Shown: one piece after another, positions 1-64,000 of the stretch
How positions within the stretch are numbered: position 1 is the stretch's first letter
Layout of the letters: each line of letters starts with the position of its first letter
Assembly: GCF_900105685.1 (NCBI RefSeq)
Contig: NZ_LT629781.1
Coordinates: 930,001-994,000 of the forward strand
Length of the DNA: 64,000 nt
Source: Verrucomicrobium sp. GAS474
Lineage (GTDB): Bacteria > Verrucomicrobiota > Verrucomicrobiia > Methylacidiphilales > GAS474
Direction of reading: 5' to 3'
Notes under the pieces: model-generated
Databases searched by the model: none
Told to the model about the DNA's origin: nothing
The model's input: the letters and a program-made list of their open reading frames with translations, nothing else
Made by a program: the position numbers and the translations under genes

Positions 1-881
1 TCGAGGGCGAAGACCTCGTCGAGGGCGACGTCGGTCCAGTTGTTCCGCGCGGCCTTCCCGATCAGGCCGTCCTCGATGACGAGGAGGTAGCCGCTGACGT
101 TGTACTGGAGGCACTTGATCGCGGTGGCGGCCATCGAGGAGAGGCTCGGCTCGGTCGTCGCGCCGCGGTGGAAGGGGCCGAAGGTGAAGTCGCCCGGGGC
201 GAAGAGGCCGAGGAGCTGCCGCGTCCGCCACGTCGGGATCCGGTCGAGGTCGGCCCCGGTGCGGACGAGGGTGTAGCCCTTCCCGGCGGCGTCGGCGACG
301 AGGTCGCGGCCGTCGGTGCGGCCCCGCTCGTTCGCGAGGGTGGCGGGGGTGAAGTAGTCGGCCCCGCCGCCGAGGATGACGTCGATCCCCGAGGTGTCGA
401 TCAGCTCGGCGGCGCTCCGCGCCTCGTAGGCGGGCTGGCCGGGGGTCCGCCCGTAGAAGGCGAGGGGGGTGGCGCGGGTCAGCTCGCGGTTCGTGACGAG
501 GCCGGTGGAGCGGCCCGCCTTCTGCGCGGCGTAGATGAGGGAGTCGAGGTGGGTGGCGTCGGCGGTGACGCCGACGAGGCCGTTGCGGACGCGGCGGCCC
601 GAGGCGAGGGCGGTGCTGGCCGAGGCCTCGTCGGGGACCGGCTGGTCGAGGCCCTGGACGTCGACGATGGCGACGTTGCTGAGGGCGTCGATGTTCAGCG
701 TCTGGCCCCGGGCGGCGGCCTGGTGGCGGGCCTTGTTCAGGAGGGAGGAATCAAGGCCGTTGGCGACGATGACGATGATCCCGTCGGCCCGGTGCGCCAC
801 GAAGGTGCGGACGTAGAAGACCCCGATGAGGCCGAAGAAGAGAATCAACAAGAGCGCGAGGAGTCCGACCCACCATTTCAT
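1..881 (-). CDS. Alkaline-phosphatase-fold protein with degenerate active site (C-terminus outside window)
   Basis: The first 293 codons are visible; the gene runs off the left edge. It begins with a single membrane anchor (about residues 3-26, WWVGLLALLLILFFGLIGVF). The rest follows the alkaline phosphatase fold: an A-T-P-x-A-F motif, the strand motif IDVILGGGADYF, and a VIEDG segment followed by ALDEVFAL. The catalytic signature is broken. The usual D-S-A-x-x-x-T-A block reads DEASASTALASG, with Glu in place of the nucleophilic Ser. The usual I-G-D-G metal motif reads VANG, and the V-E-G-x-x-I-D-x-x-x-H block ends I-G-x-x-x-R. I therefore infer a non-hydrolytic protein, perhaps a binding or structural one, exposed outside the cytoplasmic membrane. 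Its ATG overlaps the stop of the upstream acyltransferase gene (ATGA), so the two are probably translated together. Confidence 0.75.
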   Translation of the reverse strand, partial: MKWWVGLLALLLILFFGLIGVFYVRTFVAHRADGIIVIVANGLDSSLLNKARHQAAARGQTLNIDALSNVAIVDVQGLDQPVPDEASASTALASGRRVRNGLVGVTADATHLDSLIYAAQKAGRSTGLVTNRELTRATPLAFYGRTPGQPAYEARSAAELIDTSGIDVILGGGADYFTPATLANERGRTDGRDLVADAAGKGYTLVRTGADLDRIPTWRTRQLLGLFAPGDFTFGPFHRGATTEPSLSSMAATAIKCLQYNVSGYLLVIEDGLIGKAARNNWTDVALDEVFAL

Positions 882-2089
882 ATATGTGAGGGGGACTCTA
901 AGGGTGCCCGCCTCGCGGTGCAAGCGGCGGATTGGTCAACCCGGGGCGGCGAGAGGCGCTGCGCCAGCCGCCGCCCGAGGTCGATCGCCGGTTTGTCGAT
1001 CACGCGGTAGAAAAGAAGCGCCGCCAGCAGCGAGAGGCCGAGGAAGGGAACGAAGAGCGCCCCCACCGGGACCTTCCCGACCAGGAGGTAGACGAGGACG
1101 TAGAGGACGATCGCGTGGAGGAGGTAGAGGCTGTAGGAGATCCGGCCGAGGAAGAGCGGGACCGCCGTGCGGAGCCACGCCTCGAGGCCGTTCCGCCCCA
1201 GCACCGCCGCGATGAGGCCCGCCGCGCCGAGCAGCGTCGCGAGATTCGCCGCCCCCATCAGCCCGGGCGTGTTGAGGGCCCCGCTGAGGTCGGGGACCAG
1301 GTAAAGCCCGAGCGAGAAGAGGAGCCACCCCGCCCAGGCCACCGCCGAAAGGCCGTTCACCGCCGCCGCGATCCCGGCCCGGTGCCGAGCGAGGGCGATC
1401 CCGGCCAGGAACATGACGATGTAGACCGGCGTGAAGAAATGATGGGGGAGGAGCGCGACGAAGAGCGCCGCCCCGCCTCCCAGCGCCACGGCCAGGAGCG
1501 CGAGCCGGGGGGCCAGGAGGAGGAGGCCCGCGCAGAGGAAGGGGAAGATCAGCGAGATCTGCATCTCGATCCGCAGGCTCCAGAACACCATGTCGAAGAC
1601 GCGATTGGGATAGGTGCCGAGGAAGAGGATGTGCCGCGCGACGAGCCCCGGATCGACCGGCCCGGCCCACATGCTCTCGAACCAGGGGGAGATCCCCGCG
1701 AGGCCGTGGAAGCGGCTGTTTCCCCAGACCCCGAGGCCGAGGGCGACGAGGTAGGGAAGCCAGATCCGGCAGATCCGCTTCACCGCGAAGACGCCGTACC
1801 GCTCCGGCCTTCCCCCCACCCACGGCAGGGCGAGGACGAATCCGCTCAGGACGAAGAAGAGGATGACCGAGGCCTCTCCCGAGACGAGGAGCGCGAGCGG
1901 CGTCTTCTCCAGCAGGAACCCGGCCCAAGGCGGCCTCCCGCAGGCGATCCAGAGCATGTTGAAATGATGGAGGACGACGATCAGCGCCGCCACGCCGCGC
2001 AACCCGTCGAGCGCCTCGTTCCGCTCCCCCGCCGCCCCGGCCCCGGGTGCGGGAGCCAGGGGTTCGATCTGGAAGCCGGAGGGGGACAT
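878..2089 (-). CDS. Acyltransferase 3 family membrane protein (OafA/YrhL type)
   Basis: Multi-pass integral membrane acyltransferase, a family that O-acetylates sugars, LPS, peptidoglycan or exopolysaccharide from a cytoplasmic acyl donor. About 403 residues. The N-terminal signature is NEALDGLRGVAALIVVLHHF with the expected R/H pair. About ten hydrophobic segments follow, and the family-typical RISYSLYLLHAIVLYVLVYL lies near the C-terminus. I take the ATG at 2089, with an AGGA-like element about 9 nt upstream. An in-frame ATG at 2161 would add 24 residues (MDEGALWV...) with no family similarity. The stop overlaps the ATG of the phosphatase-like gene, so they form a coupled pair. The acylated substrate cannot be told from sequence. 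Confidence 0.88.
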   Translation of the reverse strand: MSPSGFQIEPLAPAPGAGAAGERNEALDGLRGVAALIVVLHHFNMLWIACGRPPWAGFLLEKTPLALLVSGEASVILFFVLSGFVLALPWVGGRPERYGVFAVKRICRIWLPYLVALGLGVWGNSRFHGLAGISPWFESMWAGPVDPGLVARHILFLGTYPNRVFDMVFWSLRIEMQISLIFPFLCAGLLLLAPRLALLAVALGGGAALFVALLPHHFFTPVYIVMFLAGIALARHRAGIAAAVNGLSAVAWAGWLLFSLGLYLVPDLSGALNTPGLMGAANLATLLGAAGLIAAVLGRNGLEAWLRTAVPLFLGRISYSLYLLHAIVLYVLVYLLVGKVPVGALFVPFLGLSLLAALLFYRVIDKPAIDLGRRLAQRLSPPRVDQSAACTARRAPLESPSHI

Positions 2090-2194
2090 CGGACCCGATC
2101 CTAGAACCTGTCCTTGTGATTTGAAAAGAGCGGGGGTGACCCAAAGTGCTCCTTCGTCCACCGGGAGGCCGCCGCATGCCGCCTCGGAACCGGA

Positions 2195-2980
2195 TCAGAA
2201 TTTCTTCACGAAGAAGTACGCCGCGATGGCGAGGCCGAGCGCGCAGATCACCCGGCGCACGGTCGTCGCGGAGATGCGCTGGGTGAAGAGGGAGCCGAGG
2301 TAGTAGCCGGGGATCGCGCCGAGGGCGAGGACGGCCATCCGCTCCCAATCGATGAGGCCGCAGGCGATGAAATAGAGGGCGGCGACGACGTTGATGAGGC
2401 CGCCGAGGGCGGTCTTCACCGCGCTCATGTGGTTGATGTCCCGCATCCCGCTGAGGCTCAGCGTGGCGAGCATCAGGATGCCGATCCCCGCGCCGAAGTA
2501 GCCGCCGTAGATCGAGGTGAAGAACTGGAGCGCGATCGCGGCGAAGACCGGGCCCGCCGTTGCCGTGGACGCCCTGTCCCGGCCGCCGGGGAGCCGCGCG
2601 GCGATCGCGCCCTGCGCCATGAAGAGGACGGTGGCGAAGAGGAGGAGGAAGGGGACGCACCGCTCGAAGGCGGCGGAGGAGGTGTGGGTCAGCAGCAACG
2701 CGCCGAGGAGGCCGCCGAGGAGGCTGACGGGGATCAGCTTCCGCAACCATTCCCCGACGGCGGCGAAGTGGTTCCGGTACCCGTAGACGCTCCCGATCAT
2801 CCCGACGATGAGGGCGAGGGTGCTGGTGGCGTTGGCCCGGATCGGATCGCTGCCGGTGAAGAGGAGCGCCGGGAACGAGAGGATCGTCCCGCCCCCGGCG
2901 ATCGCGTTGACCCCGCCCGCGGCGAAGCCCGCGAGGAGGAGGACGGCGAAGTGCTGGGGCGGGAGGGAGAGGAGCGTCAC
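2195..2980 (-). CDS. TauE/SafE family sulfite/anion permease
   Basis: Integral membrane protein of about 261 residues. It contains the N-terminal family motif GFAAGGVNAIAGGGTILSFP, a second half-repeat SIYGGYFGAGIGILMLA, and about eight hydrophobic helices. The family exports or imports sulfite, sulfoacetate and other small organic anions by proton coupling; the substrate here is unknown. The start is inferred as GTG at 2980, which overlaps the TGA of the upstream exonuclease gene (GTGA). There is no Shine-Dalgarno just upstream, which fits re-initiation after termination. The same frame stays open well upstream inside the exonuclease gene, but that extension is Arg/Pro-rich shadow sequence. 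Confidence 0.87.
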   Translation of the reverse strand: MTLLSLPPQHFAVLLLAGFAAGGVNAIAGGGTILSFPALLFTGSDPIRANATSTLALIVGMIGSVYGYRNHFAAVGEWLRKLIPVSLLGGLLGALLLTHTSSAAFERCVPFLLLFATVLFMAQGAIAARLPGGRDRASTATAGPVFAAIALQFFTSIYGGYFGAGIGILMLATLSLSGMRDINHMSAVKTALGGLINVVAALYFIACGLIDWERMAVLALGAIPGYYLGSLFTQRISATTVRRVICALGLAIAAYFFVKKF

Positions 2981-4047
2981 AGGAGGAAATCGCCCTGGAC
3001 GAGGGGGCCTTTGGAAGAAGGGGGAGCGAAAGGCACGGCAGGCGCGGCAGGCGCAGGTGGCGGAAGCGGGGCCGGGGAGGCGGGGAGCGCGGACGGAGCG
3101 GCCCCGGGGACAAGAAGCCGCGCCTCGGCCTCGCGCTGGAAGGTCTTGAACTCGAACCGGGCGAAGAGGGCGGCCTGTGCGGCGAAGTCGGGACGGAGGG
3201 CGAGCCCGTCGAGCGGGACGGGGAGGGCGAGGGCGTCCCGGAGGGAGACCATGACCCGGTTGCGGGCGAGGTGGCCGCTCCGGTGGGCGGCGCAGAGGGC
3301 GGCGCGGAGCTTGTCCGACTTGATCTTGGCCTTCAGCCCGGGCGAGGCCCCGTCGGGATCGGCGTCGAGGAGGGCCAGCAGGAGGTCGAGCGTGCCGTGC
3401 TGCGTGATGAGGGTCGCCGCCGTCTTCGGGCCGACGCCGGGGACGCCCGGGATGTTGTCGACCGCATCGCCGGTGAGGGTCAGCAGGTCGCCGATCCGCT
3501 CCGGGGGGACGCCCCATTTGTCGAAGACGGCGGCGGCGTCGAGGAGGGCGAAATCGGGCGCTCCCGCGACCCCGCCGCCGGTCACCGGCTGGTAGATCGT
3601 GATCGCGCCGTGGCCCGGCTCCCGCCCGGGGCCGACGAGCTGCATGATGTCCTTGTCGTTCGTCGCGATGACGACCTCGACGCCCCGCCGCGAAGCCTCC
3701 CGCGCGTAGCTGGCGATCAGGTCGTCGGCCTCCTCCCCGTCGACGCAGATCGGGGTGAAGCCGAGGACCCGGGCGACGTCGCCGAGGTGGTCGAACTGGG
3801 CGAGGAGATCGGGCGGTGTCTCGCTCCGGTTCGCCTTGTAGTCGGGCTGCAGCTCGATCCGCGCGTCGAGGCCGCCGTCGAGGATGAAGGCGGCGGCATC
3901 GGGCCGCAGCTCGGCGATCATCCGCTTCAGCGCCTTCGCGAGGCCGTAGAGGGCGTTCGTCGGCTCCCCGCGCGAATTCGTGAGATGCCGGATCGCGTAG
4001 AACGAGCGGTAGGCGTAGTAATGTCCGTCGACAAGGAGGAGCCGCAT
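2977..4047 (-). CDS. Stand-alone 5'-3' exonuclease (PolI N-terminal / FEN-like)
   Basis: Resembles the 5' nuclease domain of DNA polymerase I (PIN/FEN superfamily), which removes RNA primers and flaps in a metal-dependent reaction, but no polymerase domain follows. Visible features in order: MRLLLVDGHYYAYRSFYAIR with the first metal Asp, the DYKANR arch motif, DGEEADDLIASYA and TNDKDIMQLV acidic clusters, and a helix-hairpin-helix DNA-binding segment GDAVDNIPGVPGVGPKTAAT. The last ~75 residues (356 in all) are rich in Pro/Ala and probably disordered. Many bacteria carry such a free nuclease beside polA; polA is not in this window. The gene is first in a two-gene unit with the TauE-like permease. 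Confidence 0.9.
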   Translation of the reverse strand: MRLLLVDGHYYAYRSFYAIRHLTNSRGEPTNALYGLAKALKRMIAELRPDAAAFILDGGLDARIELQPDYKANRSETPPDLLAQFDHLGDVARVLGFTPICVDGEEADDLIASYAREASRRGVEVVIATNDKDIMQLVGPGREPGHGAITIYQPVTGGGVAGAPDFALLDAAAVFDKWGVPPERIGDLLTLTGDAVDNIPGVPGVGPKTAATLITQHGTLDLLLALLDADPDGASPGLKAKIKSDKLRAALCAAHRSGHLARNRVMVSLRDALALPVPLDGLALRPDFAAQAALFARFEFKTFQREAEARLLVPGAAPSALPASPAPLPPPAPAAPAVPFAPPSSKGPLVQGDFLL

Positions 4048-4209
4048 GGGAGAATCGGAGTATCGGACGCGGTCCCGGCGATGTCAAAGGTACGAGCGTC
4101 CGGCGGAATGGATGAATCGGCCTTCGCCCGCTCACTTTTCGTTAAATTTTTGATCGGGAACGAGATCGGACTTTCATCCATTCTCCGACCGCGTCTAGGG
4201 TGGTTCGCT

Positions 4210-5583
4210 GTGCGCGTTTTGCTGGTCACATGGGGTTCGTCGGGGGATTTCTTTCCGTTCCTTTCCTTGGGTCGGGAGCTGAAACGGCGGGGCCACGCCG
4301 TGACGCTGCTGGGCGACGCCGCCTGGCGCGAGCGGACCGAACGGGCCGGGCTCGGCTTCGCCTCCGGCCTCGCGTGGGAGGAGCACAACCATCCCCTCAG
4401 CACCGATCCCGAGCTCTTCTCCACCGCCCAGGGCGGCCTCCGCTGCTTCCGGCGGCTCGTCGAGGGGGTCCTCGTCCCCCTCTGGTACGACCTCGCGGCC
4501 TCGCTCGAGCGGGAGGTCGCCGCCGGCGGCTACGACCTCATCGTCGCCCACCACCTCGCCTTCCCCGTCGAGCTCCTCCACGAGCGGACCGGCATCCCCT
4601 ACGCCACCGTCTGCCTCGCCCCCGGCCTCTACCCCTCGGCCTCGGCGATGCCGAGCGGCTTCGCCCACGCCCCCCTCCCCGCCTGGACCGGCCCCCTCGG
4701 GCGGGCCGTCCAGCGCCTGTTCTGGGGGATCGGCCGCTGGCAGGTCGGGCGGCTCCTCGATCCCGTCGCCGACGGCTTCCGCCGCCGCGCGGGGCTCCCC
4801 CCGAAGGCGAACGCCATGTGGGCCGGCTGGTCGTCCCGCCTCGTCCTCCACCTCTACAGCGAGGCCCTCGCCGCCCGCCCGCCCGAATGGGGGCCGCAGC
4901 ACGTCGTCACCGGATTCTGCTTCAACGACGAGGCCGGCGACGAGGGAAGCGGGGCCGGCAAGGCCCCCGCCTCCCTCCCTCCCGAAGTCGAGGCCTTCCT
5001 CGATCCCCGGGCCGGGCCGAAGCCGTGGCTCTTCACCCTCGGGACGACGGCGATCCACCAGCCCGGCGCCTTCTACCAGGCCGCCGTCGCCGCCGTCGCG
5101 GGGACCGGCCACCGGGCGATCCTCCTGACCGGGCTCGAAAAAAATCGCGCCTCGCTCCCGCCCCTCCCGCCGAACGTCCTCGCCATCCCCTACCTTTCCC
5201 ACGCCGCGATCTTCCCCCGCTGCGCCGCCGTGGCCCACCAGTGCGGGATCGGGACCCTCGCGGCCGGCCTCCGCGCCGGGGTCCCCGTCGTCGCCTGCCC
5301 CTACGCCTTCGACCAGCCCGGCAACGCCGCCCTCCTCGCCCACACCGGCACCGCCCTCGTCGTCCCGAGGGAGAGCCGGACCGGCCCCGTCTTCCGGCGG
5401 ACCTTCGCCAAGCTCCTCGCCGGCCCCGCCCCCGCCCGCGCCCGCCTCCTGGCCGCGACCATCGCGAAGGAAAACGGCGCCCTCACCGCCGCCCTCGCGC
5501 TCGAAAAGGAATTCGGCGGCGGGAGGGTCCGGGGAGGGGCGGCGCCGGAAGCGATGAACACGCCTTCGGGATCGGGGCGCTAG
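4210..5583 (+). CDS. GT1/GT28-like glycosyltransferase
   Basis: Cytosolic or membrane-associated GT-B fold glycosyltransferase, 457 residues, similar to UDP-glucuronosyl/rhamnosyltransferase (MGT-type) enzymes that glycosylate lipids or small molecules. The N-terminal Rossmann start is RVLLVTWGSSGDFFPF followed by SLGRELKRRGHAVTLLG. The donor-binding C-terminal block contains PYLSHAAIFPRCAAVAHQCG, GTLAAGLRAGVPVVACPY and FDQPGNAALL, with the His and Gly-rich motif expected of the family. The start is GTG at 4210, since the similarity begins exactly there; an AGGGTGG sequence lies about 8 nt upstream. The open frame extends upstream to 3271 antisense to the exonuclease gene, and I reject that part. 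Acceptor unknown. Confidence 0.88.
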   Translation: MRVLLVTWGSSGDFFPFLSLGRELKRRGHAVTLLGDAAWRERTERAGLGFASGLAWEEHNHPLSTDPELFSTAQGGLRCFRRLVEGVLVPLWYDLAASLEREVAAGGYDLIVAHHLAFPVELLHERTGIPYATVCLAPGLYPSASAMPSGFAHAPLPAWTGPLGRAVQRLFWGIGRWQVGRLLDPVADGFRRRAGLPPKANAMWAGWSSRLVLHLYSEALAARPPEWGPQHVVTGFCFNDEAGDEGSGAGKAPASLPPEVEAFLDPRAGPKPWLFTLGTTAIHQPGAFYQAAVAAVAGTGHRAILLTGLEKNRASLPPLPPNVLAIPYLSHAAIFPRCAAVAHQCGIGTLAAGLRAGVPVVACPYAFDQPGNAALLAHTGTALVVPRESRTGPVFRRTFAKLLAGPAPARARLLAATIAKENGALTAALALEKEFGGGRVRGGAAPEAMNTPSGSGR

Positions 5584-5585
5584 CT

Positions 5586-7058
5586 CTAGATATCGAACGG
5601 GAGCGCCGCCGAAGCGCGGGGCGCCTCGGCCCCGCGGACCCGCGCGGCGATGGCGGCGGCCTGCTCGCGCAATTCCCGGACGGCGGTCGTCTCCCAGAGC
5701 GTCCCGCGCCGGATCGAGCCGAGGGCGTAGATCTCGTGGCGCGGCTCGCCCCGCGCGGGGAGGAGGCGGCCCGCCGCGTCGGCGTCGAGGCCGAGGTGGA
5801 GGCCGTCGGGCCGGGCGAGGCCCCGGTCGAGGAGGCTCCGGACCAGCGCGTCGCCGGTGCGGAGGCAGTCGGTCGCCAGGCCGGTCCCGTTCGCGACGTA
5901 GCCGACGCGGAGGCGGACGGTCTCGCCGCCGCCCCGCTTCTGGAAGACGACGTCGAGGCCCTCCTCGGCGGGCTCGATGAAGGCGAGGCGGCCCCGATGG
6001 CAGACGAGGCGGCCCTCGTCCCGCAGCCGGTCCTTCAGCGCGATGACGTCGGCGGGGGCCCGGTGGCGGACGGTCTCCCAGTAGGGGCGCAGATGGCGGA
6101 GGAAGCGGCGGCGGTCGTCGAGGGAGAACTGCTGCCAGAGCGCCTGCGACTGGGGCCGGAGGGAATCGATCACGTCGCGCCAGAAGGCCCCTTCCTTGAT
6201 CTTCCGCCGGACGGCGCGGACGACCTGCCGCAGGGTCCCCCCCTCGACCGGCCCCGCGTTCCGGAACGGGACCGAGGCGGGCGGGTGGGGGAGCGGGAAG
6301 AGGCCCCGGCGGGAGAGGACGTGGATCGTCCCGGAGGTCTTCTTCCGCGCGAGGGCGGCGAGGAAATCGAGGCAGGTGAGGCCGGAGCCGAGGATCAGGA
6401 CGTCGCCCGTTTCCCGGAGGCGCTCGACGGTGTTCGGCCTCCACGGCTGGGAGAGGTAGCGGGGATCGGCCTGGTAGCTCTCATGATCGCCGCCGCCGAA
6501 GACGGGGGGCGGCGGGGAAAAATTGCCGAGGGCGAGGACGACTTTCGCCGCATAGAGGAAGCGGCCCTGGTTGAGGAAGACGGAGAGGGTCCCGTCGGGC
6601 ATCGGGACGAGGTCGAGCGCGCGCCCCATGATCGTCTCGATCGTATGGGGCCCCGCCTGCCGCGCCGTGCGGAGGAGTTCCTCCAGATAGTCGCCGTAGT
6701 GCCGCCGGGGGAGGAATGCCGAGGCGAGGGGCGTCCCCGCCGCCGCGTACTCGTCCCGGAGCTCCGGCTTCCGCTCCTCGACCCAGCGGAGGAAATCGCC
6801 GGGAGCGTCGGGGAAGGCCCCCATGTTCGCCGCGCCGACGTTGAGGAGCCCTTCGTTCGCGCCCCGCCCGTAGGCGATCCCGGGTCCGAAGGAACCGCTC
6901 GAATCGATCAGGGCGATGCGGAGCGGCGTCGCGGTGGCCTCCCCCTCCCTCTGCGCCCGCAGGAGATGGATCGCCGTCAAGGTCCCCGAAAATCCGGCCC
7001 CGAGGATGGCGACGTCGAAGAACGGATTGGCGAGGGAAGAGGGGGTCGAGAGACTCAT
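5586..7058 (-). CDS. FAD/NAD(P)-binding oxidoreductase-like protein
   Basis: 490-residue protein with an N-terminal dinucleotide-binding motif (VAILGAGFSGTLTAIHLL, about residues 15-32), then IDSSGSFGPGIAYG and the LLNVGAANMGAFPDAPGDFL segment typical of the 'FAD-NAD(P)-binding' (NAD_binding_9) family. A second nucleotide-binding region around VLILGSGLTCLDFLAAL is visible mid-protein, and an A-N-G-T-G-L-A motif lies near the C-terminus. Members are thought to be soluble oxidoreductases; the substrate is not established. It converges on the glycosyltransferase gene with a 2-bp gap. The region upstream of the ATG is unusually AT-rich and probably holds the promoter. Confidence 0.82.
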   Translation of the reverse strand: MSLSTPSSLANPFFDVAILGAGFSGTLTAIHLLRAQREGEATATPLRIALIDSSGSFGPGIAYGRGANEGLLNVGAANMGAFPDAPGDFLRWVEERKPELRDEYAAAGTPLASAFLPRRHYGDYLEELLRTARQAGPHTIETIMGRALDLVPMPDGTLSVFLNQGRFLYAAKVVLALGNFSPPPPVFGGGDHESYQADPRYLSQPWRPNTVERLRETGDVLILGSGLTCLDFLAALARKKTSGTIHVLSRRGLFPLPHPPASVPFRNAGPVEGGTLRQVVRAVRRKIKEGAFWRDVIDSLRPQSQALWQQFSLDDRRRFLRHLRPYWETVRHRAPADVIALKDRLRDEGRLVCHRGRLAFIEPAEEGLDVVFQKRGGGETVRLRVGYVANGTGLATDCLRTGDALVRSLLDRGLARPDGLHLGLDADAAGRLLPARGEPRHEIYALGSIRRGTLWETTAVRELREQAAAIAARVRGAEAPRASAALPFDI

Positions 7059-7104
7059 AGGACAAAACCCTTCGGGTAAAGGTAGCTTAGGTCGGAGTCG
7101 TTTT

Positions 7105-7145
7105 CCTCACGCCTCAGAATATAATTCTAATATAGTATAATAATA
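7105..7145 (-). promoter_or_regulatory. AT-rich probable promoter of the FAD-binding protein gene
   Basis: A roughly 35-bp island made almost only of A and T (AGAATATAATTCTAATATAG on the plus strand, then TATAATAATAGG) lies 45-90 bp upstream of the ATG at 7058, in DNA that is otherwise about two-thirds GC. On the minus strand it offers TATACT- and TATATT-like -10 hexamers. The exact promoter elements are inferred. Confidence 0.4.
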
Positions 7146-7174
7146 GGACTGTCTAGCTCTCTCTTGGTCCTCCC

Positions 7175-8035
7175 TTACTCCATTTCCTTGCGCAGTTGGC
7201 GCGGCGATTTCCCCAATTTCTTCCTCACCCACGAGGAAAAGTGCGAAAGCGACCCAAAGCCAAGATCATACGCGATCGACTTCATGCTCCGGTTGCTCTC
7301 GGTGATCGCGAGGTGGGCGGCCTGGCTCCGCTTCCGTTCCCAATAGTCGGCGGGCGTCGTGCCGAGGTCGCGGAGGAAGAGACGGTTCAGCTGCCCCGTG
7401 CTGATGCCGAGGGCGTGGGAGAGATCGCGCTCCCGCAGGGGGAGGCTGAGGGGCTGGTTCTCCATCAGGTGGACGGCGCGGCGGACCCGGTCGTCGAGCT
7501 GCCCGATCGTGTTCGGCCGGAGCCCCTGCCGCTTCATCGCCAGGGTGTATTCGAGGACCCAGCCGTAAAGGAGCCGCTGCATCTCGAAGTACCGTTCCGG
7601 CGACGGACTGCTGACCCGGACGAGGTCGAGGGTCGTCCCCGGGAAGGTCCGGCTGACGAACCGGGCGAGCCGCTCCCCGAGCCGGGCGAGCCGGGGCGCC
7701 TCCCCCGCCGGAAAACAGATCGTCCGGCTCCGGTCGAAGAGCGCTTCCCCCGTCGGCCAGTGCGCGCCGAAGCGGACCGAAAGGAGCGAGGCGTCGTCGC
7801 TGAAATCGTGCCGCCCCTCGCCCTCCCGGGGAAAGATCCATGCGCCCGGGCCGTAGGTCTTCCGCTCCGCGCCGTAGATCAGCGTCACCTCCCCCCGCGA
7901 CAGCAGCCAGGAGGAGACGAGCGAGGTGGGGAGCGTCGTCCGGGGGTAGGCCGTCGGCCCCGAGTAGGCCCAGGCCAACTGGACCCGCAGGTCATTCCAG
8001 TTCTCCAGCGGATCGGTGCGGACCGGAAGAGGCAT
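7175..8035 (-). CDS. AraC family transcriptional regulator
   Basis: DNA-binding regulator. The N-terminal ~150 residues are a beta-rich sensor domain of the cupin-like type (LLSRGEVTLIYGAERKTYGP, PREGEGRHDF). The C-terminal ~100 residues hold two helix-turn-helix motifs: LSHALGISTGQLNRLFLRDL, then a linker and MKSIAYDLGFGSLSHFSSWV, ending KKLGKSPRQLRKE as in AraC/XylS. I choose ATG 8035 (286 residues). An in-frame ATG at 8107 would add 24 residues and would place a perfect palindrome (8041-8057) inside the coding region. The gene is divergent from the PEP-CTERM gene at 8170, a likely target. The inducer is unknown, probably a sugar judging by the family. Confidence 0.87.
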   Translation of the reverse strand: MPLPVRTDPLENWNDLRVQLAWAYSGPTAYPRTTLPTSLVSSWLLSRGEVTLIYGAERKTYGPGAWIFPREGEGRHDFSDDASLLSVRFGAHWPTGEALFDRSRTICFPAGEAPRLARLGERLARFVSRTFPGTTLDLVRVSSPSPERYFEMQRLLYGWVLEYTLAMKRQGLRPNTIGQLDDRVRRAVHLMENQPLSLPLRERDLSHALGISTGQLNRLFLRDLGTTPADYWERKRSQAAHLAITESNRSMKSIAYDLGFGSLSHFSSWVRKKLGKSPRQLRKEME

Positions 8036-8040
8036 ATCCA

Positions 8041-8057
8041 AAAAGTAACACTTTTTG
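8041..8057. promoter_or_regulatory. Perfect palindrome between araC-type gene and PEP-CTERM gene
   Basis: AAAAAGTAACACTTTTT: two 7-bp perfect inverted arms with a 3-bp spacer, 6 bp upstream of the preferred AraC start. It sits in an AT-rich divergent intergenic region (8036-8169) and could be an operator. The same region is AT-rich through 8150 and should hold both promoters. Confidence 0.4.
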
Positions 8058-8169
8058 ATAAAATTCTGCAATCGCATTAATTGGTAATCAATGATTTCCA
8101 ACCCCATAGTCGATTTTCAGAAATTCATAATAATCAAAATTTATGAAAACCCCCTGCCAGGAAAATCCG

Positions 8170-9036
8170 ATGACACCGCCTCGTCCCGCTTCCCCCTCCC
8201 GTCTGGCCTTCGCCATGGCCTTGAGCGCGCTCGCCCTCCTCCTTCCGGCCACGCGGGGCATGGCGGCGACCACGCTCCTCTCCTATTGGGATTTCAACAA
8301 CACCGCGACGAACTACTCGGGCTCGCTGACCGGCTCCTTCGCCACCACCAACGCCGGTTTCGGCGAGGTCTTCAACACGACCAACAACCGCCTCTCGAGC
8401 AACACCGCCAACGGGGCCCTCTACACCTCGACCTACATCGATTTCACCGGCGTCACCGGCTACATCAACGGGGGCCACACGAATACCTACTCCCAGTGGG
8501 GCGCCTTCAACGACGCCTCGACCAATCTCGGCAGCGGCCAGAATTCCAACCTCTACGCGGGCGACACCTCGACCCAGCAGGGCGCGGCCTTCCTCGTCCT
8601 TTCCTCGACGACCGCAGCCCCCGTCACCAGCAGCCTCGTCTTCTCCCTCGACACGCAGGGCTACCAGGGCATCTCGCTGAGCTACGCCGGCCGCACCGGC
8701 GGCTCCGCCCTCACCTCCCTCACCTGGGCCTACAGCTACGACAACGTCACCTTCACCACCGTTACGCCGACCCAGACCGGCACCCTCACCCTCGGCGGCG
8801 GCTACTTCGACATCTCCGACACCTTCAGCACCGTCCTCGACAACAAAAGCGCCGTCTATCTGAAACTCGTCCTGAACGAAACCGGCAACGGCACCACGGC
8901 CAACTTCGCCCTCGATAACGTCCAGGTCCTCGGAACCGCCCTCGCCGTGCCGGAGCCGCCCGTCTGGGAGCTCCTGATCGGAGCCCTCGGCGCGGCCCTC
9001 TTCGTCCGGGCGCGGGCGCGGCGGGTTGAAGCCTAA
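8170..9036 (+). CDS. PEP-CTERM sorting-domain surface protein
   Basis: Secreted protein of about 288 residues. An N-terminal signal peptide (ALSALALLLPATRGMAA) is followed by a Thr/Ser/Asn/Gly-rich beta-sandwich-like body (LLSYWDFNNTATNYSGSLTG ... NFALDNVQVLG) resembling carbohydrate-binding or lectin-like PEP-CTERM proteins. The C-terminus is a classic exosortase signal: VPEP, a hydrophobic helix (WELLIGALGAALFV), then a basic tail RARARR. The start at 8170 has an AGGA Shine-Dalgarno 7 nt upstream; the ATG at 8143 has none and would add nine residues. Exosortase itself is not in the window. Divergent from the AraC regulator, which may control it. Confidence 0.82.
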   Translation: MTPPRPASPSRLAFAMALSALALLLPATRGMAATTLLSYWDFNNTATNYSGSLTGSFATTNAGFGEVFNTTNNRLSSNTANGALYTSTYIDFTGVTGYINGGHTNTYSQWGAFNDASTNLGSGQNSNLYAGDTSTQQGAAFLVLSSTTAAPVTSSLVFSLDTQGYQGISLSYAGRTGGSALTSLTWAYSYDNVTFTTVTPTQTGTLTLGGGYFDISDTFSTVLDNKSAVYLKLVLNETGNGTTANFALDNVQVLGTALAVPEPPVWELLIGALGAALFVRARARRVEA

Positions 9037-9042
9037 GGGTGC

Positions 9043-9066
9043 AAAAAAGGCGGCCCTTCGGGACCT
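9043..9066 (-). terminator. Probable rho-independent terminator of eutBC
   Basis: Read on the minus strand: an imperfect GC-rich stem with a GAA loop (GGTCCCGAAGGGCC) followed by CGCC and a run of six T. It lies directly after the eutC stop and before the convergent PEP-CTERM stop. The 14 bases GGCGGCCCTTCGGG also match the end of the dispersed repeat in this window. Confidence 0.45.
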
Positions 9067-9072
9067 CCTTTC

Positions 9073-9855
9073 TCACCCCTCCAAGGAGGGCTCCTCCAAA
9101 TCCTTCAGCGCGACGCCGCTGACCTTCCGTTCCGCCGAGGCCGCGAGGAGGGCGGCGAGCTTCGCCGCCGCCTGCGCCGGGGGGAGGCCCTCGGGGCGGA
9201 TGTTGGAGAGGCAGTTGCGGTCGGCGTCGGTCCGGGCTGCGCCGGGGCCGAAGGTGAGGTAGGCGCCGAGGCTGTCGATGGAGCTGAAGCCGGGGCGCTC
9301 CCCGAGCAGCATCACCGATTGGCGCGCGCCGAGGAGTTCCCCGGCCTCGTCCTGCAGCTTCACTCTTCCGAAGGGGACGATGAGGACGGGGTAGAGCGTC
9401 CATCCCGCGCCTTGCAGCAAGGGAAAGAGCCGGGCCAGGACGGGGACGGCCTGCCGTTCCGCCGCGAGGGCGGAGAGGCCGTCGGAGACGAGGACGAGGA
9501 GATCGCGGCGGCCCCACGTTCCGCTCCGCTCCCGCAGCGCGTCGCGCGACGCCCCATCGAGACGCCGCCCGAGATCGGGCCGCGCCAGGTAGGTCCGGCG
9601 GTCGGCGGCCTCGGTGGCGACGGGGAAGCTCTCGATCCCCGCTTGTTCCAAGGCCTCGGCCACCGTGGCGGGAACGAAGCGGGCGTGGACGGCGTCGCGT
9701 GCGCGGGCGTGGCCGAGGCGGAAGTCGACGACGGCCTCGGTGCGCAGGCTTCCCCCCGTCCGCCCGAGGGCGATGCGGGCCTGGGTGAAGCGGCGGAGGC
9801 CGAATCACCGGTCCCGGCCTTCGGGGGCGGGCGGGACGAGGTCAGGCGTTTCCAT
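9073..9855 (-). pseudogene. eutC: Ethanolamine ammonia-lyase small subunit, interrupted by an in-frame TGA
   Basis: EutC is the small subunit of the coenzyme-B12-dependent lyase that splits ethanolamine into acetaldehyde and ammonia. From the ATG at 9855, which overlaps the end of eutB as in other eutBC operons, the frame reads METPDLVPPAPEGRDR, then TGA at 9805-9807, then FGLRRFTQARIALGRTGGSL, HARARDAV, RPDLGRRLD, VSDGLSALA, LLGERPGFSSIDSLGAYLTF and DRNCLSNIRP: a complete EutC. The stop falls exactly where EutC proteins have the Trp of the W-x-x-L-R-x-F-T motif, so one TGG to TGA change explains it. No ATG, GTG or TTG lies between the TGA and a GTG at 9663, which would cut off the conserved N-terminus. 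Either a recent nonsense mutation, a sequencing error, or readthrough. Confidence 0.85.
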
Positions 9856-11227
9856 GGAGGAGGAAGGGATGGTCGCCCGCGACGGGGAGGAGGTGGCGGC
9901 CCTCGACGGTCGCGATCCGCATGGTCTCGAGCCACGCCTCGAACTCGGGCGCGGGCCGCAGCCCGAGGGCCTGGCGGAGGTAGTGGCTGTCGTGGAAGGA
10001 AGTCGACTGGTAGCCGAGCATGATGTCGTCGGCCCCGGGGACGCCCATGATGTAGTTGCACCCGGCGACGCCGAGGAGCGTCAGCAGGGTATCCATGTCG
10101 TCCTGGTCGGCCTCGGCGTGGTTCGTGTAGCAGACGTCGACGCCCATCGGGAGGCCGAGGAGCTTCCCGCAGAAATGGTCTTCCAGTCCGGCCCGGATGA
10201 TCTGCTTCCCGTCGTAGAGATATTCGGGGCCGATGAAGCCGACGACGGTGTTGACGAGGAGCGGCTTGAATTTCCGGGCGACGGCGTAGGCCCGGACTTC
10301 GAGGGTCTGCTGGTCGACGCCGTGGTGGGCCCCGGCGGAGAGGGCCGAGCCCTGGCCGGTCTCGAAGTACATGACGTTGTCGCCGACCGTCCCGCGCCGG
10401 AGGGAGCGGGCCGCCTCGTCGGCCTCGGCGAGGAGGGAGAGGGTGACGCCGAAGCTCCGGTTCGCCGCCTCGGTCCCGGCGATCGACTGGAACATGAGGT
10501 CGAGCGGCGCGCCGAGGCGCAGGGCCTCCATCTGCGTCGTCACGTGGGCGAGGACGCACGACTGGGTCGGGATCTGGTAGCGGGCGATGACCTCGTCGAG
10601 GAGGCGGAGGAGCCGGTCGAGGGAGCCGACGCTGTCGGTGGCGGGGTTGATGCCGATGACGGCGTCGCCGCAGCCGTAGAGGAGGCCGTCGAGGATCGAG
10701 GCGGCGATGGCCTGGGGATCGTCGGTCGGGTGATTGGGCTGAAGCCGGACGGAGAGCCGCCCCGGCAGGCCGAGGGTCCCGCGGAAGGCGGTGACGACGC
10801 GCCGCTTCTGCGCCGCCAGGATGAGGTCCTGGTTCCCCATGAGCTTCGAGACCGCCGCCGCCATCTCGGGCGTGAGGCCGGGCGCGAGCGCCTCCAGCGC
10901 CGCCCCGTCGGTTTCGTAGCGGAGCAGCCAGTCGCGGAACGCGCCGACGGTGAGGCCCGCGACGGGCGCGAAGGCGGCGCGGTCGTGGGTGTCGACGATG
11001 AGCCGGGTGACGTCATCGTCCTCGTAGGGAACGAGGGGATCGTCGAGGAAGCGCTGGAGCGGGACCTCGGCGAGGCAGAGCTGGGCGGCGACCCGCTCCT
11101 CGGCGCTCGCGGCCGCGACCCCGGCCAGCGCGTCGCCGGAGCGGAACGGCGTCGCCTTCGCCATCAACTCGCGGAGCGAATCGAAGCCGTAGCGGCGGGC
11201 GCCGACGGAGCACGACCAGGGGGGCAT
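9842..11227 (-). CDS. eutB: Ethanolamine ammonia-lyase large (catalytic) subunit
   Basis: 461 residues, normal for EutB, the TIM-barrel subunit that binds ethanolamine and adenosylcobalamin. Recognised by YGFDSLRELMAKATPFRSGD near the N-terminus, PYEDDDVTRLI, LTVGAFRDWLL, the segment NHAEADQDDMDTLL, GCNYIMGVPGADDIMLGYQ and TSFHDSHYLRQ. It is followed by eutC with overlapping coding regions. No eutA reactivase, microcompartment genes or ethanolamine permease are in the window, so this is a short, cytosolic-type eutBC unit. The 101 bp upstream contain a small CTCCCATCGGGAG hairpin but nothing resembling a cobalamin riboswitch. The protein looks intact, but its activity depends on EutC. Confidence 0.95.
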   Translation of the reverse strand: MPPWSCSVGARRYGFDSLRELMAKATPFRSGDALAGVAAASAEERVAAQLCLAEVPLQRFLDDPLVPYEDDDVTRLIVDTHDRAAFAPVAGLTVGAFRDWLLRYETDGAALEALAPGLTPEMAAAVSKLMGNQDLILAAQKRRVVTAFRGTLGLPGRLSVRLQPNHPTDDPQAIAASILDGLLYGCGDAVIGINPATDSVGSLDRLLRLLDEVIARYQIPTQSCVLAHVTTQMEALRLGAPLDLMFQSIAGTEAANRSFGVTLSLLAEADEAARSLRRGTVGDNVMYFETGQGSALSAGAHHGVDQQTLEVRAYAVARKFKPLLVNTVVGFIGPEYLYDGKQIIRAGLEDHFCGKLLGLPMGVDVCYTNHAEADQDDMDTLLTLLGVAGCNYIMGVPGADDIMLGYQSTSFHDSHYLRQALGLRPAPEFEAWLETMRIATVEGRHLLPVAGDHPFLLHGNA

Positions 11228-11328
11228 GGATGCAGTGGAGCGGGAAGCGTGCCGCGAAGAGGCCAGGGAGCGTTACATTGTGGTGACTGTTCCCCCAGGG
11301 CGGCATAGCTCCCGATGGGAGTCAGGAA

Positions 11329-13374
11329 CTACGCCGCCTGCGGGAACGGAAACACCGCGGCAGGCGGGACTGCGACTCCTTCGGGGGTCGTCACGGCGGG
11401 ACGCCGCAGGTCGGCGGGGAGGAGGTTTGCGGCGAAGCGGTGGTCGCGGTAGAGGGTCAACGCGACGTCGCGGTTTTCGCGGATGCACTGCTTGATCGCC
11501 TCGGGGTCCTTCTCGCAGCAGAGGAGGGTCTTCCACGAATGGAGGTGCTTCGGCTTGTGGAAATCGCTGTTCGCGAGGAAGGGGAGCCGCTTCAGCCCGA
11601 CGGGGGTGTAGAGGTCGTCGCGGTTGGCGATCTCCCATGCGTCGAGGAGGGGCGCGAATTCGTCCTGGTGTTCCCACAGGTAGAGCGTGTTCCGGCCCCA
11701 CTCGCTCTGGAACTTGTGGGGATGGGACGCGACGGCGAGGCCGCCCTGCGCGTGGATCTCGGCGATGAGCGCCTTGAGGTCGAGGGTCGGGTCGATCGGG
11801 GCCTTGAGGTCGATGCCGAGGAGGTGGGCCGACGACTTCGCGGTGAGGCCGTCCTTGTTGAACTCGATCCCGGCCATGAGGATCATGCCGTACTTCTTCC
11901 ACGCCCGCTTCTTTTCCTTCTCCAGCGTCTCGAAGTATTCGGGAACCTGGGCGGGGGAAAGGACGAGGCCGGTCCACTGGCAGACCTTGCCGATGACGCG
12001 GGCGGGATCGATGAGGTGGTCGGTGACGCAGAGGCAGTCGAAGCCGCGCTGGCCGTAGAGGTCGACCAGCTCGCCGACGGTGAGCTTCCCGTCGGAGTAG
12101 GTCGTGTGGGTGTGGAAGTCGCAGAGGAGGAGCCGCTTTTCCGAGGCGGGCGGGGTCTTCGACGATTTCTGCTTCGCCTCCTGCCGCTGGGCGGCCTGCC
12201 GGAAGGCGGAGCCGGAGTCGGCGGGGGGGAGGCTCTGCGGGGCGGCGGCCTCGAGGATGAAGCGGGCGGCCTGGAGGGCGCTGTCGGGACGGCTGATGGG
12301 GCGGAGGTTCTCGCGCCAGAGGTTGCAGAGGCGGCCTTCGTTCTCGAAGAGGCGGTCGAGCCACGCGGCGATTTCCTTCGGGCTCTCGGCGAGCATCCCG
12401 GCGTGGTTCCGCTTCAGCAATTCGTAGTTCCCCTCCTCCTGCCCGGGGACGACCTGGTTCACCAGCATCGGGATCCGGGCGGCGACGGCTTCCTGGACGG
12501 TCGCCCCGCCCGCCTTGCTGACGAGGACGTGGTGGGTGAGCATCAGCTCGGCCATCCGGTTCGTCCAGCCGAGGACGGTGATGCGGCCCGACGCGCCCGC
12601 TTCCTCGACCTGGGCGGCGATCTCCCGCTGGAGTTTCTGGTCCCGGCCGACGGTGACGGTGACTTCCCAGTTCGGCCGCTCGAGGAGGCGGGCGATGATC
12701 TTCCCGGCCTTCTTCTTGCCCGAGTTGATGATGTAGAGGATGCGCGGGGCGGCCCCGGCGGCGAGGTCGGGCAGCGGCCCGATCCCCTCCTCGGCCCGCT
12801 GCTCGTCGGTGAAGGCGAGGCGGACGGGGAAGCCGAGGACGTGGAGGCGCTCCGGCGCGACGCCGACCTGGCGCATCACCTCGGCGGTCTCCTCGTTCGG
12901 GACGATGAAGGCGTCGCTGGGGCAGCGGTACCAGAGGGAGTTCACGCTGATCGAGTCGGTGACGACGGTGATCTGGGCGAAGTTCCGCGGACGGCCCTCG
13001 CGGGTGCGGAAGATCTCCTCGATGAGGAAATTGTAGATCGGGTAGGTCGAGACGACGGCGTCGGGCTGCACCTCGTCGAAGAGGGCCTCCATCGCCTTCC
13101 GCATCCGGGCCATCGTGGCGAGGTTCGCCTGGACCAGCGGCGTCTTGTCGAGGAGGGTGTAGATGCCCTGCCACAGCAGCGGCGTCTTGTTGATCGCGGT
13201 GAGGTAGCCCTTGCGGACGAACTCGTTCACCCGGCCGTAGCAGGCCTCGAAGAGGTCGACGATCTCGACGTGGGCCTCGTCGCCCGCGAGGTGCTCGATC
13301 CCCTCCTGGACGCACCGCGCGGCGGTGTTGTGGCCCTCGCCGAAGCCCGCGGTGAAGATGAGAATCCGTTTCAC
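11329..13374 (-). CDS. MGDG-synthase-like glycosyltransferase fused to a PHP phosphoesterase
   Basis: 681-residue two-domain protein. Residues 1-380 are a GT-B glycosyltransferase of the monogalactosyl-diacylglycerol synthase/UgtP type: RILIFTAGFGEGHNTAA at the N-terminus (diacylglycerol-facing half), then LGWTNRMAELM and SKAGGATVQEAVAARIPML in the nucleotide-sugar half. A linker rich in Ala/Lys/Gln (about 380-412) leads to a PHP metal-dependent phosphoesterase, residues 413-640: FHTHTTYSDG (420-429), VTDHL, AGIEF, SHPHK and NSDFH, all the expected metal ligands. The start is GTG at 13374 with AAGGA upstream; the open frame continues upstream without similarity. Likely role: glycolipid synthesis at the membrane coupled to hydrolysis of a phosphoester; the second substrate is unknown. 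Confidence 0.87.
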   Translation of the reverse strand: MKRILIFTAGFGEGHNTAARCVQEGIEHLAGDEAHVEIVDLFEACYGRVNEFVRKGYLTAINKTPLLWQGIYTLLDKTPLVQANLATMARMRKAMEALFDEVQPDAVVSTYPIYNFLIEEIFRTREGRPRNFAQITVVTDSISVNSLWYRCPSDAFIVPNEETAEVMRQVGVAPERLHVLGFPVRLAFTDEQRAEEGIGPLPDLAAGAAPRILYIINSGKKKAGKIIARLLERPNWEVTVTVGRDQKLQREIAAQVEEAGASGRITVLGWTNRMAELMLTHHVLVSKAGGATVQEAVAARIPMLVNQVVPGQEEGNYELLKRNHAGMLAESPKEIAAWLDRLFENEGRLCNLWRENLRPISRPDSALQAARFILEAAAPQSLPPADSGSAFRQAAQRQEAKQKSSKTPPASEKRLLLCDFHTHTTYSDGKLTVGELVDLYGQRGFDCLCVTDHLIDPARVIGKVCQWTGLVLSPAQVPEYFETLEKEKKRAWKKYGMILMAGIEFNKDGLTAKSSAHLLGIDLKAPIDPTLDLKALIAEIHAQGGLAVASHPHKFQSEWGRNTLYLWEHQDEFAPLLDAWEIANRDDLYTPVGLKRLPFLANSDFHKPKHLHSWKTLLCCEKDPEAIKQCIRENRDVALTLYRDHRFAANLLPADLRRPAVTTPEGVAVPPAAVFPFPQAA

Positions 13375-13611
13375 GACGCCCTGTTCCTTAGCCGTTTCCG
13401 GGCCGGGGGTACAGATTGTTTGTGTAACGTTTGCGTGTCGGAGGCCGGGGCAGGGGAGGGAGGGAAGAGGAGGAAAAAAGGCCTTGGCCGACCCCGTTTC
13501 CGGGCCCGTTTTGTGTCCCTTTCGGGGGGCCAAATGGAGGGCCAAAAAATCCGTGACTTTGCCGGGACCGAAAGGCACGCTCCGTTCCGCTAGAAACTTT
13601 TTACGCTTCGC

Positions 13612-14301
13612 ATGAAACTTCTCCTTTGGGACATCGACGGTACATTGGTCTGCACCGGCAAGGCGGGAGAAGTCGCCCTCCTGAAGGCGATCAAGGAAAA
13701 GACCGGCGCCGAAGGCTCCCTCGGGGCCATCGACTACAAGGGCCGGACCGACCTCTTCATCGCCCGCCAGATCCTCGACCACTACGGCCATCCCGTCACC
13801 TCGGAGAGCCTCCATGCCTTCACCGAGTGTTACCTGAAGCACCTCTCCGCCGAGCTGCCCCGGGCGAAGAACGGCCGCCTCCTCCCCGGCGTCCTCGCCG
13901 CCCTCGAGGCGGTGAAGAAGCGGAAGGATATCGCCCAGGGCCTCCTGACCGGGAACCTCGTGAAGGGGGCACGGCTGAAGCTCGACCATTACTCGGTCTG
14001 GCATTACTTCGAGTTCGGCGCCTTCGCCGACGACAGCCACATCCGCAACGACCTCGGGCCCTACGCGCTGCAGCGGGCGAAAGACCGCCACGGGAAGGAC
14101 TTCCTCCCCGGCGATGTCTTCATCATCGGCGACACCCCCCACGACATCGCCTGCGCCAAAATCATCGGCGCGAACTCGATCGCCGTGGCGACGGGAAGCT
14201 TCACGAAGGAAGAACTCCTCCAGCACGAGCCGACGGCCTACTTCGACGACCTCTCCGACCTCCCCGCCTTCTTCCAGGTCGTCGAGACGGGCAAGCAGTA
14301 G
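13612..14301 (+). CDS. HAD superfamily phosphatase (phosphoglycolate-phosphatase-like)
   Basis: 229-residue haloacid dehalogenase-type hydrolase of subfamily I with a helical cap. Motif I is LLWDIDGTLV (nucleophile and acid Asp, residues 8 and 10), motif II LLTGN, motif III the Lys in the KLDHY region, motif IV FIIGDTPHDIACA. Length and layout match Gph-like or nucleotidase-like HAD phosphatases; substrate not assignable. It is divergent from the glycosyltransferase-PHP gene across a 237-bp region in which I see no clear element, and it converges on argG with repeat copy A in between. Confidence 0.87.
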   Translation: MKLLLWDIDGTLVCTGKAGEVALLKAIKEKTGAEGSLGAIDYKGRTDLFIARQILDHYGHPVTSESLHAFTECYLKHLSAELPRAKNGRLLPGVLAALEAVKKRKDIAQGLLTGNLVKGARLKLDHYSVWHYFEFGAFADDSHIRNDLGPYALQRAKDRHGKDFLPGDVFIIGDTPHDIACAKIIGANSIAVATGSFTKEELLQHEPTAYFDDLSDLPAFFQVVETGKQ

Positions 14302-14312
14302 GGAAGGCCGCC

Positions 14313-14572
14313 TTCAGCACCGGGGAGATGGGACTGCTCCTTGGATGCTCCTTCCCAGGCCTCGGCCCTCAAGGAGGTTAGATCCAGCGGAGTAGAGCGA
14401 GCGTATGGGAGATAGCCTTTAGGGTTGCGCCTTATCTACACCACGGCCTATCAGACAGGAGGGTCCGGAGGGGCGTGCCCCTCCGTTCGTTCAAACGCGC
14501 GGATCGCCTCCACCTGTACAGGGCTATGTACCCGGTCCCGAAGGGCCGCCTCCTCCCCCGCGACCCCTTTCC
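14313..14572. repeat. Dispersed inverted-repeat element, copy A (left end missing)
   Basis: Non-coding repeat between the convergent HAD gene and argG. Positions 14313-14460 match copy B at 19025-19170 closely, sharing TCCTTGGATGCTCCTTCCCA, GGTTAGATCCAGCGGAGTAG and ACACCACGGCCTATCAGA. The right end (14500-14572), with CCTGTACAGGGC, TACCCGGTCCCGAAGGGC and CCCGCGACCCCTTTCC, matches the right ends of copies B and C. Copy A lacks the left terminal inverted repeat. Short open frames inside it are not conserved between copies, so I treat it as non-coding. Confidence 0.8.
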
Positions 14573-14576
14573 GCCC

Positions 14577-15806
14577 CTACTTCTTCTTCGCCGGGGCCTT
14601 CTTCTTCCCCTTCGTGGCGGCCAACACAGCCGCCCGCGTCCGAAGGCGCAGCCCGTTGAGGCGGATGAAGCCAGTCGCGTCGGCCTGGTTGTAGGCTCCG
14701 GCGTCGGCTTCCATCGTCGCGATGTGGGGGTTGTAGAGGGAGACGGGGCTCTTGCGGCCCGCGGTGATGATGTTCCCCTTGTAGAGCTTCAGGCGGACCG
14801 TGCCGGTGACGTTCTCCTGGCTCTGGTCGACGGCGGCCTGGAGGAACTCCCGCTCGGGGGCGAACCAGAAACCGTTGTAGACGAGGGTCGAGTACTTCGG
14901 GATGAGGGAGTCGCGGAGGTGCATGACCTCGCGGTCGAGGGTGAGGGTCTCGACCTGCCGGTGGGCGTGGCTGAGGATGGTGCCGCCGGGGGTCTCGTAG
15001 ACGCCGCGCGACTTCATGCCGACGAAGCGGTTCTCGACGAGGTCGACGCGGCCGATGCCGTGCTTGCCGCCGAGCTTGTTCAGCGTGCGGAGGACGTCGG
15101 CGGGCTTCAGGGCCTTGCCGTTGACGGCGACGCAATCGCCCTTCACGTAGTCGAGCTCGACGTATTCGGCCTTGTTCGGCGCGAGCTCGGGCGAGACGGA
15201 GAGCTTGAACATGTCGCGCGGGGGCTCGACCCACGGATCTTCGAGGATGCCGCTCTCGAAGGAGATGTGGAGGAGGTTGCGGTCGGTGGAGTAGGGCTTC
15301 TTCGCGGTGACGGGGACGGGGATGCCGTTCTTCTTCGCGTAGGCGATGAGGTCGCTGCGGCCTTGGAACTTCCACTCGCGCCAGGGGGCGATGCACTTCA
15401 GGTCGGGAGCGAGGGCGGCGGCGGTCAGCTCGAAGCGGACCTGGTCGTTCCCCTTGCCGGTCGCGCCGTGGGCGATGGCCTGGGCGCCCTCGATGCGGGC
15501 GATGTCGACGAGGCGCTTCGCGATGAGGGGGCGGGCGATGCTGGTGCCGAGGAAGTACTGGCCTTCATAGAGCGCCCCGGCGCGGAGCATGGGGAAGATG
15601 AAGTCGGTGGCGAATTCCTCGGTGAGGTCGTCGATGTAGCATTTCGACGCGCCGGTGGAGAGAGCCTTCTTGTCGAGCCCGGCGAGTTCCTCCTCCTGGC
15701 CGATGTCGGCGCAGAAGGCGATGATTTCGGCCGAGTAGGTTTCCTTCAGCCACTTGAGGATGATCGAGGTATCAAGCCCTCCCGAGTACGCGACGACGAT
15801 TTTCAT
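14577..15806 (-). CDS. argG: Argininosuccinate synthase
   Basis: Cytosolic enzyme joining citrulline and aspartate with ATP to give argininosuccinate, the next-to-last step of arginine synthesis. 409 residues, the usual length. The N-terminal PP-loop [15 protein letters not shown] and the segments [50 protein letters not shown] and [14 protein letters not shown] are all present. It ends in a Lys-rich tail ([12 protein letters not shown]). Single gene: the esterase gene upstream is 127 bp away and argH is not in the window. Repeat copy A follows its stop codon. Confidence 0.98.
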
Positions 15807-15933
15807 ATAGGTAAAATGAGAATCTCTTTTTTACGCGCGACGGGCCGGAAGGCGAGGGCTTTCTTCGGGGGCCGCCCCGGCGAGAGGGGATTTCACCTGT
15901 TCGTCACCGAGGCCCCTCCCCCGCGACCCCGCC

Positions 15934-17319
15934 TCAGGGCGCGGCGGGCGGGATCGGCTCGTTTTTCTTGAGGGCGGTCCGCCAGACGGCGGCGCGGGAG
16001 TGGTAGGCCTGCTGGCTGCCGCTGTTGTGGCCGGTGAGGGGAAGGGGGACGAGTTCCTTCACGGGGGAGGCGAGGGCATTGAAGGCGGCGAAGATGCCGG
16101 TGGGCCGGGCGGTCTCGTCGATCAGGCCGGGGGCGACGAGGGCGGGGCAGGTGATGCGGTGGGCGAAGTAGATCGGGTCGAAATACCCGGCGGTCTTCTT
16201 CACCTTCTCGACGTCGTGCCCGCGCGCGGCGGGGCCGCCCCAGATGCTGAGCCAGCTGGGCCAGCTGGCGGCGCGCGGCGGCGTGGCGAGGGGGGCGTAG
16301 ACGTCGCACCCGGCGGTGACCCACGTCATCATGTGGGTGACCTTCGGGCAGAGGGCGGCGGTGGCGAACGACTGGAGGCCGCCCTGGGAGCCGCCGGTGA
16401 CGATGAGGACGCGGCCGTCCCAGTCGGGGCGCGAGGCGAGGTATTGGACGGCCTGGACGTCGCCGAGGAACATGCGGAGGAAGTAGGAGGTCTCCCGGTC
16501 TTCCTCGCCGATGGCGGTGTAGCCGTTGAGGGCGCCCTTGCCGAGGTCGGCATAGAAGGCGGCGGGCTCGTCGATCGGGATGTCGTGGGCCTCGATGTTG
16601 AGGACGAGGTACCCTTCGCGCGCCGGCGCGAGGACCCAGTTCTTGTCGAGGGGATAGACGCCGGCCCATTGGACGACGAGCATCGCGGGGAATTTCTCCC
16701 CCGTCGTCGGGCGGGCGAGCTGCCCCCGGACGTGGGTGCCGTTGATGTTGTCGAGGGTCACCTTGTAGTAATCGACCCCGTCGGCGTTGGGGAGGCCCTC
16801 GACCTTCTCCAAGACGGGGTTCGCCGGAATGGCGGCGATCTCCTTCAGCTTCCCGTCCCAGAAGGCGTCGAAATCGTCCGGCGCGGGGAGGACGGGGCCG
16901 ATCTGGTCGGCGGCGATCACGGCCCCGCCGAGGCCGAGGGGCTTTTTCACCGCCGCGTCGGCCGAGGAGATGACGGCGAGGAGGGCGCCGGGCTCGGCGA
17001 GGGTGCCGGTCATCGTGGCGGGACCGGCGGAGAGATCGAGGGTCCCGTGGCCAACCTCGGGCTGGCCGTTCTGCCGGATGACGTAGGGGAGGGCGGTGAG
17101 GGTGGCGCGGCTTCCCGACTTCACGTCGACGGTCCAGGTCACCTTCTCGCCGAGGGCGTAGAGGCCGTTCGCATGATCGGGGACGACGGAGAGGAGCACC
17201 CCGGCCTCGGAGGCGGGGGCCGCCGTTGGGATGGGGGGCGGCGGCTCGGCGGCGAAGGCCGGGAGGGCGGGGAGGAGCAGGAGGGCGGCGAGGCGGAGAG
17301 AACGCGGGAGGGGAATCAT
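15934..17319 (-). CDS. Secreted acetylxylan-esterase-like alpha/beta hydrolase
   Basis: 461 residues with a signal peptide (LRLAALLLLPALPAFAA). An N-terminal beta-sandwich (about 40-130) contains LYALGEKVTWTVDVKSG; then comes an AXE1-type alpha/beta-hydrolase domain. The catalytic triad is visible: Ser311 in VTGGSQGG, Asp401 in APGLIDETARP, and His431 in LTGHNSGSQ. The family deacetylates xylan, xylooligosaccharides or cephalosporin C. It is the second gene of a tandem duplicate pair, 28 bp after its paralog, and very likely co-transcribed with it. It acts in the periplasm or outside the cell. Confidence 0.87.
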   Translation of the reverse strand: MIPLPRSLRLAALLLLPALPAFAAEPPPPIPTAAPASEAGVLLSVVPDHANGLYALGEKVTWTVDVKSGSRATLTALPYVIRQNGQPEVGHGTLDLSAGPATMTGTLAEPGALLAVISSADAAVKKPLGLGGAVIAADQIGPVLPAPDDFDAFWDGKLKEIAAIPANPVLEKVEGLPNADGVDYYKVTLDNINGTHVRGQLARPTTGEKFPAMLVVQWAGVYPLDKNWVLAPAREGYLVLNIEAHDIPIDEPAAFYADLGKGALNGYTAIGEEDRETSYFLRMFLGDVQAVQYLASRPDWDGRVLIVTGGSQGGLQSFATAALCPKVTHMMTWVTAGCDVYAPLATPPRAASWPSWLSIWGGPAARGHDVEKVKKTAGYFDPIYFAHRITCPALVAPGLIDETARPTGIFAAFNALASPVKELVPLPLTGHNSGSQQAYHSRAAVWRTALKKNEPIPPAAP

Positions 17320-17347
17320 GGAAAGGAGGGCGTGAGGATTAAATACA

Positions 17348-18691
17348 TTAATGGGCGGGAAGGGGAAGCGGCTCGCCGCGCTGGATGGCGCTCTTCCAGG
17401 CGTTGAAACGGGTGAAGTAGGCCCCCTGCGAGCCGCCGGTGCCGTGATGGTCGGCGAGCGGGAGGAGGACCAGCTCCTTCGGCCCCTGGAGCGCGTTGAA
17501 GGCGGCGAGGATGCCGGCGGGCCGCGCCGTGTCGTCGATCAGGCCGGGGGCGACGAGGGCGGGGCAGGTGATGCGGTGGGCGAAGTAGACGGGATCGAAG
17601 TACCCGGCGGTCTTCTTCACCTTCTCCGGGTCGCGGTCCCTCGGTCCCCAGTTGGAGAGCCAGTAGGGCCAGCCGAAGGCGCGGGCGGGCGTGGCGAGGG
17701 GGCCGTAGACATCGCACCCGGCGGGGACGAGGGTCATCAGGTGGGTGATCTTCGGATCGAGCGCGGCGGCGGCGAACGACTGGAGGCCGCCCTGGGAGGT
17801 GCCGGTGACGACGAGGGTCTTCCCGTCCCAGTCGGGGCGCGAGGCGAGGTATTCCGCCGCGCGGACGTCGCCGAGGAGCATGCGGAGGAAGTAGGAGGTC
17901 TCCCGGTCGTCGCTCCCCTGGTAGATGTAATTCTTCAGCGCCCCGTTCTTCAGCTCCTCGAAGAAGGCGACGGTCCCGTCGGCGGGGGCGTCGTGGGCCT
18001 GGATGTTGAGGACGAGCCAGCCGGGCCGCGCCTGGGCGAGGAGCTGGGCCTTGTCGAGCGGATAGACCCCGGCGAACTGGACCATGAGCATCGCGGGGAA
18101 TTTCTCCCCCGCCGTCGGCCGGGCGAGGTGGCCCTGGACGTGGGTACCGTTGATATTGTCGAGGGTCACCTTGTAGTAGTCGAGGCCCTCGGTGTTCTTC
18201 ACCCCGTCGAGGGAGCCCTTCTCGACGACGGGATTGATCGGGACGGCGGCGAGGTCCTTCAGCTTCGCGTCCCAGAAGGCGTCGAAATCGTCGGGCGCGG
18301 GGAGCGACGGGCCGATCTTCTCCGGCGCGTAGACCGCCCCGCCGACGCCGAGGGCCTGCGGCTTCGTCTTGTCGGGATTGGGGAAAATGGCGAGGAGGAC
18401 GCCCGGCTCGTCGCGGGAGGCGGTGATCGTCGCCGGTCCGGCGGAGAGGTCGACCGTCCCCTCGGCGACCTTGTCGGCCCCGTCCTTCCTCACCGCGTAG
18501 GCGACGGCGTTGAAGCCCGCCCGCTCTCCCGACTTCACGTCGACCGTCCACGTCACCTTCTCGCCGAGCGCATAGACGCCGGTCGGATGATCGGGGAGCA
18601 CGGTGAGGACGGGATCGGCGGCGAAGAGCGGCGAGACGAAGAAAAGAAGCGAGGCGAGGCGCGTGAAGAGACCCATTCCCGACGCTACCAT
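17348..18691 (-). CDS. Secreted acetylxylan-esterase-like hydrolase, tandem paralog
   Basis: 447 residues, clearly homologous along its whole length to the gene at 15934 (LYALGEKVTWTVDVKSGERA; TVDLSAGPATIT; PAPDDFDAFWDAKLKDLAAV; HRITCPALVAPGLIDDTARP). The signal peptide is LASLLFFVSPLFAA. Nucleophile motif VTGTSQGGLQSF, acid Asp in GLIDDTARP, His in LADHHGTGGSQ. Two in-frame starts are possible, 18691 and 18676 (MGLFTRLAS); neither has a strong ribosome site. It heads the two-gene unit. The paralogs differ mainly around the His loop and the N-terminus, so they may prefer different acylated substrates. Confidence 0.87.
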   Translation of the reverse strand: MVASGMGLFTRLASLLFFVSPLFAADPVLTVLPDHPTGVYALGEKVTWTVDVKSGERAGFNAVAYAVRKDGADKVAEGTVDLSAGPATITASRDEPGVLLAIFPNPDKTKPQALGVGGAVYAPEKIGPSLPAPDDFDAFWDAKLKDLAAVPINPVVEKGSLDGVKNTEGLDYYKVTLDNINGTHVQGHLARPTAGEKFPAMLMVQFAGVYPLDKAQLLAQARPGWLVLNIQAHDAPADGTVAFFEELKNGALKNYIYQGSDDRETSYFLRMLLGDVRAAEYLASRPDWDGKTLVVTGTSQGGLQSFAAAALDPKITHLMTLVPAGCDVYGPLATPARAFGWPYWLSNWGPRDRDPEKVKKTAGYFDPVYFAHRITCPALVAPGLIDDTARPAGILAAFNALQGPKELVLLPLADHHGTGGSQGAYFTRFNAWKSAIQRGEPLPLPAH

Positions 18692-18752
18692 CGGCGTGCA
18701 GGGGGGAACGAAAAAAAGTGTGCTAGCTTTAGTATGGGGGTCTTTGGATGCC

Positions 18753-19340
18753 GGGGGCAGGGCGGCCCTTCGGGGCTGGCGCGGTCGACCCTGTACAGCT
18801 GGAGGCGATCCGCTTTATAGCCCAAGAGGGGCTTCGCCCCTCCTCGAACCTCCCCTTCGGAGGGCCTTAGCTAGGCGGACGCGCTTTGGCGGCGCCTTGT
18901 CTCCGAACTGGATTAAAATCGGATGGTTCCAGTACGCCCGAGGGTACGTACGGAAGGGGTAGCAGTACCCATACGCCCAGACTCCTATTGGGAGACGGCT
19001 CTATGGGAGAGATGTCTTCAGGGGTTCAGCACCGAGGAGATAGGCCTGCATCCTTGGATGCTCCTTCCCATGGCTCGGCCCTCAAGGAGGTTAGATCCAG
19101 CGGAGTAGAGTGGGCTTATGGGAAATAGGCCTCTTGGGTCGCGCCTCATCTACACCACGGCCTATCAGAGGGGGAGGTGCAGGAGGGGCGCAATGCCGTC
19201 GCGTTAGCGACACTCGTTCTCAGGGGAAACTAACTCGCATGGCCGGGAGGCAACCCCATCTTGCATCTCTAAACGCGCGTCCGGCCTCCAGCTGTACAGG
19301 GCCATGTACCCGGTCCCGAAGGGCTGCCCCTCCCCCGCGA
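18753..19340. repeat. Dispersed inverted-repeat element, copy B (longest copy)
   Basis: Fills most of the 664-bp gap between the esterase pair and the GH-A gene. The left end (from 18753: GGCGGCCCTTCGGGG at 18761, CCTGTACAGCTGGAGGCGAT at 18790) is the inverted complement of the right end (19285-19340: CCTCCAGCTGTACAGGGC, CCCGGTCCCGAAGGGC). Inside are hairpins: GAGGGGCTTCGCCCCTC (18827-18843) and CCTCCCCTTCGGAGGG. The left 240 bp match copy C and the right 320 bp match copy A, so B looks like the complete form. No open frame is conserved, so it is non-coding or a structured RNA. Confidence 0.82.
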
Positions 19341-19355
19341 CCCCTTTCCCAACCC

Positions 19356-22259
19356 CTATTTCCGCGCGATCTCGAAGAACGGCGTCGGTCCTTTTTCCAG
19401 GCGGGCCGTGTCGACGACGAGGCGGAGTTCCCCGTTCTCGACGGCGCACGGGATCTTCTCCCGACGCTTCCCGTCGAAGCCGAGGGCCCAGGCCTGGAGG
19501 CCCGCGGCGGCCTCGTTCCCGACGGCGACCTTCACGACGCCGGTGCGGATCAGCGTCGGCCCCTGGCCGAGGTTGAAGAGGGTGCCGTGGTCTTCGGAGA
19601 GCTCCATGCCGGAGTTCAGCGCGTCGGTGTTGTAGACGAGGAGCATCCGGCCGCTCTTCGCGAGGGGGAGGCCGTCGAGGGAGATCACGGCGACCGAGGC
19701 GGGGACGGTCGACTCGACGCCCCGCACGGTCCCGAGGGCGCGCCGGTCGGGCTTGTCGGTGGCGATCCCCTCGAAGCGGGGGGTGACGACGGTGAGGGTG
19801 TTCCGCTTCGTCTCCATGAGGAGCTCGCCGGTGTCGCTCTGGTAGATTCCCTTCGCGGGGTCGCTGAGGTTTTCCTTCGGGAGGAGCCCCTGTTCCTTCA
19901 GCGTGGCGACGAGGGCCCCCGCCTTCTCGTCGGCGCCGCCCTTCTCGACGACGTCCATCGTGTGTTCGGTCATCGAGACCTGCGAGCCGCCCGAGGCGTT
20001 GATGACGGCGATCGGCTTCGGCCTTTCCCCGTAGGCCTGGGTCTTGGCCAGCGTGCCGTCGTAGCGGGTGCCGAACCGGCAGATGAGCGAGAGGAGGGTC
20101 CCCGGCCCCGCGGAGAGGTTCAGCCCGGCCCCGGCCTCGAGGTAGCGGTCGTCGAAACGGAGCTCGACGGTCCGCCGCGAGGGCGCGACGTCGCCCCGGC
20201 CGAGGAGGAAGGCGCTCATCACCTGGTTCGCCCGGGCGACGGGATCGGCCCCGACGTCGAAGGGGACGATGCGGGCGTGCTTCCGGAGGGCGACCGAGGC
20301 GCAATGGGCCATCGTTCCCTGGAAGCCCTGGAGGGCCGAGTAGCCGCCGAAGAGGAGCCCCTCCTCGTAGCGGCTGGCGCTCCAGAAGACGTGGCCGTAC
20401 TCGGTGACGAGGAAGGGGCGGTCGGCGAAGCGCGTCCCGGCGCAGGCGCGCCAATACTGCCCCGCCGTGGCGATGGAGCTCTCCTGCTCGACGTGGGACC
20501 CTTCCTTGATGAAGTCGGAGGGGTGGGCGTAGTAATTGTGCATCGTGACGACCGGGAAGGCGGCCCGGGAGACGATGTTCCGGTACTGCTTCCCCATGTC
20601 CCACGCGCCGAGGAGGCCGCGGTAGCCGATGTCGCGGAGGGTCTTCTCGAACCACGCGTTGGTCCGCGCCTCGACGGCGACGAGGAAGAGCCCGGCGTCG
20701 ACGCTGTAGGGATCGGCCCCCCACTGGGCGGCGGGGGCGAAGAGGGGAACGTCGTCGAACGTCATCCCCTCGCGGAACTTGGCCGGCGCGTTCCACGCCC
20801 TGGCGAGGGCGGCGGGATCGCCGTGGTAACGCTGCCTCAGCCAGGCCTGCCATTCGCCCAGCATCGGGGCGGGGATCCCGCCGAAGGAATAGAACTCGAC
20901 CTCGTTGAGGAAGTTGATGACGACGACGATCGGGTCGTCGACGAGCCGGGTCTTCGTGTAGGGGTTGAGGTGGGTCAGGAGCTTCGCCACCCCGGCGCGG
21001 TAGTGCTCGCGCCCCTCGTCGGTCGAGATCACCTCCCGCTTCAGGCTCGGCCCCTTGTAGGCCCACCCGCTCCCCTTGCGGAAGCCCGAGTCGGTCGACA
21101 TGCCGTCCATGCAGACGTAGATCCCGTTCTCCTTCAGGCAGGCGATGTAGTAGTCGAAGAGGTCGAGGTGTTCCTCGTTGAACTCGAGGTCGGCCTTCGC
21201 GTCGGCCATGAGGTAGTAGTCGTGGAAGTGGACGCGGACCATGTTGTAGCCCTGCCGCCGGATCGCCTCGACGAACCGCTTCACCCCTTCCTTGCCGCCC
21301 ACCTCGACGCCGGGCGTCCCGGGGTTCGCGAAGAACGACGTGGTCGGCCAGAAGACGATGCCCTTGTCGGGCTGCTGCTCGAAGGCGAAGTCGCCCGCCT
21401 TGTTGACGATCACCCGGCCATGGGTGCCGACCGGCTCGGTCGGGATCGCCTGGCTGAGGTCGAGGGCGCTTCCCGGCTCGGCGACGATGTCGGCCATGTC
21501 GGCGGCCTTCCACTCGGCCGATTCCCGCGCGATGAAGTGCTTCTCCGCCGGGAGGGAATGGGCCTCGGTCGAGAGCGTCGCGCCGACGACGATCCAGACG
21601 GCCTTCCCCGCCGTGCGGAAGGTGACCGACTCGACCTCCCTCGGGGCGTCGGCGATCTTGAACTGCGAGAGGTAGACGCCGACCGTCGCGTTGCCGTTGA
21701 AGCGGCTGTAGGCCACCGCCCCGTTCGGGAGCGCCGGGGGATGCCACCAGTCGCCGACGTCCCGCCGCGTGAGGACGGGGAATTCCCTCGTCTCGCCGCC
21801 CTTGAACCGGACCGCGATCGTCCCGACCGGATCGTCCGGAACCGCGCTGGCGTAGCAGAGGGTGTGGAGGACGTAGAGATAGGCCGCCGCGGTCTCGGTC
21901 GCGCTTCCCGGTTTCACGACGACCTCGCCGAGGGCGATCTTCCCGCTGATCCCCGATCCCCGGAAGGTGACGATCGCCTTGCCGCCGTTCTTCGCCGGAT
22001 CGACGATCCGGAACGGGACGCCCCCGAATTCTTTCCGCGCCACGTCGAACGCGGCGAAGTCGTTCTCCGGCCCCTGGTCGGCCCAGCCTCCCTGGCCGTC
22101 CCCGGCGACCTCGTCGCGGAATCCCATGTTCGCGACCGGGGCGAGGTCGAGCGGGATCTCCGCCGCCCGCAGGTCGGCTCCCCAGCCGACCGCCAGCCAG
22201 GCGGCGATTCCGAGGAGAGGGAGGCCGCGCCGCGATCGTTCGAGTGGTTTCACATGCAT
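19356..22259 (-). CDS. Large secreted clan GH-A-like glycoside hydrolase, family unassigned
   Basis: 967 residues with an N-terminal signal peptide (LLGIAAWLAVGWGADLRAAE). About 35-290 is beta-rich and accessory. A TIM-barrel of the GH5/GH42-like type spans about 300-690: RRQGYNMVRVHFHDYYL, ENGIYVCMDGMS, VINFLNEVEF with the predicted acid/base Glu453, and FLVTEYGHVFW with the predicted nucleophile Glu620. The C-terminal ~280 residues are beta-sandwich. A paralog (32956-35352) shares the barrel motifs. The substrate is unknown, probably a plant or microbial polysaccharide. It is divergent from a PEP-CTERM gene across a region with a ROK-type operator candidate. Repeat copy B follows the stop. 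Confidence 0.82.
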   Translation of the reverse strand: MHVKPLERSRRGLPLLGIAAWLAVGWGADLRAAEIPLDLAPVANMGFRDEVAGDGQGGWADQGPENDFAAFDVARKEFGGVPFRIVDPAKNGGKAIVTFRGSGISGKIALGEVVVKPGSATETAAAYLYVLHTLCYASAVPDDPVGTIAVRFKGGETREFPVLTRRDVGDWWHPPALPNGAVAYSRFNGNATVGVYLSQFKIADAPREVESVTFRTAGKAVWIVVGATLSTEAHSLPAEKHFIARESAEWKAADMADIVAEPGSALDLSQAIPTEPVGTHGRVIVNKAGDFAFEQQPDKGIVFWPTTSFFANPGTPGVEVGGKEGVKRFVEAIRRQGYNMVRVHFHDYYLMADAKADLEFNEEHLDLFDYYIACLKENGIYVCMDGMSTDSGFRKGSGWAYKGPSLKREVISTDEGREHYRAGVAKLLTHLNPYTKTRLVDDPIVVVINFLNEVEFYSFGGIPAPMLGEWQAWLRQRYHGDPAALARAWNAPAKFREGMTFDDVPLFAPAAQWGADPYSVDAGLFLVAVEARTNAWFEKTLRDIGYRGLLGAWDMGKQYRNIVSRAAFPVVTMHNYYAHPSDFIKEGSHVEQESSIATAGQYWRACAGTRFADRPFLVTEYGHVFWSASRYEEGLLFGGYSALQGFQGTMAHCASVALRKHARIVPFDVGADPVARANQVMSAFLLGRGDVAPSRRTVELRFDDRYLEAGAGLNLSAGPGTLLSLICRFGTRYDGTLAKTQAYGERPKPIAVINASGGSQVSMTEHTMDVVEKGGADEKAGALVATLKEQGLLPKENLSDPAKGIYQSDTGELLMETKRNTLTVVTPRFEGIATDKPDRRALGTVRGVESTVPASVAVISLDGLPLAKSGRMLLVYNTDALNSGMELSEDHGTLFNLGQGPTLIRTGVVKVAVGNEAAAGLQAWALGFDGKRREKIPCAVENGELRLVVDTARLEKGPTPFFEIARK

Positions 22260-22405
22260 CTGTTTTGAGAATAAACGGGAGAAAAGCGCCCACGGCCGCC
22301 CCGGCCCGACCCTACTCCGGGGACCGGCTTAGACCGAGAACGAATCGATGGGGAATGCGCTTGGGAAGACATTGTTGCCTTGACATTCAATCGGCAAACC
22401 GGCAG

Positions 22406-22426
22406 TTTGTAAACAAAGTTTATTAA
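22406..22426. promoter_or_regulatory. Candidate ROK operator, site 1
   Basis: Contains TTGTAAACAAAGTTTAT, identical over 17 bp to site 2 in the ROK/GH42 intergenic region, with near-palindromic arms (TGTAAAC / GTTTATT) around a central AAA. It ends 1 bp before the ATG at 22428 and lies 147 bp upstream of the divergent GH-A gene, so it could control both. Confidence 0.6.
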
Positions 22427-22427
22427 A

Positions 22428-23282
22428 ATGAAGACCTCCCGTGCATTGCTTCGTCTCGGCTTCGTGGTGTCGTTCCTGCTGGCAACCTGGGGAGTGGAAA
22501 ACGCGCAGGCGCAGACGCTCCTCTACCGGCAGGTCTTCGCCTACGGGGGGAGCGGATTGAATACCCTCGCCGCCCAGGGGATCGACTGGACCGACGTCTA
22601 CACGACGACCGGGAACAGCCTCGCCGCCGACAATTACAGCCTTCGAGGCAATAACTCAGTCGGGCTCGCGACCGACGTCAACTTCGGTGCCGCGACCGGC
22701 GGCTCCGCCACCACCTACTACCAGCAGAACTATGGTTATTACGGCCTCATGACGACCAATACGGCCGGGAAATACGCCACCTCGCTTTACACCACCTCGC
22801 TGACCCTCGATCCGACGGCGAACACCTATTCCTTCTCCTGGTACCAGCGGAACTCGACCGACATTTCCCAGGCGGTCCACGTCCTCGTCCAGGTCGGCAA
22901 CGTCTGGTACGTCAGCCAGGCCTCCTACACCTCCCTGGGCGCCGTCACGCTCGAAAACTTCACCTACAATACGACGGCCTCGAACTGGCTCGTCCTCTCC
23001 TCGGGTGCCGCCCCGACGAACACGGGCGCGGTGACGGCCAGCGGCGCCTTCAACCTCTCGACCGCCGCGAGCACCAGCCTCAGCGGGAACGTCACCGCCT
23101 TCGGCCTCTTCATCGACAATCCCAACGACGCCAGCACCGCCTACCTCTCGGTCGATTCGTTCTCGGTCTACTCCACCACCCTCGCCGTGCCGGAGCCGGG
23201 AACGAACGCCCTGCTCCTCCTCGGCGCGGCGGCGGGGATCGTCGTCGTCCGCCGGAACCGGCGGGTGGGCCAAACCGGCTGA
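22428..23282 (+). CDS. PEP-CTERM sorting-domain surface protein
   Basis: 284 residues. Signal peptide (LLRLGFVVSFLLATWGVENAQA), then a Ser/Thr/Tyr/Asn-rich secreted body beginning QTLLYRQVFAYGGSGLN, and a C-terminal exosortase signal: VPEP, hydrophobic helix (TNALLLLGAAAGIVVV), basic RRNRR. No enzyme motif is visible; the jelly-roll-like composition suggests carbohydrate binding, which is inference. No Shine-Dalgarno precedes the ATG: the operator candidate abuts the start codon, so the transcript may have a very short leader. The polysaccharide deacetylase follows 14 bp downstream and is probably co-transcribed. Confidence 0.8.
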   Translation: MKTSRALLRLGFVVSFLLATWGVENAQAQTLLYRQVFAYGGSGLNTLAAQGIDWTDVYTTTGNSLAADNYSLRGNNSVGLATDVNFGAATGGSATTYYQQNYGYYGLMTTNTAGKYATSLYTTSLTLDPTANTYSFSWYQRNSTDISQAVHVLVQVGNVWYVSQASYTSLGAVTLENFTYNTTASNWLVLSSGAAPTNTGAVTASGAFNLSTAASTSLSGNVTAFGLFIDNPNDASTAYLSVDSFSVYSTTLAVPEPGTNALLLLGAAAGIVVVRRNRRVGQTG

Positions 23283-23296
23283 GCGTCCTCCTCCCG

Positions 23297-24124
23297 ATGT
23301 CCGCCCCGCGCGTCCCCTCGATCCGCTTCAATCTCTTCCCCGGAGGCCTCTCCCACGCCGTGACGGTGAGTTACGACGACGGGGTCGTCGCCGACCGGGA
23401 CCTCGTCGCCCTCCTCAACCGCCACGGGCTGAAGGGGACGTTCCACCTCAATTCGGGCAAGCTCGGGCGCGAGGGGCAGCTTCATGCCGACGAGGTCGCC
23501 GCGCTCTTCGCCGGGCACGAGATCTCGGCCCACTCGGTGACCCATCCCCGCCTCCCCACGATTCCCCCGGACGAGCTGGCGCGGGAGATCGTCGCCGACC
23601 GCCGCGCGCTCGAGGCCCTCGCGGGCTATCCCGTCCGGGGGATGTCCTATCCCTTCGGCTACCACAGCCCGGAGGTCGTCGCCGCCCTTCCCCACTTCGG
23701 GATCGACTATGCGCGGACCACCGCCTCCCACGGGTGGTACGGCGTCCCGGAGAACCTCCTCCTCTGGCATCCGACCTGCCATCACAATGACGACCTCCTC
23801 GCGCGGACCGAGACCTTTTTCGCCCAGGACGGGCAGGAGCTCCGGCTCCTCTACGTCTGGGGCCACAGCTACGAATTCCCGAACGACGGGAACTGGGACC
23901 TGATGGAACGCTTCGGCGAGCGGATCGCCGTCGAGGCTGCCCGGAAGGGGAAGGGCGTCTGGCGCGCCACGAACGTCGAGATCGCCAACTACCTCCGCGC
24001 CCTCCGGGGCCTCCGCACCACCGTCGACGGGACACAGGTCGAGAATCCCTCCGCCCTGCCGCTCTGGATCACGTGGGGCGGGGAACGCCGGGAAATCGCC
24101 CCCGGGGCGCGGGTTTCGTTCTAG
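23297..24124 (+). CDS. Polysaccharide deacetylase (carbohydrate esterase 4 type)
   Basis: 275 residues with a NodB-like fold. The metal and catalytic motifs are visible: VSYDDG (motif 1, catalytic base and metal Asp), ISAHSVTHP (motif 2, H-S-x-x-H), and RGMSYPFGYH (motif 3, with Pro-Phe-Gly where the family often has R-x-P-Y/F). The C-terminal motif contains LLYVWGHSYEF, whose Trp-Gly-His-Ser is plausible for motif 5. No signal peptide is evident, so it may act in the cytoplasm or leave by another route. Substrates in the family include acetylated xylan, chitin oligomers and peptidoglycan. Second gene after the PEP-CTERM protein; converges on the membrane protein gene with a 3-bp gap. Confidence 0.85.
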   Translation: MSAPRVPSIRFNLFPGGLSHAVTVSYDDGVVADRDLVALLNRHGLKGTFHLNSGKLGREGQLHADEVAALFAGHEISAHSVTHPRLPTIPPDELAREIVADRRALEALAGYPVRGMSYPFGYHSPEVVAALPHFGIDYARTTASHGWYGVPENLLLWHPTCHHNDDLLARTETFFAQDGQELRLLYVWGHSYEFPNDGNWDLMERFGERIAVEAARKGKGVWRATNVEIANYLRALRGLRTTVDGTQVENPSALPLWITWGGERREIAPGARVSF

Positions 24125-24127
24125 GCT

Positions 24128-24739
24128 TTAATCTTTTTCGGTCGAGGTCGCCGGAGCCGTCGGCGGCAGCCGGGGCAGCTCGATCGGCTTCTTCGCCCAA
24201 TAGAAGAGGAACGACCCGATGAAGGCGCAGAGCGTCCCAATGACGAAGAGCATCCCGGGGGCGAACCACGTGCTGACGATCATCGGGAAGGCACTCCGCT
24301 CCGGGTGGGCCCGGTCGTAGACGACGAGGTCGGTCGTCGGGAGGCCCTCCTCGTCGATGAGGGGGTAGAGCGGCTTCAGCTGGCTCCCGACGGGGGCGCG
24401 GACCTCGAAGGAACTCCCCTGCCCGTCCGCAAAGCGGAATTCGTTCCAGAACGTGTAGCTCCGGTCGCGGGGCTCGAGCGCGGCGGTCACCTGCCGGTCG
24501 CTCTCCAGCACCTGGTCGGGGAGGCCCTCCTTCGTCTTCACGACGCGGACCGCCTCGGCCCGCGCCCGCTCCCCGAAGAGGAGGAGCCGCAGCGGCTCGG
24601 CGAACTGGGAGAAGCCGAGCCCCATCAGGAGGAGCCCCGCCGCGATCATCCCGAGCTTCGCCCGCGCGTACCCGGGCACATAGACCCCGGGCGCGGGGGT
24701 CGGGGCGTCTTGCGGAGTCAATGGATTCAACGGATTCAT
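24128..24739 (-). CDS. Two-TM membrane protein of unknown function (DUF3592-like)
   Basis: 203 residues. A Pro-rich N-terminus, one hydrophobic segment at about 30-52 (LGMIAAGLLLMGLGFSQF), a ~100-residue soluble domain (VTAALEPRDRSYTFWNEFRF, YPLIDEEGLPTTDLVVYD), and a second hydrophobic segment at about 157-183 (FAPGMLFVIGTLCAFIGSFL), then a Pro-rich tail. This layout resembles DUF3592 proteins, but I cannot confirm membership. The ATG overlaps the stop of the MFS gene (ATGA), so it is the last gene of the operon that starts at 35352 and may be a partner of the MFS carrier. Confidence 0.65.
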   Translation of the reverse strand: MNPLNPLTPQDAPTPAPGVYVPGYARAKLGMIAAGLLLMGLGFSQFAEPLRLLLFGERARAEAVRVVKTKEGLPDQVLESDRQVTAALEPRDRSYTFWNEFRFADGQGSSFEVRAPVGSQLKPLYPLIDEEGLPTTDLVVYDRAHPERSAFPMIVSTWFAPGMLFVIGTLCAFIGSFLFYWAKKPIELPRLPPTAPATSTEKD

Positions 24740-27309
24740 GATGCGTGTTCCTCCTCGACGCCCCGCTTGCGGATGCCTCCCCGGCGCTCGATCCCCCGGA
24801 AGACGAAGGTCATCGTGATGCCGAGGGAGCTGAGCAGGAACATCCAGATATAGCCGCTCATGTAATCATACCGCATCGGCGCGTAGGCCGAGGCGAGGCG
24901 GGGGCGGACGAGGGTCAGCTTCTGCGTCGCCGCCGCTTCCTCGAGCCGGTCGTAGAAGCGGCGGGACTGGGCGAGGAGCCCGGGCTGGGCCAGCGCCCCC
25001 GTGCCGATCCCCGCCGCCAGGCGGCGGCCGATGGCGTCGTCGACATTAGGGACGGCCTCCCTCTCCTGGAGGACGGAGGAGGAGGGCAGGAGGGTCGTCA
25101 CCTCGATCGTCCGCGCCTCGGTCCCGGGATCGATCCGCAAATGACCGCCGCCGTTGCCACCGGCTGCCCCAAGCCGGAGGGACCGCCCGATCGCATCGAG
25201 CTTCCGCCGGGGATTCCCGACCTCGTGGAAGAGGGAGAGGAACGGGTTGACGATCCGGGTGATCGGGGAGACGTAGGTGTCGGTCGGGGTCTCGACCGTC
25301 GCCACGCGGAGGGTCAGGGCCGTCTGGTGGGAGAAGGTGAACGGCGGCATGCCAGCGCCCGCGGGGCCGAAGAGGCCGGGAGCCCGCGCCCCGGCGACGC
25401 GGAGGAGGGCCTCCTCGGCCCGCCGCGCCAGCGCCATGGCCTCGGCTTCGGACCCCTTCCGGGAACCGACGCTCAGCGCGAAGGCGTAGCCGTTCTCCCG
25501 CTTCACGGGGCGGAGGTCGATCGTCTCCGGCAGCTCCCGGCGGAGGTCGCGGGCCATCGCCTCCACCACCTCGCCCTCGGGCCGCCTGCCGACGGGAACC
25601 TCGACGAGGAGGGCGTCGGCCGTCGCCGCCTCGCGGAGGGCCTCGCCCTCCTCCAGGATCCGTCCGGCGAGGACCCGATCGACCTCGCCCCGGAAGGCCT
25701 CGCACCGGGCGGCGAGGGTCGCGTCGATCGCGCCGATCTCCGCCGCCAGCCGGTCGGTCTCGGCCCGCCGCCCGGCGGCGTCGGCCTCGATCCGTCCGGC
25801 CTTGCCGAGGTCCCCCTTCCCTCGGAGGACCGCCGCGCGATCCTCGAGCATCTTCCGCGAGGCGAGCCGCTCCGACTGCGTCGCGGCGAGCTTCTTCCTC
25901 TCCTCGTCGAGGGCGGCGCTCGCCTTGTCGCGGCACCGGATCTCCCACGTCCGGCCCCGGTCGGTGAAGGTGCCGTTCGCCTGCCAGGCCTCGGCGGTGA
26001 TCTCCGCCGGGGGGACGGGAGCGCCGTCCGAGGGCCGCGTCCAGGCCGTGCCCGGGGCGCGGAGGGAGGCGAGCAGCTCGGGCTTCGTCACCTCCTCCCG
26101 CAGCACCACCCGGGTCATCTCCCCGGCGGGCGGCTGGAAGAGCGTGGCATAACCCCAGACGAAGAGGCCGACGCCGTTCAGCGTGAGGAGGCCGGTGAGC
26201 CGCCCGACCATCCCCGCCCCCGCCGCGTAGGTGCCGAGCTTGTTCCGCCGGACGTAGTCGTAGACCAGCGGGACGTAGACCATCATCATCAGGAGGCCGA
26301 CGATGCACCCGCTCTCGCCGAAGACGATGATCTCGACGAGGGAGGGATGCTTGTCCGGGAGGACGAAATTGACGTAGCAGTAATAGCAGACGTTGATCGA
26401 AAGGGAGATGAAGATGAGGGTCTGATAGGCCTTCATCCGGTTGAGCTTGTCGGCGAAGAGGGTGAGGAGGCCGATGATGAAGATGTTGATCACGCCGCCG
26501 ACGGCGATGTTGATCCCGAGCTGCTGCTTCGTGTAGCTCCACTGGTCGGTGTAGAGGAGGTTGCCGAGCGGCCCGAGGCCGGCGTTGAGCGCCGAGATGC
26601 TGAAGACGAGGAGGTAGATCGGCCGCAACTCGGGATCGAGGAGGCCGCGGACGAAGGTCCGGGGGGTGATCCTCTCCCCGCGCAGCGGGCTCTTCTGGTC
26701 GAGTTCCTTCACCCCGAGCGTGATGAGGAGGAAGAGGACCGCCAGCAGCAGCGCCGCCGACCAGTAGATCACCCGCTCCCCGAAGAGGGGGACGCCCCAC
26801 ATGAAGCGGACGTCGTCGAACCGCCCGAGGGCGATGAAGTAGAAGACGATCCCGGCGAGGTTCTGGAACCACGACATCATCCCCGTCGCCCGGCCCCGCT
26901 CGTGGGGCGGGATGATCTCGAGCTTCAGCGCGTCGAGGGTCGCGTTCAGGTCGCTCGAGAGGCTGTAGAACATGTAGACGGCGAGGAGGGCCCAGAAATT
27001 CGGCATCAGCGGCATCAGGACCAGCGCAGTGACGATGCCGGTCCACGAGGCGATGACGAACGGCTTCCGCCGCCCGAAGCGGGTCCAGATCCGGTCCGAG
27101 GTGAAGCTGACGAGGGGGTAGGTGACGAGGGAGATGAAGCTCGGCAGGCTGAGGATGAAGGTGAGGCCCGCCGGGTTCTCGACGAATTTCTTCAGCGAGA
27201 AGAGGAAGGCGGCCCCCGCCGCCGAGCCGACGAAGGCGAAGGCGCCCCAGGGGAGGACGGCGAAGAAGATCCAGCGGGCGGGGACTTCCTTTTTGCAGGT
27301 GACGATCAT
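24736..27309 (-). CDS. MFS/GPH-type sugar transporter with a ~415-residue soluble insert
   Basis: 857 residues. Residues 1-395 resemble an MFS sugar carrier of the glycoside-pentoside-hexuronide or SLC45 kind: about eleven hydrophobic helices, SDRIWTRFGRRKPFV at the cytoplasmic 2-3 loop, and ERGRATGMMSWFQN. Residues ~396-815 are hydrophilic, with a heptad-like stretch rich in Glu, Arg, Ala and Leu (about 455-560: coiled-coil candidate), then a mixed alpha/beta region. A last helix (YIWMFLLSSLGITMTFVF) closes the protein, so the insert lies between the penultimate and last helices. Ordinary MFS carriers have about 450 residues. Sixth gene of the seven-gene operon, 25 bp after Verru_Chthon protein A. 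Confidence 0.8.
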   Translation of the reverse strand: MIVTCKKEVPARWIFFAVLPWGAFAFVGSAAGAAFLFSLKKFVENPAGLTFILSLPSFISLVTYPLVSFTSDRIWTRFGRRKPFVIASWTGIVTALVLMPLMPNFWALLAVYMFYSLSSDLNATLDALKLEIIPPHERGRATGMMSWFQNLAGIVFYFIALGRFDDVRFMWGVPLFGERVIYWSAALLLAVLFLLITLGVKELDQKSPLRGERITPRTFVRGLLDPELRPIYLLVFSISALNAGLGPLGNLLYTDQWSYTKQQLGINIAVGGVINIFIIGLLTLFADKLNRMKAYQTLIFISLSINVCYYCYVNFVLPDKHPSLVEIIVFGESGCIVGLLMMMVYVPLVYDYVRRNKLGTYAAGAGMVGRLTGLLTLNGVGLFVWGYATLFQPPAGEMTRVVLREEVTKPELLASLRAPGTAWTRPSDGAPVPPAEITAEAWQANGTFTDRGRTWEIRCRDKASAALDEERKKLAATQSERLASRKMLEDRAAVLRGKGDLGKAGRIEADAAGRRAETDRLAAEIGAIDATLAARCEAFRGEVDRVLAGRILEEGEALREAATADALLVEVPVGRRPEGEVVEAMARDLRRELPETIDLRPVKRENGYAFALSVGSRKGSEAEAMALARRAEEALLRVAGARAPGLFGPAGAGMPPFTFSHQTALTLRVATVETPTDTYVSPITRIVNPFLSLFHEVGNPRRKLDAIGRSLRLGAAGGNGGGHLRIDPGTEARTIEVTTLLPSSSVLQEREAVPNVDDAIGRRLAAGIGTGALAQPGLLAQSRRFYDRLEEAAATQKLTLVRPRLASAYAPMRYDYMSGYIWMFLLSSLGITMTFVFRGIERRGGIRKRGVEEEHAS

Positions 27310-27334
27310 GGGAAGACGGCAGGAAGACCCGGGC

Positions 27335-30300
27335 TCAAGGCGCGAACTGGTGGTCGTGGACGATGCGCCACCGGTAGAAGGTGTCGAGGGAGGGGGTGGC
27401 GTTCGGGTTCGTGCCGTAGTCGGGGATCGAGGCGTTGTTCGCGTCGATGAACCGCTCGATCGTCGCCGAACCCCGGTATTCGCCGGTGATCTGGTCGACG
27501 CCCTCCCGCCACGTCCCCGGAAGGGAGCCGACGTTCTTCTTCAGCGACTGGGCGCGGAAGTGGACGGTGTAGGTGTTCGACTTCGTCGTGAGGCGGGGAT
27601 AGAGGGTCGTGTAGATCCGCTCCCGCAGGTTTTCCCCCGTGATCTGGTTCGCCGTCCAGAAGGTCGTCTTCATGAGGTTCACCGTCGTCGCGGGGATCGT
27701 GACGGGGACGATGTGGAGGTCGCAGATCTCGCTCGCCGAGCGGAAGATGTCGCCCCCCTGGAACTTCGCCTTGAACTGGGTCAGCGTCTCGGTCGCGTCG
27801 ATCGGGTAGTCGATGGTTTGCGCCCCCATCGTGCTGTTCCCGCCCTTCGCCTTGTAGAGGCCGGTGTTCGGGACGGCGGTGACCAGCTCCGATTTCAGGA
27901 GGGCGTTGATCCCGGTCGACCGCTCGATGTAGGTGAAGGGGAGGATCTGGTAGTTCATGTTGATCTTCCCGGCGGTCGAGAAGCGGTCGCTGATCGCGTA
28001 GGGATCGACGACCGGCATCCAGAAGAGGTCGAGGAGGAGGTGGTCGGTCGGCGAGGTCGCGCCGAAGTGGGTCGGCTGCGGGCGGAAGAGGAGGGTCCGC
28101 CACGGCACGTTCGCCTTCACCCCCGTCGGGAGGGAGCCGAACATCCCGGGCGAGGGCATCTGCCGGTTGGGGAAGGCGAAGGTCGAGGTCACCGGGTCGG
28201 AGGCGTTCCACGGCGTGTCGAAGTAGGGGACATTCGCGCCGCCGAGCGCCTTGGTCCCCTCGTCGGGCTTGTTGATGTAGGGACCGTCGGGAATGTAGGG
28301 GAAGCCGCTGTCGTAGTCGCCGGTCGACTCGGGCGTGTTCGCCACGGTCGCCCCGGCGGGGATGTCGGGCGAGACGTTGGCCCAGAAGTAGGAGGAGGCG
28401 GGGATCGTGCTGAAATAGCTCCCCCACGAGTTCTGCGTCCGGCCCGGATCGAAACCCTGGCTGCTGTAGGTCGAGTAGGCCTCGAAGAGGTTGGCCGCCC
28501 ACTTCGTCGTCGTCGTGTCGTAGTAGGGATGCTTCGCGAAGACCGTCGTCGGGACGTTCTGCTGCGCCGCCACGAGGCGGAAATCGCCGTGGGCGGGCTG
28601 GACCGACCGCACGACGTCGTAGTTGTCGACCAGGGGGGAACCGCAGCTCGGCGTGGCGTAATTCCCGGGCGAATAGCCGCTCCCGTAGGAGAGCAGGAGC
28701 CGCTTGTTCTCGTTCCACGCCTTGCCCCCGAAGCCCCACCAGTAGCTCATGTCGGGCGCGCCGAATTTCTGGTCGACCAGCTTCGGGATCGGGAAGCCCC
28801 CGGCGGGATCGCTGCTCGGCAGGTTGATGTTCAGCGTCTGGAGGACGGGGCCCCCCGCGCCCTCGGTGATCGTCACCGTGAGCTGGCCGCCGGTGAAGGC
28901 CATGAGGCCGTTCGCGGGAACCGTGACCTTGATGTGGGAACTCACGAAGGGATAGAGCGGCGCGCCGTTGTCGAAGTTGCGCCAGGTGGCGTGTCCTCCG
29001 ACCGTCAGCCCGTTGTTCACGCTCGCCGTCGTCACGTTGTAGCGTTGGTCGTAGGAATCGGCGGTGAAGAGCTGCTGGCCGTTCAGCCTGAGCGCCAGGA
29101 GTCCTTTGATGTTCACCTGCATGTCGGGGATCATCGAGGTGAAGCCGAGCATCGGGGAGAAGAAGTTCGGGATCAGGATCGCCTGGACATAGCGTTCCCC
29201 GGCCACGGCGGGAGTGAGGGCGGGGGAGGCATAGGGCGTCGTGTTGGCCGGGACGGTCGTGACGGACGGATCGTTGCTGCACGCGAAGCCGATGGTGAGG
29301 GCCGAGAGGGTGTAGAAGCGGCCGAAGCCCTGCGTCGGGATCCCGCCCGCCGTGGTGTACTGCGTCGGCGCGACCCACCCGTGGCCCGAGCCGGGGAGCG
29401 GGGTCGAGGCGGGGGTGAACTGCCCCCCGGTGGCGAGGTTCAGGTCGTAGAGGTTCGTCGTCCGGATGTAGTCGAAGATCTCGGTGAGGATCTGGTCGCG
29501 GTCGGCCCCGTACTTCGCCGAGAAGAGGCCGCCGAAGCCGGGGACGGCCTGGCTGGTCAGCGCCCGCAGGTAGTTGTAGAGGGTCCCGTTCCGCGCCAGG
29601 CCGATGTCGTTCGTCGGGCTGTCGTAGCGCTGCCGCTGGAAGTAGTAGGGATAGGAGGCCGCGCCGTTGCCGGTCGAGGAACAGAACGCGATGAGCTTGT
29701 CGAGGGAGGTGACCTTCCCGGTGGCGAGCCCCGCGTAGAGGGGCCAGCAGGCGATGCGGGGGAGGTTGAAGAGGTTGAGCTCGGGCGCGCGGCTCGAGGC
29801 CGTGGCGAAGAAATGGGCCTGGGCGATGTCGCTCGCCTTCAGCTTCGGCGTGGCGGTCCGCGACGAGTCGAAGGAGGGATCGAAGGCGAGCTCGTCGACC
29901 GAGGCGTAGAGCCGCTGGGATTTCTTCGCGACCGGCCCGGTGGCGACCGTCGTCGCCCCGCTCGATCCGCCGGGGGAGACGCGGGGGGTGAGGGCGTAGA
30001 TGTTGTCGGCGCTGAGGGTGGTGAAGACCGAGGAGAGGCAGGTCGTGGCGGGATGGCCGGGGTAACGCTGGTATTCGCCCTGCGCGGGCTGGTACTGGCC
30101 GAGGTAGCGCTGGAAGTTGCTGTAGAAATGGGGCGTGTTCCAGAACATCCCCTCGGAGGCCGTGTTGATGTTGACCTTGCAGGTCTCGTCGTCGGTCCAG
30201 AAGGCGATCCGCCCGACGACGGGGTTCGCCGCCGTCGCCCCGGCGACGGTCGCCTCGTTGCCGCTCCCGGCGGCGGCGACGAAGGTCCCGTCCTGGAGGA

Positions 30301-30871
30301 CGTAGAGCCACCGGACCGGCATCGGCACCGGCTGCCAGGAGGAGGCCCCGGGGGCCGCGCCGAGGGAATAGCCCTCGGGCTTCAGGTTCCCCCCGGTGCC
30401 GACGTTCCCGTCGAGGATCGGGTAGACCTTCCCGGTCCGGGTCTGGACGGGGGCGTTGAGGTCGGTCCAGAGGGCGGGGTTGTCCTTCCAGCTCGCCGCC
30501 GGGGCGTCGGCCGAGACGCCGCCGGTAATCGAGACCTTCGTGTCGATCATGTTCGCCGCCGAATAGAGCTTGTAGGCGTTGCGGAGCGTCCCGGCGTTGT
30601 CGTAGGTCCGCACCATCCCCGGCTGGGAGACCCACGCGACGCTCGTCCCCTGCCCGGTGGCGAGGTTGATCTGCCCCTGGACGAGGCCGACGGCGGTGTA
30701 GGCGAGGTTCCGGGCCGAGACCGAGGCCCCGTAGCCCGAGGCGCTCTGCAGGGCCGAGGTCGACTTCATGAGGAAGCCGACCGAGAGCCCGACGATGAGG
30801 ACGAGCATGCCGAGGACCAGCAGCAGGGCGAAGCCGGAGCGGCGGGGGCGGAGGAGGGAGTTCGTTTTCAT
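27335..30871 (-). CDS. Verru_Chthon cassette protein A (cassette 1)
   Basis: 1178 residues. The N-terminus has a short basic leader and one hydrophobic helix (GFALLLVLGMLVLIVGLSVG), then a very long extracytoplasmic part rich in Thr/Ser/Asn/Tyr, including RIAFWTDDETCKVNINTAS. This matches protein A of the four-gene cassette described in Verrucomicrobia and related genomes, whose smaller partners carry prepilin-type N-termini. Function is not established; by analogy with GspK-like tip proteins it may sit on a pseudopilus, which is inference. Its ATG overlaps the stop of protein D (ATGA). Length is similar to the second copy at 58057, though the sequences are strongly diverged. Confidence 0.85.
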   Translation of the reverse strand: MKTNSLLRPRRSGFALLLVLGMLVLIVGLSVGFLMKSTSALQSASGYGASVSARNLAYTAVGLVQGQINLATGQGTSVAWVSQPGMVRTYDNAGTLRNAYKLYSAANMIDTKVSITGGVSADAPAASWKDNPALWTDLNAPVQTRTGKVYPILDGNVGTGGNLKPEGYSLGAAPGASSWQPVPMPVRWLYVLQDGTFVAAAGSGNEATVAGATAANPVVGRIAFWTDDETCKVNINTASEGMFWNTPHFYSNFQRYLGQYQPAQGEYQRYPGHPATTCLSSVFTTLSADNIYALTPRVSPGGSSGATTVATGPVAKKSQRLYASVDELAFDPSFDSSRTATPKLKASDIAQAHFFATASSRAPELNLFNLPRIACWPLYAGLATGKVTSLDKLIAFCSSTGNGAASYPYYFQRQRYDSPTNDIGLARNGTLYNYLRALTSQAVPGFGGLFSAKYGADRDQILTEIFDYIRTTNLYDLNLATGGQFTPASTPLPGSGHGWVAPTQYTTAGGIPTQGFGRFYTLSALTIGFACSNDPSVTTVPANTTPYASPALTPAVAGERYVQAILIPNFFSPMLGFTSMIPDMQVNIKGLLALRLNGQQLFTADSYDQRYNVTTASVNNGLTVGGHATWRNFDNGAPLYPFVSSHIKVTVPANGLMAFTGGQLTVTITEGAGGPVLQTLNINLPSSDPAGGFPIPKLVDQKFGAPDMSYWWGFGGKAWNENKRLLLSYGSGYSPGNYATPSCGSPLVDNYDVVRSVQPAHGDFRLVAAQQNVPTTVFAKHPYYDTTTTKWAANLFEAYSTYSSQGFDPGRTQNSWGSYFSTIPASSYFWANVSPDIPAGATVANTPESTGDYDSGFPYIPDGPYINKPDEGTKALGGANVPYFDTPWNASDPVTSTFAFPNRQMPSPGMFGSLPTGVKANVPWRTLLFRPQPTHFGATSPTDHLLLDLFWMPVVDPYAISDRFSTAGKINMNYQILPFTYIERSTGINALLKSELVTAVPNTGLYKAKGGNSTMGAQTIDYPIDATETLTQFKAKFQGGDIFRSASEICDLHIVPVTIPATTVNLMKTTFWTANQITGENLRERIYTTLYPRLTTKSNTYTVHFRAQSLKKNVGSLPGTWREGVDQITGEYRGSATIERFIDANNASIPDYGTNPNATPSLDTFYRWRIVHDHQFAP

Positions 30872-31473
30872 GGCCGGTAGATGGCGACGTTGCCGCTCAG
30901 CGGGCTGACCTGGAGGGTGCAGTAATTGGCGGGCGGGGAGCCCTGCGCGTGGGCTTCCTGGAGGGTGACGTAGTTGTTCGCGTCGGTCACGGGGGCCGAG
31001 GCCGAGCCGGTGGGCCGGAAGCGGAAGCCCCGGTAGGAGGCGGCGATCCGGACGGGGAGCGTCGCCTGGCCGTTGACGGCGGTGTCGGAGGCGATGAGGG
31101 GGGAGAGGGGCTCGCTCATGATGATGCCCGAGGGGAGGAAGAGGGGCGGGCGGACGGGGGCGAAGGTGTCGCCGTTGTCCCCCGTCGTCACGCGCCAGAT
31201 CTGGACGGCGGTCCAGAGGCTGGCGATCCGGTAGAAGCGGACCTCGATCTCGCAGTTCCTCGTCATCGCCTCCTGCCGCGCGAGCGAGAGTTCCCCGGCG
31301 ACCGACTGCCCGGCGCGGTTCAGCGCGCTGCCGAGGATGAGCGTCGTCAGCGAGGGCATCGAGGCGACGGCGACGAGCGAGACGATGGCGAGGACGACGA
31401 GGACCTCGATCAGGCTGAAGCCGCGCGGGGAGGGGGGGAGGGAGTTCTTCATGCCACGTTTTTCTTTCTTCAT
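30868..31473 (-). CDS. Verru_Chthon cassette protein D (cassette 1), pseudopilin-like
   Basis: 201 residues with a prepilin-type N-terminus: basic leader ending SPRG, then FSLIEVLVVLAIVSLVAVAS with Glu at +5, cleaved and methylated by prepilin peptidase in type II/IV systems. The GspH-like body contains LSLARQEAMTRNCEIEVRFY. The start at 31473 has GGAG 5 nt upstream and overlaps the protein C stop (ATGA); ATG 31452 would shorten the leader. It is coupled at its end to protein A. Predicted inner-membrane pseudopilin subunit. Confidence 0.85.
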   Translation of the reverse strand: MKKEKRGMKNSLPPSPRGFSLIEVLVVLAIVSLVAVASMPSLTTLILGSALNRAGQSVAGELSLARQEAMTRNCEIEVRFYRIASLWTAVQIWRVTTGDNGDTFAPVRPPLFLPSGIIMSEPLSPLIASDTAVNGQATLPVRIAASYRGFRFRPTGSASAPVTDANNYVTLQEAHAQGSPPANYCTLQVSPLSGNVAIYRP

Positions 31474-32423
31474 TTGCTCCACTTCGATTCGCGGAGCGGG
31501 ACCGCGCCGGAGAAGACCTCGTAGGCGATGTGCTGCGCGTTCAGCGCCTGCCCGACGGCGGCGAGGTCGGCGGTGTACTGGGCCGTGTTGCGGAAGCGCC
31601 CCGCCAGCGCAGCGGCGATCGCCGCCGGGGGCTGGCCGGAGCCGGTGTCGAGGCGGCGGGCCGACGACTCGCTGATCGCGATGAGGGTGACCATGAGGAC
31701 GGGCGGGAGCTGGTTCGAGGTGACCGGCTGGGGATAGGTGGCGACGCCGAGGGTGCTGTCGTAGAGGTAATCGGCGGTGAGGTTCGGCGCGGCCGCCGAG
31801 GGGTCCTGGGGGCGGAGGACGAGGGCGATGACGTTGTCGGCGAGGACCGAGGCGGCGACGCCCGTGGCGGCGTACCAGGCGTTGGGGTGGGCGGAGTCGA
31901 CGGCGTTCTTCTCCGTCGGCACGAGGAGCTGCATGAGGCGGTAGCGGTAGGGGGCCTTCGCGAGCGGGATGTGGGAGGGGAGCCCGGGATCGCGGCTGAA
32001 GGAGACGTAGTAGCCGCAGCCGTTGAGGAGGGTGTCGAGCGCCGCGTAGCTGTCGGAGAGGGCGTAGCCGCCGGGGAACTGGAAGAAGACGCACTGGCCG
32101 CTCCCGGGCGTGCCGGGGTTCCGGTTCTCCCCGGCGGGCCCGGCGTAGAAGCCGAGCGCGGAGCGGCGGACGTAATACTGGGGGGAGGTGGCGCTGTCGT
32201 AATCGAGGTAGGCGTTGAGGGTTGCCTGGCTGAGGGTCCGGGTGATCAGGCCGAAGCCGTTCCGCGCGCCCTGGAACGACTCCATCTTGTCCGAGGAACG
32301 GGACCAGATGCGGGCCGACTGGTTCACGATCTGGAGGGTGAGCGTCAGCATGAGGATCAGCACCGACGTCGCCACGAGGATCTCGAGGAGGGTGAAGGCG
32401 TTCCGGGGAGGAGACGATTTCAT
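31470..32423 (-). CDS. Verru_Chthon cassette protein C (cassette 1), pseudopilin-like
   Basis: 317 residues. Leader MKSSPPRNA, then FTLLEILVATSVLILMLTLT, a prepilin-type helix with Glu at +5, but preceded by Ala rather than Gly at the expected cleavage site, which is tolerated less often. A GspJ-like body follows: SFQGARNGFGLITRTLSQA, LNAYLDYDSATSPQYYVRRS and LRPQDPSA. Its size and features match cassette protein C. Downstream D overlaps it; protein B lies 24 bp upstream. Confidence 0.85.
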   Translation of the reverse strand: MKSSPPRNAFTLLEILVATSVLILMLTLTLQIVNQSARIWSRSSDKMESFQGARNGFGLITRTLSQATLNAYLDYDSATSPQYYVRRSALGFYAGPAGENRNPGTPGSGQCVFFQFPGGYALSDSYAALDTLLNGCGYYVSFSRDPGLPSHIPLAKAPYRYRLMQLLVPTEKNAVDSAHPNAWYAATGVAASVLADNVIALVLRPQDPSAAAPNLTADYLYDSTLGVATYPQPVTSNQLPPVLMVTLIAISESSARRLDTGSGQPPAAIAAALAGRFRNTAQYTADLAAVGQALNAQHIAYEVFSGAVPLRESKWSK

Positions 32424-32447
32424 GGCGATGCTTGGGCTGGACCGGGC

Positions 32448-32942
32448 TTATTTCTCCGAACAGGCGACCTGGATGAAGAAGACGTTCGTCGTCAGGGCGC
32501 TCCCCGGCGTCGGCATGACGGGGGAGTGGATCATCTCGATCCGCACCATCTGCAGGGCCTGCGAGAGGGGGGCGGCCGCGACGACCTTGTCGCTGCCCGG
32601 ATAGGTCGGGTCCTTGACGATCGTCGTGACCCAGTAGCGGGTCTTCCCGTCCTGGCCGTCCTGGATGCCGCCCTCGTCGTCGAAGTAGAACTTCGCGTTG
32701 TTGAACTTCGCGGCGAGCTTCGTGAATGGGGAGGCCTCGGCGCTCCCGACGACCTGCTGGAGGATGAGGCTCTGGACGGTGAGGGTCGTCGCCTGGCGCA
32801 TCGTCTTCAGCCCGACCGGCATCAGCCCGATCACCCCGATGAAGCCGATCGCGACGACGCCGAGCGCGAGGAGGACCTCGACTAAGCTAAAGGCGCGACC
32901 GGGGCGGGAGCGGGCGGGGCGATGGAGCGGTCCGGGGTGCAT
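32448..32942 (-). CDS. Verru_Chthon cassette protein B (cassette 1), pseudopilin-like
   Basis: 164 residues. Basic leader (MHPGPLHRPARSRPGRA), then FSLVEVLLALGVVAIGFIGV with Glu at +5. GLMPVGLKTMRQATTLTVQS and the ALQMVRIEMIHSP region are typical of cassette protein B and GspI-like minor pseudopilins. The start at 32942 is fixed by a strong AGGGAGG Shine-Dalgarno about 8 nt upstream, one of the few clear ones in the window. It begins 13 bp after the stop of the GH-A gene, so enzyme and cassette share a transcript. Confidence 0.86.
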   Translation of the reverse strand: MHPGPLHRPARSRPGRAFSLVEVLLALGVVAIGFIGVIGLMPVGLKTMRQATTLTVQSLILQQVVGSAEASPFTKLAAKFNNAKFYFDDEGGIQDGQDGKTRYWVTTIVKDPTYPGSDKVVAAAPLSQALQMVRIEMIHSPVMPTPGSALTTNVFFIQVACSEK

Positions 32943-32955
32943 ATGGTTTTCCTCC

Positions 32956-35352
32956 CTATTCCTCCGCGAGCTCGACGAAGGGAGTCGGCCCCGAGGCCCA
33001 CTCGGCCGATTCGAGCGTGAGCCGGACGCCGCCCGGGACGCGGTCGACGCTGAGGGGGTCGCGCCGCGTGCCATTCATCGAGAGGGTCCACGCGTGGAGC
33101 GCCGGGGCGGTGTCGGCCCGCTTCAGCGTGACGACGAACTCGCCCGTCCGGAGCAGCGCCCCCTTCTTCCCGGCGGCGAGGAGCTTCTTCTGGTCGGGGG
33201 CGGCGAACTTGTCGCCGTCGTTGTGGGCGTCGGTGGCGACGACGACGAGGATGCGGTGGGCCGTGGCGAGGGGCTCCGCGTCGAGCGAGGCGGCGGTGAG
33301 GGAGGCGCTGATGGTCGCCGACTCGACGGTGAGCGCCCCCGCGTCGATCGGGTGGCCGACGGTGACGGCGGCGACGCCCGAGACGCGGGGGGTGTTCACG
33401 ACGAGGCATTTCTCGTTCGCGTCGAGGAAGATCTGGCCGCCCTCGCTCTCGTACTGGTTGCGCTCCGGCGCGGTCCGGTTTTCGCTCGGGAGGATCCCCT
33501 TCGTCCGCAGGAGGGAGACGTATTCGGGGAAGCTCCCCTTCCCGGTCTCGACGACCGAGGCGGCGAAGATCGAGTCGCTCTTCGTCCCCGCGCCCCACTT
33601 GAACGGGATCGTGAGCTGGGCCGGGACCGCCGGGACGGTCCCCTCGGGCTCGGTCCCGAAGCCGGTGAGGAGGGAGATCCGGGTGAGCTCGCCGGGGAAG
33701 TTCGACTCGGAGAAGGTGAGCATCTGCTCCCGCGTGAGGGTGACGTCGACCCGGTGGGCCGCCGGGGTGATCGCCTGGTCCATGAAGAGGATCCCGGTGA
33801 CGACCTGCGAGGCCCGCCCGATCGGATCGGAGCCGGGCCGGAACGGCGCGAGGCCGCGCCCCTTCATCTCGACCGGTTCCGAATGGACGTGGAGGGAGGA
33901 GAGGTCCTGGAACGCGCCGTAGGCCCCGACGGCGAGGCCCTCCTCGTAGCGGTAGCGGTTCCAGTAGACGTGCCCGTATTCGGTGATCGCGAGGGGCTTC
34001 CCGGCGATGCGGCAGCCGATCATCCCGCGCCACCAGTTGAGGCTGTCGGCGAAGGAGCTCGTGTTGTTGTTCTCCAGCACCTCCTGGGGGCGGAACTGCG
34101 GGTGGTCGTGGTAGGAGTGCATCGAGACGAGCCCCAGCTTCGCCCTCGGCAGGTAGATGCGGAGGTTGTAGAGCATGTCGTAGAGGCTGAAGAGGCCGGT
34201 ATAGCCGAAGGAGCGGAGCTCCCCCTCGAACCACTCGGCGAGGTTCGCCTCGATCGGCTCGAGGAACTCGCCGACGATCCGGCTCCGGGGGCCTTTCTGC
34301 ATCAGGTCCTCGCGGCTGAAGAGCGGCGCTTCCTCGAGGCCCGCGAGGTCGGAGGGAATGCCGGCGGAGCCCCACTCGGCCCGCCACGCGGCGACGCTCT
34401 TGTAGCGGTTCTGGAGAAACTCCCGCCAGGCGGGGAGGAGGACCCGGCCGTATTTCTTCTGCCAGTCGTTGTACCAGAAATTGAAGTTGATCTCGTTATG
34501 CCCCAGGATGTCCATCACCTGCGGATCCTCCGCCAGCGTGGTGTGGGTGTAGGGATTGACGCGGGTGAGGAGGGCTTTCACGCAGTTGTGCCAATGCACC
34601 CGCCCCGTGCCGTTCGGATCAAACAGATTGGCACCCATATTGGTCACCCCGGCTTGGGAGGGCGCCCACGGATTGACCGGATAATATCCGACCCACGACG
34701 TCATCGCATCCAAATTGATATAGATGCCCCGTTTTTTCAGCGCGGCGACGAACCGCTCGAACCGGTCGAGGACGTCGGGCCGGAAGGGGGGCGACCCGGC
34801 GGCGGCCTGAGCGTCGAAGTCGGCGAGGAAATCGGCGGTCGGCATCGGGGCTTCCCACTTTCCTCCCCCCAGGTCGGTATCGAGGAAGTTGATGCGGACT
34901 ACATTATATCCCTGACGCCGGATCGCCTCGGCGTAGTCTTCGATCCCTTCGGGATCGCGCGGGACGGAGAGGTTGACGGCGACGGTGCAACCGAAGAAGC
35001 GGACGGGGACGGTCGGGGCCTCCGCGAAGGCGAGCCGCCCGTCGGGCAAAGCTATCACCCGTCCCTTGCTCCCCGCCGGCTCGGTGCCGAGGCGGCGGGA
35101 GAAATCGAGGGCCGATCCGGCCTTCGGCGGCAGATCGTCGAGCGCGATCTTCTTCCATTCCTTGCCCGCGGTGATCGTCGCCGCGGGGGTTCCGGCGGCG
35201 GGCGGGATTTCGGTGGTTTCGGACTCGGCCCGGAGGGGGGCGGCGGAGTGGCTGAACAGGGCGAGGATCAGAAGGAACAGGATGCGGCGAGCCGACCGGG
35301 ATTCACTCCCTCTCCCCGGCGCACGGAAGATCGGCAAGGAAAGCGTTTTCAA
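32956..35352 (-). CDS. Secreted clan GH-A-like glycoside hydrolase, first gene of cassette-1 operon
   Basis: 798 residues with a signal peptide (ARRILFLLILALFSHSAAPLRA). The TIM-barrel spans about 115-520: RRQGYNVVRINFLDTD, KKRGIYINLDAMTSW, DILGHNEINF with predicted acid/base Glu287, and LAITEYGHVYW with predicted nucleophile Glu458. The C-terminus is beta-rich. It is a shorter paralog of the enzyme at 19356 and lacks most of its N-terminal accessory domain. Family cannot be assigned by eye (GH5/GH42-like). It heads the operon GH - B - C - D - A - MFS - membrane protein (35352 to 24128), with gaps of 26 bp or less or overlaps throughout. A weak ROK site lies about 40 bp upstream. Confidence 0.82.
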   Translation of the reverse strand: MKTLSLPIFRAPGRGSESRSARRILFLLILALFSHSAAPLRAESETTEIPPAAGTPAATITAGKEWKKIALDDLPPKAGSALDFSRRLGTEPAGSKGRVIALPDGRLAFAEAPTVPVRFFGCTVAVNLSVPRDPEGIEDYAEAIRRQGYNVVRINFLDTDLGGGKWEAPMPTADFLADFDAQAAAGSPPFRPDVLDRFERFVAALKKRGIYINLDAMTSWVGYYPVNPWAPSQAGVTNMGANLFDPNGTGRVHWHNCVKALLTRVNPYTHTTLAEDPQVMDILGHNEINFNFWYNDWQKKYGRVLLPAWREFLQNRYKSVAAWRAEWGSAGIPSDLAGLEEAPLFSREDLMQKGPRSRIVGEFLEPIEANLAEWFEGELRSFGYTGLFSLYDMLYNLRIYLPRAKLGLVSMHSYHDHPQFRPQEVLENNNTSSFADSLNWWRGMIGCRIAGKPLAITEYGHVYWNRYRYEEGLAVGAYGAFQDLSSLHVHSEPVEMKGRGLAPFRPGSDPIGRASQVVTGILFMDQAITPAAHRVDVTLTREQMLTFSESNFPGELTRISLLTGFGTEPEGTVPAVPAQLTIPFKWGAGTKSDSIFAASVVETGKGSFPEYVSLLRTKGILPSENRTAPERNQYESEGGQIFLDANEKCLVVNTPRVSGVAAVTVGHPIDAGALTVESATISASLTAASLDAEPLATAHRILVVVATDAHNDGDKFAAPDQKKLLAAGKKGALLRTGEFVVTLKRADTAPALHAWTLSMNGTRRDPLSVDRVPGGVRLTLESAEWASGPTPFVELAEE

Positions 35353-35389
35353 TTGTTATTAATTACAACATCGCGCAGGCGAATTCAAA

Positions 35390-35410
35390 TAATAAATAAA
35401 GTTTATAAAT
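35390..35410. promoter_or_regulatory. Weak candidate ROK operator, site 3
   Basis: TAAATAAAGTTTATAA within an AT-rich stretch, 38-58 bp upstream of the GH-A start at 35352. The right half (AAAGTTTATAA) is identical to site 2; the left half matches only 5 of 8 positions. Supported mainly by position. Confidence 0.4.
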
Positions 35411-35430
35411 TGAGTTGAGGGGTGAGAGAA

Positions 35431-35899
35431 GGGCGGCCCTTCGGGGCCTGCGGGGTCGACCTGGTACAGCTGGATGTAACCCGCTTTAACGCCACAGAGG
35501 GGCTTCGCCTCCTATACGCCTCATCTCCCAAGCGCATGGGAGAGGAGCGCTTGGGAGATGAGGCGCACGGGGAAAGGGATCGCGGACCGGGAACCGCCCT
35601 TCGGGACTCGCGCGGTCAACCCTGTACAGCTGGAGGCGACCCACTTTATAGCCCAAGAGGGGCTTCGCCCCTCCTCGAACCTCCCCTTCGGAGGGCCTGA
35701 ACTAGGCGGACGCGCTTTGGCGGCGCCCCGTCTCCGAACTGGATTAAAATCCGCTGCTTCCCTTAACGCCCGAGGGTACGTGCTGTAGGGAGAGACGGGC
35801 CAATACGCCTAGACTCCTATCGGGAGAGGAGCGCCTCCAGCTGTACAGGGTCTGTACCCAGTCCCGAAGGGCGCTCACCGCCGCTTCGCGACCCCTTTC
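35431..35899. repeat. Dispersed inverted-repeat element, copy C (with a second partial left end)
   Basis: Two left ends are present: one at 35431-35516 (GGGCGGCCCTTCGGGGCC ... GTACAGCTGGATG) and one from 35571 (GGAAAGGGATCGCGG ... CCTGTACAGCTGGAGGCGA). The second pairs with the right end at 35832-35899 (CGCCTCCAGCTGTACAGGG ... CAGTCCCGAAGGGC ... GCGACCCCTTTC), giving terminal inverted repeats of about 70 bp. The interior 35640-35822 matches copy B at 18811-18991 (GCCCAAGAGGGGCTTCGCCC; GACGCGCTTTGGCGGCGCC; CTCCGAACTGGATTAAAATC). It lacks the segment shared by A and B. The right end runs into the last codons of the ROK gene. Confidence 0.82.
35517..35565. repeat. Perfect 19-bp inverted repeat inside repeat copy C
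   Basis: Arms CGCCTCATCTCCCAAGCGC (35517-35535) and its exact reverse complement (35547-35565), with an 11-base spacer. It would form a very stable hairpin in RNA of either strand. It lies between the two left ends of copy C and has no match in copies A or B. No T-run follows, so it is not a typical terminator. Confidence 0.8.
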
Positions 35900-37170
35900 G
35901 ATCCCGCCTGCGGCTTCCGCCCCGCCTGCTTGATCGGCTTCCGCTTCGGTTTCGGCTTCGCGGTCTCCCGCTTCCATCCCCGCGTGATCATCTTGCTGCT
36001 GAAGAGCTCGTCCATCGCGAAAAGCGCGGCGCCCGCCCCCTCGGTCCGCTCCCGGAGGGTGGCGGCGTAGACGGGGGGCTTCATCTCGACGAGGGTGTGG
36101 CCGTGGGCCTCGCTCCCCTCGCGGAGCGATTGCCGGATCGCGTCGATCGCCATCTCGAGGATCTCGGGAATCCAACCGTGGACGATGATCCCGTCGAAGG
36201 GGATGAGGATGCAGAGGTTGCGGACGACGACGGCGAGGTCCTTCATCCCCTGCTCGACGATCTTCCGGCACCGGGGGTCGTTCTGCTCGAAGAGCGCGTA
36301 GAACTCGTCCATTTCCCGCCGCCAGACGTCGGGGACGACGGGGGGGCGGTGGCCGTACTTGATCCCCTGCAGCAGGTCGGTCCAGGCCGTGCTCAGCGCC
36401 GTCGCCGCGAGGGGGCCGGGGAGGTAGTTGGGAACCGGCTCGCTCGACGAGGGGACCGGCGCGTGGCCGAGCCACCGCCGCCACGAGGGGGAGCCCCGGA
36501 AGAGCCGCCCGTCGAACATGAGGCTCATGCCGAGGCGGTCGGAGATCGAGAGGAGCGTCGGCCGGGGGGGGAGGTCGGGGTTCGACCACCGCTCCGCGAT
36601 GAGGCCGGACTCGGTGTCGTGGACGAGGGAGACGGGGAGGCCGGTCTCCTCGGAGAGGAAGCGGCGGAAGGCGTCGGCCTGGCCGGGGGAGATGAAGTCG
36701 TAGGCCTTCAGCACCTGGCCGGTTGTGAAATCGAAATCGCCGCTGACGCCGAGGCCGACGGCGACGAGCTTCTTCCGGGGGACCGCCGCCAGCGCCTTCC
36801 CGATCAGGGCGAAGACGGGAGCCATGTCGCCGACGACCGGCGGGAGGGAGAGGGCGCGGAACGAAAAGGGGATCTGCCCGAAGAAGACGACCTTGTTCCG
36901 GAGGTCGACGAGCGTCGCCTCGACGCCGAAGTGGTTGACGTTGATCCCGAGGCTGTACCCGCCCTCGGCCCCGACCTCGACCGTCTCCGAGGGGCGGCCC
37001 GGCCCGCCGTTCGGGTTCTTCCGCAGGACGATCAGGTGGTTCCGCGCCATGCCGGAAAGCGCCTTCGAGACCCCCATGAGGGAGATCCCGAGCATCTCCG
37101 AAAGCTGGTTGCGGGACATCTTGCCGTTTTCCCGGAGAAGCTGGATCAGCGCGGTCTGCGTATCGTTCAT
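35875..37170 (-). CDS. ROK family transcriptional regulator
   Basis: 431 residues. An N-terminal winged helix (NDTQTALIQLLRENGKMSRN, QLSEMLGISLMGVSKAL) is followed by a ROK/actin-like sugar-binding domain: GYSLGINVNHFGVEATLVDL, VAVGLGVSGDFDF, GLPVSLVHDTESGLIAERW and IPFDGIIVHGWIPE. I do not see the C-x-C-G-x-x-G-C zinc cluster typical of ROK proteins, so the domain is atypical. The tail is very basic (KPKPKRKPIKQAGRKPQAGS). The start is ATG 37170; an ATG at 37254 adds 28 residues without similarity. It is divergent from the GH42 gene with operator site 2 between them, so it probably represses in the absence of a sugar. The last seven codons derive from repeat copy C. Confidence 0.82.
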   Translation of the reverse strand: MNDTQTALIQLLRENGKMSRNQLSEMLGISLMGVSKALSGMARNHLIVLRKNPNGGPGRPSETVEVGAEGGYSLGINVNHFGVEATLVDLRNKVVFFGQIPFSFRALSLPPVVGDMAPVFALIGKALAAVPRKKLVAVGLGVSGDFDFTTGQVLKAYDFISPGQADAFRRFLSEETGLPVSLVHDTESGLIAERWSNPDLPPRPTLLSISDRLGMSLMFDGRLFRGSPSWRRWLGHAPVPSSSEPVPNYLPGPLAATALSTAWTDLLQGIKYGHRPPVVPDVWRREMDEFYALFEQNDPRCRKIVEQGMKDLAVVVRNLCILIPFDGIIVHGWIPEILEMAIDAIRQSLREGSEAHGHTLVEMKPPVYAATLRERTEGAGAALFAMDELFSSKMITRGWKRETAKPKPKRKPIKQAGRKPQAGSKGVAKRR

Positions 37171-37257
37171 GGAGTGGGAGGGCGGCCCGGATGGGGACCG
37201 GGCACGGGCGCCAGTTTTTCCCGTTTGCGGCCCCTTTGCGATTCCAAAATACAAAAT

Positions 37258-37278
37258 ATTGTAAACAAAGTTTATAAT
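37258..37278. promoter_or_regulatory. Candidate ROK operator, site 2
   Basis: Near-perfect inverted repeat ATTGTAAAC-AAA-GTTTATAAT (one mismatch per arm pair), 18 bp upstream of the GH42 start and about 88 bp from the ROK start. It shares TTGTAAACAAAGTTTAT with site 1. Its place between regulator and target, and its recurrence, support an operator for the ROK protein. Confidence 0.65.
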
Positions 37279-37295
37279 ATGGTAGACTTCCCTTC

Positions 37296-39479
37296 ATGCC
37301 GTCCTCGCACCCCCGTCCCGACGCCCGCAAGAGCCCCCTCCCCTGGAAGATCGCGCCCCGCCATTTCCTCCACGGCGGCGATTACAACCCGGAGCAGTGG
37401 GCGCCCGAGGTCTGGGAGGAGGACGTCCGGCTGATGCGGAAGGCGGGGGTGAACGTCGTCTCCCTCGGCATCTTCGCCTGGTCCCACCTGGAGCCCGAGG
37501 AGGGCCGCTACGAATTCGCCTGGCTCGACCGCATCATCGGGCTGCTGGAGAAGAACGGCGTCTCGATCATGCTGGCGACCCCCAGCGGCGCGCGGCCCCC
37601 GTGGCTGGCGCAGCGGTACCCGGAGGTCCTCCGGGTGAACGACCAGGGCATCCGCAACCTCTACGGCCAGCGCCACAACCATTGCTTCACCTCGCCGGTC
37701 TACCGGGAGAAGGTCGCCGCGATCAACGGCCGCCTGGCCGAGCGCTACGGCGCGCGGGACTCGGTGATCCTCTGGCATATCTCGAACGAGTACAGCGGCG
37801 ACTGCCATTGCGACCTCTGCCAGGAGGCCTTCCGGGGCTGGCTCCGCCAGCGCTACGACACCCTCGACCGGCTGAACGCCGCGTGGTGGTCGTCCTTCTG
37901 GAGCCACCGCTACACCGCGTGGGAGCAGATCTCGGCCCCGTCGCCGCGCGGGGAAACCCTCCTCCACGGCCAGGTCCTCGCGTGGAAGCGGTTCATCTCC
38001 GACCAGACGATCTCCTTCTACGACGCCGAGGTCGCCGCGATCCGCGCGCACGACCGCCTGACCCCGGCGACGACCAACTTCATGGACACGTACGTCGAGC
38101 TCGACTACTTCTCCTTCGCCCGCCACGTCGACATCGTCAGCTGGGACAGCTATCCGAAGTGGCACCGCGACCCCGCCTCCGAGGCCGACGTCGCCGCCGA
38201 CACCGCCTTCCACCACGACCTCATCCGCTCCATGCGGGGGAGCGAGCCGTTCCTCCTCATGGAGAGCACCCCCAGCCAGGTGAACTGGCAGCCGGTGAAC
38301 AAGCTGAAGCGGCCCGGCATGCACCGCCTCGCCTCGCTCCAGGCCGTCGCCCACGGGGCCGACTCGGTCCAGTATTTCCAATGGCGCAAGAGCCGGGGCT
38401 CCGCGGAGAAATTCCACGGGGCCGTCGTCGACCATCACGGCGGCGAGCAGACCCGCGTCTTCGGCGAGGTCGCCGCCCTCGGCGAGGCCCTCTCCCGCCT
38501 CGACGCTGTCCGCGGGAGCCGCGTCCGCGCCGAGGCCGCCGTCCTCTGCGATTCGCCCAACCGCTGGGCCCTCAACCAATCGCAGGGGATGCGGAACGAC
38601 CGGAAGGACTACCTCGACGAGGTCATGCGGTATCACCGCGCCTTCTGGGACCGCTCCGTCTCGGTCGACTGCATCGACCAGACCTGCCCGCTCGACGGCT
38701 ACAAGCTCGTCGTCGCGCCGATGCTCTACCTCCTCCGCCCCGGCTTCGCCGACCGGGCGAAGGCCTTCGTCCGCCAGGGCGGCACCCTCGTCACGACCCA
38801 CTGCACCGGCCTCGTCGACGAGGACGACCTCGTCTTCACCGGCGGCCTCCCCGGCCCGCTCCGCGAGCTCCTCGGCCTCTGGATCGAGGAGACCGACGCC
38901 CTCTACGACGGCCAGACCGTCCCCGTCCGTCCGGTCCAAAACGGAGGAAGTGGAGAAGTCCCTCTCCACCTCCAGGAAGGATACCGCGCCCGCGACATCT
39001 GCGAGCGGATCCACCTCGATACGGCCCTCCCCCTCGCCGTCTACGGGGCCGAATTCTACGCCGGGGAACCGTGCCTCACGGAGAACCGCTTCGGCCAAGG
39101 CCGCGCCTTCCACGTCGCCTTCCGCGCCGAGGCCGCCTTCATCGGCGACTTCCTCGGCAGCCTTGTCGCCGCCTCGGGCATCGAATCGAACTGGTCCCTC
39201 CCCCTCCCCCCCGGCGTCAACGTCCAGAAACGGAGCACCGAGGGCGGCGACTACCGGTTCCTCCTCAATTTCACCCCCCACGAGGTCACCGTCCCCCTCC
39301 CCTCCTCCGGCCACTTCGTCGACGAGATCACCCGGAACGCCATCGCCGGCCCCCTCCACCTCCCGGCCTACGGCAGCACCGTCCTCCGCGTCGCCGCCGT
39401 CCCGCACGAGGCCCACGCGAACGGCGTCCACCGGCCTCCGCATCCCGCGAAGGCGGCCCTCGCCACCGCCGCCTCGTAA
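37296..39479 (+). CDS. Beta-galactosidase, glycoside hydrolase family 42
   Basis: 727 residues, normal for GH42, which releases terminal beta-galactose (or related sugars such as alpha-L-arabinopyranose) with retention. Barrel start GGDYNPEQWAPEVWEEDVRL; acid/base Glu165 in LWHISNEYSG; nucleophile Glu323 in FLLMESTPSQVNW; FQWRKSRG follows. Four Cys (130, 170, 172, 175) match the family zinc site. A trimerisation-like domain and a C-terminal beta domain follow. No signal peptide, so it is cytoplasmic and would act on imported oligosaccharides. Divergent from ROK. It converges on the rhamnosidase gene with a 4-bp gap. Confidence 0.96.
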   Translation: MPSSHPRPDARKSPLPWKIAPRHFLHGGDYNPEQWAPEVWEEDVRLMRKAGVNVVSLGIFAWSHLEPEEGRYEFAWLDRIIGLLEKNGVSIMLATPSGARPPWLAQRYPEVLRVNDQGIRNLYGQRHNHCFTSPVYREKVAAINGRLAERYGARDSVILWHISNEYSGDCHCDLCQEAFRGWLRQRYDTLDRLNAAWWSSFWSHRYTAWEQISAPSPRGETLLHGQVLAWKRFISDQTISFYDAEVAAIRAHDRLTPATTNFMDTYVELDYFSFARHVDIVSWDSYPKWHRDPASEADVAADTAFHHDLIRSMRGSEPFLLMESTPSQVNWQPVNKLKRPGMHRLASLQAVAHGADSVQYFQWRKSRGSAEKFHGAVVDHHGGEQTRVFGEVAALGEALSRLDAVRGSRVRAEAAVLCDSPNRWALNQSQGMRNDRKDYLDEVMRYHRAFWDRSVSVDCIDQTCPLDGYKLVVAPMLYLLRPGFADRAKAFVRQGGTLVTTHCTGLVDEDDLVFTGGLPGPLRELLGLWIEETDALYDGQTVPVRPVQNGGSGEVPLHLQEGYRARDICERIHLDTALPLAVYGAEFYAGEPCLTENRFGQGRAFHVAFRAEAAFIGDFLGSLVAASGIESNWSLPLPPGVNVQKRSTEGGDYRFLLNFTPHEVTVPLPSSGHFVDEITRNAIAGPLHLPAYGSTVLRVAAVPHEAHANGVHRPPHPAKAALATAAS

Positions 39480-39483
39480 TCTT

Positions 39484-41829
39484 TCAGGCAGCAGGGACGG
39501 TCCACCTCTTCTTCCCGGTCGCCAGGAACGGCTTCCGCCCGGGGAGGGAGACCCGCGCCCGGACGCCGGGCGGGAGGTGGAGCGTGACAGTCACGGTGGT
39601 CCCCTCTTTCTTCCATTCCCCCCGGATCGGCCCGCGCGGCGAGGGGACGACGGCCCCGCCGTGCCCGCCGTGGAAGAGGGGCCGGAAGGCGATCTCCTTC
39701 CAGCCCGGCGCGGTCTGGACGATCCCCCCGACGGTCTGCATGAGATGATAGAGCGGATGGGCCGACCAGGCGTGGGAAAAGCTCTCGTCCCCCCGGCGCG
39801 GCGCGAAGTTCTCCCACGTCGTCCCGTGGTCGGCCATCGGGAGCCAGAACCGCTTCAGGAACGGCATGATCTCCTCCCCGCGGCCCCGCTCGGCGACGAG
39901 GGTGAAGAGGTAGGTGATCCAATACGCGGACGGCGTCGCCTTCGGCTTCGTCTCGCCGCGCAGGTAGGGGAGCAGCACGGTGTCGAGCGCCCTCGCGGCG
40001 TCGACGCCCTTCAGGCCCGCCATGAGGGCGAGGGTCTGGGAATGGATGCTCGTCCCGGCGACGATCCGGCCCTTGCGGTCGATCCCGTCGCGGAGCAACC
40101 CCTTCCGGTCGATCAGGCGGCCGAGGGCAGCCCGCAGCTTCTTCGCCCACGCCTCGAGGAAAACGGCCTCTACGGGATGACGGCTCGCGCGGTACAGTGC
40201 CGCCATTTTCTCGAGCGCGATCAGGAGCCAGAGGTTGTAGACGGCGGGAGCGCCGTCCTTGAAGAGGTCGGTCCAGTCGAGGAAGAGCCAGTAGCGGTCG
40301 TCGTAGGTGATCAGGCCGCTCTTCGGGTCGGTCTTGGAGCGGAAATAATCGAGCGCCCGCCGCAGCGTCTCCTGGTGGGCGGCGAAGGCCTCCGTGGCGC
40401 CGGTCTGCCAATAGTGGTCCCACAGCGTGAGCATCCAGATGAGGGTGAAATCGGGAAGGATGCAGGTGTGGGCGATCGTCGGCGCGTGGCCGTAGGTGAG
40501 GCCGTCGGGCGTCGTCTGCCCGGCGAGCTGGGCGATCCCCCGGCGGAAGAGGCGGGCGTCCCCGTCGAGGTGGAAGGTGTTCCACGCCTGGACCCGGGCG
40601 TCGCCCCACCACTGCGCCTGCTCCCGCCACGGCGTGTCGACGTAGGCGTCGAGGGAGCAGCATTGCTGCGTCCACGCGCACGTCTCCCAGATCCGCTCCA
40701 GGTCGGGATCGGAACTGGCGAACGCGCCCTTCCGTTCGAGCGGATAGCCGACCCGGCGAAAGCGGAGGCCGAGGGCGAAATCGGCGAGGGCGTCCCGCAC
40801 GGTGATCGTGACGTAGCGGAAACCGTTGAGGTGATAGAACGTGTGCGAGGCATCCCCCTTCCGGCAAACGAGGCGGTCGCCGAGGGCCGTGCGGGAATGG
40901 GTCGGCATCACCAGGTCGGGGGTCAGCGTCGCCTCCTCGATCGTCTCGGCATAGTAGGTGTCGACAATCTCCCCGCCCTGCGTGCCCGCGATCTCGTAGA
41001 TGAAGGAACCGACCACCGTCCGTCCGAAATCGATGAGGTAGCTGCGGAAGCGGCCCGGGGCGGAGGCCTCCACGCGAAGGAGGGAAGCCGACGCCATTGC
41101 TGCCGTTCCCGCCGGACGATGGGACCGATCCTCCTGATGGCGCAGCGCCACGACGTCGCGGACCCGCGCATAGCCTGCTGCGGAGATCCCCTCGCCGAGG
41201 CCGATCAGGCGGCCGACGGGAATCTCCTTTTCTTCCAGAGGGGGAATGTCGCGCGGTTCGAGGGAGAACCACGGGCCGCAGTTCCAGACGAAGTCCTCGA
41301 AAACTCCCCAGGCGGCATCGTCGAAATCGACCGCCGTCCAATCTCCCGCTTCCTCGCGGAGATCGATATGTTCCTGGTTGAAGAGCTGGACGCTGCACGG
41401 GACCGTGTCCCGGCTCACGCTCTCCTGGCGGATCGCCTTCCAGTTCCGGCCGCTCGCGAGGTCGAGCTTCCCCCACCGGCCCGCGACGAGGAGCCCGGCC
41501 GTCCCCTCTGTCCTGTATTGAAACGTGCTGCGGCCCGGCTGGTGCGCACGGACGGCGAGGACATTCCGCCCTTTCCTCAAATAGGGCCGGAGATCGACCT
41601 CGTCGTAGGGCCACCGTCCCTGGAAACCCCGCGCCGGCCCCCGGCAAACCAGGACGCCGTTGACGAAGAGCCGGTACGACTGGTCGGCCGTGATGAAGAG
41701 TGGTGCCCTGGCCGGAATCGCCGCCAGCGCGAACGTCCTGCGGAAAAGCGCGTAGCTATTGACGATATCCCAATGGGCACTGAGCGGCCAGATCCAGCGC
41801 GAACCCGGGAACGGGGAATCTTGGTTCAT
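39484..41829 (-). CDS. Alpha-L-rhamnosidase, glycoside hydrolase family 78 type
   Basis: 781 residues. N-terminal beta-sandwich domains carry a sugar-binding-like part (FITADQSYRLFVNGVLVCRG; PYLRKGRNVLAVRAHQPG). An (alpha/alpha)6 barrel follows, with YVDTPWREQAQWWGDARVQ, the general-acid region of the family, and DESFSHAWSAHPLYHL carrying residues near the catalytic base. The C-terminal beta domain has PRGPIRGEWKKEG. It removes terminal alpha-L-rhamnose by inversion. No signal peptide is visible. Last gene of the nine-gene operon, 58 bp after the SGNH esterase. Its presence implies a rhamnose-containing substrate. Confidence 0.9.
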   Translation of the reverse strand: MNQDSPFPGSRWIWPLSAHWDIVNSYALFRRTFALAAIPARAPLFITADQSYRLFVNGVLVCRGPARGFQGRWPYDEVDLRPYLRKGRNVLAVRAHQPGRSTFQYRTEGTAGLLVAGRWGKLDLASGRNWKAIRQESVSRDTVPCSVQLFNQEHIDLREEAGDWTAVDFDDAAWGVFEDFVWNCGPWFSLEPRDIPPLEEKEIPVGRLIGLGEGISAAGYARVRDVVALRHQEDRSHRPAGTAAMASASLLRVEASAPGRFRSYLIDFGRTVVGSFIYEIAGTQGGEIVDTYYAETIEEATLTPDLVMPTHSRTALGDRLVCRKGDASHTFYHLNGFRYVTITVRDALADFALGLRFRRVGYPLERKGAFASSDPDLERIWETCAWTQQCCSLDAYVDTPWREQAQWWGDARVQAWNTFHLDGDARLFRRGIAQLAGQTTPDGLTYGHAPTIAHTCILPDFTLIWMLTLWDHYWQTGATEAFAAHQETLRRALDYFRSKTDPKSGLITYDDRYWLFLDWTDLFKDGAPAVYNLWLLIALEKMAALYRASRHPVEAVFLEAWAKKLRAALGRLIDRKGLLRDGIDRKGRIVAGTSIHSQTLALMAGLKGVDAARALDTVLLPYLRGETKPKATPSAYWITYLFTLVAERGRGEEIMPFLKRFWLPMADHGTTWENFAPRRGDESFSHAWSAHPLYHLMQTVGGIVQTAPGWKEIAFRPLFHGGHGGAVVPSPRGPIRGEWKKEGTTVTVTLHLPPGVRARVSLPGRKPFLATGKKRWTVPAA

Positions 41830-41887
41830 GGAACGGGAAAAGGAGAGCGTAGCATGCCCCGCAATAATTCTCGAAAGTCGCCTGCTT

Positions 41888-43162
41888 CTAAGGCACGGCC
41901 TCGACCTGGATCGTGTGGCGGACGGGGACGACGAGGGCGGCGGCGGCGGCGTAGAGGGCGTTGTCCCGTTCCATGACGGCGGCGGCCATCCCGTCCCATT
42001 CGGCGTTCCTGCCGGGGGCGAGCTGCTTGAACTGGAGGAAATTGTGGAGGAACGATTTCACCACGTAGACCTCGTTGAGCTGCTGCGTCCGCACCGCCTC
42101 GTTGACTTTGTTGAAGGTGGCGGTGAAGGGATTCCGCCCCGCGAGGGCGGCGAGGTTGACCCCTTTCTCGAGGTCGGCGACGGCGAACTCCTGCGAGAGG
42201 GAGACCGTCTTGTCGGGGCTGCTCCACGTGACCTTGCCCTTGGTTCCCGGCAGGCCTTTCACGACCAGGAGGTAGCGGTTCAGGTCGTCGGTGAACGAGG
42301 TGAAGGCCACGATCGCGGCGGGGCTCGGCTCGGGCTTGCCCGCGGTCCCCTCGAGGCAGAAAGGGTACCGGGTGCTCTCGACCTCGACGGTCCCGGAGGC
42401 GGCGGAGACGATTTTCTGGCCGGGCGTCCCCTCGGCCCGGTTCGACGCGAGGTCGAGGGTGATCGTCCCGATCGCCCCGTCGCAGCCGAGGCCCTGCAGC
42501 ATCGCCTGGGCCATGAGGAACTGGCCGTTGAAGCTCGGGTGGATGCCGTCGGTGCCGATGAAGCCGTAGTCCTTGCCGAAAAAGGCCTTCGACTTCGTCA
42601 TCGCGTCCATCATCGGCGTGTGGAGGTCGGCGAAATGGACGCCGGTCTTCTCCGCCACGTCGCGGGCGGCCTCGCCGAAGACACGGAGGGTCTCGTTGTA
42701 TTCGGCGGCGGAAGCCTGCTTGCGGAACGTCGCCGGATCGACGCACCCCGGCGTGCCGAGGACGATCTCGCGGACGCCGCCCTTCCTCAGCGCGTCGACG
42801 GTGTCGGTCAGCGAGGCCCGGTAGGTCTCGAGGAGTTCGGTCCGCAGCGGGACGTAGCTGCCGTCGTTCATCCCGTAGCAGGTCGTGACGACGGTCGGCT
42901 TGAAGGGGAAGACGTCGGTCTTCAGCCGCTCGAGGAACGCGGGCACCCGCTCGCCGCCCCAGCCCTGCTGGAGGATGCGCTGGCCTTCGGTCGGCTGGCA
43001 CATGAGGAGGTAATCCTCGACGTAGACGGTGTAGAGCCGCTGCTCGGTGATCGAGTCGCCGCAGAGCGCGACGACGTCGTTCGGCTGGATGAGGAAGGCG
43101 GCGTGGGCGGCGGCGGCCAGGCTGGAAAGGACGAGGAGACCGGCGAGGACGGGCGATTTCAT
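41888..43162 (-). CDS. Secreted SGNH/GDSL hydrolase (carbohydrate esterase-like)
   Basis: 424 residues. Signal peptide (VLAGLLVLSSLAAAAHAA). SGNH blocks are visible: block I VALCGDSITEQ (nucleophile Ser), block II-like GWGGERV, block III CYGMNDGSYV (Asn), block V DGIHPSFNG (Asp and His). After the ~210-residue catalytic domain comes a ~200-residue beta-rich C-terminal domain. Such enzymes remove acetyl groups from polysaccharides; beside a rhamnosidase and a lyase this fits a rhamnogalacturonan-acetylesterase-like role, which is inference. The start at 43162 lies 2 bp after the fucosidase stop. Shadow frames extend further upstream. Confidence 0.87.
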   Translation of the reverse strand: MKSPVLAGLLVLSSLAAAAHAAFLIQPNDVVALCGDSITEQRLYTVYVEDYLLMCQPTEGQRILQQGWGGERVPAFLERLKTDVFPFKPTVVTTCYGMNDGSYVPLRTELLETYRASLTDTVDALRKGGVREIVLGTPGCVDPATFRKQASAAEYNETLRVFGEAARDVAEKTGVHFADLHTPMMDAMTKSKAFFGKDYGFIGTDGIHPSFNGQFLMAQAMLQGLGCDGAIGTITLDLASNRAEGTPGQKIVSAASGTVEVESTRYPFCLEGTAGKPEPSPAAIVAFTSFTDDLNRYLLVVKGLPGTKGKVTWSSPDKTVSLSQEFAVADLEKGVNLAALAGRNPFTATFNKVNEAVRTQQLNEVYVVKSFLHNFLQFKQLAPGRNAEWDGMAAAVMERDNALYAAAAALVVPVRHTIQVEAVP

Positions 43163-43164
43163 GA

Positions 43165-44538
43165 TTATTCTTGGAAGGTGTCCCAGCGGATCTCGACGAC
43201 GTCGAGGAGGGTCGTGCGGCGATCGGGGGGGATCGTCACGGTGAGGCGGTTCTCCCGCCACTCGAAGGGAACGGCCTTTCCGTCCCGCAACAAGGTGGCG
43301 AAGGCGGGGCGGCGGACGCCCTCGATGAGGGCGGGCTGATCGTGGACCCAATCGAAGTGGGCGTACCAGACGCTCCCTTTCCGGGTGATCGGGACGTTGC
43401 TCCGCTCGGGCCACGGCCCCGGCTCAACGTCTCCCAGCGAGACGCCGCTGTGTTCCATCCACGCGGCGAGCTGCCTCATCCGGTCGTAATAGACCTGCGG
43501 GAGCTCGCCCTTCGCGTCGGGGCCCGCGCTCGGGAGGAAGTTGCCGCCCCACGAGCGGGCGCGGGCCAGTTCGCCGAGGAACCAGCCCATCGGCTTGTAG
43601 GTCTCGTGATTGAGGTAGGCCCAGCCGCCGTCGGCCCAGACGTGGCAGTACTCCCACCACCCGCCGGGCCGTTGCGCGGGGAAGCGGCATTCGTGGGTCG
43701 AGAAATCGCCGTAGCCGTGGGCCCGCTCGTTGACGACGATCCCGGGCTGGAGCTCGCGGAGCCAGTCGAGGGTGAAGGCGTCCTGGCCCGCGCCATCGAA
43801 CCAGATCAGGTCGATCTTGCCGTAGCGGGTGAGGAGTTCCTCGACCTGTCCCTTGAGATGGCGCCGGAAGGCGGCGAGCCGCTCCGCCGCCTCGGCGGGG
43901 GCGAGGACGGGAAGCTCGACGGCCTCGTGATGGAGCCCAAGGTCGGGCTTCGCGCCGCCGTAGCGGAACGACATGTGGTGCCGGTTCCAATGCCAGTCGG
44001 GCGGGGAATAGTAGAGGCCGACCTTGAGGCCGTGCTCGCGGCAGGCGGCGACGAAGGGGGCGACGAGGTCGCGCCCGCCGAGGTGGGTGGCGGTGCCGAG
44101 TTCGCCGTGGGCGCTCGGCCACAGGGCGTAGCCATCGTGGTGCCGCGTGGTGAGGACGGCGTAGCGCGCGCCCGCCGCCTTCGCCGCCGCGAGCCACTTG
44201 CCCGGGTCGTAGTTCTCCGCAGTGAATCGGGCGGCCTGCTCCCAGTAGCGGGCGGGGGTGTAGCCCTTCTGCACCGAGGCGAAGCCATAACGCGCGAGGC
44301 TCGTCGCCGCCGCCCCGGGCTCCCGCGCCATCATCGGCCAGGAAAGGTCGCCCTCGCCCTCGACGGCGGAGATCCCCCAATGGAGGAAGAGGCCGAGGCC
44401 GCCGGGGCCGAACCACGCCGCGTCGGGATGGCCGTTGACGGCGAAGGCGGCGTCGGCCTCCTTGCGGACATTGCCGATCTGCGCGTGCTGGGCGGCGACT
44501 TCGGCGGAGAGGGTCGGATCGGGACTGGGGGTCGACAT
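43165..44538 (-). CDS. Alpha-L-fucosidase, glycoside hydrolase family 29
   Basis: 457 residues. Family signatures: WFGPGGLGLFLHWGISAVEG (His-Trp-Gly), YAVLTTRHHDGYALWPS, GLYYSPPDWHW, and GKIDLIWFDGAG with the nucleophile Asp. YCHVWADGGWAY and SWGGNFLPSAGPDAKGELP complete the barrel, and a short beta domain ends it. It hydrolyses terminal alpha-L-fucose with retention. No signal peptide is evident, so it is probably intracellular, downstream of the MFS importer. Spacing is 6 bp to the MFS gene and 2 bp to the esterase gene. Confidence 0.92.
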   Translation of the reverse strand: MSTPSPDPTLSAEVAAQHAQIGNVRKEADAAFAVNGHPDAAWFGPGGLGLFLHWGISAVEGEGDLSWPMMAREPGAAATSLARYGFASVQKGYTPARYWEQAARFTAENYDPGKWLAAAKAAGARYAVLTTRHHDGYALWPSAHGELGTATHLGGRDLVAPFVAACREHGLKVGLYYSPPDWHWNRHHMSFRYGGAKPDLGLHHEAVELPVLAPAEAAERLAAFRRHLKGQVEELLTRYGKIDLIWFDGAGQDAFTLDWLRELQPGIVVNERAHGYGDFSTHECRFPAQRPGGWWEYCHVWADGGWAYLNHETYKPMGWFLGELARARSWGGNFLPSAGPDAKGELPQVYYDRMRQLAAWMEHSGVSLGDVEPGPWPERSNVPITRKGSVWYAHFDWVHDQPALIEGVRRPAFATLLRDGKAVPFEWRENRLTVTIPPDRRTTLLDVVEIRWDTFQE

Positions 44539-44544
44539 GGGAAT

Positions 44545-45954
44545 TTAGGGGGTGGGAAGGGGAGCGACGTAGGCGTGGGGGCCGCCGTACCGCTTCCAAT
44601 CGCGGTAGACGAGGGCCATCGGGTAGAGCGCGACGACGAGGAGCGCGGCGGTCCACAGGAAGGTCATCCGGTAATTGCTCCCGACGAGATCCATGAACTT
44701 CCCGATGGCGTAGTTGCCGACGATCATCGCGCCGCAACTGAAGACGTTGATGCCGGAGTAGAACTGGCCGAATTTTTCCTGCGGGAAGAGCTTCATCGTC
44801 GCCGAGAGCGCCCCGATCCCCCAGCCGACGGCGGGGATCGTCAGGACGAGGCTGTAGGCGAGGAAACTCCTCGGGCTGACGACGTAATAAAAACCGATCA
44901 CCGAGACCGCGGCGACGCCCGCCATCGCCCACAACGTCACCCGCAGCGGGCCGAGGCGGTCGCAGAGCGCACCCGTCGGATAATAGAGGACGAGGGCGGG
45001 GACCCCGCCCCAGGCGAAGAGCTTCCCCATGGTCTCCATGTCGAGCCCGAGCGTCTCCCGCGTGAAGAGCGCGGCGAAGGGGCCGGCGCAGCCGAGCGCC
45101 ATGCTGGCGAGGACGTAGCCGATGAAGAAATTCCGGTAGATCGGGAGCCGGAGGCACTCGCGGAAATAGAGGCCGAACGACGCCGCGAGGCCGGGCCGGT
45201 CTTCCTTCGCGGGCGGCGGGGGGTACTCCCCCTCCCTCACGTTGCGGCACATGAGGAGGAAGGCGGCGAGGTAGAAGAGGCCGACGCCGAGGAAGACTTC
45301 CTTCCGGTGGGCCATCATGTGGGGGAAGACCCACCAGAGGAAGGCGAAGGTGCTGGCCGACCCGACGATGCGGAAGCACGAGAGGAAGCGGGCCATCATC
45401 TCCTGCGGGACGACGTCGCGGAGGAGCCAGTTGTAGGCGTTCACCAGGACCATGTTGAAGAAGTGGAACGAGACGACGAGGACGCAGAGGAGCGGCAGGA
45501 AGACCGCCGCCTCGGTGACCGAGGGAGCGACGTGGAAGAAGAGGTGCCGGTGGAGCCACCCGGCGATCTCGGGGACGAAGCCGATCCCGACGAGGGCCGC
45601 GACGGCGAGCGGGGTGACGACGTAGAGGAACGGGATCCGCCGCCCGAGGGGACCGCGATGATTGTCGCTCCACCGGCTGAGATTGGGGAGGAAGAGAATG
45701 TTCACGAGTCCCGCGAAACTCCCCGTCATGACGCCGATGAGGGCGTTCGAGGCGTGGAGGTCCTTGAGATAAAACGGCATGAACCGGCCGAAGATATTCT
45801 CGAAGAACGTGAAGGCGAAATCGCCCCACAGAAGCCAGATCGAAAGGACGGCGAGCCCGCCCGCCGTGTAGCGGAGGGTCCCCGCGCGATAAAGCCGCGG
45901 CGTGACGGCGGCGGGGACGGGCGCGCGGAGCGGGGGCGGGGCGGTCGGTTCCAC
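44545..45954 (-). CDS. MFS transporter, probable oligosaccharide importer
   Basis: 469 residues, about twelve hydrophobic helices. SRWSDNHRGPLGRRIPFLYV gives the MFS loop 2-3 motif (D-x-x-x-G-x-x-G-R-R) as in sugar/proton symporters of the SLC45/GPH kind. VVPQEMMARFLSCFRIVG lies in the 4-5 region, and the second half begins near LPIYRNFFIGYVLASMA. The position between secreted enzymes (lyase, GH-A) and cytoplasmic enzymes (GH29, GH78) suggests uptake of fucose- or rhamnose-containing oligosaccharides. Substrate inferred from context only. Unlike the carrier at 24736 it has no large insert. Confidence 0.87.
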   Translation of the reverse strand: MEPTAPPPLRAPVPAAVTPRLYRAGTLRYTAGGLAVLSIWLLWGDFAFTFFENIFGRFMPFYLKDLHASNALIGVMTGSFAGLVNILFLPNLSRWSDNHRGPLGRRIPFLYVVTPLAVAALVGIGFVPEIAGWLHRHLFFHVAPSVTEAAVFLPLLCVLVVSFHFFNMVLVNAYNWLLRDVVPQEMMARFLSCFRIVGSASTFAFLWWVFPHMMAHRKEVFLGVGLFYLAAFLLMCRNVREGEYPPPPAKEDRPGLAASFGLYFRECLRLPIYRNFFIGYVLASMALGCAGPFAALFTRETLGLDMETMGKLFAWGGVPALVLYYPTGALCDRLGPLRVTLWAMAGVAAVSVIGFYYVVSPRSFLAYSLVLTIPAVGWGIGALSATMKLFPQEKFGQFYSGINVFSCGAMIVGNYAIGKFMDLVGSNYRMTFLWTAALLVVALYPMALVYRDWKRYGGPHAYVAPLPTP

Positions 45955-45970
45955 GGGGAGGCTCGCTCTC

Positions 45971-48595
45971 TTAGTGCTTCGCTTCCTGGACGAGGTAGAG
46001 CGGATCGGGGCCGACCGGGAGATCGGTCGAAAGCGCGACGGGATTCCCCATCATGTCATAGCCGCTCCGTCCCGCGAAGGGGACGGCGGCGATCTCGCCG
46101 AGCTTCACCGGCTTCTTCGCCCAGACGACGTCGGTCTTCCGCCCCGCGAGGAGGAACGAGGCGACCGTCGCCTTGCCCCCGCCTGCCTCGAGCTGGACTT
46201 GGACCAGCCCCGCCGCGCTCGCCTCCTCGAGGAAGTGGGCCATCGCCGCCTGCGCGGCGAGGGCGGGGCGGGGCGCGCCGTTGACCTCGATGTAGTCGGC
46301 GAAGCCGTCCCGGTAGGCGATCCGGCCCGAGGGCTGGGCGAAGCCGGCGTACTGGTAGGCTTCCTTGATGCCAAGGGCCTTCAGGGCGATCGTCGTCCGG
46401 GTCAGCAGCGCGGCCCCCTCGGCGACGGTCATCCCGTTGCCGGGCAGGCAGGCCCCGTCGAGCCACGACTTGATCTTGTCGGCGCTGAACTCGGTGACGA
46501 GGACGTCGAGCGGCTTCCCGGAACGCCCCTTCTGCGCACGGACCTCGGCGAGGCGGTCGAGGAAGAGCTGGTTCTCCTCCGGCCCGATGCCGAGGCTCAT
46601 CTCGTAATAGTGGGTCGAGTAGGCGTCGAGGCAGGAGGCGACGCCGAGGTCGAGGATCTCCCTCGTGAAGGGCCGGGAGAGCGTCGTGACGACGCCGCCG
46701 CTGAAGCGGGCCTCGGTCGCGGGCGGGAAGGCAGGGAAGGCGTTCTTCACGATGTCGACGTAGACCTGCGGGCGGCTCTTCCCGGCGGGGATGCGGAGGA
46801 AGCCGCCGCCGTCGGGCTCGTTCCAGACTTCCCATTCCTTGATGTAGGGGCCGTAAGCCTTGAGCGATCTGCCGATGTAGCCGCGCCAAGCGTCCCAGTC
46901 CTTCGGCGGCCAGTTGTCGAACCAGTTGCTCTTCGCGGCGTCGGCGGGAGTCGGCGCATCGGCCTCGGAGGCCGGGGTACTACCGAGCATGCCGAGGAAG
47001 CGGAAGCCCATCTTCGTCGCCCGCTCGAGGCCGCGCGTCTCGAAGCTCCAGTTCCCGGGCGTCGGCTCGACGGCGGCCCAGATCGTGATGAGCGGGGGCC
47101 AGAGGCGGAGGAGGCGGAACCCGGCCCGCGAGGCGATGTGGAGATTGTAGGGGGTGAGGTCGGCGTGGGTGCCGAAGAACGGCTCCTTCACCTCCGAGGC
47201 CGCCTTCACGGGGGGAAGGACCGCGTAGATGATCTCGGCGGCGGGGAGCGGTCCTCCGAGGGGATCGTCGACCACGCACTTGAAGCCGCCGTAGAGGGCG
47301 GTCGGCAACACGAGGGGGATGTCGGCGGCCTCGGTCGGCGCGGCGGGAACGGCGACGGGGAACGTCTTGATCTCCCGTCCCCAGGCGTCGACGACATGGA
47401 CGGTAAGGGTCCGCGCCTTGTCGCTGAGGACGTGGAGGAGGAAGGCGGCCTTCTCCCCCTTGTCGAAGAGGCTGGCCGGATCGTTCCCCGGCGCGGGCTC
47501 GCTCCCGGCCTGGAAGACGACGGGCGCGGCGGCGGGGAGGTCGTCCTCGGTCGCCGTCACGTCGTCGAGCTGGTAGACGGCGGCGTCGGCGGTCGCCATC
47601 TCGAGGCAATACCGTCCGCCGAACTCGGGCTGCGGGAGGACGGGGAAGGTGTAGCGGTGCCATTCGGCGTCGGGACTCGTGAACTCCTTCCCCTGCCAGG
47701 CGATGTTCGGGAAGAGGCCGTTGGCGAGGTGGACGAGGAGCTTCCGGTCGGGGGCGTCGGCCTTCATCCAGAAGCCGATCGTCGCCGGATGGCCGTAGCG
47801 GAGGGGGAAGTAGCCGGTGGTGAGCATCGCCCGCGCCCCCTCCCTAACCTCGAAGCGGAGGACCCGCTTCCCTTGCGGCGCGTCGGCGGCCTTCACCGGG
47901 GCGAACTCGGCCCCGACGTTCGCCTCCTGCGCGGCCATCGCGTCGGCCATGCCCCGCCGCTCGCGGAACGTCCCCGTCCAGCCGTCGCGGCCGAGCTCGA
48001 AGGAACCGTTCGGAATCCGGTTCCCGGAAACGGCGGGCTCCTCGGAGACGGCGGGGAGCGGCGTCATGCTCACGTCGTCGAGCCAGAACGTCGTCTCGTC
48101 GTGGATCGAGAAGACGATGCCCGCCATCTTCGTGTCGAAGGACTGGGGAAGGGTGAAGTCGAAGACGTATTCCTTCCAATCCTCCGAGGGGGAGACCTCG
48201 TAGCTGAGGGCGTTGGTGTAGGGCGGGGCCATCTTCCGGATGCTCATCCGGACCGCGCCGGTGTTGCTCCGGCCCCGGAGCCAGAAACGGACCCGGTAGG
48301 AACCGGCGGCCTTGATCTCGAGCGGGAACTGGGTCCACTGGAGATCGGCAGGGCCGGTCTTGCGGAGCGTGACCCGCTTCGAGAACCGGCCCGCATGGGG
48401 ATTCTCCGGGTCGAGGGCATATTCGGCGTCGAGCTTCCCCCAGTTGTTCTCCCGCCAGGCCGTCGAGTCGGCCTCCTCGAAACCGGGATTGGCCATCAGG
48501 TTCGCCTCCTCGGACCGGGCCGGGAGAGCCAGGACCCCGCCGGAGAGCAGGACGAGGAGGAAGAAAGGAAAGAGCGAACGACGGAAAGGCGTCAT
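45971..48595 (-). CDS. Secreted two-CBM clan GH-A glycoside hydrolase (GH39-like)
   Basis: 874 residues. Signal peptide (LFPFFLLVLLSGGVLALPA). Two CBM4/9-like beta-sandwiches: about 32-180 (ANLMANPGFEEADSTAWREN) and 190-350 (RIPNGSFELGRDGWTGTF), then a linker domain. The (beta/alpha)8 barrel begins about 470 (EPFFGTHADLTPYNLHIASR), with acid/base Glu593 in EWEVWNEPDG and nucleophile Glu702 in VLVTEFSADK. A short beta domain ends it. The layout resembles GH39/GH5-type enzymes; the exact family needs a profile search. The first CBM is closely related to the C-terminal domain of the next gene upstream in the operon (48624-51362). Confidence 0.82.
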   Translation of the reverse strand: MTPFRRSLFPFFLLVLLSGGVLALPARSEEANLMANPGFEEADSTAWRENNWGKLDAEYALDPENPHAGRFSKRVTLRKTGPADLQWTQFPLEIKAAGSYRVRFWLRGRSNTGAVRMSIRKMAPPYTNALSYEVSPSEDWKEYVFDFTLPQSFDTKMAGIVFSIHDETTFWLDDVSMTPLPAVSEEPAVSGNRIPNGSFELGRDGWTGTFRERRGMADAMAAQEANVGAEFAPVKAADAPQGKRVLRFEVREGARAMLTTGYFPLRYGHPATIGFWMKADAPDRKLLVHLANGLFPNIAWQGKEFTSPDAEWHRYTFPVLPQPEFGGRYCLEMATADAAVYQLDDVTATEDDLPAAAPVVFQAGSEPAPGNDPASLFDKGEKAAFLLHVLSDKARTLTVHVVDAWGREIKTFPVAVPAAPTEAADIPLVLPTALYGGFKCVVDDPLGGPLPAAEIIYAVLPPVKAASEVKEPFFGTHADLTPYNLHIASRAGFRLLRLWPPLITIWAAVEPTPGNWSFETRGLERATKMGFRFLGMLGSTPASEADAPTPADAAKSNWFDNWPPKDWDAWRGYIGRSLKAYGPYIKEWEVWNEPDGGGFLRIPAGKSRPQVYVDIVKNAFPAFPPATEARFSGGVVTTLSRPFTREILDLGVASCLDAYSTHYYEMSLGIGPEENQLFLDRLAEVRAQKGRSGKPLDVLVTEFSADKIKSWLDGACLPGNGMTVAEGAALLTRTTIALKALGIKEAYQYAGFAQPSGRIAYRDGFADYIEVNGAPRPALAAQAAMAHFLEEASAAGLVQVQLEAGGGKATVASFLLAGRKTDVVWAKKPVKLGEIAAVPFAGRSGYDMMGNPVALSTDLPVGPDPLYLVQEAKH

Positions 48596-48623
48596 GAAAG
48601 AAACGGAAAGGCGAAATCGGAAA

Positions 48624-51362
48624 TCAATTCGAGGCCGGGGAGACGACGGTCAGACTGGCATCGTCGATCCAGATTGTCATGGCGTTCCGGAAGCTGATGT
48701 AGAGGCCGACCTTCTTGTCCTCGAAGACGGCGGGGACGGTGAAGTCGAACGTCCCTTCCTTCCACTCCTCGGTCGTCGCGAGGGAGGAGGTGCCGTAGGT
48801 CGCGTAGGGCGCCCCGGCGTCCCGGATCGTCACGTCGACCTTGCCGTTCCCGGTCGCCGATCCCTTGATCCAATACTTCACCCGATAGGTCGTCCCGCCC
48901 TTGAGGTCGAGCGGCCATTGGCCTTCCTGCAGCTCGTTGCCCGCGGAGGCCTCCTTCAGGGTCATCCTCTTGGAATAGCGGCCCGCATGGAAGACCTGGT
49001 CGTCGAAGGCATACTCGGCTTCGAGCTTCGCCCAGTTGTTGTCGATCCAGCCCGCCTTCTTCGGCTCCTCGAAGCCGGGATTGATAAGGAGGTTCGGCGC
49101 TTCCGCCCGATCGTCGGCCCGGGCCTGGGAGAGCGCGCCGCCCGAGAGGAGGGCGGCCGCCGCGAGGGAGCAGGCCGCCGCCGTCATGACCGACCGCCGC
49201 CGCGCCGCCGCGAAGAGGAATCCGCCCGAAAGCACCAGCAGCAGCCAGGTCGACGGCTCCGGCACCGCGACCGCGACGAGGGTCAGCGAGATATCGCTCG
49301 CGTCGTAGTTCAACGTGGCGGTGTAGCCGGTAAGGCCGGTCCCCAGCACCAGGCCGCTGGTGAGGCCGTCGGCGGTCAGCGTCGTCCCGGCGTTGCTGTA
49401 GAACTGGAAGAGGGTGAAGGTCCCTTCCTGGGCGTTCGAGAAGTTGAGCGCGTTGCTGTTCAGCACCAGGTCGCCGATGCCGTAGTTGATGAACTTCAGG
49501 GTGTCGCTCGTGTTCGACGCGCCGAGGTTGAAGGTGAAGGTCGAACCGGTCTGCATCGTCAGCAGCGTCCCGCCGCTCTGGAGGCCGTTCATCGTCAGCG
49601 TCTGCACCGCCGAGCCGCCGACGCCCGGATAGATGCTCGAGCCGGAGAGGACGGTGATGCCGTTGGTCCCGCCCGGCGCGAAGATGCCGGTGCCGCCGAG
49701 GATGCCGGTCTCGCCCGCCGCCGTCAGGTCGGCGGTTCCGGTCGCGGTCGCCCGTACGGAGAGGGTGACAACCTTCGTCGTCGCGTTGATCCCGATGATG
49801 ACGCTCCCGGCGACGATGCCCGTCCCCGAGACCGTCTGGCCGACGGCGAGTCCGGCGACGCTGGTCACCGTCACGCTCGCGTTGTTCGCGGTGGTCGTCG
49901 CCCCGGTGAGGGTGACGGCGGTCGCGCCGACCGTGACGGCCCCCGTGCCCGAAGCACTGCCGCTGGTGTTCTGGGCGACGAGGGCGGTGCCGCCGTAGAC
50001 GTAGGTCCCGCCGCCGTAGGTGTTCGCGCCGCTCTCGACGACCCGGCCCCCGCCCGTGGCGATGACGGCCGACTTGTAGGTGGAGGCCGCGCTGGTGTCG
50101 GAGATAACGCCGCTGAAGTTCGCCGTCCCGCCCGAGGCCGCGGCGAGGTAGACCATCGGGATCGAGGGGTTGGAGCTGTTCGACGTCACCATCTGGAGGT
50201 TGCCGCTGAAGGTCACGCTGCCCGTTCCCGAGATGCCGAATTCGGCGAGGTGGCTGGTCGAGGAATTGTTCGTCGCGGTGGCGAGGGCGGCGGTGACGTT
50301 GTGGCCGCTCGTCGCCAGCAGGGCGGCGAGGCCGGTGACCGAGTTCGAGTAGTCGCCGACGGCGACGGCGAGGCCGTTGTTCGTCCCGAGGGCGTTGTTG
50401 CTGTCGAGGACCCAGATCCCCTCCTTCACGGCGACCCCGGCGGTGCTCGCCAGGCCGCTGTTGTCGCCCGAGAGGACGACCGTCCCGGCGGAGAAGATGT
50501 TGGCGACGCCGTTCGTCCCCGCGCCGTTCAGGACGATCTTCTGCGCGAGCGTCCCCGAGCTGGCGAGGTTCCCGGAAAGCGTGAGGGTCTTCCCCGCGCC
50601 GACCGCGCCGGTGCCGAGGGTGAAGGTCCCGCCGCCCGTCCCCTGGTCGGCGAAGGTGATGTTGTTCGAGAAGGTGCTGTTCGCCGTCATCGTCCCGGTG
50701 GCGATGCCGAGCTGGAGCGTCGTCGCCCCGTTGTTCTGCATCAGGACGGTCCCCGTGCCGAACGAGGCGAGCGTGCCCGAGACGATGCCGAGCTGGACGG
50801 TGCCCTGGTTCACGGTGAGGTTGCCGTTGATGGCGGTCGCCGTCGTGAACTGGAGCGAACCGGCCCCGGTCTTGGTCAGCGTGACGCCGGAGCCGGCGTT
50901 GAAGGCGGTGCCGGTCGATTGGAGGGTCGATCCCGTCCCGACGTTCCAGGTCTGGCTCGCCGAGAGGGTGAGCGGGGCGGTGATCTTCACTGTCTGGCTG
51001 GAGGCCCCGATGGTGACGCCGCCCGCGCCGATCGTGAAGGCGGTGACGCCCGTGCCCGTCGCGAGGGTGACGGCCGCCGTGTTCGGGTTGATCGTCAGCC
51101 CCGAGATCGAGCCCGTCGCGCTCCAGGCGGAATCGATGGTCGAGGTCAGGGCCGCCGTCCCGCCGGTGATCGTCACGGCCTCGGAACCGTCGGTCAGCGG
51201 TACGCCGTTGCTCCAGTTCGAGGCGGTGCTCCAGCCGCTGCTGGTCGTCGCCGTCCAGGTCGTCTGCGCCTCGCCCCGACCGCCCAAGGCGAACGAGGCG
51301 ATTCCCGCAAGGAGCATGGAGAGAAATGCCCCTCGGCGGTTCATCGTCGGATTCGGATTCAT
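48624..51362 (-). CDS. Autotransporter-repeat protein with internal PEP-CTERM signal fused to signal peptide + CBM
   Basis: 912 residues. A signal peptide (LLAGIASFALGGRGEAQ) leads to about 670 residues of autotransporter-associated beta-strand repeats, rich in Gly/Thr/Ser/Asn (GGTYVYGGTALVAQNTSGSA and similar), then VPEPSTWLLLVLSGGFLFAA and ARRRS at about 700-724, a complete exosortase signal. Instead of stopping, the frame continues VMTAAACSLAAAALLSGGAL-SQARADD, a second signal peptide starting at a Met (49187), and a CBM4/9-like domain (NLLINPGFEEPKKAGWIDNN ... TIWIDDASLTVV). In the neighbouring frame a TGA (49184-49186) overlaps that ATG. This suggests two formerly overlapping genes joined by a one-base shift in the Arg codons. 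Either a real fusion or an indel/sequencing error. Confidence 0.82.
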   Translation of the reverse strand: MNPNPTMNRRGAFLSMLLAGIASFALGGRGEAQTTWTATTSSGWSTASNWSNGVPLTDGSEAVTITGGTAALTSTIDSAWSATGSISGLTINPNTAAVTLATGTGVTAFTIGAGGVTIGASSQTVKITAPLTLSASQTWNVGTGSTLQSTGTAFNAGSGVTLTKTGAGSLQFTTATAINGNLTVNQGTVQLGIVSGTLASFGTGTVLMQNNGATTLQLGIATGTMTANSTFSNNITFADQGTGGGTFTLGTGAVGAGKTLTLSGNLASSGTLAQKIVLNGAGTNGVANIFSAGTVVLSGDNSGLASTAGVAVKEGIWVLDSNNALGTNNGLAVAVGDYSNSVTGLAALLATSGHNVTAALATATNNSSTSHLAEFGISGTGSVTFSGNLQMVTSNSSNPSIPMVYLAAASGGTANFSGVISDTSAASTYKSAVIATGGGRVVESGANTYGGGTYVYGGTALVAQNTSGSASGTGAVTVGATAVTLTGATTTANNASVTVTSVAGLAVGQTVSGTGIVAGSVIIGINATTKVVTLSVRATATGTADLTAAGETGILGGTGIFAPGGTNGITVLSGSSIYPGVGGSAVQTLTMNGLQSGGTLLTMQTGSTFTFNLGASNTSDTLKFINYGIGDLVLNSNALNFSNAQEGTFTLFQFYSNAGTTLTADGLTSGLVLGTGLTGYTATLNYDASDISLTLVAVAVPEPSTWLLLVLSGGFLFAAARRRSVMTAAACSLAAAALLSGGALSQARADDRAEAPNLLINPGFEEPKKAGWIDNNWAKLEAEYAFDDQVFHAGRYSKRMTLKEASAGNELQEGQWPLDLKGGTTYRVKYWIKGSATGNGKVDVTIRDAGAPYATYGTSSLATTEEWKEGTFDFTVPAVFEDKKVGLYISFRNAMTIWIDDASLTVVSPASN

Positions 51363-53605
51363 GTGGTTTGGTTTTGGTTCGAGGCGGAAAGGGAGAGGGA
51401 GGAGGAGCGCCGCTCCCGGGCGACGGCAAAGAGGCCTCCTGCGAAGAGAAGGAGAAGCGCCCGGGAGGGCTCCGGCACCGCGACGAGGGTCAGCGAGATG
51501 TCATTCGCGTCGTAGTTCAGCGTGGCGGTGTAGCCGGTGAGGCCGGTCCCCAGCACCAGGCCGCTGGAGAGGCTGTCGGCGGTCAGCGTCGTCCCGGCGT
51601 CGGAATAGAACTGAAAGAGGGTGAAGGTCCCCGCCTGGGCGTTCGAGAAGTTGAGCGCGTTGCCGTTCAGCGCCAGGTCGCCCGAGACGTAGTTGAAGAG
51701 CTTGATCGCGTCGCTCGTGTTCCCCGCGCCGAGGTTGAAGGTGAAGCTCGCGCCGCCCTGCATCGTCAGGAGCGTCCCGGTCGTCGAGCCGCCGTTGAGG
51801 GTCAGCGTCTGGACCGCCGTCCCGCCGACGCCGGGATAGACGCTCGATCCCGAGAGGACGGTGATCCCGTTTGTCCCCGTCGGCGCGATGATGCCGCTGC
51901 CACCGAGGATGCCGGTCTCGGCCGCCACGGAGAGGGTGACGGTCCCCGTCGCCGTCGCCTTCTGGGAGAGGTTGACCGTGTTGGTCCCGGTGTTGATCGA
52001 GAGGATCGTCGTCCCCGCCGGGATGCCGGTCCCGGTGACGGTCTGCCCGATCATGAGCCCGGCGGTGCTGGTCACCGTCACGGCGACGCTCGACGCGGTG
52101 GTACCCGCGCCGGTGAGCGTGACCGCTGCCGTGCCGACATTGACGGCCCCGGTACCGACGCCGCTCCCGGCGGTGTTCGTGACGACGAGGGCGGTGCCGC
52201 CGCCGACGGTGGTTCCCCCGGCGTAGGTGTTCGCGCCGCCGAGGCCGACCTTGCCGCCGCCCCGGGCGACGACCGCCGAGGTGAGGGTGTTCGAGCCGCT
52301 GTCAGAGATGACGCCGGTGAAGTTCGCGATGCCGTTCGTCCCGGCGTTGAGGAAGACGACCGGGGCCATCCCGTTGCTCGCCCCCTTCTGCAGCCCGAGG
52401 TTCCCGGAGAAAGTCACCGAGCCGGTCCCGGAGAGGCCGAACTCGGCGGCTCCCGCGACGGCGGTGTTGTTGAAGATCGTCGAGAGGGTGCCGGTCACGT
52501 TGTTCCCGTTCGTCGCGAGGAGGGCGGCGAGGCCGGGGGCCGAGCTCGAGGTCTCGCCGATCTGGACGGCGAGGTTGTTGTTCGTCCCGAAGGCGTTCGC
52601 GTTGCCGAGGACCCAGAGGCCCTCGCGGATGACGACCTTCGAGGTGGAGGTGAGGCCGCTGTTGTTCCCCGTGATCACCGCCGTGCCGCTGGTGAAACTG
52701 TTCGGGACAGTCCCCGAGGTGTTCAGGAGGATCTGCTGCGCGATCGCCCCCGTGGCGCTGGTCGAGTTGGCACTGCTCCACGTGCCGCCGAAGGTCAGCG
52801 TCGTCCCGGAGGCGATGCTCCCGGTCAGCAGGCTGTAGAGGCCGCCGCCGCTCCCCTGGTCGTAGAACTGAATGTTGTTGGAAAAGGTGCTGTTCGTGTT
52901 GATGTTGCCGAAGGCCCCGAGCTGGAGGTTCGTCTGCCCGTTGTTCTGCCAGGTGAACGCCGCCGTGCCGAACTGCTGGATGAGCTGCCCCGCCGAGCCG
53001 CCCGTGAGGCCGAAGCCGATGGTCCCCTGGTTCAGGACCACGCCGCCGCTCATCGTCGGGCTCGAGCTGTTCAGGGTGAGGGTGCCCGATCCGCTCTTCG
53101 TCATCGTGACGCCGGAGCCGTAGCTGAACGAGGCGCCGCCGATCGCGAAGGTCGAGCCGGTCCCGATGTTCCACGTCTGGCTGGCCGAGAGAAGGAGGGG
53201 GGCGCTGAGCGTCGTCGTCACGCCCGAGGCCCCGACGGTGATGCCGCCCGCGCCGATCGTGAAGGAGGTGACGCCGGTGCCCGCCGTGACGGTCAGCGCC
53301 GCCGTGCTCGGGTTCAGGGTGAGGCCGGAGACCGCCCCCGTCGCGCTCCAGGCCGCATCGATGGTCGAGGTCATCGCCGAGGTCGTCCCCGTGATCGTGA
53401 CGGCCTCGGAACCGTCGGTCAGCGGCACGCCGTTGCTCCAGTTCGAGGCGGTGCTCCAGCCGCTGCTGGCAGTGCCGGTCCAGGTGGTCTGGGCCTGGCC
53501 CGGGCTGGAGAGGACGGTCGAGACGGCGAGGGCGAGGAGGACGGAAAGCCGGAGCCCCGTCCGATGCATGGTGCGATACGTTTTGCGTTGCGTCTTCATA
53601 GGCAT
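51359..53605 (-). CDS. Autotransporter-associated beta-strand repeat protein with PEP-CTERM signal
   Basis: 748 residues. Signal peptide (LSVLLALAVSTVLSSPGQAQ), a long beta-helix-type body of Gly/Thr/Ser/Asn repeats (TTWTGTASSGWSTASNWSNG at the start), then VPEPSRALLLLFAGGLFAVA, RERR and a 16-residue tail. Predicted surface-anchored beta-helix exported by Sec and processed by exosortase; there is no outer-membrane autotransporter barrel. Start 53605; in-frame ATGs at 53599 and 53569 are possible. It is a tandem duplicate of the next gene: the first ~45 residues after the signal and the last ~100 before PEP are nearly identical. The stop overlaps the ATG of that gene. Confidence 0.86.
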   Translation of the reverse strand: MPMKTQRKTYRTMHRTGLRLSVLLALAVSTVLSSPGQAQTTWTGTASSGWSTASNWSNGVPLTDGSEAVTITGTTSAMTSTIDAAWSATGAVSGLTLNPSTAALTVTAGTGVTSFTIGAGGITVGASGVTTTLSAPLLLSASQTWNIGTGSTFAIGGASFSYGSGVTMTKSGSGTLTLNSSSPTMSGGVVLNQGTIGFGLTGGSAGQLIQQFGTAAFTWQNNGQTNLQLGAFGNINTNSTFSNNIQFYDQGSGGGLYSLLTGSIASGTTLTFGGTWSSANSTSATGAIAQQILLNTSGTVPNSFTSGTAVITGNNSGLTSTSKVVIREGLWVLGNANAFGTNNNLAVQIGETSSSAPGLAALLATNGNNVTGTLSTIFNNTAVAGAAEFGLSGTGSVTFSGNLGLQKGASNGMAPVVFLNAGTNGIANFTGVISDSGSNTLTSAVVARGGGKVGLGGANTYAGGTTVGGGTALVVTNTAGSGVGTGAVNVGTAAVTLTGAGTTASSVAVTVTSTAGLMIGQTVTGTGIPAGTTILSINTGTNTVNLSQKATATGTVTLSVAAETGILGGSGIIAPTGTNGITVLSGSSVYPGVGGTAVQTLTLNGGSTTGTLLTMQGGASFTFNLGAGNTSDAIKLFNYVSGDLALNGNALNFSNAQAGTFTLFQFYSDAGTTLTADSLSSGLVLGTGLTGYTATLNYDANDISLTLVAVPEPSRALLLLFAGGLFAVARERRSSSLSLSASNQNQTT

Positions 53606-53618
53606 TGCGTTCGTTCGA

Positions 53619-55847
53619 TCAAGCGGGGGGCGTTGGCCCGGCCGCCTTGGTTGTCATCTTCAGTCGAGAAAAACCGGAATCGATCTCCCCGGTGATGCCG
53701 TCCCCGATCGTCAGCTTCAGCCCGCCGTCGGGGAGCCTCTCCAGCGCGGGAGGCGCGTCGTCCGCCGCCGCGGTGCCCCAGCTCCACGCCCAGACGACGC
53801 GGCCCCGGAGGGCGGGGCCTGCCTGCCGGGCGCGGAGGAACCAGTTCTCCTCTCCGTCCTTCAGCGTCTGGTCCCAGCCCGGCGTCCCGGCGATCCGGTG
53901 GTGGCCGAAGGAGAGCTCGAGCGGCGCGTCGAGCGGCTGGAGGTGGAGGACGGCGCGGGCCGCTCCCTTGCTCCATTCGATCCGGGTCCACGCGCCGACG
54001 GGGGCGGTCCGCTTCCCCTGCGTCGCCACCTCGAGCGGCGCGCCGGGATCGACGATGTTCTTCCGGCGCACGGCGTAGGCCTCCCGGTCGAGCGGGGCTC
54101 CCTCGACGTAATCGGCGGGGGCGAGCGCCGAGTGGAAGAACCAGTCGATGCGCGGATGGGCGGACGACGACGCGGGGCGCTCCACTAGGTCGGCGAGGAC
54201 GAGGGCATGCCCATAGGCGTGGACGACCGCGCGGCGATGAAGGTGGCCGGGCGTGACCGGCTGGTTCAGGAACCAGCGGTTCGCGTCCTCGCGCGGGTCG
54301 TGGAGGAAGATCCGCTTCGGGAGCACGCCGCCCGAGTTGAAGACGAGGAAGGCGTCGGCCCCCTCGGCCTCGTTCCGCGCGTGGAGCGTCCCGACGACGG
54401 GGTCGGCCTCGGCGTTGTCGAGGGCGACGGTGTTATGGAAGAGGCTCGAGTCGTGTCCCTTCGGGCCGATGCGGGGGAAGGGATCGACGAGGACGTCGAC
54501 GCCCGCGACGGAGAGGGTAACGTGGCCGTGGTCGTTGTGCCCCTTCCCGGTCCCGGCATAGCCGAAGCGGGCCGTGACGCACGAGGCCGCCGCGTCCCAG
54601 CCGCTCCGGCTGAAGACGGCGCCGTAGTCGGCCATGACGTCGAGGCGGCGGCGGGGGACCTTCGCCTCGGTGACGGGGCGATAGACCCAGAAGCTCTTGA
54701 GCGGCTCGTAGAGGCCGAGGCCGAGGACCATCGCGGGCGTCACCTTCATCGGCGTGAGGCACCGCCGGTTGACCTCCCCGGCGCGGCGGCGGATGAACCA
54801 GCCGAGCTCGGGATCGCCGCTGAGGGCGTAGGCGTGGAGGAAGCAGGAGGAGAGGTCGAGGGGGACCGACTCGGAGGAGCCGCGCGGGATGTTCCGCTCG
54901 TACGGCCCGGGGATCGCCGTCCGGTAGTAGGCCCGGGCGAGGTCGACGTAGCCGGGGTAGCCAAGGTAGAGGGAGGCCTGCTCGTCGGGCTCGGTCGCGC
55001 CGTAGAGGTCGCGGTCGGGGAAGACCTGCGACGCCGTCAGCGCGTAGTAGAAGATCCCCTCGACCGACATCACCTGGTAGCCCATCGAGCCCTCGTGCTG
55101 GGAACCGTCGTCGAAGAAGGTGGAGCGGTACTCCCGGTAGCGCCGCCACGACTGCTCCAGGAGGAGCTTCGCCCGCTCGGGATCGCGCGTCGCGAGGGCG
55201 GAGGCGAGGACGCCGTTGTTCGCCCAGAGGCCCCGGTTGCTGTACTTCAGGGCCTCCTCGTTGAAGGCGTAGCGGACGGCGTAGTCGGCGAGGAGGTCTT
55301 CCAGCAGGGCCTTCTCCGCCGCCGCGAGCTCGTCGGGCGCGTGGGCCTCGAGCATGTCGTAGAGGTGGAGGAAGGCGATCATGAGGCCGCCCTCGGTGAA
55401 GTAGTTGCAGCCCCGGGTGAAGCTGTCGAAGAACTGGGCGAGGTTGTCCTGGTTCGCCGTCGGCGGCTTGATGCCGCGCGGGATCATCTCGAGGTTCGCC
55501 TTCCACTGCGGGGCGACGGTCCGGTAATGGGCGAGGAGCGCCCGGAGCCAATCGCCGACGCGGTGCCAGAGGGCGCGGTCCTCCCGGACGTAGGCGAGGA
55601 CGACGGTCGCCATCACCTCGTCGAGGTCGCCGTCGTGGCAGAGCATCGGGAACACCGGGGGACGGAGCCCGCCCACCTCGGCGAAGTGGCGCTCCGCCTC
55701 CCCGAGGAAGCGGTTCCAGAGGGGATCGTCGACGTTCCTCAGCACCTCCGGGCGCTGCCCCGGCGTCGTCGAGACGAAGGGATGCCGCATCTGCGAGAAG
55801 CGGGAGACGGAGGGAACGGGAGTGGGGCCGGGGTTGAAGGCGTTCAT
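53619..55847 (-). CDS. Heparinase II/III-like polysaccharide lyase
   Basis: 742 residues. An N-terminal alpha/alpha toroid (about 1-380) includes ANQDNLAQFFDSFTRGCNYF, EEALKYSNRGLWANNGVLAS and DDGSQHEGSMGYQVMS, where the Asn/Tyr/His side chains expected at lyase catalytic centres occur. The C-terminal beta-sandwich contains FGYAGTGKGHNDHGHVTLSV and AGVDVLVDPFPRIGPKGHDS, the H-N-D-H-G motif of the heparinase II/III C-terminal family. It would cleave uronate-containing polysaccharide by beta-elimination. No clear signal peptide. Gaps to both operon neighbours are 12-13 bp. The substrate may be a rhamnose/fucose/uronate polymer, inferred from context. Confidence 0.82.
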   Translation of the reverse strand: MNAFNPGPTPVPSVSRFSQMRHPFVSTTPGQRPEVLRNVDDPLWNRFLGEAERHFAEVGGLRPPVFPMLCHDGDLDEVMATVVLAYVREDRALWHRVGDWLRALLAHYRTVAPQWKANLEMIPRGIKPPTANQDNLAQFFDSFTRGCNYFTEGGLMIAFLHLYDMLEAHAPDELAAAEKALLEDLLADYAVRYAFNEEALKYSNRGLWANNGVLASALATRDPERAKLLLEQSWRRYREYRSTFFDDGSQHEGSMGYQVMSVEGIFYYALTASQVFPDRDLYGATEPDEQASLYLGYPGYVDLARAYYRTAIPGPYERNIPRGSSESVPLDLSSCFLHAYALSGDPELGWFIRRRAGEVNRRCLTPMKVTPAMVLGLGLYEPLKSFWVYRPVTEAKVPRRRLDVMADYGAVFSRSGWDAAASCVTARFGYAGTGKGHNDHGHVTLSVAGVDVLVDPFPRIGPKGHDSSLFHNTVALDNAEADPVVGTLHARNEAEGADAFLVFNSGGVLPKRIFLHDPREDANRWFLNQPVTPGHLHRRAVVHAYGHALVLADLVERPASSSAHPRIDWFFHSALAPADYVEGAPLDREAYAVRRKNIVDPGAPLEVATQGKRTAPVGAWTRIEWSKGAARAVLHLQPLDAPLELSFGHHRIAGTPGWDQTLKDGEENWFLRARQAGPALRGRVVWAWSWGTAAADDAPPALERLPDGGLKLTIGDGITGEIDSGFSRLKMTTKAAGPTPPA

Positions 55848-55859
55848 GGACGGAGCGTA

Positions 55860-56858
55860 TCAGGAAATCAGCGACATCATCTCCTCGCGTACGCGGCCCT
55901 GGAGGGGCTCCCGCCGGAGGTAGCGGCCGAATTCCTCGACGGCCATCGCGCCGAGGCGGCGGCATTCGTTCCCGAGGGTCCCGGCGATGTGGGGGGTGAG
56001 GAGGACGTTCGGCAGCGAATAGAGGGGGGACTCGGGCGGCGCGGGCTCGTGGGCGGTGACGTCGAGGAGGGCGTAGAGGTCGGGGCGGCGGGCGAGGACC
56101 TCGATCATCTCGTCCTCGTTCACGACCGGGCCGCGCGCCGTGTTGATGAACGTCGCGCCCGCCTTCATCCGGGAAAAATGATGGCCCCGGATCATCCCCT
56201 CGGTCTCGGGGAGCCATGGCGCGTGGAGGGAGGCGACGTCGGCGACCTCGAAGAGTTCCTCCAGCGACACGAGCTCGACGCCGAGTTCCCGCGCGGCCTC
56301 GACGGAGAGGAAGGGATCGTAGGCGACGAGGCGGAGCTGGAAATGGCGGAGGAGGCCGATCAGGCGGCGCGCCACGGCCCCGACCCCGATCACGCCGACG
56401 ACGCTGCCGTAGATGCCGGAGAAGGGGCGGCGGATCATCCGGCGCGTGGCGCGGGCCTCGGCGGTGTGCCGCCAGAGCGACTTCAGGCTGAGGAGGACCT
56501 GGCCGAGGGTGAACTCGGCGACGGTGACGGCGAGGGCCGCGTTGGTCGAGCTGACGACGATCTCCCGCCGCCAGAGGGCGTCGGTGACGAAGTGGCGGAC
56601 GCTCCCCGCCGCGTAGAAGATCGCCTTGAGGTTCGGCGCGGCGGCGAGGAAGGCCTCGTCGCAGCGGGGCATCCCCCAGCCGGAGAAGATCACCTCGGCC
56701 TCGGCCAGGGCCGGGTCGGCGGGATCGTCGGCGAGCATCCGGGCCGTCCGCAGGGGGATCGGGATCGCCGTCCAGCCCTCGAGCCGCTTCCGCTCCTCGG
56801 GTCCGTAGACCTGGTGCCAATATTCCTCCTCGAGGAGGAAGAGCGCCTTGATTTTCAT
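55860..56858 (-). CDS. D-isomer-specific 2-hydroxyacid dehydrogenase family protein
   Basis: 332 residues. The NAD-binding motif VVGVIGVGAVARRLIGLLRH has a GxGxxA pattern. The catalytic triad region shows INTARGPVVNEDEM (Arg), DVTAHEPAPPESPLY (Glu) and LLTPHIAGT (His), as in phosphoglycerate or hydroxypyruvate dehydrogenases. Such proteins beside sugar-acid catabolism reduce 2-keto acids or oxidise hydroxy acids. The start at 56858 is chosen because homology begins with MKIKALFLL; an ATG at 56924 extends into the regulatory region. First gene of the nine-gene operon ending at 39484 and divergent from the LacI gene, whose operator should also control it. Confidence 0.88.
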   Translation of the reverse strand: MKIKALFLLEEEYWHQVYGPEERKRLEGWTAIPIPLRTARMLADDPADPALAEAEVIFSGWGMPRCDEAFLAAAPNLKAIFYAAGSVRHFVTDALWRREIVVSSTNAALAVTVAEFTLGQVLLSLKSLWRHTAEARATRRMIRRPFSGIYGSVVGVIGVGAVARRLIGLLRHFQLRLVAYDPFLSVEAARELGVELVSLEELFEVADVASLHAPWLPETEGMIRGHHFSRMKAGATFINTARGPVVNEDEMIEVLARRPDLYALLDVTAHEPAPPESPLYSLPNVLLTPHIAGTLGNECRRLGAMAVEEFGRYLRREPLQGRVREEMMSLIS

Positions 56859-56943
56859 CGGATGGGAAGGGTTTTGGAAAGGGGGAGAACGGCTGTTTTC
56901 GTCGCGTTCGGTGGCGATCACCATCTATGCAACCAAAGCGGTC

Positions 56944-56977
56944 TTGACACCAGCGGTACGACGTTCAAACATTTGAA
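56944..56977 (+). promoter_or_regulatory. lacI-type promoter with overlapping palindromic operator
   Basis: A consensus -35 TTGACA (56944-56949) is followed, 17 bp later, by AAACAT as -10. The perfect-arm palindrome TTCAAA-CA-TTTGAA (56964-56977) covers the -10 and ends 1 bp before the GTG start. Transcription would begin about at the start codon, giving a leaderless message and tight autorepression. The same 14 bp recur at 63599. Confidence 0.6.
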
Positions 56978-56978
56978 T

Positions 56979-58067
56979 GTGGCAACGCGCATCACCCTGA
57001 AGGACATCGCGGCGCGGGCCGGGGTCCATGTCTCGACGGTTTCCCTCGCCCTGCGAAACGACCCGCGCCTCCTCCCGGCGACGCGGGAACAGCTGCAGGC
57101 GCTGGCGCTCGAGATGGGCTATTCCCCCGACGCGATGATGTCGGCCCTCTGCGCCTACCGGAACGCCCGCCGCCCGGCCCCCCTCCAGAGCGAGATCGCC
57201 TACCTCGTCGACCTTCCGCTGGAGAAGAAGTACGCGAGCCACAAGCCGGTCTACGAGCTCGCCCGGGAGCGGGCGATGCGGCTGGGATACAACCTCGAGG
57301 TCTTCTGCCTCGGCCAGCGCGGGATGACGCTGGAGCGGCTGAAGTCGATCTGGCGGAGCCGGAACATCCGGGGCGTCCTCATCGCCCCGTGGGAGACGCC
57401 GGGGAAGGTCCTCGGCACCGGGGCCGACTGGAGCGACCTCGCCGTGATCGCCGTCGGCCACTCGGTCTCGGCGCCCGCCTTCCACCGCGCGATCTCCCAC
57501 CAGTCCCACAACATGAGCCATCACCTCGAGGCGCTGCGGCAGCGGGGATACCGGCGGATCGGCCTCCACCTGATGGACGCCGTCAACCTCCGCACCTCGG
57601 GCTTCTACCACGGCGCCTACCTCCACGACCAGGCGACCCACCCGGACAAACAGCCCCCGCGCCTCCTCACCGAAGTGATGCCGAGCGCCGCGACGCTGAG
57701 GAAATGGATCCGCGCGGAGCGCCTCGACTGCGTCATCTCCTACAACGAGCAGCGCGACTGCCTCGAGGCGGCGGGGGTGCGGCTCCCCGGCGACCTCGGC
57801 TTCTCCCTCCTCGACCGGAGCCCGTTCAATCCGATCGACCGGGCCGACTCCGCGGGCTTCGACCACAAGATCGAGCTCTGCGTCACCCACGCCATCGAAT
57901 CGCTCATCACGCTGATCCACCAGCAGGTGAACGGCATCTCGCCCAATCCCCGCTACTTCATGGTGCAGGGGGAATTCTATCCGGGGGCGACGGTGCGGCC
58001 CCTGCCCGAACCGGCCATGAAGACGGCGACGGCGGCGGCGACGGAAAATACGCCCGTTACTCGTTGA
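56979..58067 (+). CDS. LacI family transcriptional regulator
   Basis: 362 residues. The N-terminal helix-turn-helix and hinge are RITLKDIAARAGVHVSTVSL, ALRNDPRLLPATREQLQALA and LEMGYSPDAMMSAL. A periplasmic-binding-protein-like effector domain follows (IRGVLIAPWETP; YRRIGLHLMDAVNLRTSGFY; DCVISYNEQRDCLEAAGVRL; FSLLDRSPFNPIDRADSAGF). The start is GTG 56979, since homology begins there; TTG 56973 is an alternative inside the operator. The open frame continues far upstream antisense to other genes, and I reject it. It is divergent from the polysaccharide operon and converges on cassette protein A with an 11-bp overlap of the coding ends. Confidence 0.88.
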   Translation: MATRITLKDIAARAGVHVSTVSLALRNDPRLLPATREQLQALALEMGYSPDAMMSALCAYRNARRPAPLQSEIAYLVDLPLEKKYASHKPVYELARERAMRLGYNLEVFCLGQRGMTLERLKSIWRSRNIRGVLIAPWETPGKVLGTGADWSDLAVIAVGHSVSAPAFHRAISHQSHNMSHHLEALRQRGYRRIGLHLMDAVNLRTSGFYHGAYLHDQATHPDKQPPRLLTEVMPSAATLRKWIRAERLDCVISYNEQRDCLEAAGVRLPGDLGFSLLDRSPFNPIDRADSAGFDHKIELCVTHAIESLITLIHQQVNGISPNPRYFMVQGEFYPGATVRPLPEPAMKTATAAATENTPVTR

Positions 58068-61000
58068 CCGGCTCGAGCTGCTGGTCGAGGACTTTCCCCG
58101 TGTAGCGGTCGATGGCGATCGAGAGCCAGTACCGCTTCTCCCCCTCGACGACGAAATCGGCGAGGGAGGACGGCGCGGTCCCCGTCGGGAAGCGGCCGAC
58201 CTGGGCGACCACGTCGACGAGGAGGTTCCACGTCCGGGTCTGGGTTCCCGAGGCGAGGGCGCGGGCGACGGCCTCCCGCTGGTACTTGATCGGCGTCGTC
58301 GCGGGGGGATAGGCCGCCGTCAGCGCGGGGGAGCTCATGAAGAGGGGGAGCTGCGACGGATTGACCGGCATCGCCGTCCCCGCCGAGAGCGAGGCGGCCG
58401 ACCCGAACGCGTAGGCGTGATAGGCCGTGGCGATCGCCGCGCCCTGCGCGGTGGTCAGCGGGAGCGTCCCGTCGTAGGAGAGGGCCGCGCCGCCGAGCAG
58501 GGACTGCTGCACCGCGCTCTGCGCGCTGTTCAGCGCGACGCGGCCCGCGACTACCGGCGGCTCGTCGGAGACGGAGAAGAGATCGAGGAGCGCCCCGTCG
58601 CCGCTCGTGTCGTCGAAGAAGCTGAGGGTCTTCCACGGGCTCCCCCGGAAGACGTAGCCGAGTTCGCCGACGGCGCGGTAGGGCCGGTGGAGGATGAGGG
58701 GGCGGCCCGTCGCGGCGGTCGTCGTCGCGATCCCCGCGAAGAAATTCGCCGCCGCGCCGAGCCACCCGTCGGCGGGCCGTACCGTACCGTCGGGATCGGC
58801 GACGTTGGCGGCGTAGGCCGCGGCGGTCCACCCGGTCTTCACCCCGAGCAGCCACGCGCCGGGGAACATGTTGGCCCCGGCGATCTGCGCGCCGGTGCCG
58901 AAGGGCGGGTAGCTGGTGAGGCCGTTGAAGGGGGTCGCGGGACTCGCGCCGCCGCCCGAGATCGGCGAGACGACGAGGGGGGAGACGCGGTTCGAGTTGA
59001 GGCCGCCGAAGCGGGTGGTGCGCGGGTCGATCTTGAACCAGCCGGAGCTGTTCAGGAGGTCGTTGCGGACGACGGCGGGGCCGGCCGCCGCCGAGGTCAT
59101 CGACGGGGAGAAGTCGGCGGTCCCGCCGAGGCCCGTTCCCCCCGCCGCCGTCCGCAGGGCGTCGTTCCCGGCGAGGGTGTCGTAGACGATCCAGTTCCCG
59201 GAGGCGTCCTGGTATTCCATGACGAGGAGGAGGTTGTTGAAGACGGTGCGGGGGATCCAGCCGATGGTCGGATAGACGGCGGGAAGCCCGGTGTAGGTGT
59301 AGAAGAGGAAGGCGTTGATGTCGGAATAGGCCGAGGAGACGAGGCCCGAGCCGAGGAGCGTGGAGAGGGTCGTGGCGACGCCCGCCTCGCCGTTCCGCAC
59401 CGGCTTCATCGCCGACCGGTAGTTCTCGAAGGAGGCGGCGGGAATGACGATCGGGGGGCGGACGCTGAGATCGAGGAGGAGACCGGTGTGGGAGAGCGGG
59501 CCGCCGACCGCCGACCCCGAGGTGGCGCTGGTGAGGGTCCCGCTGGCGATGCGGATCCGGATGTTGGCCGGGCCCGAGGTCGCCGCGATCGCCCCGACGT
59601 GGGGATTGAGGAGCTCCGGGACGAGGACGAGGTGGAGGTAGTCGATCCGCTCCGTGGTGGCGGTGTCGTAGGAGCGGTTCGAGAAGTAGCTCGAGATCAC
59701 GCCGTAGAGGTAGGGCAGGTCCTTCACGCCGTGGACGACGAGGGTCGCCGCTCCCGTCGCGGGGAGGCTCCCCGTGAAGGCGATCGGCGTCGGGAAGTTG
59801 TCGGGCCCGGCGCAGTCGATGATGTTGGCCCCGATCTGGAAGGCCTGGAGGTCCTTGTTCGCCTCCCAGTTCCGCTGGTCGATCTGGGCGAGCGTCGTGT
59901 TCGTGCTCGCCTTCCCGATCGACCCGTCGACGAGGCCCGCCTTCAGCAGCTCGAAGAAATTCGGCTCCCGGTTTTCCGCCGCGGCCTGGGCCAGGGTCTC
60001 GACCTGCTGGAGCGCCGTCCCCGAGGCCCCCGCGTAATCCCAGCGGAAGAGGGTGGGGTTCCAGACCAGCCCGAAGCACGCCTGGATCGCGGCGGCCGAG
60101 ATCCCCGCCCGCGCTCCCGACGCCGTGATCCAGCCGACCTTCGCGAGGGAAAAGCGGCGCTGGAGGAGCGGATCGCCCGGGAGGACGGGGTAGGTCGAGG
60201 CGAAGCCGGTATCGTCGTAATGGGTGACGGTCTTCGCCTGGGGAAAGCGGGCGGCGTTGAGGTCGACGTTCGCACCGGCGACGACGGCGGGGGTCCACGA
60301 AGGGCCGTTGAAGGAGCGGGAGAAATGGGTCAGCGCGCCCGCCTGCGCGGGGGTCAGCTTCGCGACCGAATTCTGGGCGGCCAGGAGGAGATCGTGGCGG
60401 GAGAAGAAGACGTTGTCCCCCGCGACCGTGGCGAGGTGGCCCGAGGCCGAGGCGGCGAGGGCGACCGTGTTGGTCGTCCCGGTCGTGCGGGGCAGTCCGG
60501 CGGCCCATTCGGAGAAGGTGTTCGCGTCGCCCCCGGTCGCGCCGTTGCGCCAGGCGGCGAGGTTGGCGATGCCGAGGGCGGTGCCGATGTCGGCGAAGGC
60601 GGCCGACGACTTGAACGGGGCCGCCGCCGCCGCCGCCGCGGGATAGCCCGCGACATTCGCGTCGGGCAGGCCGCCGGTATCGTAGACGGTGTAGGCGAAG
60701 CGGCCGAGCACATAGCCCGCCGCCGCTGGATTCGCGGCCTCGGCGAGGGAGGGGGTCTGGACGCCGTGCCGCGTGACGTAGGCCCAGGTGGGGAGAACAT
60801 CGTTGGCGCCAAGGCCGGGCCCGCCCGAGCCGAACCACCGCGCGGCGGAGATGAGGCGGCCGTTGCGGCTCGCCGTGCCGATCGAGACGGCGGAGCCGAG
60901 CTTCCGTCCCGAGGGGCTCGGGTCGAGGGCGCCGCCGGGGGTCGAGACCTTGACGAGGTTCGTCGTCGAGGTCCCGACGATCCCGACCTTCTTCGGCACG

Positions 61001-61317
61001 GCGTCGGCGGGAGTCGAGGGGCGGTAGAAGACGGGGTAGGAGGCGTTGCCGCCGTTCGCCGACTGCGAGTAGGCGGTGTCGGCGATCTCCTCGCGGAGTT
61101 CGCCGGTGACGATCTCGAGCGAGGCGCGGGCGAGCTGGTCGGCCTTCAGGACGTTCGTGTTGGAATAGGAGATCTGCCGGTTGAGGAGGGAATTGGAGAA
61201 GAAGGCGAGGACGAGGATCGTGAGGAGGACGACGGCGCAGAGCGTGACCAGCAGGGCGACCCCGCGGGCGCTGCGGGGAGGAGGAAGAAAGCGGGGCGTG
61301 GAGGCGCGCGTTCTCAC
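58057..61317 (-). CDS. Verru_Chthon cassette protein A (cassette 2)
   Basis: 1086 residues. Basic leader (RTRASTPRFLPPPRSARG), hydrophobic helix VALLVTLCAVVLLTILVLAF, then a long extracytoplasmic Ser/Thr/Ala/Asn-rich body with YVLGRFAYTVYDTGGLPDAN and SFFDDTSGDGALLDLFSVSD, both typical of cassette protein A. Start GTG 61317 overlaps the stop of protein C (GTGA); the frame further upstream is a shadow of C. Only the general layout, not the sequence, is strongly shared with cassette 1 protein A. Last gene of cassette 2; it runs into the 3' end of lacI. Confidence 0.84.
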   Translation of the reverse strand: MRTRASTPRFLPPPRSARGVALLVTLCAVVLLTILVLAFFSNSLLNRQISYSNTNVLKADQLARASLEIVTGELREEIADTAYSQSANGGNASYPVFYRPSTPADAVPKKVGIVGTSTTNLVKVSTPGGALDPSPSGRKLGSAVSIGTASRNGRLISAARWFGSGGPGLGANDVLPTWAYVTRHGVQTPSLAEAANPAAAGYVLGRFAYTVYDTGGLPDANVAGYPAAAAAAAPFKSSAAFADIGTALGIANLAAWRNGATGGDANTFSEWAAGLPRTTGTTNTVALAASASGHLATVAGDNVFFSRHDLLLAAQNSVAKLTPAQAGALTHFSRSFNGPSWTPAVVAGANVDLNAARFPQAKTVTHYDDTGFASTYPVLPGDPLLQRRFSLAKVGWITASGARAGISAAAIQACFGLVWNPTLFRWDYAGASGTALQQVETLAQAAAENREPNFFELLKAGLVDGSIGKASTNTTLAQIDQRNWEANKDLQAFQIGANIIDCAGPDNFPTPIAFTGSLPATGAATLVVHGVKDLPYLYGVISSYFSNRSYDTATTERIDYLHLVLVPELLNPHVGAIAATSGPANIRIRIASGTLTSATSGSAVGGPLSHTGLLLDLSVRPPIVIPAASFENYRSAMKPVRNGEAGVATTLSTLLGSGLVSSAYSDINAFLFYTYTGLPAVYPTIGWIPRTVFNNLLLVMEYQDASGNWIVYDTLAGNDALRTAAGGTGLGGTADFSPSMTSAAAGPAVVRNDLLNSSGWFKIDPRTTRFGGLNSNRVSPLVVSPISGGGASPATPFNGLTSYPPFGTGAQIAGANMFPGAWLLGVKTGWTAAAYAANVADPDGTVRPADGWLGAAANFFAGIATTTAATGRPLILHRPYRAVGELGYVFRGSPWKTLSFFDDTSGDGALLDLFSVSDEPPVVAGRVALNSAQSAVQQSLLGGAALSYDGTLPLTTAQGAAIATAYHAYAFGSAASLSAGTAMPVNPSQLPLFMSSPALTAAYPPATTPIKYQREAVARALASGTQTRTWNLLVDVVAQVGRFPTGTAPSSLADFVVEGEKRYWLSIAIDRYTGKVLDQQLEPVNE

Positions 61318-62264
61318 AGCCGGGAGGCGAAGGGAGTGACGGGGAAGAAATGCTGGAAGACGCGGAGCGATTGCCGCGCCGCCAGGGGGACTGATCCGGG
61401 CAGGGTCGTCGGAGACATCGCCTGCGCCTCCCAGGCGGCGACGGGAAGGACGTCGGTCGCGGGCACGCCGAAGGCGGAGCCGAGCGCGGTCGCCTGGTCG
61501 GCGTCGAGGAGGCGGAGGCTGGTGACATCGACGACGGCGACCCCGGCAACGAGGGCGGCGACCCGCGAGAGATCGACGACCTGGACCGAGGAGGTCCCGC
61601 GATAGGCGTAGGCCGTGCGGACGGGCGGGCTGTAGACGACCTGCCCCTGCGCCTTCGGCAACGTCGTGCCGTCCTGGAGGGTGACGGGTTGGTTGTCGGG
61701 GTAGAGTTGGAAACCGATGACGAGCCGGAGGACGCCGGGAGCGAGGACGTCGAAGTCGGCGGACTGCGGCAGGAGCGACGAGGGGAATCCCGCGCCGGAG
61801 AAGGAGAGCGGGAGGCCGAGGTCGGTGAGGCCGAAATAGCCGGTCATCGCCCACGGCACCGCCTTCCCGGCCCGGAGCAGGCAGGGACGGTTCTGGTTGT
61901 CGGCGTGGGCCGCGACCTCGTAGGCGAGGATCGAGATCCCCCGGTTCGCCGCCGAGCCGAGGCGCGACCCGGCGGCGGGGCTCCCCGAGACGAAGCGGAG
62001 GAGAGGCACCGCACCGAGGGCGGCATTCCGCGCCTCGAAGGGAACGTCGGGCCGCTTCACGAGCCCGGCGATGTCGCCCTCCAGGCAGCCGAAGACGAGG
62101 CGGGCCTGGGAGGCGGTGTCGACGAGCTGGTTGCTCAGCCGCGTCGTCCGCGAGGTCGCCCCCGTCATCTGCGCGATGATGAACCCGAGGAGCGTCAGGA
62201 GGACCATCGCGGGCAGGAGCTCGACGAGGGTGAAGGCCCGGGGATGGGTGGCCGGCTTTTTCAC
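61314..62264 (-). CDS. Verru_Chthon cassette protein C (cassette 2), pseudopilin-like
   Basis: 316 residues. Leader VKKPATHPRA, then FTLVELLPAMVLLTLLGFII with Glu at +5 and, unusually, Pro at +8; again Ala rather than Gly precedes Phe, as in cassette 1 protein C. Body: SQARLVFGCLEGDIAGLVKR, VLRLVIGFQLYPDNQPVTLQ and VVDVTSLRLLDADQATALGS. The start is GTG 62264, overlapping the protein B stop (GTGA). Predicted inner-membrane pseudopilin-like subunit. Confidence 0.84.
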   Translation of the reverse strand: MKKPATHPRAFTLVELLPAMVLLTLLGFIIAQMTGATSRTTRLSNQLVDTASQARLVFGCLEGDIAGLVKRPDVPFEARNAALGAVPLLRFVSGSPAAGSRLGSAANRGISILAYEVAAHADNQNRPCLLRAGKAVPWAMTGYFGLTDLGLPLSFSGAGFPSSLLPQSADFDVLAPGVLRLVIGFQLYPDNQPVTLQDGTTLPKAQGQVVYSPPVRTAYAYRGTSSVQVVDLSRVAALVAGVAVVDVTSLRLLDADQATALGSAFGVPATDVLPVAAWEAQAMSPTTLPGSVPLAARQSLRVFQHFFPVTPFASRL

Positions 62265-62809
62265 GGGGCGGGGAAGGAGACGTAACTCTCGGCGAAGCCC
62301 GAGACGTGGGTCGGCGAGGTCAGCAGGGCGGGGTCGGTCGCGGCCTGGGACGGCCAGCCGACGACGAGCCGCGCCTCGACCGGCGCGTGCGCTCCGGCGG
62401 CGGGGACCCGGGTGTAGAGGACCGAGACCTGGTAGGGCGAGGCGGGGAGCGCCGCGAGGTCGCGCGGCTGCTCCCGGTCGTCGAGGCCGGTGGAATAGCG
62501 CGAGGAGACGGTGTTCGTCGCGAGGCCGGTGTTCGGCACCACCCGTCCGTTGGCGTCGACCATGTAGGGGAGCGCGAGGCCGAAGTGGCGGGACTTCCCG
62601 CCGTTGGCCGCCGGATGGGTATTGCGGAGGTCGGCCTCGAGCTCGGTGAGGATGAAGACGGCGCGCGTCTCCTCGGACGAGATCCGGTTCGTCTTCAATC
62701 CCATCGGAAGGAGCGCCAGCGTCGAGAGGAGCGCGAAGGAGATCACCGCCAGCGCGATCACCACCTCGATGAGGCTGAAGCCGTCGCGGACCCGCTTCAC
62801 ACGCGCCAT
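62261..62809 (-). CDS. Verru_Chthon cassette protein B (cassette 2), pseudopilin-like
   Basis: 182 residues from ATG 62809: leader MARVKRVRDG, then FSLIEVVIALAVISFALLST with Glu at +5 and the GLKTN segment seen in protein B homologues. An alternative GTG at 62818 adds three residues; GGGAGG lies too close to the ATG to be an ideal ribosome site, so the choice is uncertain. The gene follows protein D by 12 bp and overlaps C. The order D-B-C-A differs from cassette 1 (B-C-D-A). Confidence 0.82.
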   Translation of the reverse strand: MARVKRVRDGFSLIEVVIALAVISFALLSTLALLPMGLKTNRISSEETRAVFILTELEADLRNTHPAANGGKSRHFGLALPYMVDANGRVVPNTGLATNTVSSRYSTGLDDREQPRDLAALPASPYQVSVLYTRVPAAGAHAPVEARLVVGWPSQAATDPALLTSPTHVSGFAESYVSFPAP

Positions 62810-62821
62810 GCCTCCCACCGG

Positions 62822-63475
62822 TCAGAGGTTTTCCTTGCGGAGGACGGTGATCGCCCCCGTCATCCCGCCGACCCGGATGACGAAGGGATTCTTGCCGTCC
62901 ATCGGGGCCGGGCGGTCGAGCGCCACCTTGATGAACCGGGCCGGGGAATCGGTCTGGACGCGGGCGACGCCGGAGGGGCCGAACTGGATGCACGCGTTGA
63001 ACCGGACCGCGCCGAGCCCGTTCACCTGCCGGACGAAGTGGGGGATGTCGGTATCGCGGGGGAGCGTGTCCGAGGCCGTCCCGAGGGCGTCGTTCGCATG
63101 GAAGTTGTCGAGGACGAGGGGCCGGGTGACGTAGGGCCATTTCGCCGCCGTCGCCATCGCGCCGCCGTCGGCGGCGGCGAGGGTCCCGTCGTTCGAGTAG
63201 AGGCAGAGCACCACGAAGGAGGGGCCGCTGTTCCCCGAGGCCCGGGTGATCTCGCCGAAGCCGACCCGCACGTAGGTGCCGTTCGCCATCGCGTAGGCCC
63301 GCGCCTGCTCCAGGGTCCGGGAAAGATCGATGATCGCCTTGTTCACCGAGCCGGACCCCGAGAGCGCCGTCACCACCGGCCCGGAAAGCGCCATCATCGT
63401 CCCCATGATCGCGACGACGACCAGCAGCTCGACGAGCGAAAAGCCGCGCGGCGGTTTCGGGGAAAGAGGACGCAT
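62822..63475 (-). CDS. Verru_Chthon cassette protein D (cassette 2), pseudopilin-like
   Basis: 217 residues. Leader MRPLSPKPPRG, then FSLVELLVVVAIMGTMMALS with Gly before the cleavage site and Glu at +5, a textbook prepilin N-terminus. The GspH-like body contains LSRTLEQARAYAMANGTYVR and ends VIRVGGMTGAITVLRKENL. First gene of cassette 2. The upstream 260 bp carry the LacI-type palindrome (63599-63612) and a second inverted repeat, so the whole cassette is likely under regulated control. Confidence 0.85.
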   Translation of the reverse strand: MRPLSPKPPRGFSLVELLVVVAIMGTMMALSGPVVTALSGSGSVNKAIIDLSRTLEQARAYAMANGTYVRVGFGEITRASGNSGPSFVVLCLYSNDGTLAAADGGAMATAAKWPYVTRPLVLDNFHANDALGTASDTLPRDTDIPHFVRQVNGLGAVRFNACIQFGPSGVARVQTDSPARFIKVALDRPAPMDGKNPFVIRVGGMTGAITVLRKENL

Positions 63476-63552
63476 GGGATTGGTTGGGGGGGTTGTCAGG
63501 GATCTCCTCTCACGGGAATTTCCGGAGCCCGAACCCCGTGATTGCAAGAGTC

Positions 63553-63567
63553 GTCATTCATGATGAC
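63553..63567. promoter_or_regulatory. Second inverted repeat upstream of cassette 2
   Basis: GTCAT-TCATG-ATGAC: 5-bp perfect arms, 78 bp upstream of the protein D start. Possible binding site for another regulator or part of the promoter; seen once only. Confidence 0.25.
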
Positions 63568-63598
63568 ACAGCCTCCCGCTTTGGCCATCCCCATTCTA

Positions 63599-63612
63599 TT
63601 CAAACATTTGAA
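63599..63612. promoter_or_regulatory. LacI-type operator upstream of Verru_Chthon cassette 2
   Basis: TTCAAACATTTGAA, identical in all 14 bp to the palindrome that abuts the lacI start (56964-56977), 124 bp upstream of protein D and 125 bp upstream of the divergent gene at 63737. Two exact copies of a 14-mer at two plausible promoters strongly suggest one regulator. Confidence 0.65.
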
Positions 63613-63736
63613 ATCCTCAGTTCCTTCCCTTCAAACGAAGGAGGGATTCCGGGAGACACTGCTGATGCTTAGCGACAAGGGGGATGACGAGGGGTAAAGT
63701 CACCTGTCTCCCCTGTTCGCCCTCGCCTTGCCCCTT

Positions 63737-64000
63737 ATGTCGAACCCCCTTCTGACCCCCGCCGAAATCGACGGCCTCGCCCCCGCCGACCTGCCCTCGT
63801 ACCGGATCGACCGCTATCAAGCCGAGGACGAACGGACGAGCCTGTCCGACTTCGCCGCAGGCGACGCCGCGCAGCTCCGTTCGCTCTACGCCACGCTCCT
63901 CGCGCTCTTCGAGCGGCTCAAGCCGGTTTACGGCGATCCCCTTCTCTGCCTCGAGGCGATCTTGCGCTACCTGAAGGAAGAAGACTGGTCCGCCTTCGTC
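63737..64000 (+). CDS. Protein of unknown function, N-terminal fragment (runs off window)
   Basis: 88 codons visible: MSNPLLTPAEIDGLAPADLP at the start, then YRIDRYQAEDERTSLSDFAA and LLCLEAILRYLKEEDWSAF at the edge. No signal peptide or membrane helix; mixed acidic helical sequence. I do not recognise the family. No clear Shine-Dalgarno precedes the ATG. It is divergent from cassette 2 and shares its upstream region, including the palindrome at 63599. Confidence 0.6.
   Translation, partial: MSNPLLTPAEIDGLAPADLPSYRIDRYQAEDERTSLSDFAAGDAAQLRSLYATLLALFERLKPVYGDPLLCLEAILRYLKEEDWSAFV

Follow-up and report, generated by a model that had tools for sequence, protein, structure and literature searches.

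Background

The NCBIfam titles of the Verru_Chthon families (TIGR02596, TIGR02598, TIGR02599 and TIGR02600) state no function, and the name was not found in the literature searched. Two cassettes of this kind lie beside polysaccharide-degradation genes in the 64,000-nucleotide stretch of Verrucomicrobium sp. GAS474 DNA analysed here (the window), which raises the question of what such a cassette builds and what it does for its locus. Our analysis suggests, with a probability of roughly 60%, that the minor pilins of each cassette form the tip complex of a type 4 filament, each tip being dedicated to one carbohydrate locus and served by shared machinery. If its protein A is read as a giant GspK, the Verru_Chthon cassette becomes a concrete and testable machine part.

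Results

Cassette 1 belongs to one apparent minus-strand operon, in which a GH-like gene is followed by B-C-D-A, an MFS gene and a gene for a 203-aa protein, with same-strand gaps of 13, 24, -4, -4, 25 and -4 bp in that order (Table 1). Strands and gaps agree with the sequence-only reading, which had placed this cassette in a single operon, flanked by a secreted GH-A enzyme and an MFS carrier. Cassette 1 is a canonical Verru_Chthon member, since its adjacent A, B and D exceed the NCBIfam cut-offs and the full-length TIGR02599 match of C is slightly short of its own (256.5 bits); gene order and exclusion would give C the J role. The 203-aa protein returned nothing at E ≤ 0.01 in a Pfam and NCBIfam scan, and the ROK-family regulator upstream lies 537 bp from the next gene, on the same strand. 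Note that genes were called with a home-made script based on codon usage.

Cassette 2 is a diverged variant rather than a canonical member, since its D, B, C and A' match the Verru_Chthon models only N-terminally and below cut-off. Its B also matches the PilV (2.6e-6) and GspI (6.7e-5) models, and the N-terminus of A' reaches 0.0015, below cut-off, with the NCBIfam GspK model NF037980. The LacI gene and the nine-gene lyase/fucosidase/rhamnosidase operon previously described beside it were borne out by PF00356, by intergenic gaps of 2-58 bp and by the Pfam content (E ≤ 0.01), namely a 2-hydroxyacid dehydrogenase, an alginate-lyase-like protein, a protein with a weak PATR match, a CBM4_9/PEP-CTERM protein also with a weak PATR match, a further CBM4_9 protein, an MFS carrier, an alpha-L-fucosidase, a GDSL lipase and an alpha-L-rhamnosidase. 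PEP-CTERM proteins do stand beside both cassettes, as had been noticed.

Table 1. Features of the two cassette neighbourhoods (positions within the window)
Feature	Position	Strand	Evidence or remark
PEP-CTERM protein close to cassette 1	22428-23282	+	PF07589
203-aa protein, closes cassette-1 operon	24128-24739	-	
MFS carrier, cassette-1 operon	24736-27309	-	PF07690 E 1.4e-17
Cassette 1 A, putative giant GspK-like tip pilin without Glu5	27335-30871	-	TIGR02600 957 bits (cut-off 332); predicted fold
Variable predicted beta-sandwich insert in cassette 1 A, residues 495-775	28547-29389	-	identity drop; folds alone
Cassette 1 D, GspH-like minor pilin with Glu5	30868-31473	-	TIGR02596 97 bits (cut-off 70); GspH model 9.6e-7
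Cassette 1 C, minor pilin with Glu5, GspJ position	31470-32423	-	TIGR02599 230 bits
Cassette 1 B, GspI/PilV-like minor pilin with Glu5	32448-32942	-	TIGR02598 66 bits (cut-off 51); PilV model 5.1e-6
GH-A-like enzyme, opens cassette-1 operon	32956-35337	-	PF00150 E 6.3e-4, below Pfam cut-off; signal peptide by eye
ROK-family transcriptional regulator upstream of cassette-1 operon	35875-37170	-	PF00480 E 1.6e-6; HTH_24 E 1.1e-7
Lyase/fucosidase/rhamnosidase operon of nine genes, including an MFS carrier and CBM and PEP-CTERM proteins	39484-56858	-	
PEP-CTERM protein near cassette 2	48624-51317	-	
PEP-CTERM protein near cassette 2	51359-53599	-	
TTCAAACATTTGAA, operator-like repeat	56964-56977		LacI/lyase-operon divergent promoter; ends right before LacI start codon
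LacI-family regulator between cassette 2 and lyase operon	56979-58067	+	PF00356 5.1e-11
Cassette 2 A', variant giant K without Glu5 (putative)	58057-61317	-	TIGR02600 N-terminus 34.3 bits, 6.5e-9, below cut-off
Cassette 2 C, GspJ position, Glu5	61314-62264	-	TIGR02599 N-terminus 19.0 bits, 6.5e-4, below cut-off
Cassette 2 B, GspI/PilV-like, Glu5	62261-62800	-	TIGR02598 36.8 bits, 4e-9, below cut-off
Cassette 2 D, GspH-like, Glu5	62822-63475	-	TIGR02596 37.8 bits, 2e-9, below cut-off; GspH 2.5e-7
TTCAAACATTTGAA, operator-like repeat	63599-63612		~125 bp upstream of cassette 2

The repeat TTCAAACATTTGAA occurs exactly twice in the 3.76 Mb genome, at the promoters of cassette 2 and of the LacI gene and lyase operon, and its mean count in shuffles of the window was 0.01 with two mismatches allowed. 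An exact 14-bp palindrome common to both had been proposed: the sharing stands, but the palindrome is imperfect, as the inverted repeat (6-bp arms around a CA centre) is symmetric at 12 of 14 bases.

Both loci of the sequence-only reading are real, but its 'two parallel regulons' are too low a count, since 16 further cassettes bring the genome to 18 (7 with A and 11 with A'). B, C and A or A' are present in all 18, D was recognised by profile or by eye in 14 and in the same way not seen in four, and the order D-B-C-A, equivalent to H-I-J-K, is kept in six. In the ten A' besides that of cassette 2, the TIGR02600 match is N-terminal only or absent, and the A gene of cassette 8, being split over two frames, was excluded from alignments.

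The expected prepilin-type N-termini of B, C and D were found, with D matching GspH models, B matching PilV/GspI models (NCBIfam) and Glu5 in nearly all; A and A' also start with pilin-type N-termini. As described for H-I-J-K tips, H, I and J have a class III signal peptide and Glu5, and the capping subunit is without Glu5 (PMC10191384). The cassettes fit this rule: among named-locus proteins with a recognisable cleavage site, Glu5 is present in B (59/59), C (63/64) and D (60/60), that is in 182/183 together, and in none of 65 A without exception. In the own genome it is absent from all 13 A and A' and from one of 16 C; the own-genome labels may include pilins of the type II secretion (T2SS) operon. 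These counts leave out proteins in which no cleavage site could be recognised (14 A and 2 C from the named loci; 2 A, 1 A' and 1 B from the own genome).

The AF2 model of cassette 1 A (pLDDT 86.3, pTM 0.89) aligned by VIA with GspK (3ci0_K) at Z 10.0 over 250/280 residues at 3.5 Å and with XcpX (6utu_C) at Z 9.9 over 237/261 residues at 3.9 Å; among the 998 chains aligned, just these two reached Z 5, the third standing at 4.9. As modelled, A is a pilin resembling GspK/XcpX, the tip subunit of type II pseudopili, with a large inserted variable beta-sandwich. Foldseek with this model and a viral-library search with A each returned nothing at E ≤ 0.001. The GspK profile reached only E 0.075 at best against the body of A, and the case for GspK is therefore made by the predicted fold, the N-helix and the absent Glu5; the N-helix aligns with GspK by hhalign at E 2.5e-8 over 61 columns, in a region where unrelated membrane helices can score too. 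With its N-helix removed, the body of A' matched the clade GspK profile (E 6.4e-5, probability 64, 85 columns). Only 68 N-terminal columns align between the entire A and A' profiles in hhalign, and another comparison of A' with A gave three weak collinear segments (E 0.006, 0.055 and 0.28) and one out of line. The Pfam T2SSK families (PF21687/PF03934) had no match at E ≤ 1 in the two A and four A' tested, unlike the GspK of this genome, which matches PF21687 at 2.2e-10, and a PDB sequence search with the A' profile gave no match at E ≤ 10.

The insert is the fast-varying part of A, with a mean pairwise identity of 25.5% compared to 43.0% for residues 81-494 and 48.5% for residues 901-1178. Predicted alone it folds (pLDDT 85.2), and no lectin or CBM fold was recognisable in it by VIA, which scored Z 4.6 at best and left all 997 chains below Z 5, or by Foldseek, which returned nothing at E ≤ 0.001. 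Among the first Foldseek rows were GH2/GH3 enzymes and a PA14 sugar-binding domain, too weak to name.

Within this genome, the 18 cassettes are placed in or next to carbohydrate-use loci, a pairing far above chance, and for 21 of the 29 PEP-CTERM genes the nearest of the 18 cassettes is at most 15 kb away (expected 4.6; equalled in 0 of 20,000 shifts). The proposed pairing with carbohydrate and PEP-CTERM genes is thus upheld as a tendency; an obligatory PEP-CTERM partnership is ruled out by a relative (G024) with 17 A matches and no PEP-CTERM match at E ≤ 0.003. The own-genome tests of repeats, regulators and Pfam tallies covered 16 of the 18 cassettes. The Pfam tallies list the first 25 of 52, 62, 89 and 143 families. 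Controls were 19 of 20 random stretches, 202528-222527 being dropped because it overlaps a pilin pair, and they are conservative, since one of them, with two PEP-CTERM genes in it, is ~6 kb away from cassette 16. LacI-type regulators occur at 9/16 own loci, at 25/74 named cassette loci (those of 80 having neighbouring genes) and in 2/19 controls. A scan for the perfect 6-2-6 form found inverted repeats common to promoters at 2/16 loci and in 0/19 controls, and none at the other 14; the second connects cassette 16 to a cellulase-family gene. These operator-like repeats support co-regulation with enzyme genes, probably for cassette 2 and, less strictly, for cassette 16. As further examples of linkage, cassette 9 forms a single same-strand series with two PEP-CTERM genes, and the series of cassette 18 includes an MFS gene as well as one for a BNR-repeat protein. 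PF07596 (SBP_bac_10) had no match in this genome, and the control genomes gave none as well.

Discussion

The GspK-like fold predicted for A, together with the Glu5 pattern, leads us to read the cassette as a filament tip, in which B, C and A would be the I, J and K subunits building the tip trimer and D the H subunit beneath it. A would be an oversized K whose GspK-like core bears the large, fast-varying beta-sandwich. The earlier 'pseudopilus-like device' was right about the pilin-like nature of the proteins; however, no major pilin, ATPase, platform or secretin was found among the cassette genes, which rules out a whole pseudopilus, and the parts match an H-I-J-K tip with a giant K. Having no motor of its own, the cassette would load its tip onto filaments made by shared machinery, and at the two loci with a shared operator-like repeat it would probably be induced together with the enzymes. 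The cell could thereby equip its filaments with a separate tip for each carbohydrate. That tip would most likely bind the carbohydrate of the locus, or surface or secreted proteins encoded there, and bound cargo might be moved across the outer membrane by filament extension and retraction. We put forward more tentatively, as a possibility that we would not bet on, that in Verrucomicrobiota one pilus machine with Amuc_1098/1101-like parts takes, on demand, one of many locus-specific H-I-J-K tips, that the variable domain of each giant K recognises its own polysaccharide, and that these regulated tips fill the role of the SusD-like glycan-binding proteins of Bacteroidota.

It is rather unlikely that the cassettes are instead alternative GspH-I-J-K tips of a single T2SS, selecting the enzymes or PEP-CTERM/PATR proteins of their locus as cargo and not glycans. 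The one T2SS operon seen in this genome has its own G-H-I-J-K, the fold match of A is to GspK, and several neighbouring enzymes carry signal peptides (by eye), all of which would suit this explanation. Against it stands a genome of the same genus (G001; 95% complete, 9 contigs) with a four-gene cassette and an unbroken A, where neither a GspE ortholog (best 46-47%) nor a GspK match was found and where two of the three secretins form a PilM-linked pair (the tested member Amuc_1098-like) and one belongs to another gene set. A cassette working with a T2SS only is rejected on this genome, in which no type II system was detected. Among relatives, a GspE-type ATPase (at least 58% identity) was found in 14/20 with A or A' versus 4/10 without (Fisher 0.14), and at least one member of a second ATPase pair in 19/20 versus 5/10 (Fisher 0.009), both uncorrected for kinship and completeness; the second pair is only presumed to be a pilus ATPase, since for both members the best-scoring models are those of GspE, below cut-off. 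Of the six cassette-bearing relatives without a GspE-type ATPase at that threshold, five are less than 90% complete and the sixth is G001. One genome (G004) has A and GspE and no second-pair match, in favour of the T2SS, and another (G006) owes its place among the cassette-bearing relatives to two weak A matches (the better at 1.4e-7).

It appears improbable that the clustering is incidental, with cassettes and carbohydrate loci occupying the same variable regions and the tips serving general adhesion. Indeed, PEP-CTERM and enzyme genes cluster among themselves and most loci are without a shared repeat, but cassettes 1, 9 and 18 stand in same-strand series with genes of their locus, and locus-specific repeats tie cassettes 2 and 16 to enzyme genes. 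A third explanation would make A a scaffold in the periplasm or inner membrane that serves PEP-CTERM/exosortase sorting, and no filament subunit. It would account for the strong PEP-CTERM clustering and is very improbable given G024, the presence of PEP-CTERM proteins without A or A' in all five f4 genomes, the GspK-like predicted fold of A and the pilin-type B, C and D.

The tip reading can be set beside several known systems. The T2SS tip GspH-I-J-K (XcpU-V-W-X; 3ci0, 6utu) is alike in its small adjacent genes, its gene order (six cassettes), the Glu5 pattern, the fold predicted for A and the constant B-C-A core. In contrast, A and A' measure ~1060-1410 aa as called versus 328 for the own GspK and lack a Pfam T2SSK match, A carries the large variable beta-sandwich, and the cassettes occur in 18 copies sited with carbohydrate genes, without motor or secretin. 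The Streptococcus sanguinis pilins PilB and PilC are described as modular tip pilins with a C-terminal vWA or lectin domain (PMC8179133, PMC9934059), and glycan binding, which we propose for A, is reported as demonstrated for PilC (PMC9934059); in both cases a tip pilin would carry an extra domain, C-terminal there and inserted in the K core here. A survey of modular pilins that asks for a pilin signature at the N-terminus together with a known additional domain, as described in PMC8179133, could miss A, as suggested by its lack of Glu5 and by an insert that matches no domain signature found. For the Akkermansia-type pilus machine, a secretin (Amuc_1098) and a PilM-like protein (Amuc_1101) are described (PMC4960237); these are the best NCBIfam matches, below equivalog cut-offs, of the PilM and secretin proteins of this genome and G001, but two secretins stand side by side here, and their link to the cassettes is presumptive.

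Sus-type loci likewise combine regulator, enzymes, surface proteins and carrier, whereas the loci studied here have MFS carriers and a putative pilin tip set, and no SusC/SusD family matched among the 20 window proteins scanned (Pfam, E ≤ 0.01). The cassettes may have a Sus-like capture role. If the tip reading is true, these polysaccharide degraders have a glycan-handling principle unlike that of Sus, and what a filament-tip subunit recognises could be studied by comparing the many copies, a natural series in which the core stays the same and the insert varies. Verruconatronum alginivorum, compared here by its description, offers a parallel for pilin-like genes within polysaccharide loci: its alginate cluster is reported to encode a pseudopilin called PulG-like, with 67 homologs in the genome, and a pseudopilin is reported among the genes over-expressed on alginate (PMC13274419).

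Dedicated pilin sets at carbohydrate loci

Our results show that dedicated pilin sets lie beside or inside distinct carbohydrate loci, two of them linked by repeats, and that their K-type tip subunit carries a variable inserted domain. Tip complexes and modular pilins are already known; new is a multi-copy tip set with a giant K subunit, dedicated to individual loci. In the full-text literature, where subscription journals fall mostly outside coverage, no account of the Verru_Chthon cassette as a tip complex was found, the name Verru_Chthon was absent, the TIGR accessions of the families were missing from the best-ranked papers, and no account joined a verrucomicrobial prepilin with PEP-CTERM.

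Gene and family scans of the window, which spans bases 930,001-994,000 of a closed genome of 3.76 Mb, recovered both cassettes and their surroundings as the sequence-only reading had described them. Cassette 1 belongs to the canonical Verru_Chthon sets. It is apparently part of an operon that runs from a GH-like enzyme through B, C, D, A and MFS to a 203-aa protein, and a ROK-type regulator lies upstream. Cassette 2 is a relative whose proteins fall short of the family cut-offs. Past the end of cassette 2 lies a LacI gene in convergent orientation, then a nine-gene operon for lyase-like, fucosidase, rhamnosidase, esterase, MFS, CBM and PEP-CTERM proteins. The repeat TTCAAACATTTGAA occurs only twice in the whole genome: the copy by LacI ends just ahead of the start codon, ~105 bp upstream of the nine-gene operon, and the other lies ~125 bp upstream of cassette 2. 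An exact 14-bp palindrome had been proposed here; the sharing between cassette 2 and the LacI/nine-gene operon stands, and the perfect palindrome gives way to 6-bp arms around CA.

Perfect 6-2-6 inverted repeats common to two promoters were found at 2/16 cassette loci versus 0/19 controls, most of these 16 loci having no shared repeat in the scan. The second such locus, cassette 16, has two near-identical repeats, one ahead of the cassette and one ahead of a gene matching a cellulase family, beside a regulator that combines GntR and periplasmic-binding domains.

Coordinates of the features (window positions for the first three rows)
Feature	Location	Strand
Cassette 1 (B-C-D-A)	27335-32942	-
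Cassette 2 (D-B-C-A')	58057-63475	-
TTCAAACATTTGAA, 14-bp operator-like repeat	56964; 63599	
A gene of cassette 8	L026 ~8945-12235 (G000:C1:1230900-1233994)	
A gene of the similar locus in the sister genome G001	L168:7418-11242	
A' remnant	G000:C1:1844849-1845073	
Protein with recurrent homologs at cassettes	L029:4073-6898	
Very large proteins adjoining cassettes	L020:11909-17959; L025:5-4294; L029:15108-19319	
Lone GspD-like secretin gene	L176:7541-9724	
Short A-like proteins	L167:7250-9826 (G001); L173:7683-10202 (G010)	
Protein overlapping the A' end	L024:13155-13829; L028:6144-6866; L179:9731-10471	

Cassette copies and their neighbourhood

Using TIGR02600 and a profile of A', we located 18 cassettes in the own genome, 7 with A and 11 with A'; B, C and A or A' are present in all 18, and D was seen in 14. 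In cassette 8 the gene for A is divided between two frames, unlike the unbroken A of the similar locus in G001, and a short C-terminal A' remnant ~1 kb from cassette 11 is a sign of cassette turnover. The best 80 named relatives all come from records labelled Verrucomicrobiota, except one MAG labelled Bacteroidales, so that the own genome is probably verrucomicrobial. Cassettes are also present in the cultured relative Chthoniobacter flavus. Among these 80 loci, many of which are cut by contig ends, the commonest four-gene orders were B-C-D-A (20), B-C-A-D (13), A-B-C-D (8) and D-B-C-A (5). With the own genome counted, A was found in 19/30 relatives (17 over cut-off) and A' in 16/30.

PEP-CTERM genes are enriched near cassettes in the own genome, where 21 of the 29 lie within 15 kb of one of the 18 cassettes (4.6 expected; a count of 21 was not attained in any of 20,000 circular shifts) and 16/18 cassettes have one. 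A simple motif scan gave PEP-CTERM at 11/16 own cassette loci versus 1/19 own controls, and at 27/80 named loci (21/49 among those of at least 20 kb). Nevertheless, PEP-CTERM as a necessary cassette partner does not hold, since no PEP-CTERM was found in the relative G024, which has 17 A matches; in addition, the five f4-family genomes in the set of 30 relatives all have PEP-CTERM and lack both A and A'.

The most recurrent neighbours in BLAST clustering were LacI-type regulators, found at 9/16 own cassette loci, 25/74 named loci and 2/19 random own-genome loci (Fisher 0.009 for 9/16 versus 2/19). Proteins flanking own cassettes (119) and control proteins (147) were tallied by Pfam family, and the first 25 families of each tally were compared. 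Among the families listed for the cassettes, MFS, LacI/periplasmic-binding, 2-hydroxyacid dehydrogenase and PATR come first, ahead of numerous families of GH, CBM and esterase type. Those listed for the controls are headed by ABC transporters, response regulators and housekeeping families, and include GH57 (two proteins) and tannase (one).

Two further kinds of neighbour were observed. One BLAST cluster groups large secreted-looking proteins at four own and six named cassette loci, and the member tested has a CBM9-like domain at its C-terminus and no recognised catalytic domain. Proteins of 1400-2000 aa beside three cassettes look autotransporter-like by eye.

Probable identity as a tip complex and predicted structure of protein A

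In the named loci, counting proteins whose site is recognisable, 182/183 B, C and D proteins have Glu5 as ordinary pilins do, and 0/65 A proteins have it. One publication describes a complex of the minor pilins H-I-J-K that sits at the tip, is capped by a subunit lacking Glu5 and is the starting point of filament assembly (PMC10191384). Accordingly, D-B-C-A reads as H-I-J-K, in which C would be the J subunit by gene order and exclusion only.

For A of cassette 1, AlphaFold, given 62 relatives taken from named records, produced a confident model, which begins with a helix of ~60 residues. Only two structures matched it strongly, GspK of E. coli (Z 10.0, 250/280 residues aligned) and XcpX of P. 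aeruginosa (Z 9.9, 237/261), the next match having a Z of 4.9. Foldseek alone gave no match at E<=0.001, perhaps because the large insertion splits the core. This insert (residues 495-775), predicted separately, folds on its own; structure comparison and Foldseek gave no convincing match to a known fold, and it is not recognisable as a lectin. Over 63 sequences, it is the variable part of A, with a mean pairwise identity of 25.5%, followed by 26.6% for residues 776-900, versus 39.1% (13-80), 43.0% (81-494) and 48.5% (901-1178) in the other parts.

The variability pattern of A' resembles that of A, and the A' body without its N-helix matches the GspK profile of the clade (E 6.4e-5) over a stretch that terminates in a G-x-(L/V)-x-L-N motif. 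Three weak collinear segments link A and A' (E 0.006, 0.055 and 0.28), of which one falls in the insert; a fourth segment is not collinear with them. The six A and A' proteins scanned gave no hit to any Pfam T2SSK model.

Candidate machines for driving the tip

One locus of the own genome (L034) is a T2SS operon, which includes a G-H-I-J-K set. Elsewhere, three gene groups were seen. At L164, two extension-type ATPases lie side by side together with a platform protein; the ATPases score best with GspE models, below cut-off. L165 has two adjacent PilT-type ATPases that pass the family cut-off. At L175 are PilM and two secretins, all three best matched, under equivalog cut-offs, by the Akkermansia families Amuc_1101 and Amuc_1098. 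The parts at L164, L165 and L175 probably belong to one pilus machine, separate from the T2SS.

The sister genome (95% complete, 9 contigs) has a four-gene cassette with unbroken A, adjoining enzyme-like and PEP-CTERM-like genes. No GspE or GspK ortholog was found in this 95% complete genome, which has the ATPase pair (L166), an Amuc_1101-like PilM, an Amuc_1098-like secretin with a second secretin beside it, and one further secretin in another gene set (L178). Among the 30 relatives, several of them incomplete and counted regardless of kinship, a GspE-type ATPase occurs in 14 of the 20 with A or A' versus 4/10 of the others, and at least one member of the second ATPase pair in 19/20 versus 5/10. 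The relative G004 has A and GspE and no match to the second pair. This ATPase distribution leans towards the pilus machine as a possible cassette motor, and we tentatively favour it over the T2SS.

As separate observations, type 4 filament parts are doubled at L164, L165, L175 and L177 (extension ATPases, PilT-type ATPases and secretins, each adjacent), and G001, too, has the adjacent secretin pair. Cassette 17 has a lone GspD-like secretin gene ~4.5 kb away; this gene is distant from the T2SS operon, and a PEP-CTERM gene lies close to it.

Proposed working and possible additional components

Cassette expression, assembly and glycan binding are proposed here as follows. A polysaccharide signal would release the local regulator, and the enzymes, carrier and surface proteins would then be made together with the matching tip set. 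The B-C-A trimer would prime a filament on existing machinery, and the primed filament would present the insert of A outside, where it may bind glycan or the locus's own proteins. Pilus genes are reportedly involved in mucin uptake by Akkermansia, which would fit this role. In S. sanguinis, a modular tip pilin that binds glycans has been described (PMC9934059), and the genes over-expressed by another Opitutales member on alginate include one for a pseudopilin (PMC13274419).

Short A-like proteins of ~840-860 aa were also observed; the gene in G001 has no B, C or D seen beside it, and that in the relative G010 has B-, C- and D-like neighbours by eye. Finally, a protein of 224-246 aa with a secreted-looking N-terminus overlaps the A' end in at least three variant cassettes and may be a fifth cassette component.

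Follow-up and report, generated by a model that had tools for sequence, protein, structure and literature searches.

A PEP-CTERM sorting signal in the middle of a 912-residue reading frame of Verrucomicrobium sp. GAS474 points to a probable fusion of two genes

A long open reading frame on the minus strand of a 64,000-nucleotide stretch of the Verrucomicrobium sp. GAS474 genome (the window, whose numbering is used below) carries an exosortase sorting signal in its interior. The original prediction, made from the letters of the sequence, held that this PEP-CTERM signal is followed by a Met, a signal-like peptide and a CBM, and this arrangement was confirmed by the translation and by matches to the PF07589, TIGR02595 and PF02018 families. 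The relevant features of the locus are listed here.

48624..51362, minus strand: fused ORF of 912 aa, with the start ATG at 51362 and the stop ending at 48624
51264..51362, minus strand: N-terminal signal peptide, aa 1-33 (sequence and crude signal-peptide scan; cleavage site by eye)
49269..51263, minus strand: beta-strand-repeat body, aa 34-698 (63% identity over 710 aa to the neighbouring 748-aa protein)
49194..49268, minus strand: PEP-CTERM sorting signal, aa 699-723, ending in RRR (PF07589 and TIGR02595, both above cut-off)
49184..49187, minus strand: ATGA, the in-frame Met 726 overlapping a TGA of the adjacent frame (sequence)
49116..49187, minus strand: second, internal signal-like peptide, aa 726-749, MTAAACSLAAAALLSGGALSQARA (hydropathy; cleavage between ARA and DD by eye)
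48696..49094, minus strand: CBM_4_9 domain, aa 757-889 (PF02018, E 5.8e-12)
51359..53605, minus strand: tandem paralog of the PEP-CTERM half, 748 aa, whose TGA overlaps the ATG at 51362 (63% identity)
45971..48595, minus strand: next gene, 874 aa, with a signal peptide, a CBM_4_9 domain and a glycosidase-like remainder (profile match, alignment)

The 912-aa frame runs without an internal stop from the PEP-CTERM half into the CBM half. Its first half resembles the PEP-CTERM/exosortase proteins (PF07589, TIGR02595; EpsH, PF09721) in having an N-terminal signal peptide, a PEP motif, a hydrophobic helix and a basic cluster, and the genome encodes one exosortase match (PF09721, EpsH family, E 4.8e-38, C1:2518263-2519042). 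The sorting signal at aa 699-723 scores 23.6 bits against a cut-off of 20.7 for PF07589, and 21.7 bits against a cut-off of 16 for TIGR02595, while a PF12951 match in the beta-strand-repeat body falls below the family cut-off. Unlike in those proteins, however, the signal is not C-terminal and 189 further residues follow it. The second half resembles secreted CBM_4_9 proteins (PF02018) in that a complete domain, with profile positions 2-129 of 136 covered and thus near full-length, lies behind a signal-like peptide, the latter called by hydropathy and by eye. This CBM is 42% identical to the N-terminal CBM_4_9 domain of the gene at 45971-48595, its PDB matches (1gui and 2zex) are both weak, and the genome encodes two more secreted proteins with a single CBM and a comparable size (191 and 192 aa). 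What sets it apart is that the domain follows a PEP-CTERM signal within a single frame, an arrangement seen in none of the 22 relatives that were read.

The locus belongs to an operon-like run of minus-strand genes with short gaps (window 43165-56924). Besides two PEP-CTERM proteins, this run encodes a CBM protein and a transporter-like protein, and a weak match to alginate lyase also falls within it.

PEP-CTERM signals have been described as C-terminal virtually without exception, with fewer than 10 additional residues in 87% of the members surveyed by Haft et al. 2006 (PMC1569441). A comparable picture emerges from other genomes of the order, where the median number of residues beyond the basic cluster is 2 and the maximum is 9 in 79 PEP-CTERM proteins, a sample that favours high-scoring copies and in which the motif was located by pattern. 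Within the GAS474 genome, a TIGR02595 search returned 33 matches at E values up to 10, with 27 over the cut-off, and family searches together with fetched stretches gave 30 loci that were read, including the fused one. Counted from the V of VPEP, the stop comes after 213 aa in the fused ORF versus 28-54 aa in the 29 other loci.

Some of these other loci have features of their own. Leaving the fused ORF aside, the three longest tails are 39, 40 and 54 aa, and the tandem paralog and locus L034 are among them. In the paralog, the sorting signal is followed by a long tail (ERRSSSLSLSASNQNQTT, window 51359-51420, minus strand) that leads into the ATGA overlap with the fused gene. The L034 frame (G000:C1:1659294-1659374, minus strand) ends 54 aa past the motif at TCATGA, which is possibly a stop overlapping a start. 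Two other PEP-CTERM genes, L016 and L017 (G000:C1:1510796-1510988), are convergent, with stop codons no more than a few bases apart.

At the junction, read on the minus strand, RRR occupies 49194-49202, SV occupies 49188-49193 and the ATG occupies 49185-49187, such that the sorting signal ends in RRRSV and Met 726 follows directly. The TGA of the adjacent frame lies at 49184-49186 and overlaps this ATG, exactly where it had been predicted. In the fused frame, third-position GC is 0.75-1.0 per 20-codon block on either side of the junction, which gives both halves the appearance of coding sequence. The adjacent frame, to which the TGA belongs, has another stop approximately 33 codons upstream and reads as non-coding noise.

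Comparison with relatives argues that the two halves derive from separate genes. The upstream neighbour, which aligns with the PEP-CTERM half over 710 positions, terminates after its own sorting signal. All 22 of the CBM relatives have an in-frame stop 13-129 codons before the match, the stretch between lacks a PEP motif, and in most of them a signal peptide is visible before the CBM. In a genome of the same genus (G002), a PEP-CTERM gene ends in MRRLTPHFLA followed by a stop, and the ATG of a CBM-bearing protein lies 8 bp further on in another frame; an alternative GTG start overlapping the PEP-CTERM stop is also possible for this pair.

A conserved single protein, which the original prediction had named among the observations that would overturn it, was rejected on the basis of our searches. 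In samples of 384 class genomes and 387 phylum genomes, we found no second uninterrupted full-length match to a query comprising the PEP-CTERM signal, signal peptide and CBM, and a whole-protein scan of the collected genome contigs likewise confirmed no relative. The exact junction DNA was also absent from these contigs, a set from which the organism's own genome may be left out. Some weaker matches in class genomes do extend into the query's PEP or signal-peptide portion (G079, G251, G081, G105 and G020:C3), and the one that was gene-called, in G079, has a stop inside the match and a gene with its own signal peptide.

With these observations in mind, we favour a lineage-specific head-to-tail fusion, to which we assign a probability of roughly 60%, wherein one small change joined one of two tandem PEP-CTERM genes to a gene for a small secreted CBM_4_9 protein. 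The proposal of a two-gene fusion is thus well supported by the stop of the paralog, the 22 separate CBM genes, the same-genus pair and the lack of a second continuous copy, and the fusion is probably specific to this lineage and real rather than a sequencing slip. The two genes would have been neighbours in the operon-like run, and the intervening stop would have been lost either because a single base was inserted or deleted or because the stop codon was substituted, with the data favouring neither route.

The prediction had also placed the change within an ATGA overlap, and this part fares less well. Deleting one base from the segment that separates the helix from the ATG does place the TGA at 49184-49186 in frame and generates an ATGA overlap, as had been proposed for a single-base change restoring two genes. 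A one-base insertion does not have this effect, however, and a TCG to TAG substitution immediately after RRR serves equally well by creating an in-frame stop 3 bp before the ATG. Other gene pairs do share the ATGA arrangement, as was claimed (51359-51362 and 24736-24739), but this carries little weight. Because ATGA occurs at 14 of the 24 ATG starts called in the window, the occurrence of a TGA overlapping the ATG of Met 726 is close to a coin toss, and the argument from ATGA is weak. Moreover, the G002 pair is most simply read as separated by its 8-bp gap.

The alternative that survives best is that the two genes are in fact separate in the cell and appear merged in the record owing to a one-base sequencing or assembly error in a GC-rich run. 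No sample searched contains a second such arrangement, one extra base would suffice, and the stretch is very GC-rich; on the other hand, the run is not a homopolymer, and the genome consists of one contig with 99.9% completeness. We consider such an error unlikely, at about one in four, although this figure reflects judgement rather than calculation.

Another possibility is that the frame is continuous but that some or most of the CBM protein arises by separate initiation at its ancestral start, the ATG at 49187. This would accord with the fact that CBM relatives begin with their own signal peptide and that the paralogous downstream gene likewise starts ATGACG. However, no Shine-Dalgarno sequence was seen by eye at this start, though neighbouring starts in the operon-like run are without one too, and a consensus search for a sigma-70-type promoter in 48500-54000 yielded none. 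Furthermore, a signal peptide counted from this ATG has no K or R before its core. Such a lack was noted in 9 of the 46 hits of our crude signal-peptide scan of the window and fetched loci, with ATG 49187 included, and by eye the other eight are internal Met residues or frames unlikely to be secreted. We therefore judge separate initiation to be improbable. Programmed +1 frameshifting in the CGG run, which had been put forward for testing, would end a first protein at the TGA that is indeed present over the ATG. It was rejected as extremely improbable, given that reading continues in the zero frame without any shift, inspection by eye revealed no slippery site, the shifted frame is not coding upstream of the TGA and relatives in the class and phylum genomes hold no conserved example.

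If the fusion is real, its product would be one precursor translated from the zero frame, with the junction forming a hairpin in the membrane. The PEP-CTERM helix would run from outside to inside, the RRRSV loop would be cytoplasmic, and the second signal-like peptide would run from inside to outside. The positive-inside rule is the reason for positioning the Arg cluster inside and for expecting the PEP-CTERM helix to be halted in the membrane. Given that read-through supplies the RRR that the signal peptide lacks when counted from its own ATG, the two elements could share the Arg cluster, which would act as the anchor of the first and the n-region of the second. Signal peptidase cutting between ARA and DD, together with exosortase, could then still free two proteins in mature form, and this would account for the fusion being tolerated. 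That the locus encodes a working precursor of this kind, with an exosortase signal and an internal Sec signal peptide from which two proteases release two surface proteins, is nevertheless a rather doubtful proposition.

There is a bacterial precedent for a precursor with an internal signal peptide in FbcH, the cytochrome b/c1 polyprotein of Bradyrhizobium, and a literature search for precedents of this type gave nothing usable. Like FbcH, the fused ORF is a single frame in which a membrane helix precedes an internal signal peptide and from which two exported products are possible. Unlike FbcH, it has a sorting signal at the junction, and its arrangement is not conserved. The sorting of the first half may also simply be lost, since the few PEP-CTERM copies with much longer tails were regarded as possibly non-functional by Haft et al. 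2006 (PMC1569441).

Should the merged frame prove to be a sequencing error, the finding would matter only as a correction to one record. If real, it would provide a natural copy of a PEP-CTERM signal placed before a complete exported domain, and would thereby be a test of whether exosortase depends on having a C-terminus close by, and of whether a polyprotein junction can be formed by a sorting signal.
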